Below, in pieces: positions 1 to 64,000 of a stretch of 64,000 bases of DNA. The stretch's first letter is position 1, and each line of letters starts with the position of its first letter. A program made the position numbers and the translations under genes. This DNA is from Salinibacterium sp. TMP30. GTDB taxonomy: Bacteria > Actinomycetota > Actinomycetes > Actinomycetales > Microbacteriaceae. The notes beneath the pieces are model-generated. The model saw only the letters and a list, made by a program, of their open reading frames with translations. It was not told the origin of the DNA and ran no database searches. The DNA lies in NCBI RefSeq assembly GCF_038397785.1, contig NZ_CP151642.1, positions 1,736,001 to 1,800,000 of the forward strand. The letters run 5' to 3'.

Positions 1-165
1 GTTCTTGATGGTTCGATCCGCCCACTCTTGCCTGTCGGATTGTCGCTTCTCGCTGAAGTTGGAGCAATCGATAAGGACGCTGCCGCCGCCGTTATTGCAG
101 TGACAACGGAAAAAGTACTTGGCCGCGGTTTACCTGTCGGTGAACTGCGCTTTCAGCTCTCCTAA
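1..165 (+). CDS. C-terminal end of an unrecognised protein (partial)
   Basis: An open frame enters from the left edge and ends at TAA 163-165, giving 54 residues ending in ...GELRFQLS. The piece is rich in Ala, Leu and Val and looks like the helical tail of a globular enzyme, but it carries no motif that identifies the family. It converges with the polyamine-binding protein gene and is separated from it by a strong stem-loop. A metal-dependent hydrolase tail is one possibility, but this is only a guess from the overall pattern. Confidence 0.6.
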   Translation, partial: VLDGSIRPLLPVGLSLLAEVGAIDKDAAAAVIAVTTEKVLGRGLPVGELRFQLS

Positions 166-173
166 AACTGCTC

Positions 174-199
174 CGCGCTAGCGACGTGGGGCTAGCGCG
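174..199. terminator. Bidirectional stem-loop terminator
   Basis: A perfect 9-bp inverted repeat (CGCGCTAGC / GCTAGCGCG) with an 8-nt loop lies between two convergent genes, 8 nt after the stop of the left-edge gene and 15 nt after the stop of the minus-strand gene. There is no clear U-run on either side. It may therefore work as an RNA end-protecting hairpin or as a weak bidirectional terminator. Confidence 0.65.
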
Positions 200-214
200 T
201 GGGCTTAACGCGAA

Positions 215-1420
215 CTATCCCTTGCCGGTAATGCGGCGGAATTCTGCGTTAAACGCTTGGTCGTCCGTTGTGGTGAGCGTTCGGAAGATGCTGGCACGTG
301 ACATTGCTGAGGCGTTCGGGAACGTGAACTGGTTTTCGGCCAGCTTCGGGTAGTTCTCAATTGCGTATTCAAGCGTTCCATCGACGGGGCTTACGCACCG
401 AATCCAGTCCACAACTTCTGCGGCATTTGCGGGCTCATAGTAGAAGTTCATGAGCTTCTCAGCGTTGGTCTTGTGCTGAGCACCGGCAGGAATCACGAGA
501 GAATCGGTGAAGAACGTTCCGCGCGAACCCGGGAGCAAGAACTTGTACTTCTCGTAGCCTGCTTTCGCGTTGAGCACGGCGATATCTCCGGCACGAGCGA
601 ACCCTGCAATAGCTTCACCCGACTTGAACGTGTCGATGTAGTCACTGCCCATGACGCCAAGAATGTGCTTTGAGGCGAGGTGTTGCTCGAGCACCGCACT
701 CGCTTTCTTGAACTCGTCGATTCCCCAACCATCTTGGGAAATATCAACACCCTGCGAGAGCAAAAGCATGCCCATCGTGTGACGCATCTCGGCAAGCACA
801 ACGACTTTTCCTTTGAGATCGTCTCGCCATAGCTGCTCAACGGCTGACAGGCCTTCAGGATATTCTTCTGTGTTCCAGGCGAGCCCGATAAAACCGCTCT
901 GCCACGGCAATGAGTAGTCGCGGTTGGGATCGAAATCTGGTTGGGCCAGCGACGAGTTCAGGTTCACCTTGTTCGGGATGTTTTCTGAGTTGAGTTTCTG
1001 GGCGTACCCGAACCTGATAAGGCGGGCAGCCATCCAGTCACTGACGACGATGACGTCTGCCCCCGTGGGCTTGGCGAGCGCGAGCTGGTCTTTCATCGTC
1101 AAGTAGAACCCGACATTGTCTTTCACAACAGCGCGGTATTCAACGCTGATGCCTGACTGCTTCGTGAACTCCTTAAGCGTCGGAGAGTGACCGCTGAGGT
1201 CTTCGTCGAGGTACGACGGCCAGCTCGCCCACACCAGCGAGCTGTCACTTTCAGAAATATCAATAGCACTCGAATCACCCGGTGCAGCACATGCTGCAAG
1301 AGCTAGCGCAGTTGCGCCAAGCCCCGCTCCCTGCAATAGCCGCCTGCGGCTGAGTTGAGATTGCTTCGCCTGCAGCGCTAGCTGCTGGATCGATGGATCC
1401 TGCGGAAGTGGTCTCGTCAC
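215..1420 (-). CDS. Spermidine/putrescine ABC transporter substrate-binding lipoprotein (PotD-like)
   Basis: This 401-residue extracytoplasmic solute-binding protein probably captures a polyamine and delivers it to an ABC importer; no permease or ATPase gene is in the window. Residues 25-27 are RRR, followed by a hydrophobic stretch and a lipobox ending at Cys44 (LALAAC), so a Tat-like or Sec lipoprotein signal is likely. The mature part has the periplasmic-binding-protein fold pattern of the PotD/PotF class (VVSDWMAARLI, LPWQSGFIGLAWN). The open frame extends upstream to 1621, but GTG 1420 is chosen because GAAGGAG lies 6 nt before it and the signal peptide follows directly. The exact ligand cannot be read from the sequence. 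Nearby ald, aminotransferase and aldehyde dehydrogenase genes support amine uptake. Confidence 0.85.
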   Translation of the reverse strand: MTRPLPQDPSIQQLALQAKQSQLSRRRLLQGAGLGATALALAACAAPGDSSAIDISESDSSLVWASWPSYLDEDLSGHSPTLKEFTKQSGISVEYRAVVKDNVGFYLTMKDQLALAKPTGADVIVVSDWMAARLIRFGYAQKLNSENIPNKVNLNSSLAQPDFDPNRDYSLPWQSGFIGLAWNTEEYPEGLSAVEQLWRDDLKGKVVVLAEMRHTMGMLLLSQGVDISQDGWGIDEFKKASAVLEQHLASKHILGVMGSDYIDTFKSGEAIAGFARAGDIAVLNAKAGYEKYKFLLPGSRGTFFTDSLVIPAGAQHKTNAEKLMNFYYEPANAAEVVDWIRCVSPVDGTLEYAIENYPKLAENQFTFPNASAMSRASIFRTLTTTDDQAFNAEFRRITGKG

Positions 1421-1579
1421 GTTTTCTCCTTCGCCCCCACCAATTACCCCGATGGTAGTGAGCGCAGTTTGGGTAGTTGTAGCCCCAGTTAGGAGGGGCT
1501 TTGTGGGCGCGTGGTAATAATTCCATGTTTTGCGCTGAAAATCGCGCCATAATTGTGCCCAATTCGGGTACCGCGCCGT

Positions 1580-1585
1580 TACGCT
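1580..1585 (+). promoter_or_regulatory. Candidate -10 box of a leaderless ald transcript
   Basis: TACGCT lies 7 nt before the ald ATG, the spacing expected if transcription starts at the A of the start codon. No Shine-Dalgarno sequence precedes the ATG. The upstream 1510-1560 part of the divergent intergenic region is AT-rich and could hold a regulator site. No convincing -35 was seen. Confidence 0.45.
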
Positions 1586-1592
1586 CTGGACT

Positions 1593-2708
1593 ATGAAGAT
1601 TGCTGTTCCCACCGAAATCAAAAATAACGAGTTCCGCGTCGCGATTACCCCAGCAGGGGTGCACGACTTAGTTGCACACGGTCACGAGGTTCTCGTTCAG
1701 TCGGGCGCTGGCCTTGGCTCGTCCATTACCGATGAGCAATATGTTGTGGCAGGTGCGACGCTAGCTCCGGATGCTGCGAGCACGTGGGCTGCAGCCGATG
1801 TGCTCGTGAAAGTTAAGGAGCCCGTGGCTTCGGAGTACCAGTACTTCCGTGAAGATCTCGTACTTTTCACCTACTTACACCTTGCTGCGGAAGAAGAACT
1901 TACTCGCGCTCTGCTCGACGCCAAGGTCACTTCGATCGCCTATGAGACTGTTCAGCTCCCATCGCGCGCGTTGCCGTTGTTGGCTCCGATGAGCGAAGTC
2001 GCTGGTCGTTTGTCCGCAATTGTGGGGGCAAATGTGATGCTCAAGCCCAATGGTGGTCCAGGGATGCTGGTTCCTGGTGTTCCTGGAACGCACCCTGCGG
2101 AGGTCGTGGTTCTTGGTGGCGGTGTCGCTGGAACGAGTGCTATTTCTGTCGCGGTCGGGCTCGGTGCCCAGGTGACGGTGCTCGACACGAACATTCAGCG
2201 TCTGCGTGAACTGGATGCTCTGTATGCCGGTCGCATCAAGACGATTGCGTCGAATGGTTTTGAGATTGAGCGGGCGCTTGTGACCGCCGATCTGGTGATC
2301 GGTTCCGTTTTGATTCCTGGAGCGAAGGCCCCCAAGCTAGTGAGCAATGAGCTAGTTTCGCGAATGAAGCCGGGGAGTGTTCTCGTTGATATCGCGGTGG
2401 ATCAGGGCGGCTGTTTCGCAGACTCTCGCCCAACAACGCACGCCGATCCCACGTTTACTGTTCACGGTTCTGTGTTCTACTGCGTAGCTAATATGCCAGG
2501 CGCGGTACCCCACACGTCAACATATGCCTTGACTAACGCGACGATGCCGTACCTACGTGCTATTGCAAACCTGGGCTGGCGTGCAGCGCTTGCCGCTGAT
2601 TCTGCACTGGCCTTGGGCTTGAACACTTTTGGTGGTTCCGCGGTGAATGCACAGGTTGCCGAAGCTCACGGACTCGTCCAGGCCCGCCTTGAGGATGCAC
2701 TGCGCTAA
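1593..2708 (+). CDS. ald: Alanine dehydrogenase
   Basis: NAD-dependent L-alanine dehydrogenase interconverts alanine with pyruvate and ammonium in the cytoplasm. The 371 residues match the family length. The active-site residues known from the Mycobacterium enzyme fall at the same positions: Arg15 (EFRVAITP), Lys75 (VKVKEP) and His96 (TYLHLA). The Rossmann motif VLGGGVAGTSA sits near residue 175. The start is the first ATG and appears leaderless. It is divergent from the PotD-like gene. With the pyruvate-type aminotransferase at 24131 it could recycle alanine to pyruvate during amine breakdown; this link is inferred. Confidence 0.96.
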   Translation: MKIAVPTEIKNNEFRVAITPAGVHDLVAHGHEVLVQSGAGLGSSITDEQYVVAGATLAPDAASTWAAADVLVKVKEPVASEYQYFREDLVLFTYLHLAAEEELTRALLDAKVTSIAYETVQLPSRALPLLAPMSEVAGRLSAIVGANVMLKPNGGPGMLVPGVPGTHPAEVVVLGGGVAGTSAISVAVGLGAQVTVLDTNIQRLRELDALYAGRIKTIASNGFEIERALVTADLVIGSVLIPGAKAPKLVSNELVSRMKPGSVLVDIAVDQGGCFADSRPTTHADPTFTVHGSVFYCVANMPGAVPHTSTYALTNATMPYLRAIANLGWRAALAADSALALGLNTFGGSAVNAQVAEAHGLVQARLEDALR

Positions 2709-2747
2709 CGGTCGACGCAGTTCACGAAAGTGGTTGATGTGTAGTTC

Positions 2748-5700
2748 CTACGAGGGTAGTCGCACTCGGTCTGCGCCGCCGTCGATCAGCCTCCAGTAGT
2801 GCCCGGAGCCTGTGCTGAGCGGCGGCGGCAGTTCGCGCGTTCGCGCGACTTGGCGATAGTCGCTGAGGGTGCAGCCGTCTAGGAGAACTGTGGCATGTGC
2901 TCTTAGCAGTGCGAGAGCCCCCCAGCGGGACTGCCATTCATCAATCGATCCAACGAGGGCAACCGGTCGATCTGAGTCGGCGATGAGGAGTTCGCGCTCG
3001 GTTCCCTGTGCCCCTTCGAGGGTGCGCACGTGCCAGCCTGCAGTGGTAAGCGCGGCGACCGTCGCCCCCAGCCGGCTACTTCCAATCACAAGATTCTCGG
3101 CGGACGGCAGTGTCTCTGCAGCAGCGGGAACCGGATCGGGTGGATAGGTCCCACTCAGCGCTATCTGCACTCGTGCACCTTTCCATAGCCCACCCCCGAC
3201 TGGCAGCGCGGAGGCATAGTCAGCGGATACTCCCCCCGAGAGCACGAAATCTTGTCTGCTGCCGAATCGAAGTCTCAGCGTGTTCGGAATCAGCTGGGCT
3301 ACTGATTGCAGGGCCGGAGTAATGCGCTGAGCACTCGCGACTACCCAAATGTGGTGCGCCGGGCCTTCGCGCAGCAGTCGCGCGAGCCTGTCGAGCGCTG
3401 CAACACGGTAGTCATCGTCGAAGCGCGATATTGCCACATCGAGATCGTCAATTGCCAGCAGTGTTGGAAGGTTGTGGAGCTGCGGGAACTCGGGGCCATC
3501 GAGCCGAGCATGCAATTCTGCGAGAGTGTCCCAGAATCCGGCGGGTTCGAGGCCGCCCACTACGACCCGGAAGCCGGCCGCCGAGCCGCTGACGGGCTTC
3601 CTGGCGGCCTCGAGGTGAACTTTCGGGACAGGGTGCGCCGACGCTGGTGCAGAGATCGCAGCAGCGAATGTTGCGATCGCTACACTCTTTCCGCTGCCGG
3701 GCGCGCCCAGCATGAGCACGCTCCCCTCACTGGTCGGAGTCCACTCTGCTATACCGTGCCTTTGTTCGTGGGGCAGATCCGTGAGTCCGAAGGCCACCAC
3801 TGCACCGCGCTCTGGATTCGAATTGCATGCAGCTCTGAGCGCATTCGACTCAGCTGAAGCACTCGATGCGCTTGGTACCGTGCTCCTTCGAAGCGTATCG
3901 TGAAGCTCCGTGACAACGGCGAGCGGGATAGTGTCGGCGAGAGGTTCGCACCAGGGTCGTCGCGGGCTCGATGGGGTCGGCCATCGCCGTGCGACCGTGA
4001 TGACGTCACGAGGTGTGGCGAGAGCGAACTGCACCAGCTCGGCGGAAGACGAGCCATGAGCAACCCACGCTCGACCTTTTGCGCCCGCAGTTAGCTCGGC
4101 GGCGCGATCGCTACCGATTACCGCAGAGCTGTCGGCGCCATTGTTGACGCGCAATGAGATTCGGAGGTCAGCATTTGCGAGAAGTGCGTCGCGCACAACA
4201 CCTGAGGGGCGCTGAGTGCACAGGATGAGGTGCACACCGAGAGATCGTCCGCGAGCGGCAATGTCGCTAAATAGCGCGTGAAGCTGGGGGTAGTCGCCCA
4301 TCATTGCGGCAAACTCATCGACCACGATTACGAGGCGCGGAAGGGACCCGAGTTCAGCGATGTCTCTCACGCCTGCTTGCGCAAGGGCGCGTTCGCGGTG
4401 CTGAAGCTCTGCGCGGAGGCTTGCAAACGCCCGGCTGGCTGCAGTCTCATCGAGGTCGGTGATGATCCCGACCGTGTGTGGCAGTTCGGCAAGGTGAGCG
4501 AACGCGGAACCCCCCTTGAAATCTACAAGGAGAAACGTGACGTCGACCGGGGACGTTTCAGCCGCCATCGCAAGGACCCACGAGATCAATAGCTCGCTTT
4601 TGCCACTTCCCGTTGTTCCGCCGACGATCGCGTGCGGTCCGTGCTCTACAAGATCGAGCACGGTTCGGCCCTTCGCGCCCACTGCTGGTCGGCTGCACAA
4701 CGAGCGCGCGCGTTTCGACGGTGAATCGGCGACCGCACCGAGTTGCTCGAGAAGCTGGCGGAACTCGACCACATCAGGAACTGCCCCATCACTGATCGCT
4801 AGCCCGTCCCGCGCGGCGATCTCGTGCGCCGCGAGCGCCCAGACCAGAGCCTGTTCTCGGCCGAGAAATGATGGATCAAATTCGCGTCGCTGATGCTTGT
4901 CAGGGTGACTGACGACGGCAATCATGTCACCGCTGACACGAATGACGATTCGATGCCCGCTAGGCACTTCTCGTTCGTTCGAAACAACACTGATCGATGC
5001 GCTCGGTGCATCCGTGCCCAACTCACCCCAGTGCACGCTAGCGCGCTCATGAGACCAACTTTCCGCATCCGCTCCACCATCAGAACGCAAAACCCGATGA
5101 GGCAGACAAGAACCCCATCGTTCAGCGCTCAACCTGCCGCGGAACCTCACCCAACTGGTCGTGGGGGAAAGAGTGCGAGCCAGTTGAATCGCCAACGCCC
5201 GCGCCAACGACAGCGCGATTGGCTCATTGCCAAAAATTGCGATCCCCAGTCGAGCATTAACCGCGATCGGAGCACCCTCCAGTCTGGCCGCATGATCGGC
5301 AAGCCGCTGATAGTGCTCATCAGTTGATGCGTCTACACGGTCATGAGCCCCGGTTCGCTCAAGCGAAAGACTACTGCGAACGCTGCCGTAGCCGAGGTGC
5401 ACGGGTAGCACGTCGCGGGGCTCTCTCATCCACCGGGCCGAATCAGTAAGCACGTCTCGCACCAAGGAAATTGCTGGCGGCGTGCGTTCTGCGAGGTCGC
5501 AACTCTCTCGACGATGATGGGCATCAATCGCTGACTGCGTCGTCGAAACGTCCCGCGAGAAACGCGCTTGCTCTGCTCGCAACTTCTTGCGTGCCGTCAC
5601 GCGCGAATCAATATAACTTCCTGTCGCCGCCAGCGGCCCCAAGGCAGCAAAGATCAGCGCGAACGTCGAACCTGTAATCAACCAGATCGCCAATGACGCG

Positions 5701-5804
5701 ACGATCGGCACTGTTGCTGCCACGACCGGAAATCGAAATGGCGGGGCTGGCTGCGGCGCAGACGGCAAAGTGATTCGGGGATCATTGGCGCGGGATTCGG
5801 TCAC
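2748..5804 (-). CDS. FtsK/SpoIIIE-family ATPase, EccC/EssC-like (type VII secretion-type)
   Basis: A 1018-residue membrane ATPase. Two transmembrane helices lie at about residues 24-62, followed by a linker and two P-loop ATPase domains. The first has Walker A GTTGSGKS at 396-403, the LLVDFKGGSAF motif, and Walker B VIVVDE with Glu497. The second has GAPGSGKS at 700-707 and a less typical LLAIDD at about 782-787. This layout matches EccC/EssC motors rather than the DNA translocase FtsK, since there is no gamma domain; EccC proteins usually carry three ATPase domains, so this one is short. GTG 5804 is chosen because GGTGGAG precedes it by 7-8 nt; the frame is open to 5843. It is the last gene of the kinase/FHA cluster. 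No WXG100 substrate or other ESX component is in the window. Confidence 0.85.
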   Translation of the reverse strand: MTESRANDPRITLPSAPQPAPPFRFPVVAATVPIVASLAIWLITGSTFALIFAALGPLAATGSYIDSRVTARKKLRAEQARFSRDVSTTQSAIDAHHRRESCDLAERTPPAISLVRDVLTDSARWMREPRDVLPVHLGYGSVRSSLSLERTGAHDRVDASTDEHYQRLADHAARLEGAPIAVNARLGIAIFGNEPIALSLARALAIQLARTLSPTTSWVRFRGRLSAERWGSCLPHRVLRSDGGADAESWSHERASVHWGELGTDAPSASISVVSNEREVPSGHRIVIRVSGDMIAVVSHPDKHQRREFDPSFLGREQALVWALAAHEIAARDGLAISDGAVPDVVEFRQLLEQLGAVADSPSKRARSLCSRPAVGAKGRTVLDLVEHGPHAIVGGTTGSGKSELLISWVLAMAAETSPVDVTFLLVDFKGGSAFAHLAELPHTVGIITDLDETAASRAFASLRAELQHRERALAQAGVRDIAELGSLPRLVIVVDEFAAMMGDYPQLHALFSDIAARGRSLGVHLILCTQRPSGVVRDALLANADLRISLRVNNGADSSAVIGSDRAAELTAGAKGRAWVAHGSSSAELVQFALATPRDVITVARRWPTPSSPRRPWCEPLADTIPLAVVTELHDTLRRSTVPSASSASAESNALRAACNSNPERGAVVAFGLTDLPHEQRHGIAEWTPTSEGSVLMLGAPGSGKSVAIATFAAAISAPASAHPVPKVHLEAARKPVSGSAAGFRVVVGGLEPAGFWDTLAELHARLDGPEFPQLHNLPTLLAIDDLDVAISRFDDDYRVAALDRLARLLREGPAHHIWVVASAQRITPALQSVAQLIPNTLRLRFGSRQDFVLSGGVSADYASALPVGGGLWKGARVQIALSGTYPPDPVPAAAETLPSAENLVIGSSRLGATVAALTTAGWHVRTLEGAQGTERELLIADSDRPVALVGSIDEWQSRWGALALLRAHATVLLDGCTLSDYRQVARTRELPPPLSTGSGHYWRLIDGGADRVRLPS

Positions 5805-5905
5805 ATGCCTACTCCACCAGCACATGGCATCCTGCCACGGCACTCACCCACAGCCGTGGAGAGACTGCCCTCGCTGATTGCTGTGAGGGAGGCTTCGTCG
5901 GAAAG

Positions 5906-8368
5906 CTAACTCACAATGAAGAACTGTTCGCCAATCTCAACACGCGTGCCCCGCATTACCCGGTAGCGTTTGCCTGGCTCGCAACGCTTTGGCTCTCCTC
6001 CAGGCTCTCGAACAACACTTCCATTGCCTGAATACCGGTCGCTGATCCAGAATGCGCCCGCCATCTGACCAAACTCGAGATGAGTTTTTGATACAGATTT
6101 ACTCGGATCAGTAATCGGGACCACGATGTCGAACTTCTCGGAGGGTTCCGGTGTCGGATTGCGCCCAACAAGCCCGGTGCCCGTCACGATCACACTGTCG
6201 CCGGTGCTGAACTGCAGCACAAATCGCGTTCCCGAGATACTGCGTTCCACGATCCGGGTGTCTTCTACGTCTTCCTCATCTGACGCAACCGACGCGAGCG
6301 GAGTAGGCGGCGCAATCGGCAACTCAACGCGGTGATGAAACATCGGTGGTGGCGCAAGAACCGAGCTGCCAAGAGCCGCTGCAGCCCCATCGTTAGCTGC
6401 GGAACTCTGAACACCTTCAGGCTCAGACTGCCCCTCACCATCACCGGGGTGGGGAACCGCACTGAGAGGCTCAAAGCTAGTCTTAACGGAATCAACCTTC
6501 ACAACCGCGTCGTCGACGGCACTCGGAATTCGCGCGCCAGCCTCATAGTCGTCGTGTGTGACGTTCTCATCGCGTGAGAGCTCATCAGCGAGTGGCGCCA
6601 GCGCGGAGTCTGGCTCGAGCTCAGCATTGTGCGCCTGAGGAGGTTCTTCATGGGGCGCAGATTCTTCAGCATGCGCCACTTCTTCCGGCAACACAGCGAC
6701 TCCTGCCGGCTCGTCAAATACTTCTTGGGTCTGCTGACTGTTGGACTCTGGCCCTGACTCTAACTTTGGCCCTGATTTTAACTCTGGCCCTGACTCCAAC
6801 TTTGGCTCTGCCGTTTCCGTGACCGTGCTCGCACGCACGGTAGGTGTTCCCCACGGAAACGGGTCGAGCGCAGGCGCGCTAGTCGATCGGGATGTGGGCC
6901 CAACTCCGTGCTTAACAAATCCGCAAGAACCACAGAAAATATCGGACTCCGACAGAGACTCACCACACTGGGCGCACACAGCCTCGGACGAAGCCAATCT
7001 GGCCGACGCCGACTGCATTGCGGTGTGATCATTCGCACGAGTGCCCTCGACAGCGGGACCGACATTCGAATCGGGACCACCATTGCTTCCCGTCATTGCG
7101 TCGCGCGGCTGCGTTTCGAAAGCCTCGGATATCCGTGGTGCCGTGCCACTAATTGATGCCACATCAGACGCCGAGTCAACAGACTCCCTCGGTGGCGCTG
7201 GCTGCTCGCTCACACGCTCAGAGGCCACTGGAGCGAATCCAGATGCTCGTAGTCGGTCTGCTGTTGTGAAGACTGGCTCATCACCGAGTGGGCGCACGGG
7301 CCTGACCGGAGAACGATTCTGAGCCGGCGCAACAGCTTCCGGGCGCCCAACCTTGCTCAAATCGGGCTCAAATGGAGAACGTGGCAATGGAGAAGGCTCA
7401 ACGAGCGGTTCAGGCTCAAAGAGAGCCTCAGGCTCAGCCTCAGGCATAACTTCAAACTCTGCGCTGTCGAGCGAAGCTACGTCCAGGTTGTGCGCTTCGT
7501 CTTCATCCGTTGTTTGCGATTCGTCGTTACTAGTATCACTGTTATCGTCGCGGCTGCCAGCGGAAATCTCGACCGAGTCATCCATGGTGATGGCGGTGTG
7601 CTCGTCGGCGGCGAGTTCACCGCCGTGACGCTCTACAGAAACGTCAGTGCCTCTCGTGTCCGACGCGGAATCACCCTCAACTGACAGGGAAAGATCCGAC
7701 TCATCTGCCGGTGTGGGCCACGCGATCTCCTGCGGATTTGGCGCAGGCAGGTCGCGCCAGCGTGTTTCCGGCGCCGGGGCAGCATTCGAAACTCCACCAG
7801 AATCCGCAGCTGCTACCGCATCAGAGCTACCAGCGAGACTGTCAACGGCCCGAGGCTCCAGCGCGGCAGCGTCCGCTGGCTCCGCGGAATGAGCAGACCC
7901 TTCGGTCTCGCCGGAAATCTGCGCAAGAGCCAACGGATCGCCGAGCTGCAGAGCAGGGATAGCTGCCGCGTGTGCGTGTCCAGCGTTATGCCGACCTTGT
8001 GCATCTGACCGTGACGTTTCGTTCACTTCGTCACGCACAGCAACTCTGGCCGAGCTCGAATCCTCGTCCGCAATTACGGCAATATCATCCTGGACGTGAA
8101 GTGCAGTTGTTGTCGCGCGAACGGTATCACCGGATGAGGCTGCCGCCGAGCTGACTGCGTCAGTCGTTTCGTTCGTGAGATGGCGTGGTGCGGTTAGCGA
8201 TTCCACCGCCTGAGCCTTCTTCGCGGCTCGTTTCGACCGCGCAGATTTCGACCGTTTGGGCGCTGCATCAGCACTCCGGCGGGCGCGGCGGGACATGGCG
8301 GGCCGCCCACACTCGGCGCAGTAAACAGCATCGGCGGGCAGTTGCGTCGCGCAAAAAGAACAAATCAC
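5906..8368 (-). CDS. Zinc-ribbon and FHA domain protein with long acidic linker
   Basis: An 820-residue protein with three recognisable parts. There is an N-terminal zinc ribbon (Cys3, Cys6, Cys17, Cys20) and a second zinc ribbon at 465-482 (CAQC...CGSC). A C-terminal FHA domain covers roughly 725-815 (GLVGRNP, SVSKTHLEFG, GNGSV). FHA domains bind phosphothreonine, so this is a likely reader of the cluster's kinase. The linkers are acidic and rich in Ser, Ala, Glu and Pro and are presumably disordered. Start GTG 8368 places the zinc ribbon at the N-terminus and follows GAGG by 8 nt; an open frame continues to 8413. It lies 10 nt after the TgpA-like gene and 101 nt before the EccC-like gene, so it is probably co-transcribed. 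Confidence 0.85.
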   Translation of the reverse strand: MICSFCATQLPADAVYCAECGRPAMSRRARRSADAAPKRSKSARSKRAAKKAQAVESLTAPRHLTNETTDAVSSAAASSGDTVRATTTALHVQDDIAVIADEDSSSARVAVRDEVNETSRSDAQGRHNAGHAHAAAIPALQLGDPLALAQISGETEGSAHSAEPADAAALEPRAVDSLAGSSDAVAAADSGGVSNAAPAPETRWRDLPAPNPQEIAWPTPADESDLSLSVEGDSASDTRGTDVSVERHGGELAADEHTAITMDDSVEISAGSRDDNSDTSNDESQTTDEDEAHNLDVASLDSAEFEVMPEAEPEALFEPEPLVEPSPLPRSPFEPDLSKVGRPEAVAPAQNRSPVRPVRPLGDEPVFTTADRLRASGFAPVASERVSEQPAPPRESVDSASDVASISGTAPRISEAFETQPRDAMTGSNGGPDSNVGPAVEGTRANDHTAMQSASARLASSEAVCAQCGESLSESDIFCGSCGFVKHGVGPTSRSTSAPALDPFPWGTPTVRASTVTETAEPKLESGPELKSGPKLESGPESNSQQTQEVFDEPAGVAVLPEEVAHAEESAPHEEPPQAHNAELEPDSALAPLADELSRDENVTHDDYEAGARIPSAVDDAVVKVDSVKTSFEPLSAVPHPGDGEGQSEPEGVQSSAANDGAAAALGSSVLAPPPMFHHRVELPIAPPTPLASVASDEEDVEDTRIVERSISGTRFVLQFSTGDSVIVTGTGLVGRNPTPEPSEKFDIVVPITDPSKSVSKTHLEFGQMAGAFWISDRYSGNGSVVREPGGEPKRCEPGKRYRVMRGTRVEIGEQFFIVS
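6743..6805 (-). repeat. 18-bp tandem repeat encoding a hexapeptide
   Basis: About three and a half copies of an 18-bp unit (GGCCCTGACTCTAACTTT type on the plus strand) encode L-E/K-S-G-P-E/K repeats near residues 523-543 of the zinc-ribbon/FHA protein. The unit is a multiple of three, so copy-number change would keep the frame. Confidence 0.75.
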
Positions 8369-8378
8369 GGGTAGTCCT

Positions 8379-10670
8379 CTATCGCTTAAACAGACTTGTG
8401 ACACTATAACCACCGAGCGATCGCAGCGATATTTTGGTCCTGAACCGCGCCCAGCGCGACAGTCCAGTGTGGAGCTGATTTTCGAGATCGGTAACGTTCG
8501 TCCAGAACGCCTCTACCTCGTCTGACTTCGGATCAGCTCCGGAGAAAATTGCGCGGTCCGCATGCACTGCGAGATCATGTGCCGCGGGTTCTTGTACAAC
8601 CGCAGCAACCTCCGTTCGGGTTCCTGACAGTGGCGGCGAGTAGCCGTGGTCAAGTAGCGAGTCCTCAAATTCTTGCCAACCGCCGCTGATCTGCTCCACG
8701 GTGGAGTTGGCACGCCGACGCAGTAGTCGACGTCGCACTTTCGCGGCAATAATTAACAAGAACGGCGCGGCAAGCACGAGAATCACGAGCAGGGTCCAGC
8801 CGACGGTTCGCAGAGCAGCAAGAATCGCTTGGAGTACGGGGTCGAGACCAGGCTGAAGTGCTTGCTCGCTGTCCGGGTTTGACTGTCGATTGAGCGTGTC
8901 TGACTCGATCTCGGGCGGTTGCACGATGGTTTGTGGGCGCGCAACCTGTGCGGTGTCGTTCGGATCCTCATCCGGAATTTCCCGCAGCGGCGGATTCGGG
9001 TCAAGAGTCACCCACCCGTACTGTGCCGTATTGACTTCAATCCAGGCAGTGACATCACTGCCACGAATTTGTTGGTCTGACGTCACAAATCCGAGAACAA
9101 CGCGGCTGGGAAAACCGAGCTCGTTCGCCATAATGGATGCTGCTACGGCGTATTGCTCTCCGTCGCCAATCATCCGTGGCTCGGTAAAGAGCTCAGCAAT
9201 ACGATCCGCTGAGTGACCGGATCTGCTTGGCGGCTCATCTACCCCCACACCATGGCTGATGTAGCCGTCGGCGGCGAGTCCTCTGAGCATTGCGGCAAGA
9301 CGCTCCCCCGGTTCCGTCACACCGCGCACATACTGGTCCAGTTTTTCGGTGAGCTCATCAGGGGATACACCGATGGGAGGAACTTCGGCTGTTCCTGGCA
9401 TGAGCGACGAAATTTCGTCGGCACCAGGTTGAACAGGAAGCACACCCTCGAAGGTGTAGCTGTCGCCGCTTTGTAGTCGTTCCGTCACAGCAGCCGTGCC
9501 CGATACTTTGTTGTAGTAGAACGAGTCGTTGAGTTCTGATGCTCGGGATCCCTCGAAGTCCACTTCTTCAAACAGCCCAACTGTTGGTACCCACACACCC
9601 GTGTAGTTCGCGATCGTGATACTCATCGCGACGGGGCTGCCATCAACGTCTGACTGGTCGAAACGAGACGGAACACGAGCGAATGATCCGGATGCGTTAG
9701 TAACACGACCGCTGCCTACCGCGTAGACGACACCGTCGTAACTGTCGAGAGTTGCAAGCCTGACGCTCGTTCCTAGCGGAACACCGGAAACCTCGAACAG
9801 TACGGAGTTCGCCGTTGCTGGTTGCCAGTAGCGCCGAAACCCGGAGAGGGGACTCACATAATCTCGCGGATCAAACGGCTCAACTATGGAAGTGCGCAGA
9901 ACAGAGCGGTCGTTCTTCGGCGGAAGTGCGTTTGCCATACTGACAGCCGCGCTTGCAGCAATCGAGAGAATAATGATCGCGCTAATGACCGTGCGGGCTC
10001 CAGCAAACCCAAATTCACGCTTGCGTCGAGCCATGCCCGGCGTGTCGGTTGCCGCCTCGAGGGCGTTGACTGTGTCACGGCGGCGGCGCCAGCGAAGCCA
10101 TACCAGCGTCAGCGCAATAGCAACCAGAAGGGTGATCGCAAGGGTCACCGGCCGATCAGGGTAGGTAGGGCCAAACGCTACTGCGACGAGGAACACGATA
10201 ACCGGGGGAATCACCGCGAGCTCCGCTGACTTTGTGCGGAAAGCAATGCTCAGGGAGGCGACCGTGGCACCTAGTACGAGCACTAAGGCGGGCACGAGGA
10301 GAGCCTGATAGCTGCCAACAGGTAAGGAAATGGTGAGAAGTTGCTTCCATCCCAACGCGACGCCAAAAACGAGATCGAGAAGTCCAGCCAGTGTGGGGAG
10401 GACCGAATACTGGGTTTCTGAAGGAACGGCAATCGGCACTCCGATCACGAGAAAGGCAATGAACGTGGCGAGAGTCGTGGTCACGAACGACCACTTTCGC
10501 CACAGCGCAACAAGAGCCACCACAGTTCCGGCAATCACGCTCACCGTAACGAGAGTGATCAGCGCCGGGCTTCGATAGATCGGCCACAGTGCTGCGGATG
10601 CGAGCGAGATTGCGAGCCAGAGCAGTGCCGTGGTGACAACCACGAATGTGCGGGAGACGGTGCGAGTCAT
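8379..10670 (-). CDS. TgpA-like membrane protein with degenerate transglutaminase domain
   Basis: A 763-residue integral membrane protein. The first ~230 residues hold six or so hydrophobic helices, then an extracytoplasmic region with a transglutaminase-core fold (about 480-565), a helix near 655-685, and a cytoplasmic tail. It fits the DUF3488/TgpA family that accompanies MoxR and DUF58 genes. The catalytic Cys position is Gly504 (GDGEQYAV), the His position is Thr541 (VTAWIEV), and only the Asp (Asp557, TLDPN) remains. It is therefore probably not an active protease or transglutaminase. Its ATG overlaps the DUF58 stop (ATGA), indicating translational coupling. Confidence 0.85.
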   Translation of the reverse strand: MTRTVSRTFVVVTTALLWLAISLASAALWPIYRSPALITLVTVSVIAGTVVALVALWRKWSFVTTTLATFIAFLVIGVPIAVPSETQYSVLPTLAGLLDLVFGVALGWKQLLTISLPVGSYQALLVPALVLVLGATVASLSIAFRTKSAELAVIPPVIVFLVAVAFGPTYPDRPVTLAITLLVAIALTLVWLRWRRRRDTVNALEAATDTPGMARRKREFGFAGARTVISAIIILSIAASAAVSMANALPPKNDRSVLRTSIVEPFDPRDYVSPLSGFRRYWQPATANSVLFEVSGVPLGTSVRLATLDSYDGVVYAVGSGRVTNASGSFARVPSRFDQSDVDGSPVAMSITIANYTGVWVPTVGLFEEVDFEGSRASELNDSFYYNKVSGTAAVTERLQSGDSYTFEGVLPVQPGADEISSLMPGTAEVPPIGVSPDELTEKLDQYVRGVTEPGERLAAMLRGLAADGYISHGVGVDEPPSRSGHSADRIAELFTEPRMIGDGEQYAVAASIMANELGFPSRVVLGFVTSDQQIRGSDVTAWIEVNTAQYGWVTLDPNPPLREIPDEDPNDTAQVARPQTIVQPPEIESDTLNRQSNPDSEQALQPGLDPVLQAILAALRTVGWTLLVILVLAAPFLLIIAAKVRRRLLRRRANSTVEQISGGWQEFEDSLLDHGYSPPLSGTRTEVAAVVQEPAAHDLAVHADRAIFSGADPKSDEVEAFWTNVTDLENQLHTGLSRWARFRTKISLRSLGGYSVTSLFKR

Positions 10671-12100
10671 CCTGCCGCCGATCGCGCGAGCGCCCGCTTG
10701 AGGTCCTCAAGGTAGCCGATTGTCAGCACACTCAGTCCGGCAACTCGGCGCAAGCCGGGGACTGTTTCTGGGTCGCAGACGATTGCAACCACTTCCACAT
10801 TTGCGGCAAACTTTGTCGACGCTGCACGCAGCTGTTGAGAGGTCACAGTGGAACCGCAAATGAGGAACGCGACCGACACTCCATTGGTCTGTTCGGAGGT
10901 GACGCGCGCCACGTCGACGAGGCGCAGTGCGGTTTCTGCACTCTGCACTCGTGTGAGGTCGTCGAGCAGCCGCATCCCGGTCAAGGTCGATAGTGCTCGC
11001 ACAGCAAAGATCTTGCGCTTGGCGAATTGCGGAGTTTGCTCACTCGCTACGACTGTCACGGTGCGAGCATCCCTAATAGCTTGGGCACCGAGCGACCCAG
11101 CAACGCTAACGGCCATCTCAAATTCGTATTCGCTCGCGTAGTCTGCGGTAGCCAAGCTCAAGGCGATCACTAAGTGACTGCGGCGCGTTTCTTCGAACTG
11201 ACGCACCATATACCGACCGGTGCGTGCGGTTGTTTTCCAATGGATGTTTCGGCGTTCATCGCCTGGCAGATACTCGCGCAGCGCGTGAAACGAGATGTCG
11301 TTATTTGTGAGATCTTTCGTCGGGTTTCCCTCAAGGTCCCGGATCAGACCGGTGCTGACGCTCGGGATGCTGATGGTGCGTGGGTGCACGAATACTTCTG
11401 CAGATTCTGTCCACACCAGTTCGCGGCGCACGAGACCAACCGGGTCGGCCCGCACGGTGCGTACTGGCCCAACGCGGATCACCCCGCGACGATGGCTCGG
11501 GATGGGGAATTCATGGGTGGCAGAACCGCCCGGCCGGATGCTCGGTAGCACTGCCTCGGCAAACGTTGCAGCAACCGGGATTTCGGCCACGACTCCCAGG
11601 CTGCGTCGCCGACCACCGTTGACGCCGCGCACTTCGCCACTCGCCGGTTCGCCTACGACGACGCGCCGCCGCTCAACGTGAAGACTGATCGCCAACTGGC
11701 TGCGACCAAAAAGGTAGATTGCGGCCATTAGCGCGACCGCGATACAGGCGTAGCCAACGACAACCAGTTCAAGCCACGCAAGCGAGTATCCGGCGATTAG
11801 GGTGGTGGGGATCAGAGCCAGCACGACCCACCCAAGGGGTGTCACGACTGACGTGATCCGCGTGACGTAGCGCGAGACTGCGCTGCGCGCGACGACAACA
11901 AAGCGCACAATGGTGACGATGAGGTCTGCAAGAAATCCGGTGCGGTAGCCAACGATCCGCGTTCGGGCGTTATCGAGGCCGCGGACGCTCGTCGGAAACT
12001 CTGCGTCTGAGCGCGCTCGTTCGCCGCTCGGGTCTAGGTGTTCCGCTGCGGGTTGTCGAGGTGGCTCGCGTTTAGCCGGGCGCTTCAGAAGCGAACTCAC
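10667..12100 (-). CDS. DUF58 domain protein
   Basis: A 477-residue protein with a disordered, charged N-terminus, two adjacent transmembrane helices at about 88-132, and a cytoplasmic DUF58/vWA-like domain. The family signature REYLPGDERRNIHWKTTART lies at 275-294. DUF58 proteins are typical partners of MoxR ATPases; the biochemical role is not established. The start overlaps the moxR stop and the end overlaps the TgpA-like start, both by ATGA, so the three are a tightly coupled unit. Confidence 0.92.
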   Translation of the reverse strand: MSSLLKRPAKREPPRQPAAEHLDPSGERARSDAEFPTSVRGLDNARTRIVGYRTGFLADLIVTIVRFVVVARSAVSRYVTRITSVVTPLGWVVLALIPTTLIAGYSLAWLELVVVGYACIAVALMAAIYLFGRSQLAISLHVERRRVVVGEPASGEVRGVNGGRRRSLGVVAEIPVAATFAEAVLPSIRPGGSATHEFPIPSHRRGVIRVGPVRTVRADPVGLVRRELVWTESAEVFVHPRTISIPSVSTGLIRDLEGNPTKDLTNNDISFHALREYLPGDERRNIHWKTTARTGRYMVRQFEETRRSHLVIALSLATADYASEYEFEMAVSVAGSLGAQAIRDARTVTVVASEQTPQFAKRKIFAVRALSTLTGMRLLDDLTRVQSAETALRLVDVARVTSEQTNGVSVAFLICGSTVTSQQLRAASTKFAANVEVVAIVCDPETVPGLRRVAGLSVLTIGYLEDLKRALARSAAG

Positions 12101-13068
12101 ACGGCTTGCCGTTCCGTGGGTGGAGGATTCTCGATCAGAATCTGGGCGATAACGCTCGATGCAGTCACACCGTCAAACTCAGCTTCAGCATCGATCACCA
12201 GTCGGTGTGCGAGCACTGGCTCGGCAAGGGCCTTCACATCGTCAGGCACTACGTAGTGTCGACCGTTGGATGCTGCCAAGGTTTTGGCGGCGCGCATAAG
12301 GGCAAGAGCTCCACGAACACTTACTCCTAGTCGAACCTCAGTCGCGCTCCGGGTTGCTTCGACCAGGCGACTCACGTAGTCCTTGATCGTGGGATCCACG
12401 TGAACGGTGCGAGCAAGCTGTGCCATCTCTACAACGAGTTCCGCACTGACGACCGAGTCAATCTTGACCGAGTGCGCCGCGACGCCCGCACCATCAAGAA
12501 TGCGCAGTGTGGATGCGCGATCCGGGTAGCCGATGGATGCTTTCATAAGAAAGCGGTCTAGCTGTGCTTCGGGCAGGCGATAGGTTCCAGCTTGCTCGAT
12601 GGGATTCTGCGTGGCGATCACCATGAAAGGTGCGCCAACAGGATGGGAGATGCCGTCGACGGTGACTTGCCCTTCTTCCATTACTTCGAGCAATGCGGCT
12701 TGGGTTTTGGGGCTCGCGCGGTTGATCTCATCGGCGAGCACAATGTTGGCAAAAATCGGTCCGGGATGAAACTCAAACTCGTTATCTCGCTGGTCATAGA
12801 TGCTCACGCCGGTGATGTCACCCGGAAGCAAGTCAGGCGTGAACTGAATGCGGTTGGTCGTTCCTGAGACGCTTTGCGCAATAGCGCGAGCGAATGACGT
12901 CTTTCCCGTTCCGGGGTAGTCCTCAAGCAAAAGATGGCCTTCGCTCAGCAGCGCAGTGAACCCGAGGCGCACGACGAACGTTTTTCCGAGCAGTATTTGC
13001 TCGACATTGGTGACGAGCCTGTTGAAGCTTTCGGCGAACCATGCGGCTTCATCGGGAGTCATGGTCAT
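12097..13068 (-). CDS. MoxR-family AAA+ ATPase
   Basis: A 323-residue cytoplasmic AAA+ ATPase with Walker A EDYPGTGKT at 49-57, Walker B VLADE at 110-114 and the sensor-type ATQNP motif. MoxR proteins act as chaperones that mature or remodel partner complexes, usually together with a DUF58/vWA protein such as the next gene. GAGG lies 8 nt before the ATG. A second ATG two codons later is an alternative. It follows the giant surface protein by 9 nt. Confidence 0.95.
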   Translation of the reverse strand: MTMTPDEAAWFAESFNRLVTNVEQILLGKTFVVRLGFTALLSEGHLLLEDYPGTGKTSFARAIAQSVSGTTNRIQFTPDLLPGDITGVSIYDQRDNEFEFHPGPIFANIVLADEINRASPKTQAALLEVMEEGQVTVDGISHPVGAPFMVIATQNPIEQAGTYRLPEAQLDRFLMKASIGYPDRASTLRILDGAGVAAHSVKIDSVVSAELVVEMAQLARTVHVDPTIKDYVSRLVEATRSATEVRLGVSVRGALALMRAAKTLAASNGRHYVVPDDVKALAEPVLAHRLVIDAEAEFDGVTASSVIAQILIENPPPTERQAV

Positions 13069-13077
13069 AGCGAACCT

Positions 13078-16000
13078 CTAGTCATAATCGAATCCGTTGT
13101 ACGTTCTGTCGTAAGTTTGCCCGCCGTTGGCGATCACACGTACAACGAGGGTCGGGGTGTCCGTAAGGGCGGCGTCGGCATGACAGCTACCGCCCGGCGT
13201 ACTGGCGTCAGCTATTTGCCACGGGCCAAGAGCCGTCGCGCCTCCACAGCGGTAGTTCACTGCCTCGTAGGTTCCTGTGGGCCAGTCGAGCCACTCAAAG
13301 GTTCCGCTCTGGTTGAGGAGGTCGCCGTCTGTAGTAAACGTCAGGGTGCCTACGGATGGGTTCACGGGAACTCCCAGCGCGAACGGTGCTGACCAGCTGG
13401 GTTGGCAGATGGGGCCGGAACCATAGCTTCGGCAGGCACGCACCTCGACCGAAATGTACTTTCCGTATTGTTGGCCGCCATCTGCGGTCAGAAACGAGCC
13501 AAGCGCAACAGGACCGAAAATTGTTCCGGGAACACTGCCACCACTCAACCGGTAGTAGAGGGTGTAGTCGCTGGTGAGCGGTTCACTGCCCATCATCCCG
13601 CCGTTGACCGTGAAGTCGAATCGGTTGCCATTCGGCACGGGTCCGGCGGTGTTGAGCGCGGTGACGACAGCTGGCGGGGTGTGTGCGATTACCGTTGGCG
13701 AAGCGGTGCACCCTTGACCATTGTTAGCGAAGACGAGCATCGTGTAGGTGCGGTTCGGCGACAAGCCCGAGAATGTCGTCGATGTTCCGCTTCCCACCGC
13801 TGATAGCGCCGCACCATGCCTTGTGATCGAACCGTTGGCGGCGCAGGTAGGAGCGGTGCCGGTGTATGCGGCGGCGGTGTACTCGGTGACTGGTCGGCCA
13901 TTCTCGTTGAATGCTCCCACCCACGTAAGCGCGACGGTGCTGTCGTTGACAACACTCGCTACCGGTGCGGTGAGCGCGATCGGCGGGCCAGCAGGAATCG
14001 CGCTGCGGGGCTCGCTGGTATTCCAGACCGAAAGCGCGGTGTATGCAGCGTTGCGGGGGCTCACCGTGTAGGCAACCGCGACGCCGTTGTCGAGCACCCA
14101 CGTGGATGGGGTTTCCCAGGTGCAGGTGGAGCTATCGCACTGAGTCAGCCCAAGCGAGGTCTCAAAACCGCCAACGACAACGCGATAGCGGTCTACGGGC
14201 GAACCACCGGTTGGCGTCGGCACTGCGTTCCAGGTGAGTCGCAGTCCGTGGTCGAGGGGGGCTGCGCTGAGCGCGGTCGGCGCAACCGGGATGATGTCGG
14301 ACCAGACCGCATCGGCCAACGTTACGGCGTCAGACTCCCCGATTGCGTTGATCGCAACGACTGTCACTTTGACTGCGTTGCTTGGCCCGTTTCCCGTCGT
14401 TGCGATTGCACATGTGGTGCCTGCGCACTCGGTCGTATTCACGACGACAGCGCCCGCTTTTGTTGTTACCCGGTACGAGCTAATTGCAGAGTTGTTCGCC
14501 GGCCCTGCGTTCCAGCGCATCATGATGGTTTTGTCTCCAAAGCCGCTCGGGCCGAGGTTCGACACCGGGTCGGGTCGATCCTGAACGGAAACGACGACGG
14601 TTCCCCAGACGTAACGACTCGCGTCATTGGTTGCATCCGCGACGCGATACTGAAGATTCACGTCACCCGGCACTGCCCCGGCCGAGACTGTGACGGTCAG
14701 CGTGCTGTTGTCATTACTGGGAACGATGGAGAGTCCAGCGGGGATTGTGCCTCCACCGAGTCCACGAATGTCGACTACGCGAAGCGGTGCACCCGGGAAT
14801 GGGTTAGTCGAGGCATCGTTGGCGAGAACATCGACGACGGTTGTCTGCCCGCGCTTCGCGATCGCGAGATCCGCAGCGGGGCTTGCAAGTGGTCGCGTGG
14901 AGGGAACCACGTTTAGTTCGATTCGGCCTGATTTGCCTTCGGAGAGATCATCACGCACCCCGAGTGAGAGTGAAGTTCGGGTTCCCTTCACCGCGTTGGT
15001 GTTGGCCCGAAGAGTCAACGCCGTGCCATCGAGCGAGTACGTGAAACCTTCTGGCAGCGGGCTGAGCACTGAGTACGCGAGCTCATCGAGGTCATCAGGG
15101 TACGGGTAGTTGGTCAGCTTGAGGAGATCGATCTCTTTCTCCTGGCCGGGCTCAAAGTCGATCACCGCACCGCCGAACACGGGTGCTTGGTTGTCACGCG
15201 GAAGCACATCGATCGACAGCACAAGAATTGCCGTGCGCCCGTCGGGGTCTGTCGCCGACGTACCATCTGTTACTTCAAACGAAATGGATGCCGGCCCGAA
15301 ATACTTTTCGGCAGACGTGTAAACCAACGTGTCTTCGTCACGCACGAGGTCAGCACCATCACTGTGCGTAGCCAGTACAGTGCTTGAGTCCGTTAGGCGA
15401 ACCGGCTTATCTCCGACAGCGATGATGTAGTCGTTGAGGTCGATAACAAGAGTGCTCTCGCTATTGACAGTGAGTTTCTGCGCACGGCGATCGATCTGCG
15501 GCAATGCATCGTTGTAGCCGGGCACTCTGATAAAGGCGTAGCTGAATGCAGTGGGGTCGACCGGGTTCGTTACACGGAACGGGATGATCTGCCCCACATC
15601 CTCGACCGACACTTCGATCTTTTTGTCTGCGGTCACACGCGCAACGTCTCCGAACCCGGTATAGATCGCCAAGGAGAGCGTGCGCGGGTCACCGTCGGCG
15701 AAGAACACGTCGGCAAGAACATCGACGGTTACTCGGTTGCGATCGAGTACGTCTGAGAGAGTCAGCACGCTGTCCGTCACCACCGGGTACGCAGGCTTGG
15801 CGTCAGGGTCTACGGTTACGCGGATAAAGTTCTGGCTCGAGCCACCGGTTTCGTTTTCGATCACATAGATGATTCCGTAATCACCGGGGACGGCTGGCGG
15901 CGTCACGTTGACCACATCGCCATCGATTTCTGCGAGGGTAGTCGGATCGTTGGGTTCAACGGAAACAACGGACAGTGGGCTTCCGTCAGGGTCAGAGTCA

Positions 16001-19000
16001 TTGGCAAGCACCTGCACTGACACCGTGATTCCCGGCTTCACGGTCACTTCGTCGATGATCGCAACCGGGTTTCGAGCACCATCAATTCGAGGGCTGATCC
16101 CAATGTTGATTTCACCGTTCGCTCGCGCACCCAGAGAATCAATCAGCGTGTAGCTAAAGGTGTCTGTTCCGGCCGAGTACTCTCCAGCCTGATACACGAA
16201 GGTGTTGGAGTCGACGTCAACGACAGCGCCCTTGCCAGGGTTGGTCGCTTGACCAAGAAGTTGTACCGAGTCACCATCCGGGTCTGCTGACGTCAAGGGG
16301 ATTTGCACCCGCACGGTGTCGCCGGCAAGCACACGAGCGGTCACTGTCGGCGGTACCGGTGGGTTGTTACTTGCAGGATCGAGCTCGCGCACCGCAATGC
16401 GCACGATCGCGGTCGCTGACTGACCATCGGGACCTGCGACTTGATATGCCGCGGTGAAGTTACCCGTGCGGTCAGGCGCGAGATAGCGCAGCACCTCGCC
16501 CGAGGCAAACAATAGTCCCGAGTCTTCTGGCAGATCCTGTGCCAGCTGGGGAACGAGCGTCAGTTCAAGACCATCGGGGTGCTCGTCGTTCTGAAGCACG
16601 CGGATGTCGACAGCTTGCCCGACGCGGACCGTCACCGAGTCATCGTTCGCGATCGGCGCCTGCAGCCGGGACGGAGCCGGAATTTCGACAACAGTGATCA
16701 CGCCGACCGCATCCGCAAGTCCATTGCTGATTCGGTAGTTGAAGCTCACAGGACCGTCATCGAGCGGAGCTTCGAGGCTCACTCGAACGAGTCGCTGCTC
16801 CAAGATTTCGGCACGAACTCCGGACCCTTGGCGCAAGTTCATGATTTCAGTAACGAGCAGAACGCCGCCGGCCGGATCGACGTCAGTGCCGGCGACATCG
16901 ATTCGTTCGTTCTGAAGTGTCTGCACAAAGATCGTCTTGGGCACCGTGATCGGCGACGTGTTTGCATCTGGCGGCGCAACGACATCAATGCGCACGATTG
17001 CCGTGTGGGTCAGGTTGCCATCCGTTACGACGTATTCGAGGTTGTGGCTGCGAATCTCGTCACTCGTGAATCGGAATGTTCCTGTCTCATAGCTCGGCAA
17101 GACCTGTGCGCCGGTCTTGGCGGGAACGCTATTGAGGCGGATGTTTCCGTTGCCGCCGCGAACATGGTCCAGTGGCGAGACAGTGACTTCCTTGCCCGCA
17201 TAGGCGAGCACAACGAAGGGATCAGCCTCGATCGGCACCTCCCCGGGAGGTTTGACCGAAACGGAGATGCTTCCCGAGCTTTCGCTCTCACCATCGGAGA
17301 CCACGAGGGTGACAATCTTGAGCTCGCCACCGGCACCGGAATCCGAGAAGACGACGTCGCCGCCTGGCTTGTAGCTCACGGCATCTGGTGCCGCGACCGA
17401 TGCGTTCGTCAAGTAGAAAGGGTCGCCGTCTGGGTCAACCCAGTCACCGAGAATCTGATCGGTGACGCGGCCACTCGTTTGCACAGTAAATTTTGTGGCG
17501 CGCATTTGCTGCGGTGGTGAGTTCTCTGACTCGGCACGAATCTCAACGACGACGTTCGCCGTTGCCGTACCTCCGCGGCCATCGCTCACCGTGTAGCCGA
17601 AGGTGACCTGACCACTCGCTCCCGGCTCGAGAGTGATTTGGATCTGCTGACGCTCATTGATGCGGTCGATTCGGCCGAAACTGGCATTGATTGTCGGCAA
17701 GGCTTCGACAACAAGAACGTCGCCGTTCGCGTCGTAGTCATTCAAGAGCACCGGCAGCACCGTTGAGCGGCCTGAACGTGCCCCGAACACATCGTCGACG
17801 GCGACCGGCGGTTGTTGCACTTTGTCGACCTCTGGTTCAAGATCGAGAAGATTCTGTTCGACTTCTGGTTTTTCTTCGTCAGTGGTGATGAGTTGGTTCC
17901 AGTTGTCAATAAGTTCACCGTCACCCTGCACCGCCCACGTGCGGCCAGTGAGCCGGTCATTGAGCACAGCTCGCGTGCCATTCACAGAATACGAAAGCTG
18001 CGCATTGGCTTCCATTTCGGCCAATCGAAGCATCACCCCATCACCAGCATCGGCCGGACACCGTCGCCAGTTCTCACCGCTCGTCCATGCGGCAAACTCG
18101 CAATCACCAATTCGCAGCGGAGGTGCTGCCAGGCCGGATTGGCCGGTCGCGAGCCCAACCGCCGCGGCACCGTTTAGGGGAACGCTCAGCACGCCAGCGC
18201 TATATCCGATCAGTACGCGCTCTCCCCCGGCAGAGGGGATCTGAAGCACTGGATTGTTGCCGCCATCGATGAGGCCGGTGAGGTCAACAGTTCTTCCCTC
18301 TATATGCAGCAGTTGAGCATCCGCGTCGAGGATTGCCCACTGGCCGGCAACCGAGGTGATGCTGAGTTCAGCGGTGGTGTCGAGATCGAGCGTGACGCTG
18401 GACTCAGCGGTGTCCGAGATTGCGGCGTTCACTCGGAACAACTGACTAGTTGATGGGGAGAACGCGAACAACAGCCCGTTTTCGTCGACGCTCACAATCG
18501 CGTCGGCACCCAGGCTCAGCGATGCAGCCGACTCAGCATCGAAGTTGAGGAAATCGTCGTAGGAGCGGATCCACACCTCGCCAGTGCCGTGCTCGAGCAC
18601 AACAACATTGTCGGCGGCGAAGTAGATCTCTGGTTGGTTCGGTGGCAGCGCGACACTTTCGGCGACCTCCGAAAGCGCAGGATCGACAACGTCGATCGCG
18701 CTTTCAGCCCGATCGAAGAGCAAGACGTTTTCGCCGTGCTGGACAACTTCAAGGTCAGCACTCTGGGCGTTCACCACGGAATTTATTTCGAGGACCTCAG
18801 TGCTCGCACGACCGATCGCCTGCTGCTGGTTGTTGGCCACCCACACTGCGCCATCGGCAAGGTCGACCCGCTGCGCGGTGTACCCCGTCGACACAACCGC
18901 GGCCGTCGCTATCATTGCGACGATCGCGGAGATACTCACCACGCCAACAACAGTTGATCGTCGCGCGCCGCGCCATCCCTTAGCCACAGCCACAACCACA

Positions 19001-19005
19001 ACCAC
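13078..19005 (-). CDS. Giant membrane-anchored surface protein: propeller-like, Ig/cadherin-like and FN3 repeats
   Basis: A 1975-residue protein with one N-terminal transmembrane helix at about residues 17-42 and everything after it predicted outside the cell. Residues ~50-390 read as repeated beta-strand blades, perhaps a propeller. About 400-1540 hold tandem Ig/cadherin-like modules, recognisable by recurring PVAVDD...VLLNDYDANGD-type motifs such as VLQNDEHPDG, VLANDSDPDG and VLANDAS. The last ~430 residues are fibronectin type III-like modules rich in Trp, Tyr and Pro. It likely binds a surface or polymer ligand. The start is uncertain: several in-frame GTGs lie between 19005 and 18978 in a GTTGTG repeat, and no Shine-Dalgarno is clear. 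It begins 18 nt after the kinase stop and fits the FN3 protein of PFNA-type clusters. Confidence 0.88.
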   Translation of the reverse strand: MVVVVAVAKGWRGARRSTVVGVVSISAIVAMIATAAVVSTGYTAQRVDLADGAVWVANNQQQAIGRASTEVLEINSVVNAQSADLEVVQHGENVLLFDRAESAIDVVDPALSEVAESVALPPNQPEIYFAADNVVVLEHGTGEVWIRSYDDFLNFDAESAASLSLGADAIVSVDENGLLFAFSPSTSQLFRVNAAISDTAESSVTLDLDTTAELSITSVAGQWAILDADAQLLHIEGRTVDLTGLIDGGNNPVLQIPSAGGERVLIGYSAGVLSVPLNGAAAVGLATGQSGLAAPPLRIGDCEFAAWTSGENWRRCPADAGDGVMLRLAEMEANAQLSYSVNGTRAVLNDRLTGRTWAVQGDGELIDNWNQLITTDEEKPEVEQNLLDLEPEVDKVQQPPVAVDDVFGARSGRSTVLPVLLNDYDANGDVLVVEALPTINASFGRIDRINERQQIQITLEPGASGQVTFGYTVSDGRGGTATANVVVEIRAESENSPPQQMRATKFTVQTSGRVTDQILGDWVDPDGDPFYLTNASVAAPDAVSYKPGGDVVFSDSGAGGELKIVTLVVSDGESESSGSISVSVKPPGEVPIEADPFVVLAYAGKEVTVSPLDHVRGGNGNIRLNSVPAKTGAQVLPSYETGTFRFTSDEIRSHNLEYVVTDGNLTHTAIVRIDVVAPPDANTSPITVPKTIFVQTLQNERIDVAGTDVDPAGGVLLVTEIMNLRQGSGVRAEILEQRLVRVSLEAPLDDGPVSFNYRISNGLADAVGVITVVEIPAPSRLQAPIANDDSVTVRVGQAVDIRVLQNDEHPDGLELTLVPQLAQDLPEDSGLLFASGEVLRYLAPDRTGNFTAAYQVAGPDGQSATAIVRIAVRELDPASNNPPVPPTVTARVLAGDTVRVQIPLTSADPDGDSVQLLGQATNPGKGAVVDVDSNTFVYQAGEYSAGTDTFSYTLIDSLGARANGEINIGISPRIDGARNPVAIIDEVTVKPGITVSVQVLANDSDPDGSPLSVVSVEPNDPTTLAEIDGDVVNVTPPAVPGDYGIIYVIENETGGSSQNFIRVTVDPDAKPAYPVVTDSVLTLSDVLDRNRVTVDVLADVFFADGDPRTLSLAIYTGFGDVARVTADKKIEVSVEDVGQIIPFRVTNPVDPTAFSYAFIRVPGYNDALPQIDRRAQKLTVNSESTLVIDLNDYIIAVGDKPVRLTDSSTVLATHSDGADLVRDEDTLVYTSAEKYFGPASISFEVTDGTSATDPDGRTAILVLSIDVLPRDNQAPVFGGAVIDFEPGQEKEIDLLKLTNYPYPDDLDELAYSVLSPLPEGFTYSLDGTALTLRANTNAVKGTRTSLSLGVRDDLSEGKSGRIELNVVPSTRPLASPAADLAIAKRGQTTVVDVLANDASTNPFPGAPLRVVDIRGLGGGTIPAGLSIVPSNDNSTLTVTVSAGAVPGDVNLQYRVADATNDASRYVWGTVVVSVQDRPDPVSNLGPSGFGDKTIMMRWNAGPANNSAISSYRVTTKAGAVVVNTTECAGTTCAIATTGNGPSNAVKVTVVAINAIGESDAVTLADAVWSDIIPVAPTALSAAPLDHGLRLTWNAVPTPTGGSPVDRYRVVVGGFETSLGLTQCDSSTCTWETPSTWVLDNGVAVAYTVSPRNAAYTALSVWNTSEPRSAIPAGPPIALTAPVASVVNDSTVALTWVGAFNENGRPVTEYTAAAYTGTAPTCAANGSITRHGAALSAVGSGTSTTFSGLSPNRTYTMLVFANNGQGCTASPTVIAHTPPAVVTALNTAGPVPNGNRFDFTVNGGMMGSEPLTSDYTLYYRLSGGSVPGTIFGPVALGSFLTADGGQQYGKYISVEVRACRSYGSGPICQPSWSAPFALGVPVNPSVGTLTFTTDGDLLNQSGTFEWLDWPTGTYEAVNYRCGGATALGPWQIADASTPGGSCHADAALTDTPTLVVRVIANGGQTYDRTYNGFDYD

Positions 19006-19023
19006 AACCAGAGTTAGCTGTCG

Positions 19024-20451
19024 TCATGGCAACACCGCACACTTCTGAGCGCTCGACGGCCCTGATTTGCCGTCGCGGGTCACTGTGACGGAAATGCACA
19101 CGTTCTCGCCTGATTCAGCGTCGACAACGAAACTGGGCTCACGCTGCTGCACTGGCGCTTGCCCGTCGGTCGTCGTGATTTGGTAGGAGTCGCCCGCTTC
19201 AATTCCCGGGTCCGCCCACGAAAACTCAACCACATCGCCAGACACTGTGGCACTAATGTCGCTGACCGTTGGGATATCGCTCGACCGCGACTGCAGCTGA
19301 GTGAACGTCACGGTCGCACCCAGAACCACGATAAGTGCGGCAACAACTATGCCCGCCCAGGCGACGGCTTGCATACCGCTGCCCCGAGGAATCGAATTCG
19401 AACCCGTCTTTCTGCGTGACATCTTGTCGTCGACAGCCTCGCTATCGAATGCACCAAAGCTCTCGTCGATCGCAGCCGGACGTCGACGTTTGCGGCGCTG
19501 TGCGGAAGACACGGGCAGTGCTTGGCCCGGCCGCACCCGCGTGCGATCTTCAAGTTCAGCAACTGTAGCAAGCGCCCAGTCATCCATCGCCACTTCGATG
19601 GGGGTCTGTGACAGCCCAAGTTCGGACTCAACAGACTGGAGTTCGTGCACCAGCTCTAAGACGCTGCCTTGACGAGCTTCGGGCTTGCGCGACATCGCAC
19701 GATTCAGCGCGCGCTCTAGGCTTTCGGGCACATCACTCCGGCCCGTAGGCCGAGGCTTTGCACGGTTAATGCGCGAAATGAGATCCGTGGACTTGTTTGA
19801 CTCCCCCGGCACCTCAAACGGTGACCGGCCGGCGAGAAGCGAATAGACTGTCGCAGCGTATGACCACAGCTCAGATTCAATCGTGCCCGCTGTCTCATCC
19901 ATCAAGACTTCGGGCGCTGACCACGGGATTGACATGCCGACCGCTTCGAGATTCTCGGACTCGCTGAGCGTCGCCGCAATACCAAAATCAGAAAGTACCG
20001 GATGCCCATAAGCGGTCGTCAAGATGTTCGACGGCTTGATATCACGGTGCAGCACGCCAGCGCGATGGGCAGTCTCAATTGCACTGCCAATCTTGATCGC
20101 AATTCGCAGCACCTCGGGAACAGGCAGTCGCTCCGCACGATACCGCTGACTCAGTGTTGACGAGCACAGTTCCATCACCAAGTAGGGCCGTCCATCAGAC
20201 GAAACGCTTGCCTGATACACCGTAAGGATCGATGGATGAGCACTAAGCTGCGCCATCAGATTCGCCTCAGCCTGAAACATCTGGCGAACCTGATCGTTGA
20301 CGACCTCGCTCAACATGACCTTGACAGCAACCTGTCGTCGCGGCATATTTTGTTCGTAGAGGAATACGTCAGCGAAGCCGCCAGAACCGAGAACGTGAAC
20401 GTGCGAAAAACCCGGGAGCGCAGGGGGATCTGAGGGCAGTCTTCGAGCCAC
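19024..20451 (-). CDS. Membrane Ser/Thr protein kinase (PknB-type) with extracellular FN3-like domain
   Basis: A 475-residue Hanks-type kinase. The glycine loop is at 21-26 (LGSGGF), the ATP lysine is Lys44 (VAVK), catalytic HRDIKPSN is at 135-142 and DFG at 155-157. A Lys/Arg-rich juxtamembrane stretch leads to a transmembrane helix at ~357-380, then a ~90-residue outer domain with an FN3-like pattern and two Cys. It probably senses an envelope signal and phosphorylates the FHA proteins of the cluster. The start is GTG 20451. A 119-nt gap with two hairpins and a TAGAAT box separates it from the phosphatase gene, so it may have its own promoter. Confidence 0.93.
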   Translation of the reverse strand: MARRLPSDPPALPGFSHVHVLGSGGFADVFLYEQNMPRRQVAVKVMLSEVVNDQVRQMFQAEANLMAQLSAHPSILTVYQASVSSDGRPYLVMELCSSTLSQRYRAERLPVPEVLRIAIKIGSAIETAHRAGVLHRDIKPSNILTTAYGHPVLSDFGIAATLSESENLEAVGMSIPWSAPEVLMDETAGTIESELWSYAATVYSLLAGRSPFEVPGESNKSTDLISRINRAKPRPTGRSDVPESLERALNRAMSRKPEARQGSVLELVHELQSVESELGLSQTPIEVAMDDWALATVAELEDRTRVRPGQALPVSSAQRRKRRRPAAIDESFGAFDSEAVDDKMSRRKTGSNSIPRGSGMQAVAWAGIVVAALIVVLGATVTFTQLQSRSSDIPTVSDISATVSGDVVEFSWADPGIEAGDSYQITTTDGQAPVQQREPSFVVDAESGENVCISVTVTRDGKSGPSSAQKCAVLP

Positions 20452-20483
20452 AGCACACCCCTAACATGTCGACGAGTTCGACC

Positions 20484-20489
20484 ATTCTA
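20484..20489 (-). promoter_or_regulatory. Candidate internal -10 box before the kinase gene
   Basis: TAGAAT on the minus strand lies 32 nt before the kinase GTG. It sits downstream of two hairpins that could end or weaken transcription from the phosphatase gene. No good -35 was found at 16-18 nt. Confidence 0.3.
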
Positions 20490-20516
20490 AGTGAGCAATT
20501 AGCCCAATATCCCGAT

Positions 20517-20568
20517 TCTGCCCCTTGTTTGGGGTCAGAAGGTCAGTCCCCAGTATGGAGGACCGACC
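20517..20568 (-). terminator. Two tandem hairpins between phosphatase and kinase genes
   Basis: Just after the phosphatase stop, GGTCAGTCC/GGACCGACC (20541-20549 with 20560-20568, one mismatch) is followed by TCTGCCCC/GGGG-T-CAGA (20517-20524 with 20531-20539, one bulge). Neither has a U-run, so they may be attenuators, processing sites or mRNA stabilisers rather than full terminators. Confidence 0.4.
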
Positions 20569-20570
20569 GC

Positions 20571-21365
20571 TTAGTCCACTGTAGGTACTTCTAACACATC
20601 CACGATGATTGCCGTGATGTTGTCGCGACCGCCACTATCGAGCGCAGACTCGAGCAAGCTCGATATCGTCTCTTCGGTCGGGCGACGTTCGGCAAGTTGC
20701 CTCGAGAGTTCATCCTCCGGAACCTCGCGTGTGAGCCCATCGGAGCAGATCAACAGACGCTGGCCGCGGCGGATTGGCACCATCCAAAAATCTGGTGACG
20801 GTGCCGCATTGAATCCGATGGCTCGCGTGATGATGTTTGCATCAGGATGATCGTCTGCCTCGTCACGGGAAAGGACTCCCGCATCCACCATGTCTTGAAC
20901 GACAGAGTGGTCGCGGGTGATCTGGGTGAGGGTATCGTCTTCGAACGAATAGACCCGGCTGTCTCCGACGTTGAATACCGCGAAGCATGCTGATTCGTGG
21001 TGTTCTGTGACTACGGCACCGGTGACAGTAGTTCCGACTCCCAATTCGCTGTCTTGAGCAATCAGGCCGATATAGTCTGTCGCTCTCTCTAGCGCGCGTT
21101 CAACCGCTCGGGCGGGTAAGAAGTCTCCCGTGATGGCATCGTCAAGTCGTTCGACAACGGCGGCGCTTGCAAGATCACCCGCAGAGTGGCCGCCCATACC
21201 GTCTGCAACGGCAAACATCGGCGATCGAGCGACATAGCTGTCCTCATTTGCGGTGCGCCGATAGCCGGTATGCGTGCCCGCTGCCCACGCAAGCGTGAAC
21301 TTCTGATCTTTTCGCCCTGGCAGTGCGATGGTGTGGCCCGAGTTGTTGCCGCCGATTTCGGTCAC
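20571..21365 (-). CDS. PP2C-family Ser/Thr protein phosphatase
   Basis: A 264-residue cytoplasmic metal-dependent phosphatase, the likely counterpart of the adjacent kinase. Metal-binding and family motifs are present: NED at 40-42, ADGMGGHSAGD around 54-64, VGDSRVY, CSDGLTREV and GGRDNITAI. GTG 21365 is chosen because GGAAGG lies 7 nt upstream and the conserved N-terminus follows; the frame is open to 21434. It starts 19 nt after the stop of the small FHA gene. Confidence 0.94.
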   Translation of the reverse strand: MTEIGGNNSGHTIALPGRKDQKFTLAWAAGTHTGYRRTANEDSYVARSPMFAVADGMGGHSAGDLASAAVVERLDDAITGDFLPARAVERALERATDYIGLIAQDSELGVGTTVTGAVVTEHHESACFAVFNVGDSRVYSFEDDTLTQITRDHSVVQDMVDAGVLSRDEADDHPDANIITRAIGFNAAPSPDFWMVPIRRGQRLLICSDGLTREVPEDELSRQLAERRPTEETISSLLESALDSGGRDNITAIIVDVLEVPTVD

Positions 21366-21384
21366 GGCTACCTTCCTGCGCGAT

Positions 21385-22008
21385 TTACTCCGGACGCTGC
21401 CGTGGCAGAATCCGAATAATGTTTCCGTCTCCAATATCCACTAGCGTGCCTGCAGATACGACTACCGACTCACCCTGCCGAAGTTTTCGCGCAGCATTGC
21501 CCGGTACTTGAACGGCAGAGCCATTTGTAGATCGGAGATCTGTCACGATAACCGAAGAACCCAGTTGCCGCACTTCAACATGGGTTTCAGACACTTCACG
21601 GTTCGGAGATCTGACCGCAATGAGTCTTGGCCCTACGCCCCGAACGATACGAGGAGGACGGGGATCGCGCCCGAAGACACAGGGGTGATCTAAATTGTGC
21701 GCGCCAGCGGCACCATCCAATTGCACACGGTAGTAGAGCGCTGATGCTTCGAGAGAATTCTCAGTGGGTGCGCGCGAGGCGCTCACCTGCTGGGCCGTGA
21801 CCTGCGAAGGCATGCGGGGAGAAAGCTGGACGGAGGTCTGGTCGGGAACCGCCCCAAGCGCGCCACCACTGGCGGATCCGACAACGGGCCGCAGCGCGAC
21901 GGGCCGTTTCCGGGACGCGAGAATGATTGTGTCATCAAGGTCGGGCTCAGTCGGCATCGCTATGGGGCGTTCGCCCGCGGTGATCGTGTCGTCGAAGTCT
22001 TGCCTCAC
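21385..22008 (-). CDS. Small FHA domain protein with N-terminal DDTI motifs
   Basis: A 207-residue cytoplasmic protein. The C-terminal ~95 residues form an FHA domain (CVFGRDP, REVSETHVEV, STNGSAV) that binds phosphothreonine. The N-terminal half is disordered and carries two similar acidic threonine motifs, DFDDTI (Thr8) and DLDDTI (Thr27), possible kinase sites. It is the first gene of the minus-strand kinase/phosphatase cluster. The GTG start at 22008 lies 6 nt after a TAAACT box, so the message is probably leaderless. Confidence 0.9.
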   Translation of the reverse strand: MRQDFDDTITAGERPIAMPTEPDLDDTIILASRKRPVALRPVVGSASGGALGAVPDQTSVQLSPRMPSQVTAQQVSASRAPTENSLEASALYYRVQLDGAAGAHNLDHPCVFGRDPRPPRIVRGVGPRLIAVRSPNREVSETHVEVRQLGSSVIVTDLRSTNGSAVQVPGNAARKLRQGESVVVSAGTLVDIGDGNIIRILPRQRPE

Positions 22009-22014
22009 GCCGCA

Positions 22015-22020
22015 AGTTTA
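22015..22020 (-). promoter_or_regulatory. Candidate -10 box for the 19-kb FHA/kinase cluster
   Basis: TAAACT on the minus strand is 6 nt before the GTG of the first cluster gene, the spacing of a leaderless start. No TTGACA-like -35 is visible at the usual distance. Confidence 0.45.
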
Positions 22021-22051
22021 GGCACGCTTGCCGATTTCTCGTGGGAACACG

Positions 22052-23488
22052 TCACGCTTGTCCGATAAAACTCATCACGTGCTTGATCCGCGTGTAGTCC
22101 TCAAAGCCGTAGCTCGAGAGGTCTTTTCCGTAGCCGGAATGCTTGAAACCGCCGTGCGGCATTTCGGCAACAATCGGAATATGGGTGTTGATCCACACGC
22201 ATCCGAAGTCCAGGTATTTGGCGAATCGCATGGCGCGTGCATGGTCTCGTGTCCACACGCTTGAGGCGAGCCCATAGTTCACATCGTTGGCCCACTCGAG
22301 GGCCTGGTTCTCGTCCGCGAATTTCTGCACCGTGATGACCGGGCCAAAGATTTCGTTCTGGACTGCATCATCGTTCTGACGCAGCCCCGAGACGATGGTC
22401 GCCTCGTAGAAGTAACCCTTCTGGCCTTGACGCTGGCCGCCGAGTTCTACGCGTGCATGCGAGGGCAGTTCGTCAACGACTCGCGAGACCTGGGCGAGCT
22501 GATTGACGTTATTCACCGCACCGAAGTAGACGTCTTCGTCGGGAGCACCGGTCTTCGCGTTTTCCCGAGTCCAGTTCACGAGTTCGGTTACGAACTGATC
22601 GTGCACGTCCTCGTGAACAATAACGCGTGTCGCCGCGGTGCAGTCCTGACCGGCGTTGAAATAGCCTGCCGCGCCAATTCCGGCGACGGCAGCGCTGAGG
22701 TCCGCATCCGCGAAAACCACTACGGGAGCCTTGCCTCCCAGCTCCAAGTGAACCCGTTTGAGGTCGACGGATGCCGCTTTCGCAACTTCCATACCGGCCC
22801 GAACCGAGCCCGTGATTGAGACCATTTGCGGCGTTTTATGATCGACCATGAGCCCACCGGTCGTGCGGTCGCCCGTGAGCACATTGAAGACACCGGCGGG
22901 AAGGAACTCGGCAGCGATCTCCGCGAAGAGAAGCGTCGCCGACGGGGTTGTATCGCTCGGCTTGAGCACCGTTGTGTTGCCAGCGGCAATCGCCGGTGCC
23001 ACCTTCCAGACCGCCATGTTGAGCGGGTAGTTCCACGGCGCAACCTGACCGATGACACCAATCGGCTCACGACGAATCGACGAGGTGTGGTCTTTCATGT
23101 ACTCGCCTGAGGCCATTCCTGACAGATGACGGGCTTCTCCGGCAAAGAAGCGGATCTGATCTACAGACAACGAAATCTCGTCGGCTACCAAATTCGCTCG
23201 AGGCTTGCCGGTGTCTCGTGACTCCAGATCAGCAAATTCTTCTGCGCGAGCTTCCATTGCATCAGCAATCCGGAAGAGAGCGAGTTGTCGTTCTGATGGG
23301 GTGGTCTCACCCCACGTCTCAAACGCCGCCGCAGCAGCGCCATACGCATCGTCAACGTCGACGGCGGAGGAAACCGGTGAGGTTGCATAGCTGTCCTCGG
23401 TTGCGGGATTGACCACATCGAAGCCGTTCTCGGTGCGGGCGGCAACGTATTCGCCGTTGATGAAGTTTCGAATCTCAGTAGTGCTCAT
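22052..23488 (-). CDS. Aldehyde dehydrogenase, probable gamma-aminobutyraldehyde dehydrogenase
   Basis: A 478-residue NAD(P)-dependent aldehyde dehydrogenase. It has the oxyanion/active-site region APWNYPL, the catalytic Glu motif HLELGGKAP and the nucleophile Cys in FNAGQDCTA. The GQDCTA form and overall pattern are typical of gamma-aminobutyraldehyde and betaine aldehyde dehydrogenases, so oxidation of 4-aminobutanal from putrescine is the likely role. ATG 23488 is chosen because TATCTT lies 6 nt upstream (leaderless pattern); an ATG at 23503 would overlap that box. It is divergent from the lrp-type regulator, with repeats between them. Confidence 0.88.
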
Positions 23489-23494
23489 TCCACC

Positions 23495-23500
23495 AAGATA
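23495..23500 (-). promoter_or_regulatory. Candidate -10 box for the aldehyde dehydrogenase gene
   Basis: TATCTT on the minus strand is followed by GGTGGA and then the ATG at 23488, matching a leaderless layout. The GGTGGA is too close to the ATG to serve as a normal Shine-Dalgarno. Confidence 0.4.
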
Positions 23501-23529
23501 CATACCATGCGATCAGGAATCCACTGTTA

Positions 23530-23561
23530 AACTGATGATTTCCGCCGTGAACTGGCGATTT
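23530..23561. promoter_or_regulatory. Direct repeat in the divergent promoter region, candidate Lrp operator
   Basis: AACTGATGATTT (23530-23541) and AACTGGCGATTT (23550-23561) match at 10 of 12 positions. They are spaced 20 bp start to start, about two helical turns, so they would lie on the same face of the DNA. They sit between the aldehyde dehydrogenase and Lrp-type genes. Confidence 0.45.
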
Positions 23562-23610
23562 TGATACGGAATCACTTGCAGAAGACGCTTTCAACTGACA
23601 AAATCGACCC

Positions 23611-24093
23611 ATGAGCACACTATCGCGCAGTTCCGCACCGAAACCTGTGCAACTAGACGGAGTCTCAAAAGCGATCATTGACCAGCTACAAAATGATGGT
23701 CGCCGTTCTTACGCCGAAATTGGCAAGGCTATCGGCCTCAGCGAAGCGGCCGTTCGCCAGCGCGTGCAAAAGCTTACGGACTCAGGCGTCATGCAGATCG
23801 TGGCCGTAACCGACCCCATGCAACTGGGCTTCTTTCGGCAAGCGATGATCGGCATCCAAGTGTCGGGAGACACCACAGCGGTTGCCGAACAAATCGGCAA
23901 ACTCCCGGCAGTCGACTACCTCGTACTCACCGCCGGGAGCTTCGACCTGCTCGTTGAAGTGGTGTGTGAAAACGACGATGATCTTATCGATCTTCTCAAC
24001 CGCGACATCCGCGGCATCCAGGGCGTGCATTCAACGGAAACCTTTGTTTATTTGCGCCTGCACAAGCAGTTCTACAACTGGGGCACCCGCTAA
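23611..24093 (+). CDS. Lrp/AsnC-family transcriptional regulator
   Basis: A 160-residue regulator with an N-terminal helix-turn-helix (residues ~10-65, including RRSYAEIGKAIGLSEAAVRQ) and a C-terminal RAM ligand-binding domain (~75-150). Such proteins sense amino acids or related amines. Its place between an aldehyde dehydrogenase (divergent) and a class III aminotransferase (37 nt downstream) suggests local control of amine catabolism. The ATG has no Shine-Dalgarno; CAAAAT 6 nt upstream could be a -10 of a leaderless transcript. Confidence 0.93.
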   Translation: MSTLSRSSAPKPVQLDGVSKAIIDQLQNDGRRSYAEIGKAIGLSEAAVRQRVQKLTDSGVMQIVAVTDPMQLGFFRQAMIGIQVSGDTTAVAEQIGKLPAVDYLVLTAGSFDLLVEVVCENDDDLIDLLNRDIRGIQGVHSTETFVYLRLHKQFYNWGTR

Positions 24094-24130
24094 GCGGTGC
24101 CCTTAAACCTCACTCAAGAAAGCGTTTGCC

Positions 24131-25513
24131 ATGTCAGAGTTCGACGAAGCAGATTTGCAACAAAAAGCAAAAGACCACCTCTGGATGCACTTCTCGCGCC
24201 AGTCGGTGATGGAGGACGGCCACGGCGTGCCCATTATCGTGCGCGGCGAAGGCCACCACATCTATGACAGCAAGGGCAATAAGTACTTCGATGGCCTGAG
24301 TGGACTTTTCGTGGTCAACGTAGGTCACGGCAGGAAGCGCATCGCTGAGGTTGCGGCCAAACAGGCCGAAGAGCTCGCATTCTTCCCACTGTGGTCATAT
24401 GCGCATCCGAAGGCCATTGAATTAGCGGATCGTCTGGCAGGCTACGCTCCCGGTGATCTCAACCGGGTGTTCTTTTCGACCGGTGGCGGTGAGGCCGTTG
24501 AGACGGCGTTCAAACTGGCCAAGCAGTACTGGAAGCTGCAGGGGCGCCACACCAAGCACAAGGTAATTTCTCGTGCCGTCGCGTATCACGGAACCCCTCA
24601 GGGCGCCCTTGCAATCACGGGCATCCCTGGCATGAAGGAAATGTTTGAGCCTTTGGTTCCCGGTGGTTTCCGAGTCCCCAATACCAATTATTACCGCGCA
24701 GAGGAAATGGGCTTTCACGGTACGGAAGAAGAGTTCGGGCTGTGGGCAGCTAACCGTATCGAAGAGATGATTCTCTTCGAGGGCCCCGAGACAGTGGCTG
24801 CGGTTTTCCTTGAGCCGGTGCAGAACTCGGGTGGCTGCTTCCCGCCCCCGCCCGGATACTTTCAGCGTGTGCGGGAGATTTGCGACGAGTACGACGTGCT
24901 GCTCGTCAGCGATGAAGTTATTTGCGCCTTTGGCCGCATCGGCCACATGTTTGCTTGTGATGCCTATGACTACATTCCCGACATGATCACGTGTGCAAAA
25001 GGCATGACGAGCGGATATTCGCCGATCGGTGCGACTATCGTTTCTGACCGTGTCTATGAGCCCTTCAAGCACGGCGCAACGACGTTCTATCACGGGTACA
25101 CCTTCGGCGGGCATCCGGTATCTGCCGCCGTTGCTCTCGAGAACCTCAACATCTTTGAGGAAGAGAAGATCAACGAGCATGTTCGTGAGAACTCGCCCAA
25201 GTTCCGGGCAGCCCTCGAAAAGCTGCTTGATCTGCCGATCGTTGGCGATGTGCGGGGCGACGGCTACTTCTTCGGTATTGAACTTGTGAAAGATAAAGCG
25301 ACCAAGCAGACCTTCAACGACGATGAGTCAGAGCGACTGCTGCGGGGCTTCCTATCCAAGGCGCTTTTTGATGCGGGACTGTATTGTCGCGCTGATGATC
25401 GGGGCGATCCTGTGATTCAACTGGCACCGCCGCTAACAATCGGTCCGGCTGAGTTTGACGAGATAGAATCTATTTTGCGTTCGGTGCTAACCGAAGCATG
25501 GAGCCGTCTCTAG
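24131..25513 (+). CDS. Class III PLP aminotransferase, probable putrescine/diamine:pyruvate aminotransferase
   Basis: A 460-residue PLP enzyme. The PLP-binding Lys lies in CAKGMTSGYSP, with the class III signatures FFSTGGGEAVETA and LLVSDEVICAFGR. The sequence style is that of the SpuC-like omega-aminotransferases, which move an amino group from putrescine or similar amines to pyruvate. The exact amine cannot be settled from sequence; beta-alanine:pyruvate activity is an alternative. It lies just downstream of the Lrp-type gene. Its alanine product could be recycled by Ald. Confidence 0.88.
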   Translation: MSEFDEADLQQKAKDHLWMHFSRQSVMEDGHGVPIIVRGEGHHIYDSKGNKYFDGLSGLFVVNVGHGRKRIAEVAAKQAEELAFFPLWSYAHPKAIELADRLAGYAPGDLNRVFFSTGGGEAVETAFKLAKQYWKLQGRHTKHKVISRAVAYHGTPQGALAITGIPGMKEMFEPLVPGGFRVPNTNYYRAEEMGFHGTEEEFGLWAANRIEEMILFEGPETVAAVFLEPVQNSGGCFPPPPGYFQRVREICDEYDVLLVSDEVICAFGRIGHMFACDAYDYIPDMITCAKGMTSGYSPIGATIVSDRVYEPFKHGATTFYHGYTFGGHPVSAAVALENLNIFEEEKINEHVRENSPKFRAALEKLLDLPIVGDVRGDGYFFGIELVKDKATKQTFNDDESERLLRGFLSKALFDAGLYCRADDRGDPVIQLAPPLTIGPAEFDEIESILRSVLTEAWSRL

Positions 25514-25528
25514 AACCTAGGCAGGTTC
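25513..25528 (+). terminator. Short hairpin after the aminotransferase gene
   Basis: GAACCT-AGGC-AGGTTC forms a perfect 6-bp stem right at the aminotransferase stop codon, followed by GTCCTCTCTT. It is a weak candidate terminator. Confidence 0.3.
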
Positions 25529-25553
25529 GTCCTCTCTTACCCTGCGGCTCAGA

Positions 25554-25559
25554 TAGAGT
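25554..25559 (+). promoter_or_regulatory. Candidate -10 box fixing a leaderless GTG start
   Basis: TAGAGT ends 7 nt before GTG 25567, the arrangement of a leaderless transcript. It supports this start over the upstream ATG at 25498, which lies inside the previous gene. Confidence 0.4.
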
Positions 25560-25566
25560 TGTTTTC

Positions 25567-26619
25567 GTGAGCAATGAGGATAATTCGCCGGTTGCGTGGG
25601 AACGCGATCAGCGGTCCCCTATGACTGTGTCGCGCGCATTTGCGATCGCGCTTGCGCTGCTGCTCAACGTTGCCATTATCTTCAGCGGAGTGTGGGCGTT
25701 AACCAACCAGCAGCGCATCGCCGACCAAATAGCTGTGTGGCAATTCGAGCCTTCCGCAAACGTTGAAGAATACGTCACTGGATCCGGGATGTCCGATGAG
25801 GGCAAGTTCTTGTTCTATGCCAGTCAGCCCACGATTCAGGCGAACCCCACCTTCAACAGCACGTGTTCCAATATCGAAAAGAACTTTGGCGTGCTTGGCT
25901 GCTATTTCCCCAGCAACAAGTCGATCTACCTTTTCGACGTTACGGATGATCGTCTCGCCGGCCTCGAGGAGGTCGTCGCTGCGCACGAAATGTTGCACGC
26001 GGCGTGGGACCGCACCTCTGCTTCGGAGCGAGCGCGTCTGGCTCCGCTGCTTGAAGCAGAAGCAGCACGAATGAAGGACGATCCAGAGTTCTCGACAACG
26101 CTGGAATTCTATGCGAAGACTGAGCCCGGTGAGCGCGCAAACGAACTGCATTCGATCATCGGAACCGAATTCGCAGAACTCGCGCCTGAGCTCGAAAAGC
26201 ACTACACAGAATATTTCACCGACCGTGCCGCAGTCGTTGCCCTACACAAGAAGTCCAACGCCGTGTTCACCGCTCAGCAAGACGCCAGCACGAAGCTCGT
26301 CGAGCAACTAGATTCACTGCGCACGAGCATCGATAACGACTACGAGTCGTACAACTCGGGCTACGACAGCCTCAATAGTGATATCGATAGCTTCAACGCC
26401 CGCGCCGACAACGGCGATTTCAGGTCGGTCGAGCAATTCAATAACGAGCGCACCTCCCTCATCGACCGTCAGAACTCGCTAAACGACTTGTATGACGCCA
26501 TCGAGGCAAATGTGGCAACCTACGATGACATGGTGACACAGCTCGAAGCGCTCAACGCCACCATCAGCGAGCTCAATAAGAGCATTAATATTGAACCGCG
26601 CACCGACGAGAGCCTTTAG
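25567..26619 (+). CDS. Membrane-anchored protein with HExxH metalloprotease-like motif and coiled coil
   Basis: A 350-residue protein of unrecognised family. A short cytoplasmic tail precedes a transmembrane helix at ~22-45, so most of it lies outside. Residues 140-144 are HEMLH in AAHEMLHAAWDR, the HExxH pattern of zinc metalloproteases, and Cys100 and Cys112 could form a disulfide. The last ~100 residues are strongly coiled-coil, rich in Asp, Asn, Ser and Leu. It may be a peptidase acting in the envelope; activity is unproven. The start rests on a TAGAGT box 7 nt upstream; ATG 25621 is an alternative. Confidence 0.75.
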   Translation: MSNEDNSPVAWERDQRSPMTVSRAFAIALALLLNVAIIFSGVWALTNQQRIADQIAVWQFEPSANVEEYVTGSGMSDEGKFLFYASQPTIQANPTFNSTCSNIEKNFGVLGCYFPSNKSIYLFDVTDDRLAGLEEVVAAHEMLHAAWDRTSASERARLAPLLEAEAARMKDDPEFSTTLEFYAKTEPGERANELHSIIGTEFAELAPELEKHYTEYFTDRAAVVALHKKSNAVFTAQQDASTKLVEQLDSLRTSIDNDYESYNSGYDSLNSDIDSFNARADNGDFRSVEQFNNERTSLIDRQNSLNDLYDAIEANVATYDDMVTQLEALNATISELNKSINIEPRTDESL

Positions 26620-26661
26620 CACTCTTCCTCACCATGTGCCCCGTGAAGTCGCGCTGAAGCC

Positions 26662-27225
26662 ATGTCCGAAAACAGCCAGCGCCACATCTGGAGTCAGGAT
26701 TACGCTCGAATCATGCAATCAGGCAACACGCTCCACACCGAGTCCCCCTATCTGCGCCGTCTGCGCTCTCCAATCGGTCGAATCGAGCTGACCAGCGACG
26801 GTAAGCACCTGACTGGCCTCGCCATCGAAAACACCGGCACACTGCCACGTGAAGGCGAAGAGGAGCGCTCATGCGTAGTGCTCGATGACGCTGTTCGACA
26901 ACTCACCGAATACTTTGCGGGAGAACGTCGAACATTCGAGCTGCCGCTTTCTGTGGCTGGCACCGCGTTCCAGCGCTCCGTGTGGCACGAGCTCAACCAA
27001 CTGCCGTTCGGCTTGGCGGTATCGTACGCAGATATCGGCCGAGCCACGGGTCGTCCCAGTGCGGGACGAGCGGTGGGCGGCGCTGTCGGCGCAAACCCTA
27101 TCCCGATCATTGTGCCGTGCCACCGAGTGCTCGCCTCCAACCAGCGCATCACCGGATACAGCGGTGGTCAGGGCATAGCTACCAAGGTGTGGCTCCTTGA
27201 GCACGAAGGAATCGCTCACCGATGA
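26662..27225 (+). CDS. ogt: Methylated-DNA--protein-cysteine S-methyltransferase
   Basis: A 187-residue suicide enzyme that removes alkyl groups from O6-alkylguanine. The acceptor motif is PIPIIVPCHRVL, with the Cys in PCHR, preceded by the DNA-binding helix region GRPSAGRAVGGAVGANP. An N-terminal partner domain is present. Its stop overlaps the start of the tag gene (ATGA), so two alkylation repair enzymes are made from one message. Confidence 0.95.
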   Translation: MSENSQRHIWSQDYARIMQSGNTLHTESPYLRRLRSPIGRIELTSDGKHLTGLAIENTGTLPREGEEERSCVVLDDAVRQLTEYFAGERRTFELPLSVAGTAFQRSVWHELNQLPFGLAVSYADIGRATGRPSAGRAVGGAVGANPIPIIVPCHRVLASNQRITGYSGGQGIATKVWLLEHEGIAHR

Positions 27226-27812
27226 GCGATCGTGCGTCGATTCTCTTTGGTCCAGATGGCCGCGGCCGCTGTGGCTGGGTTGGTGACGATGAGCTCTATC
27301 GCAAGTATCACGACGAGGAGTGGGGCTCTCCCCTTCGCGGCGACCGCAAACTGTTCGAGAAGATAATGCTCGAGGCGTTTCAGGCTGGTCTTTCGTGGAT
27401 CACGATCCTCCGCCGGCGCGAAGGGCTTCGCGATGCTTTCAACCAGTTTGATCCGGCCCAGATTGCCAACTACACCGATCGAGACATGGCACGCCTGCTC
27501 AGCGATCCCCGCATCATCCGCAACCGGCTCAAAGTGTCAGCGGCAATCACGAACGCACAAGCAACCCTAGAGCTCACGCGCGAGGCACCGGGCGCCCTCG
27601 ACTCGCTGCTCTGGCAGTTCGCTCCCCCAACTCGCTCGAAGCGATTGACTTCGCTTACTGATGTTCCCCCGGTGACCACGGAGTCGACGGCAATGAGCAC
27701 AGCGCTCAAGAGTCATGGATTCCGATTCGTTGGCCCCACAACGATGTATGCCCTCATGCAATCTGCCGGCATGGTCGACGACCATATCGAAGGATGTTGG
27801 CGCGTGGCTTAG
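27222..27812 (+). CDS. tag: DNA-3-methyladenine glycosylase I
   Basis: A 196-residue base-excision glycosylase that removes 3-methyladenine. The signature CGWV...YHDEEWG near the N-terminus, LEAFQAGLSWITILRRRE and the C-terminal GFRFVGPTTMYALMQ with downstream His/Cys match TagA, which binds structural zinc. It is translationally coupled to ogt. Its stop codon shares bases with the stop of the convergent yaaA gene. Confidence 0.95.
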   Translation: MSDRASILFGPDGRGRCGWVGDDELYRKYHDEEWGSPLRGDRKLFEKIMLEAFQAGLSWITILRRREGLRDAFNQFDPAQIANYTDRDMARLLSDPRIIRNRLKVSAAITNAQATLELTREAPGALDSLLWQFAPPTRSKRLTSLTDVPPVTTESTAMSTALKSHGFRFVGPTTMYALMQSAGMVDDHIEGCWRVA

Positions 27813-28564
27813 CTGTCAGCGTTCGGCACTACGAGATCGAGCTCCCCTGGTGCACCGCGCTCGAGCCGGAAGCCTGCGCCCCGCGCCCACGCCATCAAGG
27901 ACTCGACGGTTGAGTGTTCGATTCCCGCGTTGATGAGGGCGCGCGAAAAAAGGCCTTTGGACTTCTTGTTGAAATGGCTCAGAGCGACGCGCTTACCATC
28001 GGGTCCCTCATTGACCACTCGAAGATAGATGCTGTTCGGTGACGCCGCACCCAACTGTGCATAGGCCTCAGAGCGAAGATCTAGCTGCAAACCCTCGACC
28101 GAGGCTAAGGCATCGGTGACCGACTCCCGCCAGTGGGACTTAAGCGTTAGTTTCGGTAGCCGTGAATTGTGCGAAAGTCGGTAGGCTGGAATCTGGTCGC
28201 CTGCCCGCACCGGCCCGAAGAGCGCCGAGTGCACAACCAGAGTCTTGTGGGCAAATGAACGTTCCGCTGGGTTCATGCTTGGCGCATCGAGTCCATCGAA
28301 GAGAACGCCCGTATAGCGCTCCAGCGCAGGCATTACTGGTGCACACTCGAAGGTGCGGTTTCGCTCCACCTCGAACTGCTGTTTGACGCTGAGACCGAGA
28401 GCACGCCGTGCGGCTTCGGGATCACTCGTGAGCTGTGTCAGCCGAGTAGCAACGATCCTTCGATGCTCGGTCAGCGCAGGAAAAGACAGTCGGGACCAGT
28501 CGAGCGTTGAACCCTGGTCTCCCCCGTCACGCTTTGTCTCAGAGGGCGGAAGGAGAACGATCAC
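27809..28564 (-). CDS. yaaA: YaaA/DUF328 family protein (peroxide stress protein)
   Basis: A 251-residue cytoplasmic protein of the YaaA family. It has the N-terminal LLPPSETK motif, the central YTGVLFDGL region and the VHSALFGPV segment. In Escherichia coli YaaA lowers free iron and limits peroxide damage, and the family binds DNA. The start GTG overlaps the stop of the P-loop kinase gene (GTGA), so the two are coupled. It converges with tag, with the stops interlocked. Confidence 0.9.
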   Translation of the reverse strand: MIVLLPPSETKRDGGDQGSTLDWSRLSFPALTEHRRIVATRLTQLTSDPEAARRALGLSVKQQFEVERNRTFECAPVMPALERYTGVLFDGLDAPSMNPAERSFAHKTLVVHSALFGPVRAGDQIPAYRLSHNSRLPKLTLKSHWRESVTDALASVEGLQLDLRSEAYAQLGAASPNSIYLRVVNEGPDGKRVALSHFNKKSKGLFSRALINAGIEHSTVESLMAWARGAGFRLERGAPGELDLVVPNADS

Positions 28565-29082
28565 GCGTCAAGAAAGGCGATGGCACGTTCGACGTTGACT
28601 CCTATCGCACCCGCAGAGTCGAGGGTGATGCGCGCTACAGCGCCACTTGCCCCAGTCCACGGAGAGTATTCGTCAAGGTTATGCTCAACAGCGTTGCGAG
28701 CGACCGCACCAGATCGCTCTCGCTTCGCTGCGCGCTCCACCAGCCGAGTCTTGTGCTCGTCGCGATCGGAGCACACGACTTCGATAAACCGCACCCCTGA
28801 ACCTGTGCGTTCGGCAAGGTTAACCCACTGTTCGCGGGCGGGATCCACAGCGTTCACGGCATCGATGATGATGTCCCGATCCTGCGTGAGCACCGTCTCG
28901 GCAAGGGTTTCTGCCACCAAATAAGCGGCTAGGCCAGTCGGTTGTTCGCCGCTGATTCCTGCTTTCAGAATCGCCGTCTCGATCTGATCAACCGACAATA
29001 CGGTGATTTTTCGTCGAGCACCGACAATCTCTGCGAGGGTGGACTTTCCTGCGCCCGGTAACCCGGCCATTGCAATTAGCAT
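28561..29082 (-). CDS. P-loop NTPase, probable small kinase
   Basis: A 173-residue protein with Walker A GLPGAGKST at residues 7-15, an IIIDAVNAVDP segment at a Walker B-like position, and an Arg-rich lid (RLVERAAKRER). It is of the gluconate-kinase/Zeta-like small P-loop kinase type with unknown substrate. TAGTTT, 7 nt before the ATG, is a likely -10 of a leaderless transcript. That box overlaps the atpC stop codon. It is coupled downstream to yaaA. Confidence 0.8.
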   Translation of the reverse strand: MLIAMAGLPGAGKSTLAEIVGARRKITVLSVDQIETAILKAGISGEQPTGLAAYLVAETLAETVLTQDRDIIIDAVNAVDPAREQWVNLAERTGSGVRFIEVVCSDRDEHKTRLVERAAKRERSGAVARNAVEHNLDEYSPWTGASGAVARITLDSAGAIGVNVERAIAFLDA

Positions 29083-29089
29083 GAGACGA

Positions 29090-29095
29090 AAACTA
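29090..29095 (-). promoter_or_regulatory. Candidate -10 box overlapping the atpC stop
   Basis: TAGTTT on the minus strand ends 7 nt before the kinase ATG, and its TAG is the atpC stop codon. This would let the kinase-yaaA pair be transcribed apart from the ATP synthase operon. Confidence 0.4.
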
Positions 29096-29352
29096 GACCA
29101 ACTCTGCGGAACTCGCCACGACTGTTACCGTGTTGTTCTCCACCGAGAGGAATCCGTTGTCTGCGTTTGCGGTGATGTTAGATCCATCTGCGGCAGTGAC
29201 ACGAACCTCACCTTTCGCCAGAATCGCGAGAAGCGGTTCGTGGCCGGGCAAAATTCCGATCTCACCCTCAGTGGTGCGCGCAATGAGCTGGCTCGCCTCT
29301 CCCGACCAGAGTTCCTGGTCGGCAGAGACGACGCTCACCTTGAGAACGGCCA

Positions 29353-29353
<1 letters not shown>
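29093..29353 (-). CDS. atpC: ATP synthase F1 subunit epsilon (short form)
   Basis: An 86-residue epsilon subunit, only the N-terminal beta-sandwich domain (LIARTTEGEIGILPGHEPLLA). The C-terminal two-helix domain that inhibits ATP hydrolysis in other bacteria is absent. The start ATG at 29353 overlaps the atpD stop (TAATG), and GGAG lies upstream inside atpD. An open frame to 29386 exists but would lie within atpD. It is the last gene of the atp operon. Confidence 0.95.
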
Positions 29354-31811
<2,458 letters not shown>

Positions 31812-31876
31812 GGCTTTCTAACTTTCTATGTCGTGTTGGTCGATGATCACTGGTTCGATGATTACTGGTGCGAAGC

Positions 31877-33514
31877 TCAGCGCTTCTGCTTGACGATCTG
31901 CTCTTGAGCGATGTCTTCTTCAGCGATCTCTTCGAACTGCTCGGATCCTACGGAGTTGAGAGACTTGCCCTCACCCGTCTGGAAGCCCAGCTTGAACTCG
32001 TCGACTGCGGCATCCATGTCCGCGATCAGCTGGTCATCGAGGGCGTTCTTCTCGCGGAGGGTGTCGAGTACCTTGGTGTTGCGTGCGAGGTAGTCGTGCA
32101 ATTCACTTTCGAAACGAAGAATGTCTTCGACGGGAACCTCATCGAGCTTTCCGTTGGTGCCAGCCCAGATCGAAACGACCTGGTTCTCGACGGGGAATGG
32201 CGAATATTGCGGCTGGCGCAGCAACTCGGTGAGGCGCGCGCCTCGGGCAAGCTGGCGACGGCTGGTGGGGTCAAGGTCGGATGCGAACATCGCGAAGGCC
32301 TCGAGTGAGCGGTACTGAGCAAGCTCAAGCTTCAGTGTTCCCGAAACCTTCTTGATCGACTTCACCTGAGCATCTCCACCAACACGCGAGACCGAAATAC
32401 CCACGTCTACGGCGGGGCGCTGGTTGGCGTTGAACAGGTCGGACTGCAGGAAGATCTGGCCGTCGGTGATCGAGATCACGTTGGTCGGGATGTAGGCCGC
32501 AACATCGTTTGCCTTGGTCTCGATGATGGGAAGACCCGTCATCGAACCGGCACCGAGCTCATCGGAGAGCTTTGCACAACGCTCGAGTAGGCGAGAGTGC
32601 AGGTAGAACACGTCACCGGGGTATGCCTCACGCCCTGGCGGACGGCGAAGCAGCAGTGATACTGCACGGTAGGCCTCAGCCTGCTTGGAGAGGTCATCGA
32701 AAATGATGAGTACGTGCTTGCCGCCGTACATCCAGTGCTGGCCGATGGCCGAACCGGTGTAGGGAGCAAGGTACTTGAAGCCGGCGGGGTCGGATGCGGG
32801 AGCGGCCACGATGGTGGTGTACTCCATGGCGCCGGCTTCTTCGAGCGCGCCCTTTACAGCGGCAATCGTCGAACCCTTTTGGCCAATAGCGACATAGATG
32901 CAGCGAACCTGCTTGTTCTCGTCGCCCGAGTCCCAGTTGTCTTTCTGGTTGATGATGGTGTCGATCGCGATGGCCGTTTTACCGGTCTGGCGGTCACCAA
33001 TGATCAGCTGGCGCTGTCCGCGGCCGATCGGGATCATGGCATCGATTGCCTTGATTCCGGTCTGCATGGGCTCGTGCACACTCTTTCGGTCCATTACGCC
33101 GGGAGCCTGAAGCTCAAGCGCACGGCGAGTTTCAGCCTTGATCTCTCCGAGGCCATCAATGGGGGCACCCAGCGGGTCAACGACGCGACCCAGGAATGCG
33201 TCTCCGACGGGGGCAGAAAGAACTTCGCCGGTGCGAGTAACTTCCATGCCCTCAACGATGCCGGCGAACTCGCCGAGGATTACAACACCGATCTCGTCTT
33301 CGTCAAGGTTCTGGGCGAGGCCCAGGGTACCGTCAGCGAAACGAATGAGTTCGTTGGCCATTACGCCGGGGAGGCCGTCAACGTGCGCGATGCCGTCTGC
33401 GGCGTCGACGACGGTTCCGGTCTCGGTTGTCGCTGCCTTGCCAGGCTCGTAGGCCTTGACGAAGTCTTTGAGCGCGTCGCGGATCTCGTCCGGACTGATG
33501 CTGAGTTCTGCCAT
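31877..33514 (-). CDS. atpA: ATP synthase F1 subunit alpha
   Basis: A 545-residue regulatory nucleotide-binding subunit. The P-loop is [15 protein letters not shown], and [13 protein letters not shown] matches the alpha signature. A C-terminal extension of about 25 residues is acidic and Gln-rich, ending in a basic tail. AGGA lies 8 nt before the ATG. It follows atpH by 37 nt. Confidence 0.98.
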
Positions 33515-33551
33515 TGTGTTTTCCTATTCCGTGGAAAGGTCTGCTAACTCG

Positions 33552-34346
33552 CTAGCCCGCGAGTTGGATCCTGAGGTCGTTGAGCTTGGTGGAGACGCTG
33601 CCGTCGATGACTTCGTCACCGATCTGAACGCGTACCCCACCGATGAGCGAGGGGTCAATACGGACGTTGAGCTTGAGCTCACGTTCGTAGTTCTTGGTAA
33701 GGCCGGTCCGCAATCGTTCGAGCTGTGCAGCCGTGAGCGGCGCGGCAGTGGTAATCGTCGCGACTGATTGACTTGATTGGTCGGCAACGATATCTGCGGC
33801 GGTAGAGATCAGTTCACCGATGCGGCGGCCACGCGGCTGTTGAACGAGCTGGTCGATAATGACGAGGGCCTGTTCTGACGCTTTGCCTGTGAGCAGTTCG
33901 TGAATCAGTGCGGACTTCGACTCGGCAGAACCAAGTTTGCTGCCAACGGCGAGTTCGAGTTCAGAGTCTGATGAAACCGTCGTTCCGAAAGCGAACAACT
34001 GGTCGTCGATGGAAAGCTTCGCCGGAGCCGACTGAGCGATCAGACGAATTCCGATCTCTTCGATCCCCGCAAGCAAATCGTCAGCGTTCGACCAGCGAGC
34101 ACTCACGATGGCGGAAAGTACGGTGCGCGCTGAGGCGCTCAGCGACGAGAAAACCGAACCGACTATTGCGGTCTTGTCTTTCGCCGCGGCAGCAGGATCG
34201 GCCAAAGCGGAACGCAACTGGGCTGAACTGCCCACAACGCGTCCTGCTTCGAACAGCTCTGCGCCAGTGGCCAGAGAGTTCTTGGCAGTGACCGATGCCA
34301 CAGCATCTTTCGCTGCGACAAGCGCTTCTCTCGTAGCTGATCCCAT
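33552..34346 (-). CDS. atpH: ATP synthase F1 subunit delta
   Basis: A 264-residue peripheral-stalk subunit, longer than the ~180 residues of Escherichia coli but usual for actinobacteria. The C-terminal conserved region (LRTGLTKNYERELKLNVRIDPSLIGGVRV-type) is clear. Its ATG overlaps the atpF stop as TAATG, so it is translationally coupled. Confidence 0.95.
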   Translation of the reverse strand: MGSATREALVAAKDAVASVTAKNSLATGAELFEAGRVVGSSAQLRSALADPAAAAKDKTAIVGSVFSSLSASARTVLSAIVSARWSNADDLLAGIEEIGIRLIAQSAPAKLSIDDQLFAFGTTVSSDSELELAVGSKLGSAESKSALIHELLTGKASEQALVIIDQLVQQPRGRRIGELISTAADIVADQSSQSVATITTAAPLTAAQLERLRTGLTKNYERELKLNVRIDPSLIGGVRVQIGDEVIDGSVSTKLNDLRIQLAG

Positions 34347-34900
34347 TACTTCTTTGCCTTTGCCTTCTCTGAAGCTTCAAGGTCAGCCAAGAACTGGTCG
34401 ACGAGCGCGGACGACTTCTTGTCGTCAGTCAGGCTTTGCCCAATAACGCCCGACGCAAGATCGATAGCCAGTGAGCCAACCTCGGTGCGAAGCGATACGA
34501 GAGCGGCCTGACGTTCTGCCTCGATCGTGGCTTGTGCGTTCGCAGTGATGCGTGCAGCCTCTACCGTTGCCTGCTCTTTGAGCTCGTTGATAATCGCGGT
34601 TCCTTCGAGACGTGCCTGTTCGCGAATCTTCGCGGCCTCGGCACGGCCTTCAGCGAGCTGCGTCTTGTAGTGCTCAAGTGCTTCAGCAGCTTCAGCCTGA
34701 GCGATCTCAGCCTTCTTGATGCCACCCTCGATGGCGTCGGCGCGACCATCCAGCGTCTTCGTCAAAGCCGGAAGGAACTTCTTCCAGAAGAAGAACAAGA
34801 TGATAGCGAAGCAAACCGCTGACCAAATAATGTCGTAGCTTGCAGGAAGGAGCGGATTAATTACTTCGCCCTCTGCAGCAGCCAAGAGTGCGCTTTGCAT
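34346..34900 (-). CDS. atpF: ATP synthase Fo subunit b
   Basis: A 184-residue membrane-anchored stator subunit. One transmembrane helix lies at about 20-42 (IIWSAVCFAIILFFFWKKFL), followed by a long charged coiled coil that meets subunit delta. GAGGAGG precedes the ATG at good spacing. It lies 25 nt after atpE and overlaps atpH. Confidence 0.96.
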   Translation of the reverse strand: MQSALLAAAEGEVINPLLPASYDIIWSAVCFAIILFFFWKKFLPALTKTLDGRADAIEGGIKKAEIAQAEAAEALEHYKTQLAEGRAEAAKIREQARLEGTAIINELKEQATVEAARITANAQATIEAERQAALVSLRTEVGSLAIDLASGVIGQSLTDDKKSSALVDQFLADLEASEKAKAKK

Positions 34901-34925
34901 CCCAGCCTCCTCAGTCAGTTAGTGG

Positions 34926-36051
<1,126 letters not shown>

Positions 36052-36140
36052 ACACGCGGCGATGAAAGTGGGGGTCTAACGGGTGAAACTCTATCAAGAG
36101 ATTTACGCTCACGACGAATCTGCAAGCGAATCCGACCAAT

Positions 36141-36590
36141 TTAGTTTGACGCCGAGCTATCTTCGCCGGGTAGCTGGACTCCGGGAACATAGCTTTCGCG
36201 AGCGCGCACAAAAGCGAGCACGTCGACGACGAGGCTACCGATCACAGCCGCGAGGATGGAGAAGAAGAACACCAGCGGCTCCAGGAATGGTTGCCCGCGC
36301 AGAATAACCAAGATCGCGATGAAGACGACAAACTTGAGCAACCAGACGCCGAGCACAATTCCGAAGAACAGGGTGCTCGAAGGATCCCCTTTCGTTGCAC
36401 GAGAGGCGAGCACAATGCTGCCAGCGGTGAACCCCATGAACAGCGCCGTGAGACCGGCGCCGATAAGCGCGCTCACCAGTCCGGCGTCGCCCGCAACGAG
36501 GAACCCGATAAATGACCCCACCAGCGCAATGGCCACCGTCAGGATGGCACCGTAGGCGAGAGCGCGGCCAAGGATGGCGGAAGACTTCAT
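36141..36590 (-). CDS. Four-helix membrane protein, AtpI-like
   Basis: A 149-residue protein made almost wholly of four transmembrane helices (about 12-34, 38-62, 72-95, 101-126) with a short polar tail. Its place directly before atpB, and the fold pattern, match the AtpI-like proteins that assist assembly of the c ring or ion supply in other bacteria. Sequence identity to AtpI cannot be judged here. Its ATG overlaps the stop of the WecA-like gene. Confidence 0.75.
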   Translation of the reverse strand: MKSSAILGRALAYGAILTVAIALVGSFIGFLVAGDAGLVSALIGAGLTALFMGFTAGSIVLASRATKGDPSSTLFFGIVLGVWLLKFVVFIAILVILRGQPFLEPLVFFFSILAAVIGSLVVDVLAFVRARESYVPGVQLPGEDSSASN

Positions 36591-37822
36591 ACGGTGGGTT
36601 CCTTTGTGAGGGGCGTTGGTGAGGTGTCGGTGGATGCGGCATCCAAACCGTCGTAGCGTGCATCGTCAGTGGGTGTTTCGAGCGCTTCAGCGCGACGCTG
36701 AGCTGCCGCCTCGCGAGCTTTGCGTCGGCTGAGCGGAGCCAGCGTGATCGCAGCACAGCCGGCAAGCCCGACAACGAACATGAGAGCCGCCCAGCGCCAC
36801 GGCACAAACGTGAATGCCAAAACCCCGACAGACGCAACAAAAGTCCACGCATACAGAATGAGCACCGCGTGCAAGTGGGAGTGCCCCATGTCGAGCAGGC
36901 GGTGATGAAGGTGCTTGCGGTCAGCGCTGAAAGGCGACTTGCCGGCACGAAGGCGCCGAATCATCGCGAGCCCGAAATCGAGCAGCGGGATAACGAGCAC
37001 CGCCACGGGCAGCAGGATGGGGATGAAGGCCGGGAGAAAATCAAGCGTGAACTTGTCGGGCTGGGCCAGGTAGCCGGCATCCACTTGACCGGTCACTGAA
37101 ATTGCGGATGCTGCCATGAGAAGCCCAACCAGCAGTGCTCCCGCGTCTCCCATAAACATCTTCGCCGGGTGGAAGTTGATCGGCAGGAAGCCGACGCACG
37201 CGCCGATAAGGATCGCTGTCGTCAGTGACGCCAAGTTGAAGTACTCGGTCTGGGCTTGCAACTGCAGGAGGTAGGCGTAGACAAAAAAGACACTGTTGGC
37301 GATCACCGCGACGCCAGCGACGAGGCCGTCGAGGCCATCAATGAAGTTGACCGCATTCATCACCAGCACGACGGCGAAGATTGTGATGATGAGCGAGACG
37401 TAAGGCGACACGATGGTCTGTCCGCCAATGGGCAACGTCGACAGCTGAACGCCCTGCCACGCCAGCACGCCAGCCGCGATAATTTGGCCCGCCAGCTTGG
37501 TGAGCCAGTCGAGATCCCAAATGTCGTCCGCAACACCGATCACGACGATGATGAGTGCCGCCCCCAGCAAACCGAGGACTTTACCCGGCTCGTTGAAGAT
37601 GAGAGAAAAGTTACTGAGGCTTGACGCCACCGCGAACGCCACAAGGATGCCAAAGAACATGGCGACTCCACCCAGCCGAGGCGTGGGTCGTGTGTGTACA
37701 TCTCGCTGGCGAACCTGCGGGTAGAGCCGGTATTTGAGACTCAACTTGAGCACCAGCAGAGCCAGCGCGTACGTGACGATCGCCGCAATACTCGCGATAA
37801 GGAAATAGAAAATTATTCGCAT
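36587..37822 (-). CDS. Undecaprenyl-phosphate N-acetylhexosamine-1-phosphate transferase (WecA/TagO/MraY family)
   Basis: A 411-residue polytopic enzyme with about eleven transmembrane helices. It transfers a sugar-1-phosphate from a UDP-sugar to a polyprenyl phosphate, starting a cell-wall polymer. Family motifs are HTRPTPRLGG, DDIWDLD, NFIDGLDGL, FMGDAGA and the cytoplasmic HLHHRLLDMGHSH. MraY is usually in the division cluster, so a WecA/TagO role is more likely. The C-terminal ~50 residues are a soluble, Ala/Thr-rich tail. The start overlaps tsaC by 10 nt. Confidence 0.92.
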   Translation of the reverse strand: MRIIFYFLIASIAAIVTYALALLVLKLSLKYRLYPQVRQRDVHTRPTPRLGGVAMFFGILVAFAVASSLSNFSLIFNEPGKVLGLLGAALIIVVIGVADDIWDLDWLTKLAGQIIAAGVLAWQGVQLSTLPIGGQTIVSPYVSLIITIFAVVLVMNAVNFIDGLDGLVAGVAVIANSVFFVYAYLLQLQAQTEYFNLASLTTAILIGACVGFLPINFHPAKMFMGDAGALLVGLLMAASAISVTGQVDAGYLAQPDKFTLDFLPAFIPILLPVAVLVIPLLDFGLAMIRRLRAGKSPFSADRKHLHHRLLDMGHSHLHAVLILYAWTFVASVGVLAFTFVPWRWAALMFVVGLAGCAAITLAPLSRRKAREAAAQRRAEALETPTDDARYDGLDAASTDTSPTPLTKEPTV

Positions 37823-38469
37823 CGATCGGCCCCGATCAATTCACGGATGGCGTCGGCCGAGATGACGCCCTCCCGCACGATGCGCATTTTTCCGCCCTCA
37901 ACGAGCAAACCTGTGGCATCGACGATGGTTGAGGCTAGCTCCCCGCTCTCACCGTCATCGAGGTACACCGACACCGAATCGCCCAACATTTCTTGGGCCT
38001 TCGCCGCAGAACGCGCCGCCGGAAGGCCAGTGCTGTTGGCACTCGAGACCGCAAGCGGCCCCGTCTCAGACAGAAGTTCCAAAGCGATACGGTTCGACGG
38101 CATCCGCAATGCGACAGTGCCGTGGGTCTCCCCCAGATCCCAACTCAGCGAAGGCTGCGCGGGCAAAATGATCGTGAGGCCGCCAGGCCAGAACTCGGCG
38201 ACCAAAGTGCGCACCTCATCGGGCACTGTTGCCGCAAGGGCATCAAGAGTCGGGATGCCGGGAATCAGCACAGGCGGAGGTGACTGGCGCGTTCGCCCTT
38301 TGGCATCGATGAGCTTCTGTACAGCCTCGGGCTGGAAAGCATCGGCAGCAACCCCGTAGACCGTGTCGGTCGGGATCACGACGAGGTCGCCGCGGCCAAT
38401 AGCCACGCGTGCGAGCCGCATCCCGGTAAGAAGCTGAGCGTCGTCTGCGCAATCGTAAAGGTCATCCAT
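37813..38469 (-). CDS. tsaC: L-threonylcarbamoyladenylate synthase (TsaC/Sua5/YrdC)
   Basis: A 218-residue enzyme that makes threonylcarbamoyl-AMP for the t6A modification of tRNAs reading ANN codons. YrdC-domain motifs are IPTDTVYGVAADA, KGRTRQSPPPVLI, FWPGGLTIIL, ALRMPSN and PLAVSSANSTG. It has the YrdC length and lacks the extra Sua5 C-terminal domain. GGGGAC lies before the ATG. It sits between prmC/prfA and the wecA-like gene, a usual actinobacterial order. Confidence 0.95.
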   Translation of the reverse strand: MDDLYDCADDAQLLTGMRLARVAIGRGDLVVIPTDTVYGVAADAFQPEAVQKLIDAKGRTRQSPPPVLIPGIPTLDALAATVPDEVRTLVAEFWPGGLTIILPAQPSLSWDLGETHGTVALRMPSNRIALELLSETGPLAVSSANSTGLPAARSAAKAQEMLGDSVSVYLDDGESGELASTIVDATGLLVEGGKMRIVREGVISADAIRELIGADRCE

Positions 38470-38537
38470 GTCCCCAACATGGTACCGGTCGAAACAGTGA
38501 AAGACTGAGCACGACTAACAGATAGTGATGGCCAACG

Positions 38538-39152
38538 ATGACGCTGCTTTTCATCTTTGATATGGATGACGTGCTCTATGAGTACGACTGGCGTGCCCGA
38601 ATGGCCGCAATGAGCGAGCTGACCGGGCTGAGCTTTCTCGAACTGCGCCGCCTCTGGTGGCATGACGACGGCGAATTCGGTGCCGAGGCTGGGCTGTATC
38701 CGACCGGTGACGACTACCTCGCCGCGTTCGAGAAGGCGATTGGACAGTCGGTGGATGTTGCCCGCTGGGTAGAGACCAGAGCCGCCGCAATGACGGTGTG
38801 GCCCGATTCCCTCGCAGCGGCACAACGCGCTGCCAATCTCGGTCAGGTGACGCTGCTCACCAACAATGGCGCACTTCTTGGTGAGCATTTGCCGACGCTC
38901 GCGCCAGAGCTTGTTGAGATTTTCGGGGACCACTTGCGCACCTCAAGCCACTACAAAGCCCGCAAACCCGACCCCGCGGTGTACGAGCGCACGCTTGAGG
39001 CCTACGGAGTCGAACCGCAGAATGCATTCTTTGTCGACGACATGCAAGAAAACGTGGAGTCAGCTCAGCGACTCGGGATCACCGGCCACCAGTTTGTTGA
39101 TTGTGCCGGCCTACACCGGGCGATCGAAGAATTTGCTGAGTCACGCGGGTAA
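38538..39152 (+). CDS. HAD-family hydrolase
   Basis: A 204-residue phosphatase of the haloacid dehalogenase superfamily. Motif I is FDMDDVLYEYDW with Asp8 as nucleophile, motif II LLTNNG, motif III Lys in KARKPDP, and motif IV FVDDMQENV. A small helical cap lies between motifs I and II. The substrate is unknown. It interrupts an otherwise minus-strand run, being divergent from tsaC and convergent with prmC. Confidence 0.9.
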   Translation: MTLLFIFDMDDVLYEYDWRARMAAMSELTGLSFLELRRLWWHDDGEFGAEAGLYPTGDDYLAAFEKAIGQSVDVARWVETRAAAMTVWPDSLAAAQRAANLGQVTLLTNNGALLGEHLPTLAPELVEIFGDHLRTSSHYKARKPDPAVYERTLEAYGVEPQNAFFVDDMQENVESAQRLGITGHQFVDCAGLHRAIEEFAESRG

Positions 39153-39167
39153 CATCGCGGACAAAAG

Positions 39168-40040
39168 TTAGAGCAGCGCTGTCGTTGCTCGGTCACGACC
39201 GAGAAGATCTTTGTGGTGGGCTACCGCGTTCCAGCCGTCCGCTGTGAGCAGCGCGGCAATTGCCGAAGCCTGCTCTTCGCCATGCTCGAGCACAAGAGTG
39301 CCGCCTTGGTGAAGCAGACGCTGGGCAGTCGAGGATACGCGACGGACGACATCCAACCCATCTTCTCCGCCGTAGAGCGCCAGAGCGGGGTCGTGAAGCT
39401 GAACCTCGAGGTCGCGCGGGATCGCGGCAGCAGGGATGTATGGCGGGTTGGAGATGACGACGTCGACCGTGCCATTGAGCTCGGTGAATGCTTCGTCGAG
39501 GTCAGCGTTCACGAGTGTGGCGTTGACGGATCCATAGCGGCGAAAGTTCTCGCTCGTGTACGGCATCGCGTCCGGCGACAGCTCGACGGCGTAGATGCGC
39601 GACCGAGGAACCTCCGTGGCCATCGACAGCGCGATCGCACCGCTTCCCGTGCCGAGATCCACACCAATCGGCTCCGGGGTCGCGCTCGCGTTCAAGGCGT
39701 CGATCGCGAACTGCACTACGGTCTCTGTCTCTGGACGCGGCACAAAGACGCCTGGCCCTACACTCAGCTCCAAGTTACGGAACGGCGCACTACCGGTGAT
39801 GTGCTGCAGTGGCTCGCGAGCAGCGCGGCGCCCGAAGAGTTCTCGTGCGTGCGCTTCGAGTTCAGCCGGAACAACTGCACCGGTGACGGCGCGCACGCGA
39901 AGTTCACCCCGACTCAGCTCAAGAGCATGAGCGACAAGGATTTCGGCGTCAACCGCCGGACTGGGTACTCCCCCGGCACTCAACAGCTCAGTGCCGCTGC
40001 CAATAAGGTCAGCGACACTGATGTTGTACTCGGCAGTCAC
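39168..40040 (-). CDS. prmC: Peptide chain release factor N(5)-glutamine methyltransferase
   Basis: A 290-residue SAM enzyme that methylates the Gln of the GGQ loop of RF1/RF2. The SAM motif is GVDLGTGSGAIALS and the catalytic motif NPPYIP. Its substrate gene prfA ends 8 nt before its GTG start, so they are co-transcribed. Confidence 0.96.
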   Translation of the reverse strand: MTAEYNISVADLIGSGTELLSAGGVPSPAVDAEILVAHALELSRGELRVRAVTGAVVPAELEAHARELFGRRAAREPLQHITGSAPFRNLELSVGPGVFVPRPETETVVQFAIDALNASATPEPIGVDLGTGSGAIALSMATEVPRSRIYAVELSPDAMPYTSENFRRYGSVNATLVNADLDEAFTELNGTVDVVISNPPYIPAAAIPRDLEVQLHDPALALYGGEDGLDVVRRVSSTAQRLLHQGGTLVLEHGEEQASAIAALLTADGWNAVAHHKDLLGRDRATTALL

Positions 40041-40048
40041 TGCGTCGC

Positions 40049-41128
40049 TCAGGAGTCGTTTCCGATCAACGCCAAGCGCGCCTCTTCATCGGCAATGATG
40101 CACGATTGGATGACAGGCTCGAGAGCACCACTGATCGCCTGATCGAGGTTGTAGGCCTTGTATCCCGTGCGGTGATCGGCAATACGATTTTCGGGGAAGT
40201 TGTAGGTGCGGATGCGCTCGGAACGATCCATCGTGCGGATTTGGCTCTTACGGTATTCGCTTGCCTCGGCATCCGCTTCTTCTTGGTAGCGGGCAAGGAT
40301 GCGCGCACGCAGCACCCGCATACCAGCTTCGCGGTTTTGCAGTTGCGATTTCTCGTTCTGCATGGCCACGACAATGCCAGTCGGAAGGTGAGTAATGCGA
40401 ACAGCAGAGTCAGTAGTGTTCACCGACTGGCCACCAGGCCCCGACGAGCGGTAAACGTCGATCTTGAGATCGTTCTGGCTGATCTCAACCTCTTCAGGCT
40501 CATCGACCTCAGGGAATACGAGCACCCCAGCAGCGGACGTGTGGATGCGGCCTTGAGACTCAGTGGCGGGCACCCGCTGAACGCGGTGCACTCCACCCTC
40601 GTACTTCAAGTGAGCCCAGACGCCCTCAGCCGGATCACTAGACGAACCCTTGATGGCCAACTGCACATCTTTGATTCCGCCAAGGTCGCTCGAGGTCTGC
40701 TCGATTATCTCGGTCTTCCACTTTTTAGACTCGGCATAGTGCAAATACATGCGCAGCAGGTCGCCAGCGAAGAGAGCCGATTCGGCCCCACCCTCACCCA
40801 TTTTGATTTCCATGATGACGTCACGGGAATCGTTGGGGTCACGCGGAATCAGAATGCGGCGAAGCTTCTCTTGAACAGCTTCGAGCTTCTCGGTGAGGCC
40901 CGGAATCTCGGCAGCGAACGACTCATCTTCGTCAGCCATTTCAGTGGCTGCCGCTAAGTCATCGGTCAGCTGACGCCACTCGCGGTAGGACGCAACAATG
41001 CGCGACAACTCGGCGTAGCGTCGGTTGACTTTTCTTGAGCGGACCGGGTCAGAGTGGAGCTCGGGGTCAGCCAGCTGACCCTCGAGCTCCTCATGCTCGG
41101 TCAGCAGCGACTGTACTGACTCGAACAT
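40049..41128 (-). CDS. prfA: Peptide chain release factor 1
   Basis: A 359-residue RF1 that ends translation at UAA and UAG. The GGQ motif lies in [16 protein letters not shown], and the stop-reading domain is intact. GAGG 8 nt before the ATG lies within the end of rho, whose TAA is 2 nt upstream, so the two are closely linked. Confidence 0.98.
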
Positions 41129-41130
41129 TG

Positions 41131-43437
41131 TTAGTCCTCTTTTTTGCCGTTGGTGGAAGGAAGCGACTTCTGGATCTGCATGAGGAACTCAACGTTCGAG
41201 TTCGTCTCCTTCAGTTTACCCAGCACGATTTCGAGTGCAGCCTGCTGGTCGAGACCAGCCAGCGCACGACGCAAATTCCAGGTGACCTTCACTTCGTCAG
41301 CACCGAGAAGCATCTCTTCGCGACGGGTTCCGGAGGCATTGATATCAACCGCAGGGAAGATGCGCTTGTCGGCGAGCTGGCGCGACAGACGCAGTTCCAT
41401 ATTGCCGGTGCCCTTGAACTCTTCGAAGATAACTTCATCCATCTTCGAACCGGTCTCGACGAGTGCAGTAGCGATGATGGTAAGTGAGCCACCCTCTTCA
41501 ACGTTGCGTGCTGCACCAAAGAAACGCTTCGGTGGGTAGAGCGCAGACGCGTCAACGCCGCCAGAGAGAACGCGACCGGATGCCGGGGCAGTTTGGTTGT
41601 AGGCACGGCCAAGGCGAGTGATCGAGTCGAGCAGCACGACAACGTCGTGGCCAAGCTCAACGAGGCGCTTGGCGCGCTCAATCGCAAGCTCTGCAACCGT
41701 GGTGTGGTCTTCAGCCGGGCGGTCGAAGGTGGAAGCGATAACTTCACCCTTGACGGTGCGCTGCATGTCGGTGACTTCTTCGGGGCGCTCGTCAACAAGA
41801 ACAACCATGAGGTGAACCTCGGGGTTGTTCTTGGAGATTGCGTTCGCGATTGACTGCAAGACCTGCGTCTTGCCTGCCTTGGGGGGCGAAACGATCAGAC
41901 CGCGCTGACCCTTACCGATGGGAGCTGCAAGGTCGATGATGCGAGTCGAGAGCATCGACGGCTCAGTTTCGAGACGCAGACGCTCCTGCGGGTAGAGCGG
42001 AGTGAGCTTGCCAAATTCAACGCGGTTCGCCGCCTCTTCAACGGGCAAGCCGTTGATCGAGTCGATTCGCACAATCGCGTTGTACTTCTGGCGGCCCTGG
42101 TTGTTGTCGCCCTCGCGCGGTTGGCGGATAGCGCCAACAACAGCGTCACCCTTACGCAGGTTGTACTTCTTGACCTGGCCGAGCGAAACGTACACATCGC
42201 TGTTACCCGGCAAGTAGCCAGTAGTGCGGACAAATGCGTAGTTGTCGAGAACGTCAAGGATGCCGGCAACCGGAATCAGTACGTCATCTTCGGTGATCTC
42301 GGGCTCGTAGTCGTCGCCCATGTTGCCGCGGCCGCGCTTGCGGTCACGGTAACGGCCGCGGCCTCCGCGCTCGGAATCAGCGTCTCCGCCGCGCGAGTCA
42401 TCGTTGCTGCCGTTGTTGCTGCCGCGGTTATCGCGGGGTTCGCGGTTCTCGCGAGGTTCATTGCCGCCACCGCTGTTGTTCTGGCGGCGATTGTTGTTCT
42501 GACGACCTGAGCCATCACTGTTCTGGCTGTTGCGGTTGCGATTACGGTTGCGATTGCGGCCGGAACCGGACTCACCGTCGGAGCTGTTGTCGCCATCGTT
42601 GTCGTTGTCGAAATCGGAATCCGAAGATCCGCGGCCTGAGTTGTTGCCCTTGTCGCTCTTGTCGCCACTGTTGTCGGCGTTATTGTCGCGCTTGTTGGCG
42701 TTGTTGTCGCGCTTGTCGCGACCAGAGTTACGAGCACTACCGGCATCGCCAGTAGTCTCCGCGTTGCCACTCTTGTCGGCGTTGCCGTTCTTGCTAGCGT
42801 CACTCTGCGAGTTGCCCGACTTGGTCTCGTGTGAAGCGTCAGCCTTGGCATCATCGTTCGGAGCCTCGGCGGTTTCTGCGGCGCGGCTCGAGCTGCGGCG
42901 GTTGCGCTTAGGTGCTGCCTCAGCAGCGGGAGCATCGGCTGATGCTGTCGAGTCGGCCGAAGCGTTCGAGCCTGCTGCGGCATCCGACTCGCTTGCTGCG
43001 GGTGCAGCGTCGACCTTCTTCTTGCGAGAAGCCGTCTTAGGCTTTTGCGTCGTGGAATCTGTCGACGGTGCGACATCTGTTGCGCCTGCCGTTGCAGATG
43101 GAGCGGAGTCGTTCTTCGGTGAAGCCTCCTTCGCAACCTGTGGGGCGCCAGCAGGAGCCTCGGCGCCCGCGATAGCGGCACCATCGGCACTCGTGACACG
43201 GCGCGATGCGCGCTTACGTGCCGGAGCTACCTGAGTCTCAGTTGTTGCGGGTACTGATGCGGATGTTTCGGTGTTGCTGTTCTTCTCGTTGATTGCTTCC
43301 ACGAGATCTCCTTTACGAAGTTTTGATGCACCGGTGATGCCACGTTCGGCTGCCATTGCTTGAAGCTCGGGCAGTCGCAACGCGCTCAGGGCGGTACGGG
43401 AATCCACGCTAGATGCGTGGTTATTGACGTCAGTCAC
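41131..43437 (-). CDS. rho: Transcription termination factor Rho with long disordered insertion
   Basis: A 768-residue Rho hexamer helicase. An N-terminal Rho_N helical domain (about 14-52) is followed by about 320 low-complexity residues, first Ala/Ser/Thr-rich and then Asn/Asp/Gly/Arg-rich with NRNRNRN runs. After these come the RNA-binding OB fold and the ATPase core with Walker [11 protein letters not shown] and the Rho motif [12 protein letters not shown] 43437 is chosen because AAAGGA lies upstream and the Rho_N domain follows; the frame is open to 43467. Such insertions are known in actinobacterial Rho and are thought to widen RNA use. The leader has two hairpins. Confidence 0.97.
42325..43305 (-). 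other. Low-complexity region of rho (Ala/Ser/Thr then Asn/Asp/Gly/Arg)
   Basis: About 325 residues of Rho are predicted disordered. The downstream half has clustered Asn, Asp, Gly and Arg with imperfect units such as [20 protein letters not shown] and [10 protein letters not shown]. The DNA shows matching imperfect trinucleotide and hexanucleotide repeats. It is coding and in frame throughout. Confidence 0.85.
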
Positions 43438-43440
43438 TAC

Positions 43441-43479
43441 TTGGGGTTCCTTTCCCCAACCACGCATAAAAGCCGTGGT
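43441..43479 (-). promoter_or_regulatory. Tandem hairpins in the rho leader, one holding the Shine-Dalgarno
   Basis: On the minus strand, ACCACG/CGTGGT (43474-43479 with 43459-43464, 9-nt loop) is directly followed by TTGGGG/CCCCAA (43454-43459 with 43441-43446). The 7-nt loop AAAGGAA of the second carries the rho Shine-Dalgarno. The two share base 43459, so they cannot both form fully. TAGATT at 43521-43526 is a possible -10. Confidence 0.5.
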
Positions 43480-43561
43480 GGAGAGCTAGCCGCTCACCGG
43501 TGTCTACGCGGATGCGCAGGAATCTAATTCGGGGATGCGACGGGTGAAGTGCAACCGGGAT

Positions 43562-43580
43562 GCTACGACTACGCCGTAGC
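43562..43580 (-). terminator. Hairpin across the thrB stop codon
   Basis: GCTACG/CGTAGC forms a 6-bp stem with a 7-nt loop spanning the thrB stop at 43569. No U-run follows. It could mark the end of the lysine/threonine operon before rho, but the evidence is weak. Confidence 0.3.
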
Positions 43581-44507
43581 TTCTACCTGGTGCTCGTTCA
43601 CTGTAGCACCTTTGAAGTCCACAGCTAAGAGGAGGCACTCCCAAGGCGTGGCGGCGTGTTCTTGAACAAGCGCCATGGCCTCAAGGCGTTTAGCCGGATC
43701 ATCTGCGAGCACAAGAACTGAAGGCCCAGCGCCCGAGACGACTGCGGCGTGGCCGTGTGAGCGCAGCATCCGAATCAGTTCTGTGGTTTGCGGCATTGCG
43801 GCTGCGCGGTAGTCCTGGTGCAGGCGGTCGCCCGTGGCTTCGAGTAGCAGTTCGGGGCTCTGGGCGAGCGCCGCGATGAGGAGCGCTGCCCGCGAGACGT
43901 TGTAGACCGCGTCAGCGTAGGGCACCATTTCGGGTTGCAGGCTGCGGGCGTGCGCTGTGGAGACTTGGAAGTCGGGAACGCACACCAGGGGAGAGACTCC
44001 ACGGTGCACGATCAGCTTTTTCGCTTGCGGCCCGGCCTCAGTGCTCCACGCGATCGTGAGACCGCCCAAAAGGGCTGGCGCGACGTTGTCGGGGTGCCCC
44101 TCTAACTCGGTGGCGAGCACGAGGAGGGTTGCGGCATCCATCTCGACGATTCCCTCAAGCAACCCTTTGGCCGCCATGACTCCCGAGACAATCGCTGCCG
44201 CCGACGAGCCAAGCCCAGCCCCGTGCGGAATCACATTGTTGGCCTGCACATGAAGCGCAGGCAGCTGCTGATGGAAGTGCGTAAAGCAGTGCTGAATCGC
44301 CTGAATTACCAGGTTAGATTCGTCGGTTGCAACGATTCCTGCACCGACCCCCGTGACGTCGATCGTGACGCCCGCGCCTTCCACCGCAGAAACGATGAGC
44401 TCGTCATAGTGCGAGAGAGCCAACCCAAGCGTGTCGAAGCCAGGCCCAAGGTTTGCGGAGGTCGCCGGCACGCGCACAACGACGCTGCGACCGACCAGCG
44501 AGGTCAT
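43569..44507 (-). CDS. thrB: Homoserine kinase
   Basis: A 312-residue GHMP kinase that phosphorylates homoserine for threonine synthesis. Motifs are [15 protein letters not shown], the ATP loop [12 protein letters not shown] and the C-terminal [10 protein letters not shown]. The ATG at 44507 overlaps the thrC stop (ATGA); the longer open frame to 44603 lies inside thrC and is not used. It is the last gene of lysA-hom-thrC-thrB. Confidence 0.97.
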
Positions 44508-45595
44508 GCCTTGGCCAACCCCAACACGCTGGCAACCTCTGCAGTATCGACAGGAACAATTTTCGGTGTGATGTCGTCGCCGCTGGCCGTCTTGAGCGCC
44601 CACTGCGGGTCTTTCAAGCCGTGCCCGGTAACCGTGAGCACGACCGTTGATCCGCGCGGAATCTGGCCGGCTTCGGCGCGTTCCAACAGACCAGCAACAC
44701 TGATTGCGGATGCCGGCTCCACAAAGATGCCGACCTCGGCCGACAGAATGCGCTGAGCTTCAAGAATCTTGGCATCACTGATAGCACCGAAGTAGCCGTC
44801 AGAAACCTTGTGCGCTTCGGTAGCGAGATGCCACGACGCCGGGTTGCCGATACGGATGGCGCTGGCGATGGTTTCGGGGTGCTTCACGACCTCGCCGCGC
44901 ACGATCGGTGCGCTGCCCTCGGCCTGGAAGCCGAACATGCGGGGCAGCTTGGTCGTGGCCGAGCGTGCGAGTTCTTCACTGTAGCCACGGAAGTATGCGG
45001 TGTAGTTTCCTGCATTGCCCACGGGCACGATGTGGAAGTCTGGCGCGTCACCCAAGACCTCAACGACCTCGAATGCCGCCGTCTTCTGGCCCTCGATGCG
45101 GTCGGGGTTGACCGAGTTCACGAGGTGCACGGGGTAGTTGTCAGCGAGATCCCGAGCGATGTCGAGGCAGTCATCGAAGTTGCCCTGCACCTGAATGAGC
45201 TCACCATTGTGGGCGATGGCCTGGCTGAGCTTGCCCATCGCGATCTTTCCCTCGGGAACGAGAACAGCAGCCGTAATCCCGGCGTGGGCTGCGTAGGCCG
45301 CCGCCGAAGCAGAAGTGTTACCGGTAGACGCACAGATAACCGCCTTGGCGCCATGCTCGACAGCTTTGGAGATTGCCATCGTCATGCCGCGGTCCTTAAA
45401 CGAACCGGTCGGGTTCATTCCCTCAAACTTGACCCAGACATTGGCACCGGTGCGCTGAGACAGGGCACCGGCGGGAATCAACGGTGTTCCGCCCTCCCCC
45501 AGGGTGATGATGGGAGTGGCATCCGTGATGTTCAGACGGTCTGCATACTCGCGAAGAACGCCTCGCCACTGCCGATTCCTAATTTCGCTACCCAC
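44504..45595 (-). CDS. thrC: Threonine synthase
   Basis: A 363-residue PLP enzyme that converts phosphohomoserine to threonine. The PLP lysine lies in [11 protein letters not shown]; the phosphate-binding loop is PVGNAGNY. Short-type threonine synthase length. The GTG start is 3 nt after the hom stop. It is translationally coupled to thrB. Confidence 0.97.
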
Positions 45596-45598
45596 TGG

Positions 45599-46915
45599 TT
45601 ACAGCCCCTCAACTCTCAAAACGGACACAACTTCACGCACAACCGCATTCTCGGCCAGCGCGGCCACCGTAGCGGCAAGCGACTCATCTGTTGCCTCATG
45701 CGTCACAGTAATGAGGGTAGCGCTTGGCACACCCTCCGTTACTGCGCCGACGGTCTGGCTGACCGCCTCCACCGAGACCTGGTGATCGCTAAAGACTGCG
45801 GCGATGGTCGCGAGCACTCCTGGCTCATCCACAACCGTCAACGTGATCTGGTAGCGCGTCATTACGCTCGAGATCGGCAAAATGCGAAGGTTGGCGTGAG
45901 TCGACTCCGCAACACCCGGCCCGCCGATGACATGGCGACGCGCAGCGGACACCACATCGCCAAGAACTGCGGATGCCGTCTCGAGCCCCCCAGCGCCTGC
46001 ACCATAGAACATGAGGCTTCCTGCAGCCTCGGCCTCAACGAATACTGCATTGTTGGCACCGTGCACCGCCGCGAGGGGGTGAGTCAGCGGAACCAACGCA
46101 GGGTGTACACGTGTGCTGACGCCATCGATGCCGCTCGCCGCATCCACGACTCGCTCGCAAATTGCGAGAAGTTTGACGACATAGCCAGCCTTGCGCGCGG
46201 CGACAACCTGCTCTGCCGTGATGCTCGTGATTCCCTCACGGTGCACAGTGTCGAGTGGCACGCGAGTGTGGAACGCCAAGCTCGACAGGAGCGAGGCCTT
46301 CTGTGCTGCGTCATAGCCTTCGATGTCGGCGGTGGGGTCGGCTTCAGCGTACCCGAGGCGGGTTGCCTCAGCGAGGGCATCGTCGAAACTATCTCCCGTG
46401 GCATCCATGCGGTCAAGAATGTAGTTGGTGGTGCCGTTGACGATTCCAAGGATGCGCTGCACTCGGTCGCCAGCAAGGCTGTCGCGAAGCGGGCGAATGA
46501 TCGGGATTGCTCCCGCAACTGCCGCTTCGTAGTAGAGTTGTGCGCCAACCTGTGCCGCTTCTTCAAAGAGTTCAGCACCGTGGTGGGCCAGCAGCGCCTT
46601 GTTTGCCGTGATCACGTCGGCGCCGGAATGCAGCGCTTTGAGGATCCAGGTGCGAGCGGGCTCAAGCCCACCGATGAGTTCGATGACGATGTCTGCACCG
46701 ACGATAAGCGACTCTGCGTCGGTCGTCAGCAGGTCTTTCGGGATGTCGGTATCGCGCGGTGCGTCGAGGTCGCGCACAGCGACGCCAACGACTTCGAGCC
46801 CAGCACCGGCACGCGCTGCAAGCTCATCAGCGTGCTCAAGCAGCAGTGCGGTGACCTGTGATCCGACGCTACCTCCGCCTAAAACTGCGACACGAAGGTT
46901 GCGGTATTCGATCAT
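45599..46915 (-). CDS. hom: Homoserine dehydrogenase
   Basis: A 438-residue enzyme reducing aspartate semialdehyde to homoserine. The NAD(P) motif is VLGGGSVGSQV at the N-terminus, the catalytic region NGTTNYILDRM is clear, and a C-terminal ACT domain (about 350-430) suggests feedback control by threonine, as in other actinobacteria. The ATG overlaps the lysA stop (ATGA). Confidence 0.97.
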   Translation of the reverse strand: MIEYRNLRVAVLGGGSVGSQVTALLLEHADELAARAGAGLEVVGVAVRDLDAPRDTDIPKDLLTTDAESLIVGADIVIELIGGLEPARTWILKALHSGADVITANKALLAHHGAELFEEAAQVGAQLYYEAAVAGAIPIIRPLRDSLAGDRVQRILGIVNGTTNYILDRMDATGDSFDDALAEATRLGYAEADPTADIEGYDAAQKASLLSSLAFHTRVPLDTVHREGITSITAEQVVAARKAGYVVKLLAICERVVDAASGIDGVSTRVHPALVPLTHPLAAVHGANNAVFVEAEAAGSLMFYGAGAGGLETASAVLGDVVSAARRHVIGGPGVAESTHANLRILPISSVMTRYQITLTVVDEPGVLATIAAVFSDHQVSVEAVSQTVGAVTEGVPSATLITVTHEATDESLAATVAALAENAVVREVVSVLRVEGL

Positions 46916-48315
46916 TTATAGTCTCCCGATGGTGTGATTCCCGCGTCGCGGCTGAGTAGGTCGTCTTCGGTTTCGCCACGCACAATGATGTGGGCTCTTC
47001 CTTCACGTACGGCGACGACTGGCGGCCGCGCGAGATAGTTGTAATTGTTGGACATCGCCCAACCGTAGGCGCCCGTTGCCGGCACAGCGATCACATCGCC
47101 GGCCTCAACGTCCCCGGGCAAATACTCGGCACGAACGACAATATCGCCGGCCTCGCAGTGTTTGCCTGCAATACGCACGAGCGCCGGGTCTGCCTGCGAA
47201 ATCCGGTTGGCGATGCGGGCAGAATAGTCAGCCCCATACAGTGCCGTGCGCAGGTTGTCGCTCATGCCGCCATCGACGCTGACATACTTGCGCACGGCCT
47301 CGCCGTCGACGAGGACATCTTTGATGGTTCCCGCCGTGTACAGGGTGGTCGTCGACGGGCCGATAATGGAGCGGCCAGGCTCGATAGCAATCAGCGGAAC
47401 CTCAATGCCGAGGCGGGTGCACTCCGCTTCAACAATCGACGCAAGCGATGCGGCAAGCGCGGCAACCGGCAGAGCCTCATCAGCTGAGGTGTACGCGATA
47501 CCGAAACCGCCGCCCAAATTCAGCTCAGGCACTGGGGCCTCAGCCGACAGACGCGCGTGCAACTCAAGCAACCGTCTCGCCGCCTCAGCGAAACCCGCAG
47601 TGTCAAAAATTTGCGACCCAATATGCGAATGGATGCCCACAAAATCCAACGAAGAATGGGAGCGAATCTGCGCCACCACAGCTTCAGCCTCCGCCAGCGG
47701 AATACCAAACTTCTGATCTTCGCGCGCCGTCGCAAGATACTCATGGGTTGATGCGTGAACCCCGCTATTGATGCGCAACCGCACCCGCTGGGTTCGACCG
47801 TGCCGTGACGCGGCTTCAGCAACCCGACCGATTTCGACGACACTGTCGATAACGATGGGGCCGATGCCCGCGCGCACGGCACGGTCGATCTCGGAAAGAC
47901 TCTTGTTGTTGCCGTGAAATCCCAGCCGTGACGCATCAACGCCGGCTGCGAGCGCAACCGCCATCTCGCCTGCTGACGCCACATCAATGTTGAGGCCGGC
48001 GGCCGTCATCCAGCGGGCAACTTCGGTGCAGAGGAACGCTTTGCCCGCGTAGTACACCTTCACGCTGGAGCCGATGCGAGCAAACTCACTCTCGAACGTG
48101 CTTTTGATTTCGGTGGCGCGAGCAATCGCATCCGCCTCATCGATCACGTAAACGGGCGTGCCAAAGTCGCGCACGAGCGCGGTGGTGGTGACGCCTGCAA
48201 TCTCCAATTCGCCGGTTTCTGTGCGCACCGCATTGTGCGACCACACGGTCGATGGCAAAGAGTTTGCCTCAGCGGGAGCGTCAAGCCACTCGGGCGCCAG
48301 CGGGTTCGCGAACAC
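46912..48315 (-). CDS. lysA: Diaminopimelate decarboxylase
   Basis: A 467-residue PLP enzyme for the last step of lysine synthesis. The PLP lysine lies in VYYAGKAFLC, and family motifs HIGSQIFD, NLGGGFGIAY, EPGRSIIG and CEAGD are present. GAGG precedes the GTG start by 8 nt. It is the first gene of the lysA-hom-thrC-thrB unit, 108 nt downstream of the LmeA-like gene; no leader peptide or riboswitch-like fold was recognised in that gap. Confidence 0.97.
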   Translation of the reverse strand: MFANPLAPEWLDAPAEANSLPSTVWSHNAVRTETGELEIAGVTTTALVRDFGTPVYVIDEADAIARATEIKSTFESEFARIGSSVKVYYAGKAFLCTEVARWMTAAGLNIDVASAGEMAVALAAGVDASRLGFHGNNKSLSEIDRAVRAGIGPIVIDSVVEIGRVAEAASRHGRTQRVRLRINSGVHASTHEYLATAREDQKFGIPLAEAEAVVAQIRSHSSLDFVGIHSHIGSQIFDTAGFAEAARRLLELHARLSAEAPVPELNLGGGFGIAYTSADEALPVAALAASLASIVEAECTRLGIEVPLIAIEPGRSIIGPSTTTLYTAGTIKDVLVDGEAVRKYVSVDGGMSDNLRTALYGADYSARIANRISQADPALVRIAGKHCEAGDIVVRAEYLPGDVEAGDVIAVPATGAYGWAMSNNYNYLARPPVVAVREGRAHIIVRGETEDDLLSRDAGITPSGDYK

Positions 48316-48423
48316 AGTCGCACCTCACAGAGATGTAGACGAAAAACGGCGGATTGTGTCCGCACGGGCGTTGGGGATGCTGACCACTCTAACGGCAGTC
48401 GCGGCTAGCGCTGAATCGAGTTA

Positions 48424-49263
48424 CTACTCAGAGCACTCGCCATATTGTTGCCACTGGTCGCCGCCAAGCGCGATGTCGTCTGCGCTGAGCTCGATGACCA
48501 GGTCTGAGCCCTCAACCGCGACCGAATCGATCGTTAACGCAGCGGGCATCGACGATGCGACGCAGAACTTTTGCGAATTGAGCAAGTCGCCGGCCAGGCC
48601 AGAAACTAGTGCGTTGTTGCGTAAGTCGGCGACCGAAATCTTTTGATCACCGAGGACGACGGATTGCGGTTCGAAAGCAACCGAATCTCCGGCGGCCACC
48701 GGCAAAAGATCCAGTGCCACCGGAATACGAATGAACAGAAGCTGGAAGATCGTTGACACACGAATGGCCGAGTCTTTCAGCTCGATTGAGTCAAGTTCGA
48801 GCCCACTCAATGTGCCCGCGAGCTTGTTAATTTCGTCGCTCGGAATAGAGACCTCCATCGAGAAGGTTTTCAGAGGAACTGACGCAAGCAGCGGCACCTC
48901 AGTAGCGACGACATGAGCGGATGCTTCGAGCCCGTTTACCTCAACACGATCGAGGTCCACCGTGACTACATCGATTCCGCCGGTGAGTGCTTGAAGCACC
49001 AGCGAGCCCGAACCGAGGTCTACGGCGACACCGTCCGCCGAATCGACGCCGAGTGAGGTTGCGATTTCATCGCGCACGAGCGTCTCAGCAGCGGCACGAC
49101 CGACAGTCTCGACAAGAACTACACCGACAATCAGGATGACCGCAAACATTCCGCCGGCAATCCACCAGCCCCTACGCCCGGGGCGTCGCTTATCGCTCGA
49201 GCGCTGGGCCTTCGGCTCAGTGTCGAGAACGAGCTTGACCGTGGGCTGTTCGTCGTTAGCCAC
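48424..49263 (-). CDS. DUF2993 (LmeA-like) membrane-anchored protein
   Basis: A 279-residue protein with a charged N-terminus, one transmembrane helix at about 34-55 and an outer beta-rich domain. The pattern VAVDLGSGSLVLQALTGGID fits DUF2993, whose Mycobacterium member LmeA binds lipids and affects mannan length. The start GTG 49263 has TAGG upstream and lies 5 nt after the argS stop; the frame is open to 49305 inside argS. Confidence 0.85.
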   Translation of the reverse strand: MANDEQPTVKLVLDTEPKAQRSSDKRRPGRRGWWIAGGMFAVILIVGVVLVETVGRAAAETLVRDEIATSLGVDSADGVAVDLGSGSLVLQALTGGIDVVTVDLDRVEVNGLEASAHVVATEVPLLASVPLKTFSMEVSIPSDEINKLAGTLSGLELDSIELKDSAIRVSTIFQLLFIRIPVALDLLPVAAGDSVAFEPQSVVLGDQKISVADLRNNALVSGLAGDLLNSQKFCVASSMPAALTIDSVAVEGSDLVIELSADDIALGGDQWQQYGECSE

Positions 49264-49268
49264 GAAAC

Positions 49269-50930
49269 CTACATCCGCTCCGGGGCGCTGACCCCGAGCA
49301 TCCAAAGACTATTGCGCAGCACCTGACCCACAGCGTCGTTGACCCAGAGGCGCGTGCGGTGCACATCCGATACCTCTTCATCGTTGAGCGGGGTGACACG
49401 ACACTGGTCGTACCAACGGTGGTAGCTGCCGGCGAGTTCTTCCGCATAACGGGCAATCCGGTGCGGTTCGCGCAATTCGGCTGCTTGCGCGACAATACGG
49501 GGGAACTCGGCGAGCACACCCAACAGGATACTTTCGGTTTCGTTCGTCAGCAGCGAGGCATCGAAGACACCGCGATCCACACCAGACTCCCCCGCATTGC
49601 GGGCAACGCTGTGCGTTCGCGCGTGGGCGTACTGCACATAGAAGACGGGGTTATCGTTCGTGCGCTTCTGCAGCACTTCGGGGTCGAGGGTGAGCGGCGA
49701 GTCAGCGGGGTAGCGTCCGAGCGAGTAGCGCAGCGCATCCGTTCCGAGCCAGTCGCGCAGGTCGTTGAGTTCGATGATGTTGCCCGCTCGCTTCGACAGT
49801 CGGGCACCGTTAATGCTCACCAGTTGACCGATCAACACCTCAATGTCTTTGGCGGGATCGTCACCGGCAGCACCGGCAAGCGCCTTCAGTCGGTGTACGT
49901 AGCCGTGGTGGTCAGCACCAAGCAGATAAATCTTGTGGGCAAAGCCACGATCACCCTTGCTCAAGTAGTAGGCGGCGTCGGCCGCGAAATACGTGTAGAT
50001 GCCATTACCGCGCTTGATGACACGGTCTTTATCGTCGCCAAAATCGGTCGTCGTGACCCACACCGCATCATCGATATCGGCGACGTGCCCTTGAGCGCGC
50101 AATCGCTCAACAGCCTCATCGATCGCGCTCTTGCCGTCATCATTCGTGGCATGAAGGGAACGCTCGCTGAACCACACATCGAAGTGCACGTTGAAGTCGG
50201 CAAGAGATTTCTTGATCTCGCCCAACTGGAGTTCGTAACCACGCTCACGGGCAACAGCGATTGCGGCATCATGGTCGAGTTCAAGCAGTTCAGGATTCGA
50301 CGCAAGAACACCCCTGGCGAGCTCAGCGATGTAATCGCCAGGGTAACCATTCTCCGGAGTCGGTTCGCCCTTCGCCGCAGCCAAAATCGAGGCGGCAAAG
50401 TTGCCCATCTGATTGCCGGCATCATTAATGTAGAACTCACTGACAAGCTCAGCACCCGCACTTTTCAGAACGCGCGCCAGCGAATCACCTAGCGCAGCCC
50501 AGCGAGTGTGGCCAATATGCAACGGGCCTGTCGGGTTTGCCGAAACGAACTCCAAGTTAATGGTCTGACCCGCGAGCGAATCGTTGCGACCGTATGCCTC
50601 ACCCTCCTCGACGATCGTCTTCGCAAGTGCACCAGCGGCAGCGGCATCCAGCGTTATGTTAATGAAGCCGGGGCCCGCAACATCTACCGCGGCGATGCCG
50701 TCAATGATGCGAACCTGCTCGGCAATTTCGGTGGCCAGCTCGCGCGGGTTTGCGCCCAGCGGCTTCGCCAGCTTCATAGCGATATTGGATGCCCAATCAC
50801 CGTGATCGCGATTGCGGGGTCGCTCTAACACCAGATCGTTCACGGTCAGGCCCAGATCGGGCGTGCCGCGGTCAGCCGCAATGCGGATGACAACAGAAAG
50901 CAGGGTGGCAGAAAGATCGGCAGGATTCAC
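49269..50930 (-). CDS. argS: Arginine--tRNA ligase
   Basis: A 553-residue class I synthetase that charges tRNA-Arg. The HIGH motif is in GPLHIGHTRWA and a KMSKS-like LSKRAGN is present. The C-terminal DALR anticodon-binding domain is complete. The open frame runs on to 51473, giving 734 residues, but the extra part is antisense to a lipoprotein gene. GTG 50930 gives the usual length and lies 7 nt after TACGCT, a leaderless pattern. Confidence 0.97.
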   Translation of the reverse strand: MNPADLSATLLSVVIRIAADRGTPDLGLTVNDLVLERPRNRDHGDWASNIAMKLAKPLGANPRELATEIAEQVRIIDGIAAVDVAGPGFINITLDAAAAGALAKTIVEEGEAYGRNDSLAGQTINLEFVSANPTGPLHIGHTRWAALGDSLARVLKSAGAELVSEFYINDAGNQMGNFAASILAAAKGEPTPENGYPGDYIAELARGVLASNPELLELDHDAAIAVARERGYELQLGEIKKSLADFNVHFDVWFSERSLHATNDDGKSAIDEAVERLRAQGHVADIDDAVWVTTTDFGDDKDRVIKRGNGIYTYFAADAAYYLSKGDRGFAHKIYLLGADHHGYVHRLKALAGAAGDDPAKDIEVLIGQLVSINGARLSKRAGNIIELNDLRDWLGTDALRYSLGRYPADSPLTLDPEVLQKRTNDNPVFYVQYAHARTHSVARNAGESGVDRGVFDASLLTNETESILLGVLAEFPRIVAQAAELREPHRIARYAEELAGSYHRWYDQCRVTPLNDEEVSDVHRTRLWVNDAVGQVLRNSLWMLGVSAPERM

Positions 50931-50937
50931 AGCATCA

Positions 50938-50943
50938 AGCGTA
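50938..50943 (-). promoter_or_regulatory. Candidate -10 box for argS
   Basis: TACGCT on the minus strand is 7 nt before the argS GTG, identical in sequence and spacing to the box before ald. It supports the short argS start. Confidence 0.45.
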
Positions 50944-51063
50944 CTGTGCGGTCGCTGAAGTTCTGTTCGGGATGGGGCGGCCCTGCTCAGGATAGGCGGC
51001 ACGGTTCGCAACTTCGCCGGGTCACTGCACGTCTTTGCCGGTGCAGGTCGCGAGAATAGGACT

Positions 51064-51648
51064 ATGGCTCTTCCACTTCGCGTTCTTCCTGCAGTTATCG
51101 CACTCAGCGCATCCGCTCTTCTGCTGACCGCGTGTGTACCCGCAGAGCCCGACCCGACGGGGCCGAACCCAACGCGCACGATTGACCCATCGAGCACTCC
51201 CTTTGCTACCCCAGAGCCCACGAGTTCCGCAACGAGCGACCCCCAGGCGACTGCCGTTGATGTGGCCTGCACTGACCTGATCACGCCGCAAGCAATGTAT
51301 GACTTCAACCCCAACTTCTTGCTGCTGAACAGCTTCACCCCGGCTTCGGGCTCACCTGCTGCGACCGCTCTTGCCTCGAAGGGTGTTGCTTGCCGTTGGG
51401 AAAACTCCACGAGCGGGGTAACGATCGACGTGTCGGTTGCTAAGCCAGCGCCGAACACGCTCGATGGGCTCAAGTCGACTGCGGGCAGCTCTGCGGATAG
51501 TTTTGACGGCTACTTTGCCGTGGCGGGCGGAACCGGCACTGCGCAGGTATTTAGCGGTGCCTACTGGGCAACCCTCAGTTCGAAGGCATTCTTCGAAGCC
51601 GGAGATGCTGTCGATCTGGTCGCAGACGTGCGCTCAGCCCTCAAGTGA
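51064..51648 (+). CDS. Small lipoprotein of unknown function
   Basis: A 194-residue protein with a type II signal peptide and lipobox LLLTAC (Cys24). A Pro/Thr/Ser-rich spacer (about 25-60) follows, then a compact domain with two Cys (VACTDL, VACRWE) that may pair. No family was recognised. It is divergent from argS and convergent with the transglutaminase-like gene, whose stop is 40 nt beyond its end. Confidence 0.85.
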   Translation: MALPLRVLPAVIALSASALLLTACVPAEPDPTGPNPTRTIDPSSTPFATPEPTSSATSDPQATAVDVACTDLITPQAMYDFNPNFLLLNSFTPASGSPAATALASKGVACRWENSTSGVTIDVSVAKPAPNTLDGLKSTAGSSADSFDGYFAVAGGTGTAQVFSGAYWATLSSKAFFEAGDAVDLVADVRSALK

Positions 51649-51688
51649 CGAGTCGCTCGCGGCTCCGCAGAATCGAGCTCTTCGTCAA

Positions 51689-52483
51689 TCAGGGAAGCTG
51701 TACCGGCGAACGATGGTCGTCGTTCGGAAGCACATCGGCCGTCGCAGTGATCACAAGATTCTGCAAGAAGAGGTCGGCCCAGTGGTTGGTGAGGAACGCA
51801 ACATCTGCGGCATCCCGACCCGTCGCAATGCGCACGAGCGACTGGCGCGGGGCGAGCCCCGTAGAATCAACAATCCACCAGGCCCCCTCTACGTATGCCT
51901 CAGCAACCGCGTGAAAATCCATCGGGCTGAGCCCTGGCGCATACACCGAGGCGTAGCGAGCTGGCACGTCTTTTGCCCGGAGCATGGCAATCGTCAGGTG
52001 GGCATAATCGCGGCACACACCTCGTCGCGTTAACAGCGAGTGTGCCGCTCCATCAGTGGCCATAGAAACACCCGGGGTGTAGCGAATATTCTGCGAGACC
52101 CAGTCGCGCACTGATTGCAGCAACTCGTGGCCGATTTGGGCCGGAAACAGCGAGCGAGCGGTAGGAGTGAGAACGTCAGACTCGCAATAGCGGCTCGGAC
52201 GCAAATATTCGACCCGGTCAATGGCGCTTAGCGGCGCAGGTTCGGGCGTTGCCTCGACGGTAGCGGCATAGTCCACAACAAGTCGCCCCGGGCCCGCAAT
52301 GAGCGTGTGCAGCCGGGTTCCGCGCGCATCAACCAACTCGGTTGGGTGCTGGGGTGCGTCATCCAACACGAAATCAAGGGACTCGGATGCTGTGGGCCAC
52401 GAGGCCGCGACAGCAATGCTGAAGACCATTTCGGTGCGACCGCGAAGGTCAAGTTCTTGGTGGGACGAAACGGTACGCAACAT
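51689..52483 (-). CDS. Transglutaminase-like (cysteine protease fold) protein with intact triad
   Basis: A 264-residue cytoplasmic protein. An N-terminal beta-rich domain leads to a transglutaminase core with catalytic Cys157 (RGVCRDYA), His191 (DFHAVAEAY) and Asp206 (IVDSTG). The triad is complete, unlike that of the TgpA-like protein at 8379. Substrate and role are unknown; related stand-alone proteins are often proteases or peptide-processing enzymes. Confidence 0.9.
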   Translation of the reverse strand: MLRTVSSHQELDLRGRTEMVFSIAVAASWPTASESLDFVLDDAPQHPTELVDARGTRLHTLIAGPGRLVVDYAATVEATPEPAPLSAIDRVEYLRPSRYCESDVLTPTARSLFPAQIGHELLQSVRDWVSQNIRYTPGVSMATDGAAHSLLTRRGVCRDYAHLTIAMLRAKDVPARYASVYAPGLSPMDFHAVAEAYVEGAWWIVDSTGLAPRQSLVRIATGRDAADVAFLTNHWADLFLQNLVITATADVLPNDDHRSPVQLP

Positions 52484-52569
52484 GCCTCGATACTGTCATG
52501 GGAAGCTGACACCGACATCAGAACAGCGTGCTAATTGTTGGGGCGATTGCTTGCTAAGCTAGCCTCCTT

Positions 52570-52642
52570 GCCTTCGTAGCTCAGGGGATAGAGCGCCGGT
52601 TTCCGGTACCGTAGGTCGGGGGTTCGATTCCCTCCGGGGGCA
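52570..52642 (+). tRNA. tRNA-Arg (anticodon CCG)
   Basis: A 73-nt cloverleaf. The acceptor stem is GCCTTCG/CGGGGGC with G-U pairs, the D stem GCTC/GAGC, the anticodon loop TTCCGGT with CCG at 34-36, and the T loop TTCGATT. The discriminator is A, and CCA is not encoded. It reads CGG codons. One mismatch at the base of the anticodon stem is seen. Confidence 0.95.
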
Positions 52643-52656
52643 CTGTTATTTCGGGC

Positions 52657-52694
52657 CCGGCAGCAGATACAGACTCTCTGCCGGCGAAGTTTTT
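52657..52694 (+). terminator. Rho-independent terminator of the tRNA gene
   Basis: CCGGCAG (52657-52663) pairs with CTGCCGG (52678-52684) across a 14-nt loop, followed by CGAAGTTTTTCT. It lies 15 nt after the tRNA, as expected for its terminator. Confidence 0.6.
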
Positions 52695-52712
52695 CTCGGC
52701 ATCCCCCCGCGT

Positions 52713-53185
52713 CTATTCCTCGACCACAATTCCTAGGTGGTTAGCGAGGAGAGGGGCCAGTCCAGCGAGTTGATACGAGTTGATGGTGGTGCCTTCAAGG
52801 TGTGCGACACCGGAGAGCTGGCGTAGCGCTAGCGATCGAAGATCGACGTTAGTGAGAACAGAGCGCGTGAGATCGAGGGTGTTGATCTGGGTGTTCTCGA
52901 ACCAGACACGGTTTATAGTGGCTGTGCCGAGATCAAGCTCATCGATGCGGCAGTCGTCGAAGACAACATCCTGAAGGTGTGCCCCTCGCAAGTTGAGGTA
53001 GCCGACGCGGCAATGGGTGAAACGGACAGATTTTTACATTGACTCATAAAATTCGGCAGAGCCCAGCCGAGATCCTTCAACGTTGACGTCACGAAAATCG
53101 AGCGAGGAGCGCCGAAGATTGGCGCAGTGAGCCGGCAGAACCGAGTTTCGACGAGAGGTGCAGCCGTCAAAGTTTTTTTAGCCAT
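52713..53185 (-). pseudogene. Pentapeptide-repeat protein gene, frameshifted and interrupted
   Basis: The 92-residue frame 52713-52991 has pentapeptide-repeat-like steps (LNLRGAHLQDVVFDDC, FENTQINTLDL, LDLTRSVLTNVDLRSL). The same frame continues upstream as NFDGCTSRRN, LRRSSLDFRDVNVEGSRL and AEFYESM, then hits an in-frame TAA at about 53037. The likely start, ATG 53185 (MAKK), is one base out of frame with NFDGC. The shift falls in a run of seven A; eight A would restore MAKKNFDGC. Two lesions therefore separate the parts, and the intact protein would have been about 157 residues. It is probably a recent pseudogene; -1 slippage at AAAAAAC cannot rescue the TAA. Confidence 0.7.
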
Positions 53186-53261
53186 GCAATCAGTTGCTTC
53201 CTGAAGTGTTAATTAGGTTGAGGTTTCGACGCTAGCCCAGACTCCTGATGCTCCCTCCCAC

Positions 53262-53267
53262 TATTAT
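53262..53267 (+). promoter_or_regulatory. Candidate -10 box before the alpha/beta hydrolase
   Basis: TATTAT ends 6 nt before ATG 53274, the spacing seen at other leaderless starts in the window. No clear -35. Confidence 0.4.
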
Positions 53268-53273
53268 TTGGGG

Positions 53274-54077
53274 ATGTGGCAACCAGCGAAGCAGCACGAA
53301 AAACCCGGTCTGGACCACGAGGAACAGACCCTCCGCGACGGCGATTTGGTTTTCCGTGCAATGCGGTCCTCCGGCCCGCCAAGCACCGGGCGACCTCCGT
53401 TCGTCTTGATTCATGGGATCGGCATGTCGCATCGTTACCTCACGCGCCTTCATAACGTGCTCTCGGAGATGGACGAGGTTTACTCCATTGACTTGCCCGG
53501 ATTCGGCGGTCTCCCGAAACCAGCTAAATCTCTGGGGGTCCCGGAGATGGCACGAGCCCTCGGGCGGGTATTGGACCGGCTCGGAATCGAGCAGGCTGTC
53601 CTGGTTGGACACTCCATGGGCACCCAGTGGGTCGTCGAGCTCGCCGCACAGCGACCAGAGCTCGCGACGCACGTCGCCGCTGTCGGCCCCGTTGTTGACG
53701 ATACTCACCGCTCGATTTTCACCCAAACAGTCGCCCTCGGTGTTGATGCGCTCGGCGAGCCGACGAGCGCCAACCTGCTGGCATTCACCGACTTCCTTCG
53801 CTGCGGTCCATCGTGGTTCCTTACTCAAGCAGGACAGATGGTCGCTTACCCGATCGAGGACCGCGTTCCGGGACTCCTGATGCCCCTCCTGCTCCTGCGG
53901 GGTGGACGTGACCGCGTTGCCGGGATGGACTGGTGCCGGCGACTTCGAGGTGACGCACGCTCAGTCACGCTCGTGACAGTCCCCGGCCATCAACACTTTG
54001 TCCAACGCACCGCGCCCAGGGCAGTTGCATCCGCCCTCCATGCCTTCACGCGCAAGGATGCTCCGCCCGCCAGCTGA
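53274..54077 (+). CDS. Alpha/beta hydrolase
   Basis: A 267-residue hydrolase. The oxyanion region HGIGMSHRYL, the nucleophile elbow GHSMG, a late Asp in LLRGGRDRV and the catalytic His in VPGHQHFVQ fit the fold. The substrate cannot be told. ATG 53274 is preferred over TTG 53268 because TATTAT lies 6 nt upstream. It is surrounded by a decayed gene and convergent with the RamB-like regulator gene, and it may be an accessory gene. Confidence 0.88.
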   Translation: MWQPAKQHEKPGLDHEEQTLRDGDLVFRAMRSSGPPSTGRPPFVLIHGIGMSHRYLTRLHNVLSEMDEVYSIDLPGFGGLPKPAKSLGVPEMARALGRVLDRLGIEQAVLVGHSMGTQWVVELAAQRPELATHVAAVGPVVDDTHRSIFTQTVALGVDALGEPTSANLLAFTDFLRCGPSWFLTQAGQMVAYPIEDRVPGLLMPLLLLRGGRDRVAGMDWCRRLRGDARSVTLVTVPGHQHFVQRTAPRAVASALHAFTRKDAPPAS

Positions 54078-54151
54078 AGCATGGATGACCGGGAACACCG
54101 CAGCACCGTCACGCTGATGAACGCGAGTTGCCCACCATTTCGCCACGCTGC

Positions 54152-55588
54152 TTAGTGCGCGTCGATCGAATGCAGCTCCAAAAACTCGTAAAGTTCGCGG
54201 TCGTCAACGCCGGGGAAAGTTCCTGACGGCAGCGGCGACAGGATGTGGGCGTGCAGCTTGGCGCTCGACCATGCATTGCCCGACCACCGGTCGCGCAAAA
54301 CATCTTCGGGCTTGCGGCAGCACGTCTCATCGGGGCACGTGGACGCTCGACGGTTGTCGGTCGCGCGCCCGCGGAACCATTTGGAGTGCGAGAAAGGCAC
54401 GCCGATGGTGATGGAGAACTCTTCGGCATCCGTGGTTCCCGTCTGGGTGGATTCGAAGAAGCTGCCCTCGGGGGTGTCGGTGTACTGGTAGAACTCCGTG
54501 GTGCGGTTGGTGCGCGTGAATGCGGTTCGAGCGCTCCAATTGCGGCACACAAACTGCCCCTCGGCTGAGCCAGTAACATCCACCGGCAAACGCAGGCCAT
54601 CATTTTCGTACGCCTTGTAGACAGCGCCGTCGTCACCCACACGCAAAAAATGGGTCTCAAGGTCAAGGTGCGAGGTCGCAAGGTTAGTGAAGCGTAACGC
54701 TGCCGCCTCGTGGGTGACACCAAACGCATCCCGAAAGTCTTCAACCGCAATATTGCGCTGCGTTTTGGCGTCGCTCAAGAACTCAACCGACTGCTTCAAT
54801 GGCATCAGGACGGCCGCCGCGAAGTAGTTAATCTCCAGACGCTGATGCAAAAACTCGGCGTAGCTGGTGGGTTCGGTGTGCCCGAGAACACGATGTGCCA
54901 TCGCCTGAAGGGCCATCGACCGCAAGCCGTGTCCACCAGGAATCGATGCAGGCGGCAAGTAGATGCGCCCGTGCTTGAGGTCGGTAACCGAACGCGCCGA
55001 ATGCGGCAGATCGTGCACATGCACCAGCTCGAAGCCCAAGGACTCTGCCATCAAACTCACGGCGCGGTGGGTGAGCGCCCCGGTGGTGTGGTTGCCGGCG
55101 AGAGTCAACTTTTCGGCTTCTCGTTCGAGATCGGGTAGGTAGTTATCGAGGGTGCGCATCTGCTGACGCAATTCGGTATTGGCTCGACGAGCTTCTTCAG
55201 GCGTCGCGATCGCCTGGCGCGAACGCGTAGCGAGTTCATGATGCAACCCAACTATCGCTTCAAGGGTCTCGTCAGGGATCCCCTTCGACGGGCGAATCTT
55301 GGGCAAGCCGAGCGCTGCATAGATCGTGCTGCGTTGCACCCGATCCAACTCAATCTCTAGTGCCGCACGTTTAGTGGGCGGGGCTTCGTCGAGCAGATCA
55401 GCCAATTGGATGTCCGTGGCCGAAGCAATCGCCGAAAGCAAGGTCAGTCGAGGCTCACGACGTCCGTTTTCCATCAGCGAAAGCTGACTGCCAGCAACCC
55501 CCACGCGATCTCCCAGTTGGTCGAGAGTGAATCCCGCCGTCGTGCGGAAGTGCCGGATGCGTTGTCCCAAAGTCACAAGATCATTCAC
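54152..55588 (-). CDS. RamB/ScfR-like transcriptional regulator
   Basis: A 478-residue regulator. An XRE-type helix-turn-helix lies at ~8-62 (FTLDQLGDRVGVAGSQLSLM). A central ImmA/IrrE-like domain has AMAHRVLGH, where the usual HExxH metal motif is degenerate. A C-terminal domain carries CPDETCC. This layout matches RamB of Corynebacterium and Mycobacterium, which controls acetate and glyoxylate genes. It is divergent from pckG, consistent with carbon control. GTG 55588 lies 6 nt after a TATAGT box and is probably leaderless. Confidence 0.88.
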   Translation of the reverse strand: MNDLVTLGQRIRHFRTTAGFTLDQLGDRVGVAGSQLSLMENGRREPRLTLLSAIASATDIQLADLLDEAPPTKRAALEIELDRVQRSTIYAALGLPKIRPSKGIPDETLEAIVGLHHELATRSRQAIATPEEARRANTELRQQMRTLDNYLPDLEREAEKLTLAGNHTTGALTHRAVSLMAESLGFELVHVHDLPHSARSVTDLKHGRIYLPPASIPGGHGLRSMALQAMAHRVLGHTEPTSYAEFLHQRLEINYFAAAVLMPLKQSVEFLSDAKTQRNIAVEDFRDAFGVTHEAAALRFTNLATSHLDLETHFLRVGDDGAVYKAYENDGLRLPVDVTGSAEGQFVCRNWSARTAFTRTNRTTEFYQYTDTPEGSFFESTQTGTTDAEEFSITIGVPFSHSKWFRGRATDNRRASTCPDETCCRKPEDVLRDRWSGNAWSSAKLHAHILSPLPSGTFPGVDDRELYEFLELHSIDAH

Positions 55589-55594
55589 AGGTTC

Positions 55595-55621
55595 ACTATA
55601 ACTAAAGAACGCAGATTCTTT
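55595..55621 (-). promoter_or_regulatory. ramB-like promoter and palindromic operator candidate
   Basis: On the minus strand TATAGT (55595-55600) ends 6 nt before the regulator's GTG. Directly upstream lies a perfect palindrome, AAAGAA-N6-TTCTTT (55604-55621), in the -35/-10 spacer region. A protein bound there would block the promoter, so autorepression is likely. The same site is about 92 nt before pckG. Confidence 0.55.
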
Positions 55622-55712
55622 TCACACTAATCTCGAGCAACGTACAGAAAAGTGCGTGATCATCGAATAAGAACAGTTTTTTCAGCACCACAGAAACCAG
55701 CGGAAGGTAGAA

Positions 55713-57542
55713 ATGAGCATCGCCGAGATGACAAAGACCCACTTCTCCGCACCCGACGGAACCCACCCCAGCGTCATCGCTTGGGTGGAAGAGATCGCCA
55801 CCCTTACACAGCCCGATGAGGTTGTCTGGTGCACCGGCAGCGCCGAAGAAGCCGACCAGATTGCCGACCTCATGGTCGAAGCCGGAACGCTCACGCGCCT
55901 CAACGATGAGTACCGCCCTCACAGCTTCCTCGCTCGCAGTGATCCCAGTGATGTCGCTCGCGTCGAATCACGCACCTTCATCTGTTCCGCCAATGAGAGC
56001 GATGCCGGCCCTTCCAACAACTGGGCTGCTCCCGCAGAAATGCGCACCACTCTCGACGGACTCTTCGCAGGCAGCATGCGCGGTCGCCGGATGTTCGTCG
56101 TTCCGTTCTCGATGGGCCCGCTCGGTTCTCCACTCGCCAAAATTGGGGTTCAAGTCACCGACTCCCCCTACGTCGTCTTGAGCATGGGCATCATGACGCG
56201 CATGGGAACCGCCGTTCTCGAATCGATTGATGACTCCACTGAATGGGTGCGCGCCATCCACAGCGTTGGGGCCCCACTCGCTGCCAACGACACCGATGTG
56301 CCGTGGCCATGCAACCAGACCAAATACATCAGCCATTTCCCGGAAACTCGCGAAATCTGGTCGTTTGGTTCTGCCTACGGCGGAAACGCGATTCTCGCCA
56401 AAAAGTCGTTCGCTCTTCGTATCGCCTCGGTGATTGCTCGTGACGAAGGATGGCTCGCTGAGCACATGCTTCTGCTCAAACTCACCAACCCGCGCGGTCG
56501 TGTCTTCCACATTGCGGCAGCGTTCCCCAGCGCGTGTGGCAAAACGAATCTCGCGATGATCAAGCCCACCATTCCCGGGTGGAAAGCCGAGACGATTGGT
56601 GACGACATCGCGTGGCTCGGCAAGGGAGCTGATGGGCGACTCCGCGCCATCAACCCCGAAGCAGGCTTCTTCGGCGTAGCCCCAGGAACCGGCTACAGCA
56701 CCAACGAGACCGCAATGGACACCATCTGGGGCCACACGGTCTTCACCAATGTCGCGCTCAAAGACAACGGCGACGTGTGGTGGGAAGGTATGACAGATGA
56801 GGCTCCTGAGCACCTCATCGACTGGCAGGGAAACGACTGGTCGCCAGAATCTGGCAGCCCGTCGTCACACGCCAACTCACGTTTTACTGTGGCAGCAGCA
56901 CAATGCCCCACCATCGCAGATGACTGGGAGTCACCACAGGGCGTCGTCATTGACGCAATAATCTTCGGCGGTCGCCGCGCGACCAACGTGCCGCTAGTGG
57001 TGGAGGCACGAGATTGGGAGCATGGCGTCTACCTGGGCGCCACTATCTCATCTGAGCGGACGGCGGCTGCCGAAGGCACCATTGGCGAACTACGGCGTGA
57101 CCCGTTTGCCATGATGCCTTTCTGCGGATACAACATGGCCGATCACTGGGCACACTGGCTCTCCGTCGGTCAAGATCTGCGCACCTCGGGCACAGTTCCT
57201 CGCATCTTCCAGGTGAACTGGTTCCGCAAGGGCCCCGATGGATCCTTTCTCTGGCCCGGCTTTGGTGAGAACTCGCGCGTTCTTGAATGGATTCTTGAGC
57301 GGGTTGACGGCAAAGTCGCTGCCCGGGACAGTGCCCTCGGATTGCTCCCCCGCGACGGGGAACTCAACATCGACGGCCTTGAGCTCAGCGATGAGACCAT
57401 GCAGCAGCTGTTCGCGATCGACACCGACTCGTGGAAAGCAGAAGCGGCATCCACTGAGGAATTTTTCGCCACGTTCGACGGGCGCGTTCCGGCAGCGGTA
57501 ACCCGCCAACTTGAGCACCTCAAAGTGCGCCTCAACGCCTAA
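55713..57542 (+). CDS. pckG: Phosphoenolpyruvate carboxykinase (GTP)
   Basis: A 609-residue enzyme of the GTP class that converts oxaloacetate and GTP to PEP, the entry to gluconeogenesis. The P-loop-like kinase-1a motif [12 protein letters not shown] contains the reactive Cys, and substrate-binding regions ([29 protein letters not shown]) are present. GGAAGG lies 6 nt before the ATG. The divergent RamB-like regulator is a likely controller. Confidence 0.98.
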
Positions 57543-57646
57543 CCAACGAAACCGCCTCGCCGTTCGTCTTTACTAGTGTGACCACAATTGCGCTAACTGT
57601 GGGCCATTCCTCGGCCACAATAGAGACAACGGCGAGGAGGGGCTCA

Positions 57647-58186
57647 GTGGCTGAGACCGAAAACACCCCTGCCCGCTGGGAAGACGTGGTCACGCAACTC
57701 GTTGCTGAGCGAGGCGAAGCCTTGACGCGCTATGCATACCTGATCTCCGGCAACCGTGAAGACGCCTCCGACCTTGTACATGACGCACTCGTCAAGACCT
57801 TCGGTCGGCTACGAAACGGGTTTACTATCGCGAGCGCGGAAGCGTATGTACGAAAGGCGATCCTCAATACCTACCTCGACCGCGGGCGACGCATCAGCCG
57901 CTGGCGCAAAATCGCCCACCTCGCTGTTGAACCCGAGATGCTGCAATCACCGGATGCCGACACCGAAATCCGGCTCGATCTGCAGTCTCAACTGATGAAG
58001 CTGCGACCGCGCGAACGTGCCTGCTTGGTTCTGCGATACTACGAAGACCTCAAAGTGGATGACATCGCCGATACACTGCAGATCAGCTCTGGAGCGGTGA
58101 AACGCTACTTGAGTGATGCTCTAGCCCGAATGGCGGTGGGACTCGATCGCACCGAGCCACACGACCTCGGGGGCGACCATGGTTGA
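57647..58186 (+). CDS. ECF (SigE-family) RNA polymerase sigma factor
   Basis: A 179-residue extracytoplasmic-function sigma factor. Region 2 covers about 18-85 (YLISGNREDASDLVHDALVKTF) and region 4 about 125-170 (YYEDLKVDDIADTLQISSGAVKRYL). GTG 57647 is chosen because GGAGG precedes it by 7-8 nt; the frame is open from 57578. Its end overlaps the next gene by 8 nt, as with sigma/anti-sigma pairs. Confidence 0.93.
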   Translation: MAETENTPARWEDVVTQLVAERGEALTRYAYLISGNREDASDLVHDALVKTFGRLRNGFTIASAEAYVRKAILNTYLDRGRRISRWRKIAHLAVEPEMLQSPDADTEIRLDLQSQLMKLRPRERACLVLRYYEDLKVDDIADTLQISSGAVKRYLSDALARMAVGLDRTEPHDLGGDHG

Positions 58187-58916
58187 CGAATCCGACATCC
58201 GCTCTCACCTAGTTGACGCGGAAACTCCAGCGATTGCGATCAACACTGACGCGATAATTTCACGCAGCAAGGCTCGACGTCGGCCACGTCAGCTTGCCGT
58301 GGGTGCGGTGAGCGTTCTTGCGGCGGCATCCCTCGTTTTCGCCGGAGTGAACACGTTCCCACGCACCGGCGATCTCACTACAGCGGGCAGCATGGCAGAC
58401 GAATCGAGCACTCGTATGGACAGCGATGCGGGCGCAGACAATGCTGAGTCGTACCTCGCACCAGATGCCGTCATGGACAGGGAAACCTGCGGGGCGATCA
58501 TCCCCAGCCAGGCGGCGTCACCCTATGGCCTTGCTCTTGAGCTTGACCTTCCTGGCCCGGTGACGGCATCCGGTAGCGCCTTCGGAACAGTTCGACTCAC
58601 GAACACATCGGATGTCGCAGTAACGGGAACGACAGCGTCGGTGCCCGACGTGAATCTGACCCGAGACTCGGTCTCGATTTCGCATAGCCCCGACGCTCAG
58701 ATTTTGTCGGTCATCCCTGTCAACCTCCAGCCCGGCCAGAGCATCGAATTTGCCGTTTCGCTTGCAATCTACGACTGCACGACCATCGACACCGGCGGCA
58801 TGGTCGAGCCCGGCATCTACACGGCAAGCACGTCGCTTGCCTTCGTTCCGTCAGACCCCGAGATCGGCGAGGCTGCCGGAGTGCGCAGCTCACCGTCGAC
58901 CATTGTTCTGCAGTAA
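58179..58916 (+). CDS. Membrane protein coupled to the sigma factor (possible anti-sigma factor)
   Basis: A 245-residue protein. About 36 cytoplasmic residues precede one transmembrane helix (~36-58), and the rest is an outer domain with a beta-sandwich pattern and two Cys (ETCGAI, YDCTTI) that may form a disulfide. The 8-nt overlap with the sigma gene and the topology suggest an anti-sigma role. The short cytoplasmic part lacks the HxxxCxxC zinc motif of ZAS anti-sigma factors. Confidence 0.75.
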   Translation: MVDESDIRSHLVDAETPAIAINTDAIISRSKARRRPRQLAVGAVSVLAAASLVFAGVNTFPRTGDLTTAGSMADESSTRMDSDAGADNAESYLAPDAVMDRETCGAIIPSQAASPYGLALELDLPGPVTASGSAFGTVRLTNTSDVAVTGTTASVPDVNLTRDSVSISHSPDAQILSVIPVNLQPGQSIEFAVSLAIYDCTTIDTGGMVEPGIYTASTSLAFVPSDPEIGEAAGVRSSPSTIVLQ

Positions 58917-58971
58917 CGACAGCTCGCTTCGCTAGACTCCTCGTGTCACTTTCGTCGACGAAGGAGCATCC

Positions 58972-60972
58972 GTGAAGGCTCGACTGGTCACCGTATGTGC
59001 GATCGCTGCGGCATTCGCTGTGATGACCGCGACCCCGGCGCTTGCCGATGATCCCGTGCGGCTTGACGGGCAGTACGTTGCCGACACAACGGGCGTTCTT
59101 GGCGGCAGCGCAGTCGAGGTCGACGCGGCACTCAACTCGCTTTATGAGCGGGCCGGCATCCAGCTGTTCGTCGTATACGTCGACGCGTTCACGAACCCCG
59201 AGTCCCCGATTGATTGGGCGGATACCACGGCTGAGGCTAATGGGCTCGGCACCGACGATCTTCTGCTTGCTGTGGCGGTTGGCCAGCGGCAGTACGCGCT
59301 GTCGGTTGCTCCCGACGCTTCGGTGTCGGATGCGCAGCTGGATGCCGCGGAGAGCGCCATCGAGGCAGAACTGCGCAACGATAACTGGGCCCAGGCTGCC
59401 ATCGCGGGCGCAGATTCGCTTGGTGCTGCTTCGACATCGTCGGGCGGCGGTCTGCCTCTGCTACCGATTCTCGGAGGTGCTGCACTGCTCGGTGTGGGTG
59501 TCTACGCCATTTATCGAGTGCGGCGTCGCAGTCGCACGGGAGACAGTGGAGAGCCAGCGGAAAGCGTTTCGCAGGAGGAACTTGACCGTCGCGCCGGTAG
59601 CGCGCTCGTGGAACTGGATGATGCCCTCAAGACGAGCGAGCAGGAACTGAGTTTCGCTGTTGCCCAGTTCGGCAGCGCGGCAACGGCCGACTTTGAGGCG
59701 TCACTTGCGGAGGCCAACACCACGGTTGCGCAGGCATTTCGCCTCCGACAGAAGCTCGACGATAGCGAGCCAGAATCTGCAGAGCAGAAGCGCACGATGA
59801 CGATGGAGATCATCCAGTTGTGCAAGCACGCTGATGAGTTGTTGGATGCTCAGGCCGAAGCCTTCGACCAGCTGCGGCAGCTCGAAACTAATGCCCCCGC
59901 AGCCCTCGCCGAGACCACGGCGTTGATCGCAACTGCGAGCGAGAGAGCCCCCGTGGCGGAGAGCGCCCTGAGCGCTTTGACCACTCGCTATGCTCCGTCT
60001 GCGCTCAATTCGGTGTCGGAGAATGGTGAGCGCGCTCGCGCCCTGCTCTCGGCCGCAGCGGAGTCGTCAACGACCGCGAGTACAGCGATCGCGGCCCAGA
60101 AGCCCGGCGACGCAGCAGTCGCCATACGCACGGCACAAGCACAACTCGGCCAATCGATTCAGCTCATGGATGCCGTGGATTCGCTCACAACCCAGCTGCA
60201 GTCGGCCGAAGGCAAGCTTGCTGCCGCAATCGCTGACACCGCGGGCGACATTGCCGCCGCGCGCGCGCTGCCCCGCGACGACACCACTGGATCGTTGCAG
60301 CCGCAGATCGTGGCTGCCGAATCGGCTCTCGCCGCGGCGCAGGCGAACGTGAGCGATCCGATCGCGAGCTTGAGCGCTCTCGGCGCTGCGAATGCTGCCC
60401 TCGAGACGGTCTTTATTGGGGTGCGTGATCAGCAGGCTGCAGTCGCGCAAGCGGCAACACAGTTGACTGCGGCTCTTGCCGGAGCACAGTCACGGATCAC
60501 CACGACGGCGCAGTTCATTACGACTCGTCGCGGCGGTGTTGGTTCCGAAGCGCGAACGAGAATTAGCGAAGCAGACCGCCAGCTGAAGCAGGCGCTCGCC
60601 CTGCAGACATCCGATCCGGTTACGGCCCTGACACATGCACGACAGGCCGATCAACTGGCCGCTACCGCATTCGAGCTCGCCCAGCGCGATGTCTCGCAGT
60701 TCTCGGTCGGCGGCGCTGCCGGTTCGGGAATGGGTGGACTGGGCGGCCTCGGTGGTTTCGGGGGCACCGGTGGTGGCTCTGGTGGAGATCTGCTCGGCGG
60801 ATTGATCGGTGGCCTCATTGGGAGCAGTCTGGGTTCGCGATCGTCTCGGTCTGGCCAAAGCTCCTCGTGGGGCGGCGGCTCGTGGGGCGGTGGCTCGGGA
60901 TCGCGCAGTTCTCGCTCTGGCGGAAGTTCTGGTCGCAGTGGTGGTGGCCGCAGTCGCGGCGGTAGATTCTAA
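58972..60972 (+). CDS. TPM-domain membrane protein with Gly/Ser-rich tail
   Basis: A 666-residue protein with a Sec signal peptide (cleavage likely after Ala25, TPALA). An outer TPM domain covers ~28-150, and a transmembrane helix lies at ~161-181. A long Ala/Glu-rich coiled-coil region follows to about 570, then a Gly/Ser/Arg-rich tail ending GRSRGGRF. TPM proteins are linked to membrane quality control and photosystem repair in other groups. GGAG precedes the GTG start. It is 39 nt before the pspA gene, so they likely act together at the membrane. Confidence 0.88.
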   Translation: MKARLVTVCAIAAAFAVMTATPALADDPVRLDGQYVADTTGVLGGSAVEVDAALNSLYERAGIQLFVVYVDAFTNPESPIDWADTTAEANGLGTDDLLLAVAVGQRQYALSVAPDASVSDAQLDAAESAIEAELRNDNWAQAAIAGADSLGAASTSSGGGLPLLPILGGAALLGVGVYAIYRVRRRSRTGDSGEPAESVSQEELDRRAGSALVELDDALKTSEQELSFAVAQFGSAATADFEASLAEANTTVAQAFRLRQKLDDSEPESAEQKRTMTMEIIQLCKHADELLDAQAEAFDQLRQLETNAPAALAETTALIATASERAPVAESALSALTTRYAPSALNSVSENGERARALLSAAAESSTTASTAIAAQKPGDAAVAIRTAQAQLGQSIQLMDAVDSLTTQLQSAEGKLAAAIADTAGDIAAARALPRDDTTGSLQPQIVAAESALAAAQANVSDPIASLSALGAANAALETVFIGVRDQQAAVAQAATQLTAALAGAQSRITTTAQFITTRRGGVGSEARTRISEADRQLKQALALQTSDPVTALTHARQADQLAATAFELAQRDVSQFSVGGAAGSGMGGLGGLGGFGGTGGGSGGDLLGGLIGGLIGSSLGSRSSRSGQSSSWGGGSWGGGSGSRSSRSGGSSGRSGGGRSRGGRF

Positions 60973-61011
60973 GTACGGTTTGCTCGAGAAAATTTACGAA
61001 AGGCATGTCGC

Positions 61012-61749
61012 ATGGCAAAGCAGTCGATCCTCGGACGCATCTCACAACTTCTGAAGGCGAACATCAACTCGATTCTCGACCAGGCTGAGGATCCGCAATT
61101 GATGCTCGACCAGCTTGTACGTGATTACACCAGTTCCATTGCGGATGCGGAGAGCGCTGTTGCTCAAACTATCGGCAATTTGCGGCTCATGGAGCAGGAT
61201 CACACCGAAGACAGGAACGCGGCAGCCGACTGGGGCCGCAAAGCTTTGGCGGCCAGCAACAAGGCCGACGAGCTGCGCGCGGCAGGCAACTCTGCCGACG
61301 CCGATAAGTTCGACAACCTCGCGAAAATCGCGATCGGTCGTCAGGTCTCCTCGGAGAACGAAGCTCGCGCCGCAGCACCCACGATTGCCTCGCAGACCAA
61401 GGTTGTCGACCAGCTCAAGAGCGGTCTCGATGGCATGCGGGCAAAACTCAGCGAACTCACCGCGAAGCGCGACGAACTCGTTGCGCGCTCAAAGACTGTC
61501 GAAGCTCAGACTCAAGTTCACGATGCTCTCAAGTCAATCGACCTCCTCGATCCCACGAGCGACCTCAGTCGCTTCGGAGACAAGATTCGGCGCGAAGAGG
61601 CGAAGGTTCTTGGGCAGCAGGAGTTGGCGGCATCCAGCCTTGACGCACAGTTTGAGGGTCTCGAAGACTTGGGCAAGCAGGGCGAAGTTGAGGCACGCTT
61701 GGCGGCACTCAAGTCGGGCGGCACGAAGGCCGTTACGGCAGGCGAGTAG
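61012..61749 (+). CDS. PspA/IM30 family protein
   Basis: A 245-residue protein, almost wholly helical. The N-terminal amphipathic helix and coiled coil (MAKQSILGRISQLLKANIN, LMLDQLVRDY) match PspA/Vipp1, which coats and repairs damaged membranes. AAAGG lies 8 nt before the ATG. Being directly after a TPM-domain gene and near an ECF sigma factor suggests envelope-stress response. Confidence 0.92.
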   Translation: MAKQSILGRISQLLKANINSILDQAEDPQLMLDQLVRDYTSSIADAESAVAQTIGNLRLMEQDHTEDRNAAADWGRKALAASNKADELRAAGNSADADKFDNLAKIAIGRQVSSENEARAAAPTIASQTKVVDQLKSGLDGMRAKLSELTAKRDELVARSKTVEAQTQVHDALKSIDLLDPTSDLSRFGDKIRREEAKVLGQQELAASSLDAQFEGLEDLGKQGEVEARLAALKSGGTKAVTAGE

Positions 61750-61770
61750 TTCGCGCGCGGAATCCAAAGA

Positions 61771-62592
61771 ATGACAATCAACTACGTCGTCGTTCCACAG
61801 TGGCAAGGTTCCGGGTCTTCCCGAGCAATGCAACTCGTGGATGGTGCCGAGGCGATTCGGGGCGACCTTCCCTCCGCGTCGACTCGCACGGTAGACGTCC
61901 CGCTTGAAGCGGGTGACCACCAAGGGACCGGCGTGCACCGGTTGAGCTCGCTGCTTCTCGTAAGGGAGCGAACTCGTCACACCTACGCGGCTGACCCTGC
62001 CATCCATGTGACGATCGGCGGAGATTGCGGCGTTGAACTGGCTGCCATTGAGCATGTCAGCCCCAGCGCGCCTGCAGTGGTCTGGATTGACGCGCACCCC
62101 GACCTGCACACGCCAGAATCGAGCGCGTCTGGTGCGTTTAACGGGATGGTGCTGCGCACCCTGCTCGGTGAGGGCCCTGCGGTGCTCGTGCCCGAGCATG
62201 CACTCACTGCAGATCATCTGATTCTCGCGGGCGTGCGCTCAGCCGATCCCGAAGAAGATGCCTACATTCAGGATGCTGGCATCCGCTCAATCGGCGTGAT
62301 CGAATTCTCTGCCGACGCGCTCCTCGAAGCAATCGCCGCAACAGGCGCAGACTCCGTCTACTTGCACATCGACCTCGATGTGCTCGACCCCGCCGACTTT
62401 GCGGGGCTCGGATCGCCAGTACCGTTCGGGATTTCGCCCACACTTCTCGCAGAAACGATCCGGGCGGTGGTTGCGAAATACCCTCTCGCTGGGGCCGGAA
62501 TCACCGAGTTTGCTCCGGCATCCATCACCCAGGCAGCGGATGATCTGCCTACCATTTTGAGGTTGATCGGCGCCATTACCTCGGCACGGTGA
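61771..62592 (+). CDS. Arginase/agmatinase-family protein with an altered metal ligand
   Basis: A 273-residue ureohydrolase-fold protein. Two manganese motifs are present: DAHPDLHT (Asp107, His109, Asp111) and HIDLDVLDP. The first motif, normally GGDHS, reads GGDCG, with Cys86 in place of the His ligand. It may be a hydrolase of another guanidino or formimino compound, or have a changed metal site. It starts 21 nt after pspA, but a functional link is not evident. Confidence 0.85.
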   Translation: MTINYVVVPQWQGSGSSRAMQLVDGAEAIRGDLPSASTRTVDVPLEAGDHQGTGVHRLSSLLLVRERTRHTYAADPAIHVTIGGDCGVELAAIEHVSPSAPAVVWIDAHPDLHTPESSASGAFNGMVLRTLLGEGPAVLVPEHALTADHLILAGVRSADPEEDAYIQDAGIRSIGVIEFSADALLEAIAATGADSVYLHIDLDVLDPADFAGLGSPVPFGISPTLLAETIRAVVAKYPLAGAGITEFAPASITQAADDLPTILRLIGAITSAR

Positions 62593-62637
62593 TGCACTGA
62601 TCGTTCAGAATCTGGCGACGCGTCAGCGCTTGCGCCG

Positions 62638-62643
62638 TAGTCT
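62638..62643 (+). promoter_or_regulatory. Candidate -10 box for the crotonase gene
   Basis: TAGTCT ends 6 nt before ATG 62650, matching the leaderless layout seen elsewhere. No clear -35 was found. Confidence 0.4.
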
Positions 62644-62649
62644 GGGAAC

Positions 62650-63450
62650 ATGACTGACACCAGCACAAGTTCCGCAAAGATTACGCTCGAACGGGACGGT
62701 CACGTTCTGCTCATCGGTCTGAATAGGGTCGACAAACGTAACGCCGCCGACCTCGAACTGCTTTCGCAGCTTGCTCTTGCCTACGGCGAGCTTGAGCGTG
62801 ATCCCGAGCTACGCGCTGGTTTCGTTTTCGCGCACGGTGACCACTTCACTGGCGGCCTTGACTTGGCCGACATCGGGCCGCGAATCGGCGCCGATGGGCT
62901 CGATATGGTGCCCGAGGGCGGAATCAACCCCTGGCAAGTCTCGGGCCAAAAACTCTCCAAGCCCGTCGTGATCGCCGTTCAGGGAACCTGTCTTACTCTC
63001 GGAATTGAGCTCATCTTGGCCAGCGATATCGCTATCGCCGCCGATTCGAGTGTCTTCGGCCAGGTAGAAGTGTCTCGCGGCATCTTGCCCTTCGGGGGAG
63101 CAACAATTCGGTTCCCGCGTCAAGTGGGCTGGTCGAACGCGATGCGGTGGATCCTCACCGGCGATAGCTTCGATGCCGCCGAGGCTCACCGCATCGGACT
63201 CGTCCAAGAGGTGGTGCCGCATGGCGAACAGTATGCCCGGGGACTTGAGCTCGCCCAGCGCGTAGCCGCCCAAGCGCCACTCGCCGTGCAAGCCGCACTC
63301 AAGAATGCCAACATTGCGGTTCGCGATGGCGACGCCGCAGCAGAGGTTGCTCTGCAGCCGGAGCTCGTCGCGCTCGCGCAGAGTGAAGATTCCCGAATCG
63401 GAATGCAAGCATTCATGACTCGCACGACCGCATCCTTCATCGGAAAGTAG
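62650..63450 (+). CDS. Enoyl-CoA hydratase/isomerase (crotonase) family protein
   Basis: A 266-residue crotonase-fold protein. The oxyanion-hole segments are HFTGGLDLADIG and QGTCLTLGIELILASDIAIAAD. The usual second catalytic Glu positions are partly replaced (GQVEVSRGILPFGG), so the exact reaction (hydration, isomerisation or hydrolysis) is not clear. It precedes a flavin oxidoreductase gene by 7 nt, suggesting an operon. Confidence 0.9.
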   Translation: MTDTSTSSAKITLERDGHVLLIGLNRVDKRNAADLELLSQLALAYGELERDPELRAGFVFAHGDHFTGGLDLADIGPRIGADGLDMVPEGGINPWQVSGQKLSKPVVIAVQGTCLTLGIELILASDIAIAADSSVFGQVEVSRGILPFGGATIRFPRQVGWSNAMRWILTGDSFDAAEAHRIGLVQEVVPHGEQYARGLELAQRVAAQAPLAVQAALKNANIAVRDGDAAAEVALQPELVALAQSEDSRIGMQAFMTRTTASFIGK

Positions 63451-63457
63451 GGGAACC

Positions 63458-64000
63458 ATGGCTGACAATACGTGGGATGTCATCGTTATCGGCGCTGGCG
63501 CTGTGGGCGAGAACGCTGCAGACCGGGCAGTGCAAGGCGGACTGAGCGTCGTTCTGGTTGAGAGCGAGCTCGTTGGCGGCGAGTGCTCCTATTGGGCGTG
63601 TATGCCCTCGAAGGCGCTTATCCGCAGCGGGCTCGTACTGCGGGCAGCCGAACGCGTCGGCGGCGCAGCACAGGCCGTCACTGGCGGTATTGATGTTGCC
63701 GCACTATTGGCCCGGCGTAACAGTTTCACCAACAACTGGGATGACGCTGGCCAGGTTCGTTGGGTTGAGAAAGCAGGCATCGACCTGCGCCGTGGCCACG
63801 CGCGCCTCGACGGCCCCAAACGAGTCACCGTCACTGATGACAATGGCGAGATAACCACGTTGACTGCCAACCATGCTGTGGTCGTCGCCACCGGATCTGA
63901 CCCTAAGCTGCCTAACATTTCTGGGCTCGTCGATGCACAACCGTGGACACCGCGCGAAGCAACCTCGGTCGAAGAAGTTCCCGAGTCACTTGCCATTATC
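63458..64000 (+). CDS. FAD-dependent pyridine nucleotide-disulfide oxidoreductase (partial)
   Basis: The first 181 codons of a class I flavoprotein disulfide reductase are present; the window ends inside it. The FAD-binding motif VIGAGAVGENAA is at the N-terminus and the redox-active pair is in GGECSYWACMPSK (C-x4-C). ATGSDPKLP is the second FAD motif. It resembles dihydrolipoamide or mycothione/mercuric reductase types; which one cannot be told without the C-terminus. GGGGAA lies before the ATG. Confidence 0.9.
   Translation, partial: MADNTWDVIVIGAGAVGENAADRAVQGGLSVVLVESELVGGECSYWACMPSKALIRSGLVLRAAERVGGAAQAVTGGIDVAALLARRNSFTNNWDDAGQVRWVEKAGIDLRRGHARLDGPKRVTVTDDNGEITTLTANHAVVVATGSDPKLPNISGLVDAQPWTPREATSVEEVPESLAII

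Follow-up and report, generated by a model that had tools for sequence, protein, structure and literature searches.

The locus described here raises the question of what an ATPase of the EccC/EssC type does at the end of a cluster of kinase, phosphatase and FHA genes. An earlier sequence-only reading of the same DNA had pictured nine consecutive minus-strand genes in which such an ATPase is joined to a kinase core without ESX partners. The window (the whole 64,000-nt stretch of Salinibacterium sp. TMP30 that was analyzed) was verified to carry nine minus-strand ORFs at the following coordinates, and the profile matches agree with the families then named.

2748..5843, minus strand: short EccC/EssC-like ATPase, 1031 aa (profile matches, motifs)
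5906..8413, minus strand: FHA protein with zinc ribbons and a long linker (family match; alignment)
8379..10670, minus strand: TgpA-like multi-TM protein, pseudo-transglutaminase (Transglut_core, 47 bits; alignment)
10667..12100, minus strand: DUF58 protein (family match)
12097..13068, minus strand: MoxR AAA+ ATPase (AAA_3, 208 bits)
13078..19005, minus strand: surface protein, 1975 aa, with Big_9/cadherin-like repeats and fn3 (family matches)
19024..20451, minus strand: membrane Ser/Thr kinase (Pkinase, 139 bits; motifs)
20571..21434, minus strand: PP2C phosphatase, Stp1/IreP-like (206 bits, cut-off 230)
21385..22008, minus strand: second FHA protein (family match; two DDTI motifs near the N-terminus)

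Neighbouring ORFs show small overlaps or short gaps, the widest gap (119 bp) lying ahead of the kinase gene, and the true start of the PP2C gene may be downstream of the listed TTG. The gene order, FHA-PP2C-kinase-Ig/FN3-MoxR-DUF58-TgpA-FHA-ATPase, is conserved in Microbacteriaceae.

The kinase carries the motifs HRDIKPSN, DFG and APE and one hydrophobic segment (363-381), and matches the PknB/Stk1-type model with 172 bits. The view of the FHA proteins as readers is supported for the protein at 5906..8413, where all 65 sequences aligned retain the phosphothreonine-binding residues R, S, H and N. A phospho-motif of the DDT[RI] type preceding the second FHA domain was considered as a shared feature and rejected as not general, because the strict pattern occurred in 7 of 65 sequences (1.6 expected from shuffles) and a relaxed form in 20 of 65. 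The 1975-aa surface protein has a single, N-terminal hydrophobic segment; the hydrophobic-segment scan showed no C-terminal TM. The MIDAS motif DxSxS was not found in the DUF58 protein of the window. The earlier assignment of a transglutaminase to the core was not supported: in an alignment of TgpA-like ORFs of 540-1310 aa the Asp was present in 50 of 50 sequences, the Cys and the His in 0 of 50 each, and judging by these residues transglutaminase chemistry is unlikely.

The ATPase contains an FtsK_SpoIIIE Pfam domain (115 bits) and matches the EssC, EccCa and EccCb models with 250, 217 and 155 bits, respectively, all under the equivalog cut-offs (778, 509 and 347 bits); its description as EccC/EssC-like is upheld by these matches. 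It reads as a protein with one or more N-terminal membrane segments, a DUF-like region, a catalytic ATPase-1, a variable ATPase-2 and a degenerate ATPase-3. ATPase-1 bears the motifs GTTGSGKSE and VVDEF, and its Walker A and B residues (21 of 21 aligned sequences) and several arginines are invariant, whereas among the aligned relatives the Walker A motif of ATPase-2 is often missing and ATPase-3 is degenerate. The domain search gave no FHA match in the ATPase, and the C-terminal 374 aa gave no PDB sequence match at E<=1. That the protein is a DNA translocase related to FtsK would fit the shared Pfam domain, but is very improbable given NCBIfam scores of 250 bits for EssC and 61 bits for FtsK and a separate 885-aa FtsK-like frame in the genome. 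The second ATPase match in the genome (34%, over the ATPase domain only) was read as FtsK.

The claim that the ATPase belongs with the cluster was supported by the comparison with relatives. It accompanies the cluster in 5 of 5 genomes of the own genus, and among the matches listed the Ig/FN3 and ATPase genes adjoin in 81 of the 106 family genomes having both (34 genera), with the same orientation in 81 of 81 adjacent pairs. Among 73 named loci usable by virtue of at least 3 kb of upstream sequence, the core lies upstream of the ATPase in 45; a PP2C gene stands within 2.5 kb of the ATPase in 22 of the remaining 28, which lack the core, and PP2C or FHA within that distance in 65 of the 73. The complete nine-gene order is retained in a genome of 1.62 Mb (L258). 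A point against the link is that in other families single-sequence searches (>20 bits) revealed no cluster genes beside single EccC-like ATPases (27 loci). The observation named earlier as one that would refute the reading, an ATPase missing beside the cluster in relatives, does apply to part of the family, in which the ATPase is found with PP2C/FHA instead or is lost.

An anti-phage defence module of the MADS-like kind, combining a kinase with an FtsK/HerA-like ATPase, was suggested by PADLOC matches to mad6 (kinase, 180 bits), SspH (100 bits) and mad8 (92 bits). This can hardly be the explanation, as the order is the same across many family genera, even in the 1.62-Mb genome, the PknB/Stk1-type model scores nearly equally for the kinase (172 bits) and the ATPase is matched far better by the EssC model (250 bits).

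Loci in which core and ATPase part company also occur. The core is found without the ATPase in G225, G356 and further loci, and of 24 core loci lacking the short ATPase 19-20 showed no trace of the gene; a remnant in G343 is doubtful because it was found by the stop-to-stop search only (32 bits, high bias), with no match in the ORF search. In the clusters of G232, G304 and G359 the ATPase is shrunk to its membrane half, behind the FHA gene, G282 has a small remnant only, and all four are without a WXG100 ortholog. The kinase-FN3-MoxR-DUF58-TgpA genes could on this basis form an envelope sensor in their own right, in keeping with the picture of PFNA in bifidobacteria, with the ATPase a mere chromosomal neighbour; the cores without ATPase and the ATPases away from the core speak for this. 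We consider this improbable in view of the adjacency of the Ig/FN3 and ATPase genes in 34 genera (among the matches listed), the PP2C gene that still lies within 2.5 kb in 22 of the 28 usable named loci away from the core, and the membrane-half ORF that in g108 has kept its place after the FHA gene.

The genome of this marine bacterium (a single contig of 2,685,429 bases, 99.97% complete) was searched for EccC, EccB, EccD/YukD and WXG100. It encodes one EccC-like ATPase. EccB (PF05108) gave no match, in a search without a positive control because 14 control genomes likewise gave none over the cut-off, and the best match to EccD/YukD (PF08817) reached 13.4 bits, below the cut-off and with an internal stop; the same model was over the cut-off in 41 of 198 order-level genomes. 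No ubiquitin-like protein was found in this PF08817 search. A full ESX locus elsewhere in the genome, which might have accounted for the ATPase, had no support in the searches for EccC, EccB and EccD, which gave no second EccC-like ATPase, no EccB and no EccD. The earlier statement that ESX partners are absent agrees with these searches for EccB and EccD, but does not hold for WXG100, of which one member with a YxxxE tail is encoded elsewhere and tracks the ATPase. This protein (64 bits, cut-off 27.3) lies outside the window, 339 kb from the ATPase gene, adjoining a sensor kinase and groEL; its W-x-G hinge and C-terminal YxxxE are invariant in 20 of 20 WXG100s. A second match at 2.66 Mb (14.8 bits) was under the cut-off.

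Among 249 family genomes, with up to 20 WXG100 candidates scored per genome and the ATPases judged to be short or long from the length and coverage of their ORFs, a WXG100 ortholog (E<=1e-20) was present in 173 of 174 short-ATPase genomes (170 of 171 if the 3 of 32 'short' assignments that rest on fragments, G207, G224 and G376, are counted as without ATPase), whereas it was present in 0 of 29 genomes with only a longer ATPase relative (20 genera). The Ig/FN3 gene (E<=1e-100) is kept by 19 of these 29, all without the ortholog, and the presence of WXG100 is not tied to the Ig/FN3 gene as such. Outside this two-by-two table stand 4 ambiguous genomes (G206 and G352 with WXG100, G216 and G423 without), 23 without ATPase profiling (0 with WXG100) and 19 without a recognisable ATPase. 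WXG100 is retained in 11 of these 19; eight of the 11 belong to the tiny-genome genera g83, g86 and g152, one clade on the FtsK tree, and the other three are draft genomes, of which one is 97% complete.

The FtsK tree holds few short-ATPase genomes, because it was built from 60 of the 80 profiled genomes and Salinibacterium sp. TMP30. With the no-ATPase class left out, it gave 4 independent contrasts on well-supported branches (mean 3 in the same direction, 0 opposite, 1 undecided) and 7 on all branches (6 same, 0 opposite, 1 tie); with that class included, the well-supported branches gave 4 contrasts (mean 1.7 same, 0 opposite, 2.3 undecided). On the well-supported branches the co-occurrence does not reach significance, and its tree-corrected support is thin. 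In the order-level table (198 genomes) 11 lack an ATPase match, 14 lack WXG100 and 7 lack both; the ATPase figure of 187/198 may include FtsK matches, and the table alone is only suggestive of a link.

These figures bear on whether the ATPase still exports anything. It may instead serve the kinase cluster in regulation or in assembly of the envelope, the correlation with WXG100 reflecting shared loss in few lineages. The degenerate ATPase-3 and the often missing Walker A of ATPase-2 fit this, as do the headless versions kept inside the cluster, the 11 of 19 genomes that keep WXG100 without an ATPase, and the few independent contrasts on supported branches; in S. aureus, EssC without D3 reportedly does not secrete EsxA (PMC9436818). 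The invariant residues of ATPase-1, the contrast of 173/174 with 0/29 and the failure of WXG100 to follow the Ig/FN3 gene argue the other way, and we regard a non-exporting ATPase as rather unlikely.

Within the family the motor tends to travel with one remote WXG100, which suggests a slimmed-down, signal-gated export system. As a whole, the explanation that we put forward at even chances is a kinase-linked envelope complex with a T7SSd-type motor serving an orphan WXG100. The cluster would be a vertically inherited envelope complex of Microbacteriaceae in which the membrane kinase acts with PP2C and the FHA readers to control a surface assembly of MoxR, DUF58, pseudo-TgpA and Ig/FN3 proteins; the short ATPase would be docked to it by the membrane half at its N-terminus and by the FHA protein encoded next to it, and phosphorylation state would decide whether the motor engages. 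Its client would be the WXG100 beside groEL, presumably exported, and the two together would work as a reduced secretion apparatus of the T7SSd type that dispenses with EccB/D and with a ubiquitin-like component. The analysis establishes the order and linkage of the genes, their phylogenetic co-occurrence and the conserved motifs; physical docking, export of the WXG100 and gating by phosphorylation are inferred. A more specific version is tentative: a near-minimal type VII system of Microbacteriaceae, with a truncated EccC-like motor lacking a canonical ATPase-3, a WXG100 encoded far away near groEL and a sensor kinase, and neither EccB/D nor a ubiquitin-like protein, might have its membrane half clamped by the FHA readers of the kinase/phosphatase pair, with pseudo-TgpA, DUF58 and Ig/FN3 proteins as envelope conduit. 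If true, it would show with how few parts a type VII motor can work, and phosphorylation control of such a motor could be studied in environmental bacteria. A streamlined marine relative is reported to be without type VII parts (PMC6106888), and this view of such genomes may need correcting.

The kind of system is not new: T7SSd and T7SSe, which combine a kinase with FHA, an Ig-like giant and, in T7SSe, a phosphatase, have been known since 2024 (PMC11217815). By gene content the closest published kind is T7SSd (TsdA-TsdC-TsdD-TsdH-TsdI) of Actinomycetota (Garrett, Higginson and Palmer 2024, PMC11217815), which has a kinase, an Ig-like giant, an ATPase and WXG100 and no ubiquitin-like protein. 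The cluster shares with it the EssC-like ATPase, the TM Ser/Thr kinase and the giant Ig-like surface protein, and the genome shares the presence of WXG100 and the ubiquitin-like protein not being found. Unlike in T7SSd, the ATPase is without N-terminal FHA domains and canonical ATPase-3, the WXG100 gene is remote rather than inside the cluster, and the giant protein has an N-terminal segment only, the C-terminal TM of TsdI not being seen; two separate FHA proteins, PP2C, MoxR, DUF58 and pseudo-TgpA are added. T7SSe and T7SSc of Bacillota resemble the cluster in combining a kinase with a PPM phosphatase, T7SSe also in its separate FHA protein and T7SSc in an ATPase without FHA, but both have a ubiquitin-like protein and an in-cluster WXG100, and T7SSc additionally encodes a vWA protein together with an EspG-like chaperone (PMC11217815). 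ESX/T7SSa and T7SSb share the ATPase and WXG100 families; from both the present system differs in that neither EccB nor EccD/YukD was found and in a shorter ATPase under the equivalog cut-offs (for ESX, EccCa 217 of 509 bits and EccCb 155 of 347 bits), and from T7SSb also in the lack of a match to N-terminal FHA in its ATPase and of EsaB/YukD over the cut-off.

The likeness of the core to the bifidobacterial PFNA operon, already proposed from sequence, agrees with the published order kinase-FN3-AAA-DUF58-transglutaminase, and some species have PP2C and FHA genes too, according to the accessible parts of PMC8430577 and PMC6803598; in the former, transglutaminase-like activity is only presumed. 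The words 'FtsK' and 'secretion' are absent from the main texts of both papers. The cluster differs from PFNA in its dead transglutaminase site, in the PP2C and one FHA gene placed first and in the EccC-like ATPase placed last. It links the PFNA operon to the T7SSd-type variants, which had been published apart from each other, and a specific remote partner is proposed for the motor.

The interval 2748 to 22008 of the window is filled by nine minus-strand ORFs in the ORF listing, and the protein families that the sequence-only reading had given them were confirmed by family matches. HRDIKPSN, DFG and APE are all present in the kinase. It has one hydrophobic segment, as does the 1975-aa Ig/FN3 protein, in which it lies at the N-terminus. 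In an alignment of 50 TgpA sequences (that of the window and 49 from named loci), the columns which we take from the transglutaminase family to be catalytic held Cys in 0/50, His in 0/50 and Asp in 50/50, whereas the phosphothreonine-binding FHA residues R, S, H and N were retained in 65/65 aligned sequences. Because these motifs and residues are kept and the Cys and His are absent, the kinase and the FHA readers seem to be functional, and the surface assembly's enzyme site (TgpA) non-functional. DxSxS was not found in the window's DUF58 protein, and the corresponding stretch is similar in the 11 relatives aligned with it. Two DDTI motifs, possible FHA ligand sites, lie close to the N-terminus of the first FHA protein (window 21900-22008). 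The flanks (window 215-2708 and 22052-25513) encode a solute-binding protein, alanine dehydrogenase, aminobutyraldehyde dehydrogenase, an Lrp-type regulator and a class-III aminotransferase, which looks like amino acid/polyamine catabolism.

Regarding the 249 genomes of the Microbacteriaceae, the window's 1031-aa ATPase (P0001) matched 230 and the Ig/FN3 protein 207. Adjacency was counted in the 106 genomes common to the best 146 of each set. The two genes were at most 15 kb apart in 81/106 genomes (34 genera; 5/5 in the window's own genus), with the Ig/FN3 gene upstream on the same strand in 81/81 and a gap of 4.6-9.5 kb; they lay on separate contigs in 18/106 and distant on one contig in 7/106. 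Of 589 named ATPase loci 80 were kept, 73 of which, with at least 3 kb upstream, were usable. The core with MoxR and TgpA/DUF58 was present in 45/73, PP2C or FHA within 2.5 kb of the ATPase in 65/73, and PP2C within 2.5 kb in 22/28 usable loci without the core. The core was present in all five loci of genus g2; the fetched loci of genus g3 had PP2C and lacked the core (6/6). A 1.62-Mb genome (L258) retains all nine genes in the same order. The proposed joining of ATPase and cluster therefore holds in much of the family but is not universal. No cluster genes were seen beside EccC-like ATPases in 27 loci from outside the family. At L056, in a genome of another family (G094), a 1464-aa ATPase is contiguous with kinase-FHA-PP2C-FHA-TgpA and with a 92-aa ORF that contains WXG. 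This seems to be a further case of a kinase/FHA set joined to a type VII set.

The genome of strain TMP30 (one contig, 2,685,429 bases; G000) has one EccC-like ATPase. EccB searches of it gave no match, and the YukD/EccD domain gave none over the cut-off. The claim that the ATPase has no partner missed one WXG100 protein over the cut-off, encoded outside the window:

G000:C1:2080660-2080944 (L005:9660-9950), same strand as a sensor histidine kinase ORF, orphan WXG100 gene, over cut-off

This gene, with its WXG100 match at 2,080,669-2,080,920, lies 339 kb from the ATPase gene and starts 38 bp past the sensor kinase ORF; the next gene is groEL, on the opposite strand. Thirty WXG100 loci were retrieved across the order: groEL and/or the sensor kinase stand in the same short locus in 18 of them, and these neighbours recur in several families. 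According to PMC9415070, a WXG100 gene of B. longum is up 31-fold in stationary phase, with groEL/groES expression also up.

A WXG100 profile was built from 20 sequences, 18 of which have groEL or the sensor kinase nearby in the retrieved locus; W-x-G and YxxxE are invariant in all 20. The profile found orthologs at E<=1e-20 in 186/249 family genomes. With ATPase classes assigned by length and coverage, WXG100 occurred in 173/174 short-ATPase genomes versus 0/29 genomes with only a longer relative (20 genera), with a Fisher p of 2.6e-34 that ignores relatedness. Since 19 of these 29 long-only genomes retain the Ig/FN3 gene at E<=1e-100 (author's count), WXG100 does not merely track the kinase cluster. 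It was also found in 11/19 genomes with no recognisable ATPase, 2/4 ambiguous and 0/23 ATPase-unprofiled genomes. An FtsK tree was built for strain TMP30 and 60 of the 80 profiled genomes; on it the two traits under comparison changed 9 and 8 times. Contrasts were drawn on the careful tree, leaving out four long-branch rows. Without the no-ATPase class, strong branches gave four contrasts, averaging 3 same, 0 opposite and 1 undecided, and all branches seven (6 same, 0 opposite and 1 tie, from a genome that is 75% complete). When that class was added, the figures were four (1.7 same, 0 opposite, 2.3 undecided) and nine (6 same, 0 opposite, 3 ties). The contrasts are consistent with co-occurrence, those on strong branches not being significant. 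The 11 genomes keeping WXG100 without an ATPase are counter-evidence; eight come from the tiny-genome genera g83, g86 and g152, one FtsK-tree clade, and three are drafts, one 97% complete.

Among 24 core clusters read that lack the short ATPase, three of genus g108 (G232, G304, G359) have directly after the FHA gene an ORF with only the membrane/DUF half of the ATPase (model 4-211, 42-56 bits; two of the three ORFs have 285 and 289 aa). G282 has a 40-residue remnant (23 bits) and G343 a putative, doubtful piece; none was seen in the remaining loci. The second FHA gene is absent in 11/24. At E<=1e-20 a WXG100 ortholog is absent from all of these genomes, though weaker matches near 1e-13 occur in G282 and G359; G304 and G359 were not in the length/coverage profiling. 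On the simplest reading, the FHA/core side would be the partner of the membrane half, and WXG100 that of the ATPase half.

The ATPase is EccC/EssC-like, scoring under the equivalog cut-offs; its best solved relatives are 4nh0 (EccC of T. curvata) and YukB (9qks). Across 21 aligned relatives ATPase-1 keeps G..G.GKSE and DE, and ATPase-2 is variable. By domain reading the C-terminal end would be a short conserved tail, not a full ATPase-3; a PDB sequence search with the C-terminal 374 aa gave no match. In the ATPase tree, 22 short ATPases of the family form a single clade (support 100/99), whose sister group is the long ATPases (97/96); outside both fall other families' 'single' ATPases, except L054, and also L026, first counted as long. 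Mini EccC-like ATPases (622-699 aa; L330-L334, small genomes of family f4) match the profile in its ATPase-1/2 part alone, and their genomes also have WXG100.

Within the order, WXG100 was found in 184/198 genomes (179 over cut-off) versus EccD/YukD in 46/198 (41 over cut-off); WXG100 without EccD is therefore common. G125 served as a within-family ESX control, in which an EccD-type match and a 1310-aa EccC-like ORF lie about 2 kb apart. Four family loci with long (~1500 aa) ATPases (L049, L050, L052, L053) carry small ORFs of ~100-150 aa resembling WXG100-type helical proteins (clusters c12 and c25) along with conserved ORFs of ~400-460 aa and ~200-220 aa; these loci may represent a second type VII variant.

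Regarding known systems, T7SSc-j were defined by Garrett et al. 2024 (PMC11217815). In T7SSd of Actinomycetota, as described there, an FHA-bearing ATPase goes with a WXG100, a TM kinase, a small protein with a TM and an Ig-like protein of 1654 aa, and there is no ubiquitin-like part. The authors raised phosphorylation control; the words MoxR, DUF58, transglutaminase and orphan are absent from the main text. The main texts of the PFNA papers mention neither FtsK nor secretion, and no account of a PFNA-type core with an EccC-like ATPase was found among the titles and abstract openings of the open-access papers listed. A streamlined Microbacteriaceae genome (1,760,810 bp) was reported without a type VII system (PMC6106888); G227, which may be that genome, has both a 1026-aa ATPase frame and a WXG100 ortholog. 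The idea of a phosphorylation-gated machine distinct from ESX started from a sound observation and pointed in the right direction, but the set belongs, as a variant, to an already published kind, and its WXG100 partner had been overlooked. New are the conserved linkage of a short EccC-like motor with a PFNA-type core, the co-occurrence of that motor with one remote WXG100, the membrane-half ATPase remnants and the apparently dead transglutaminase.
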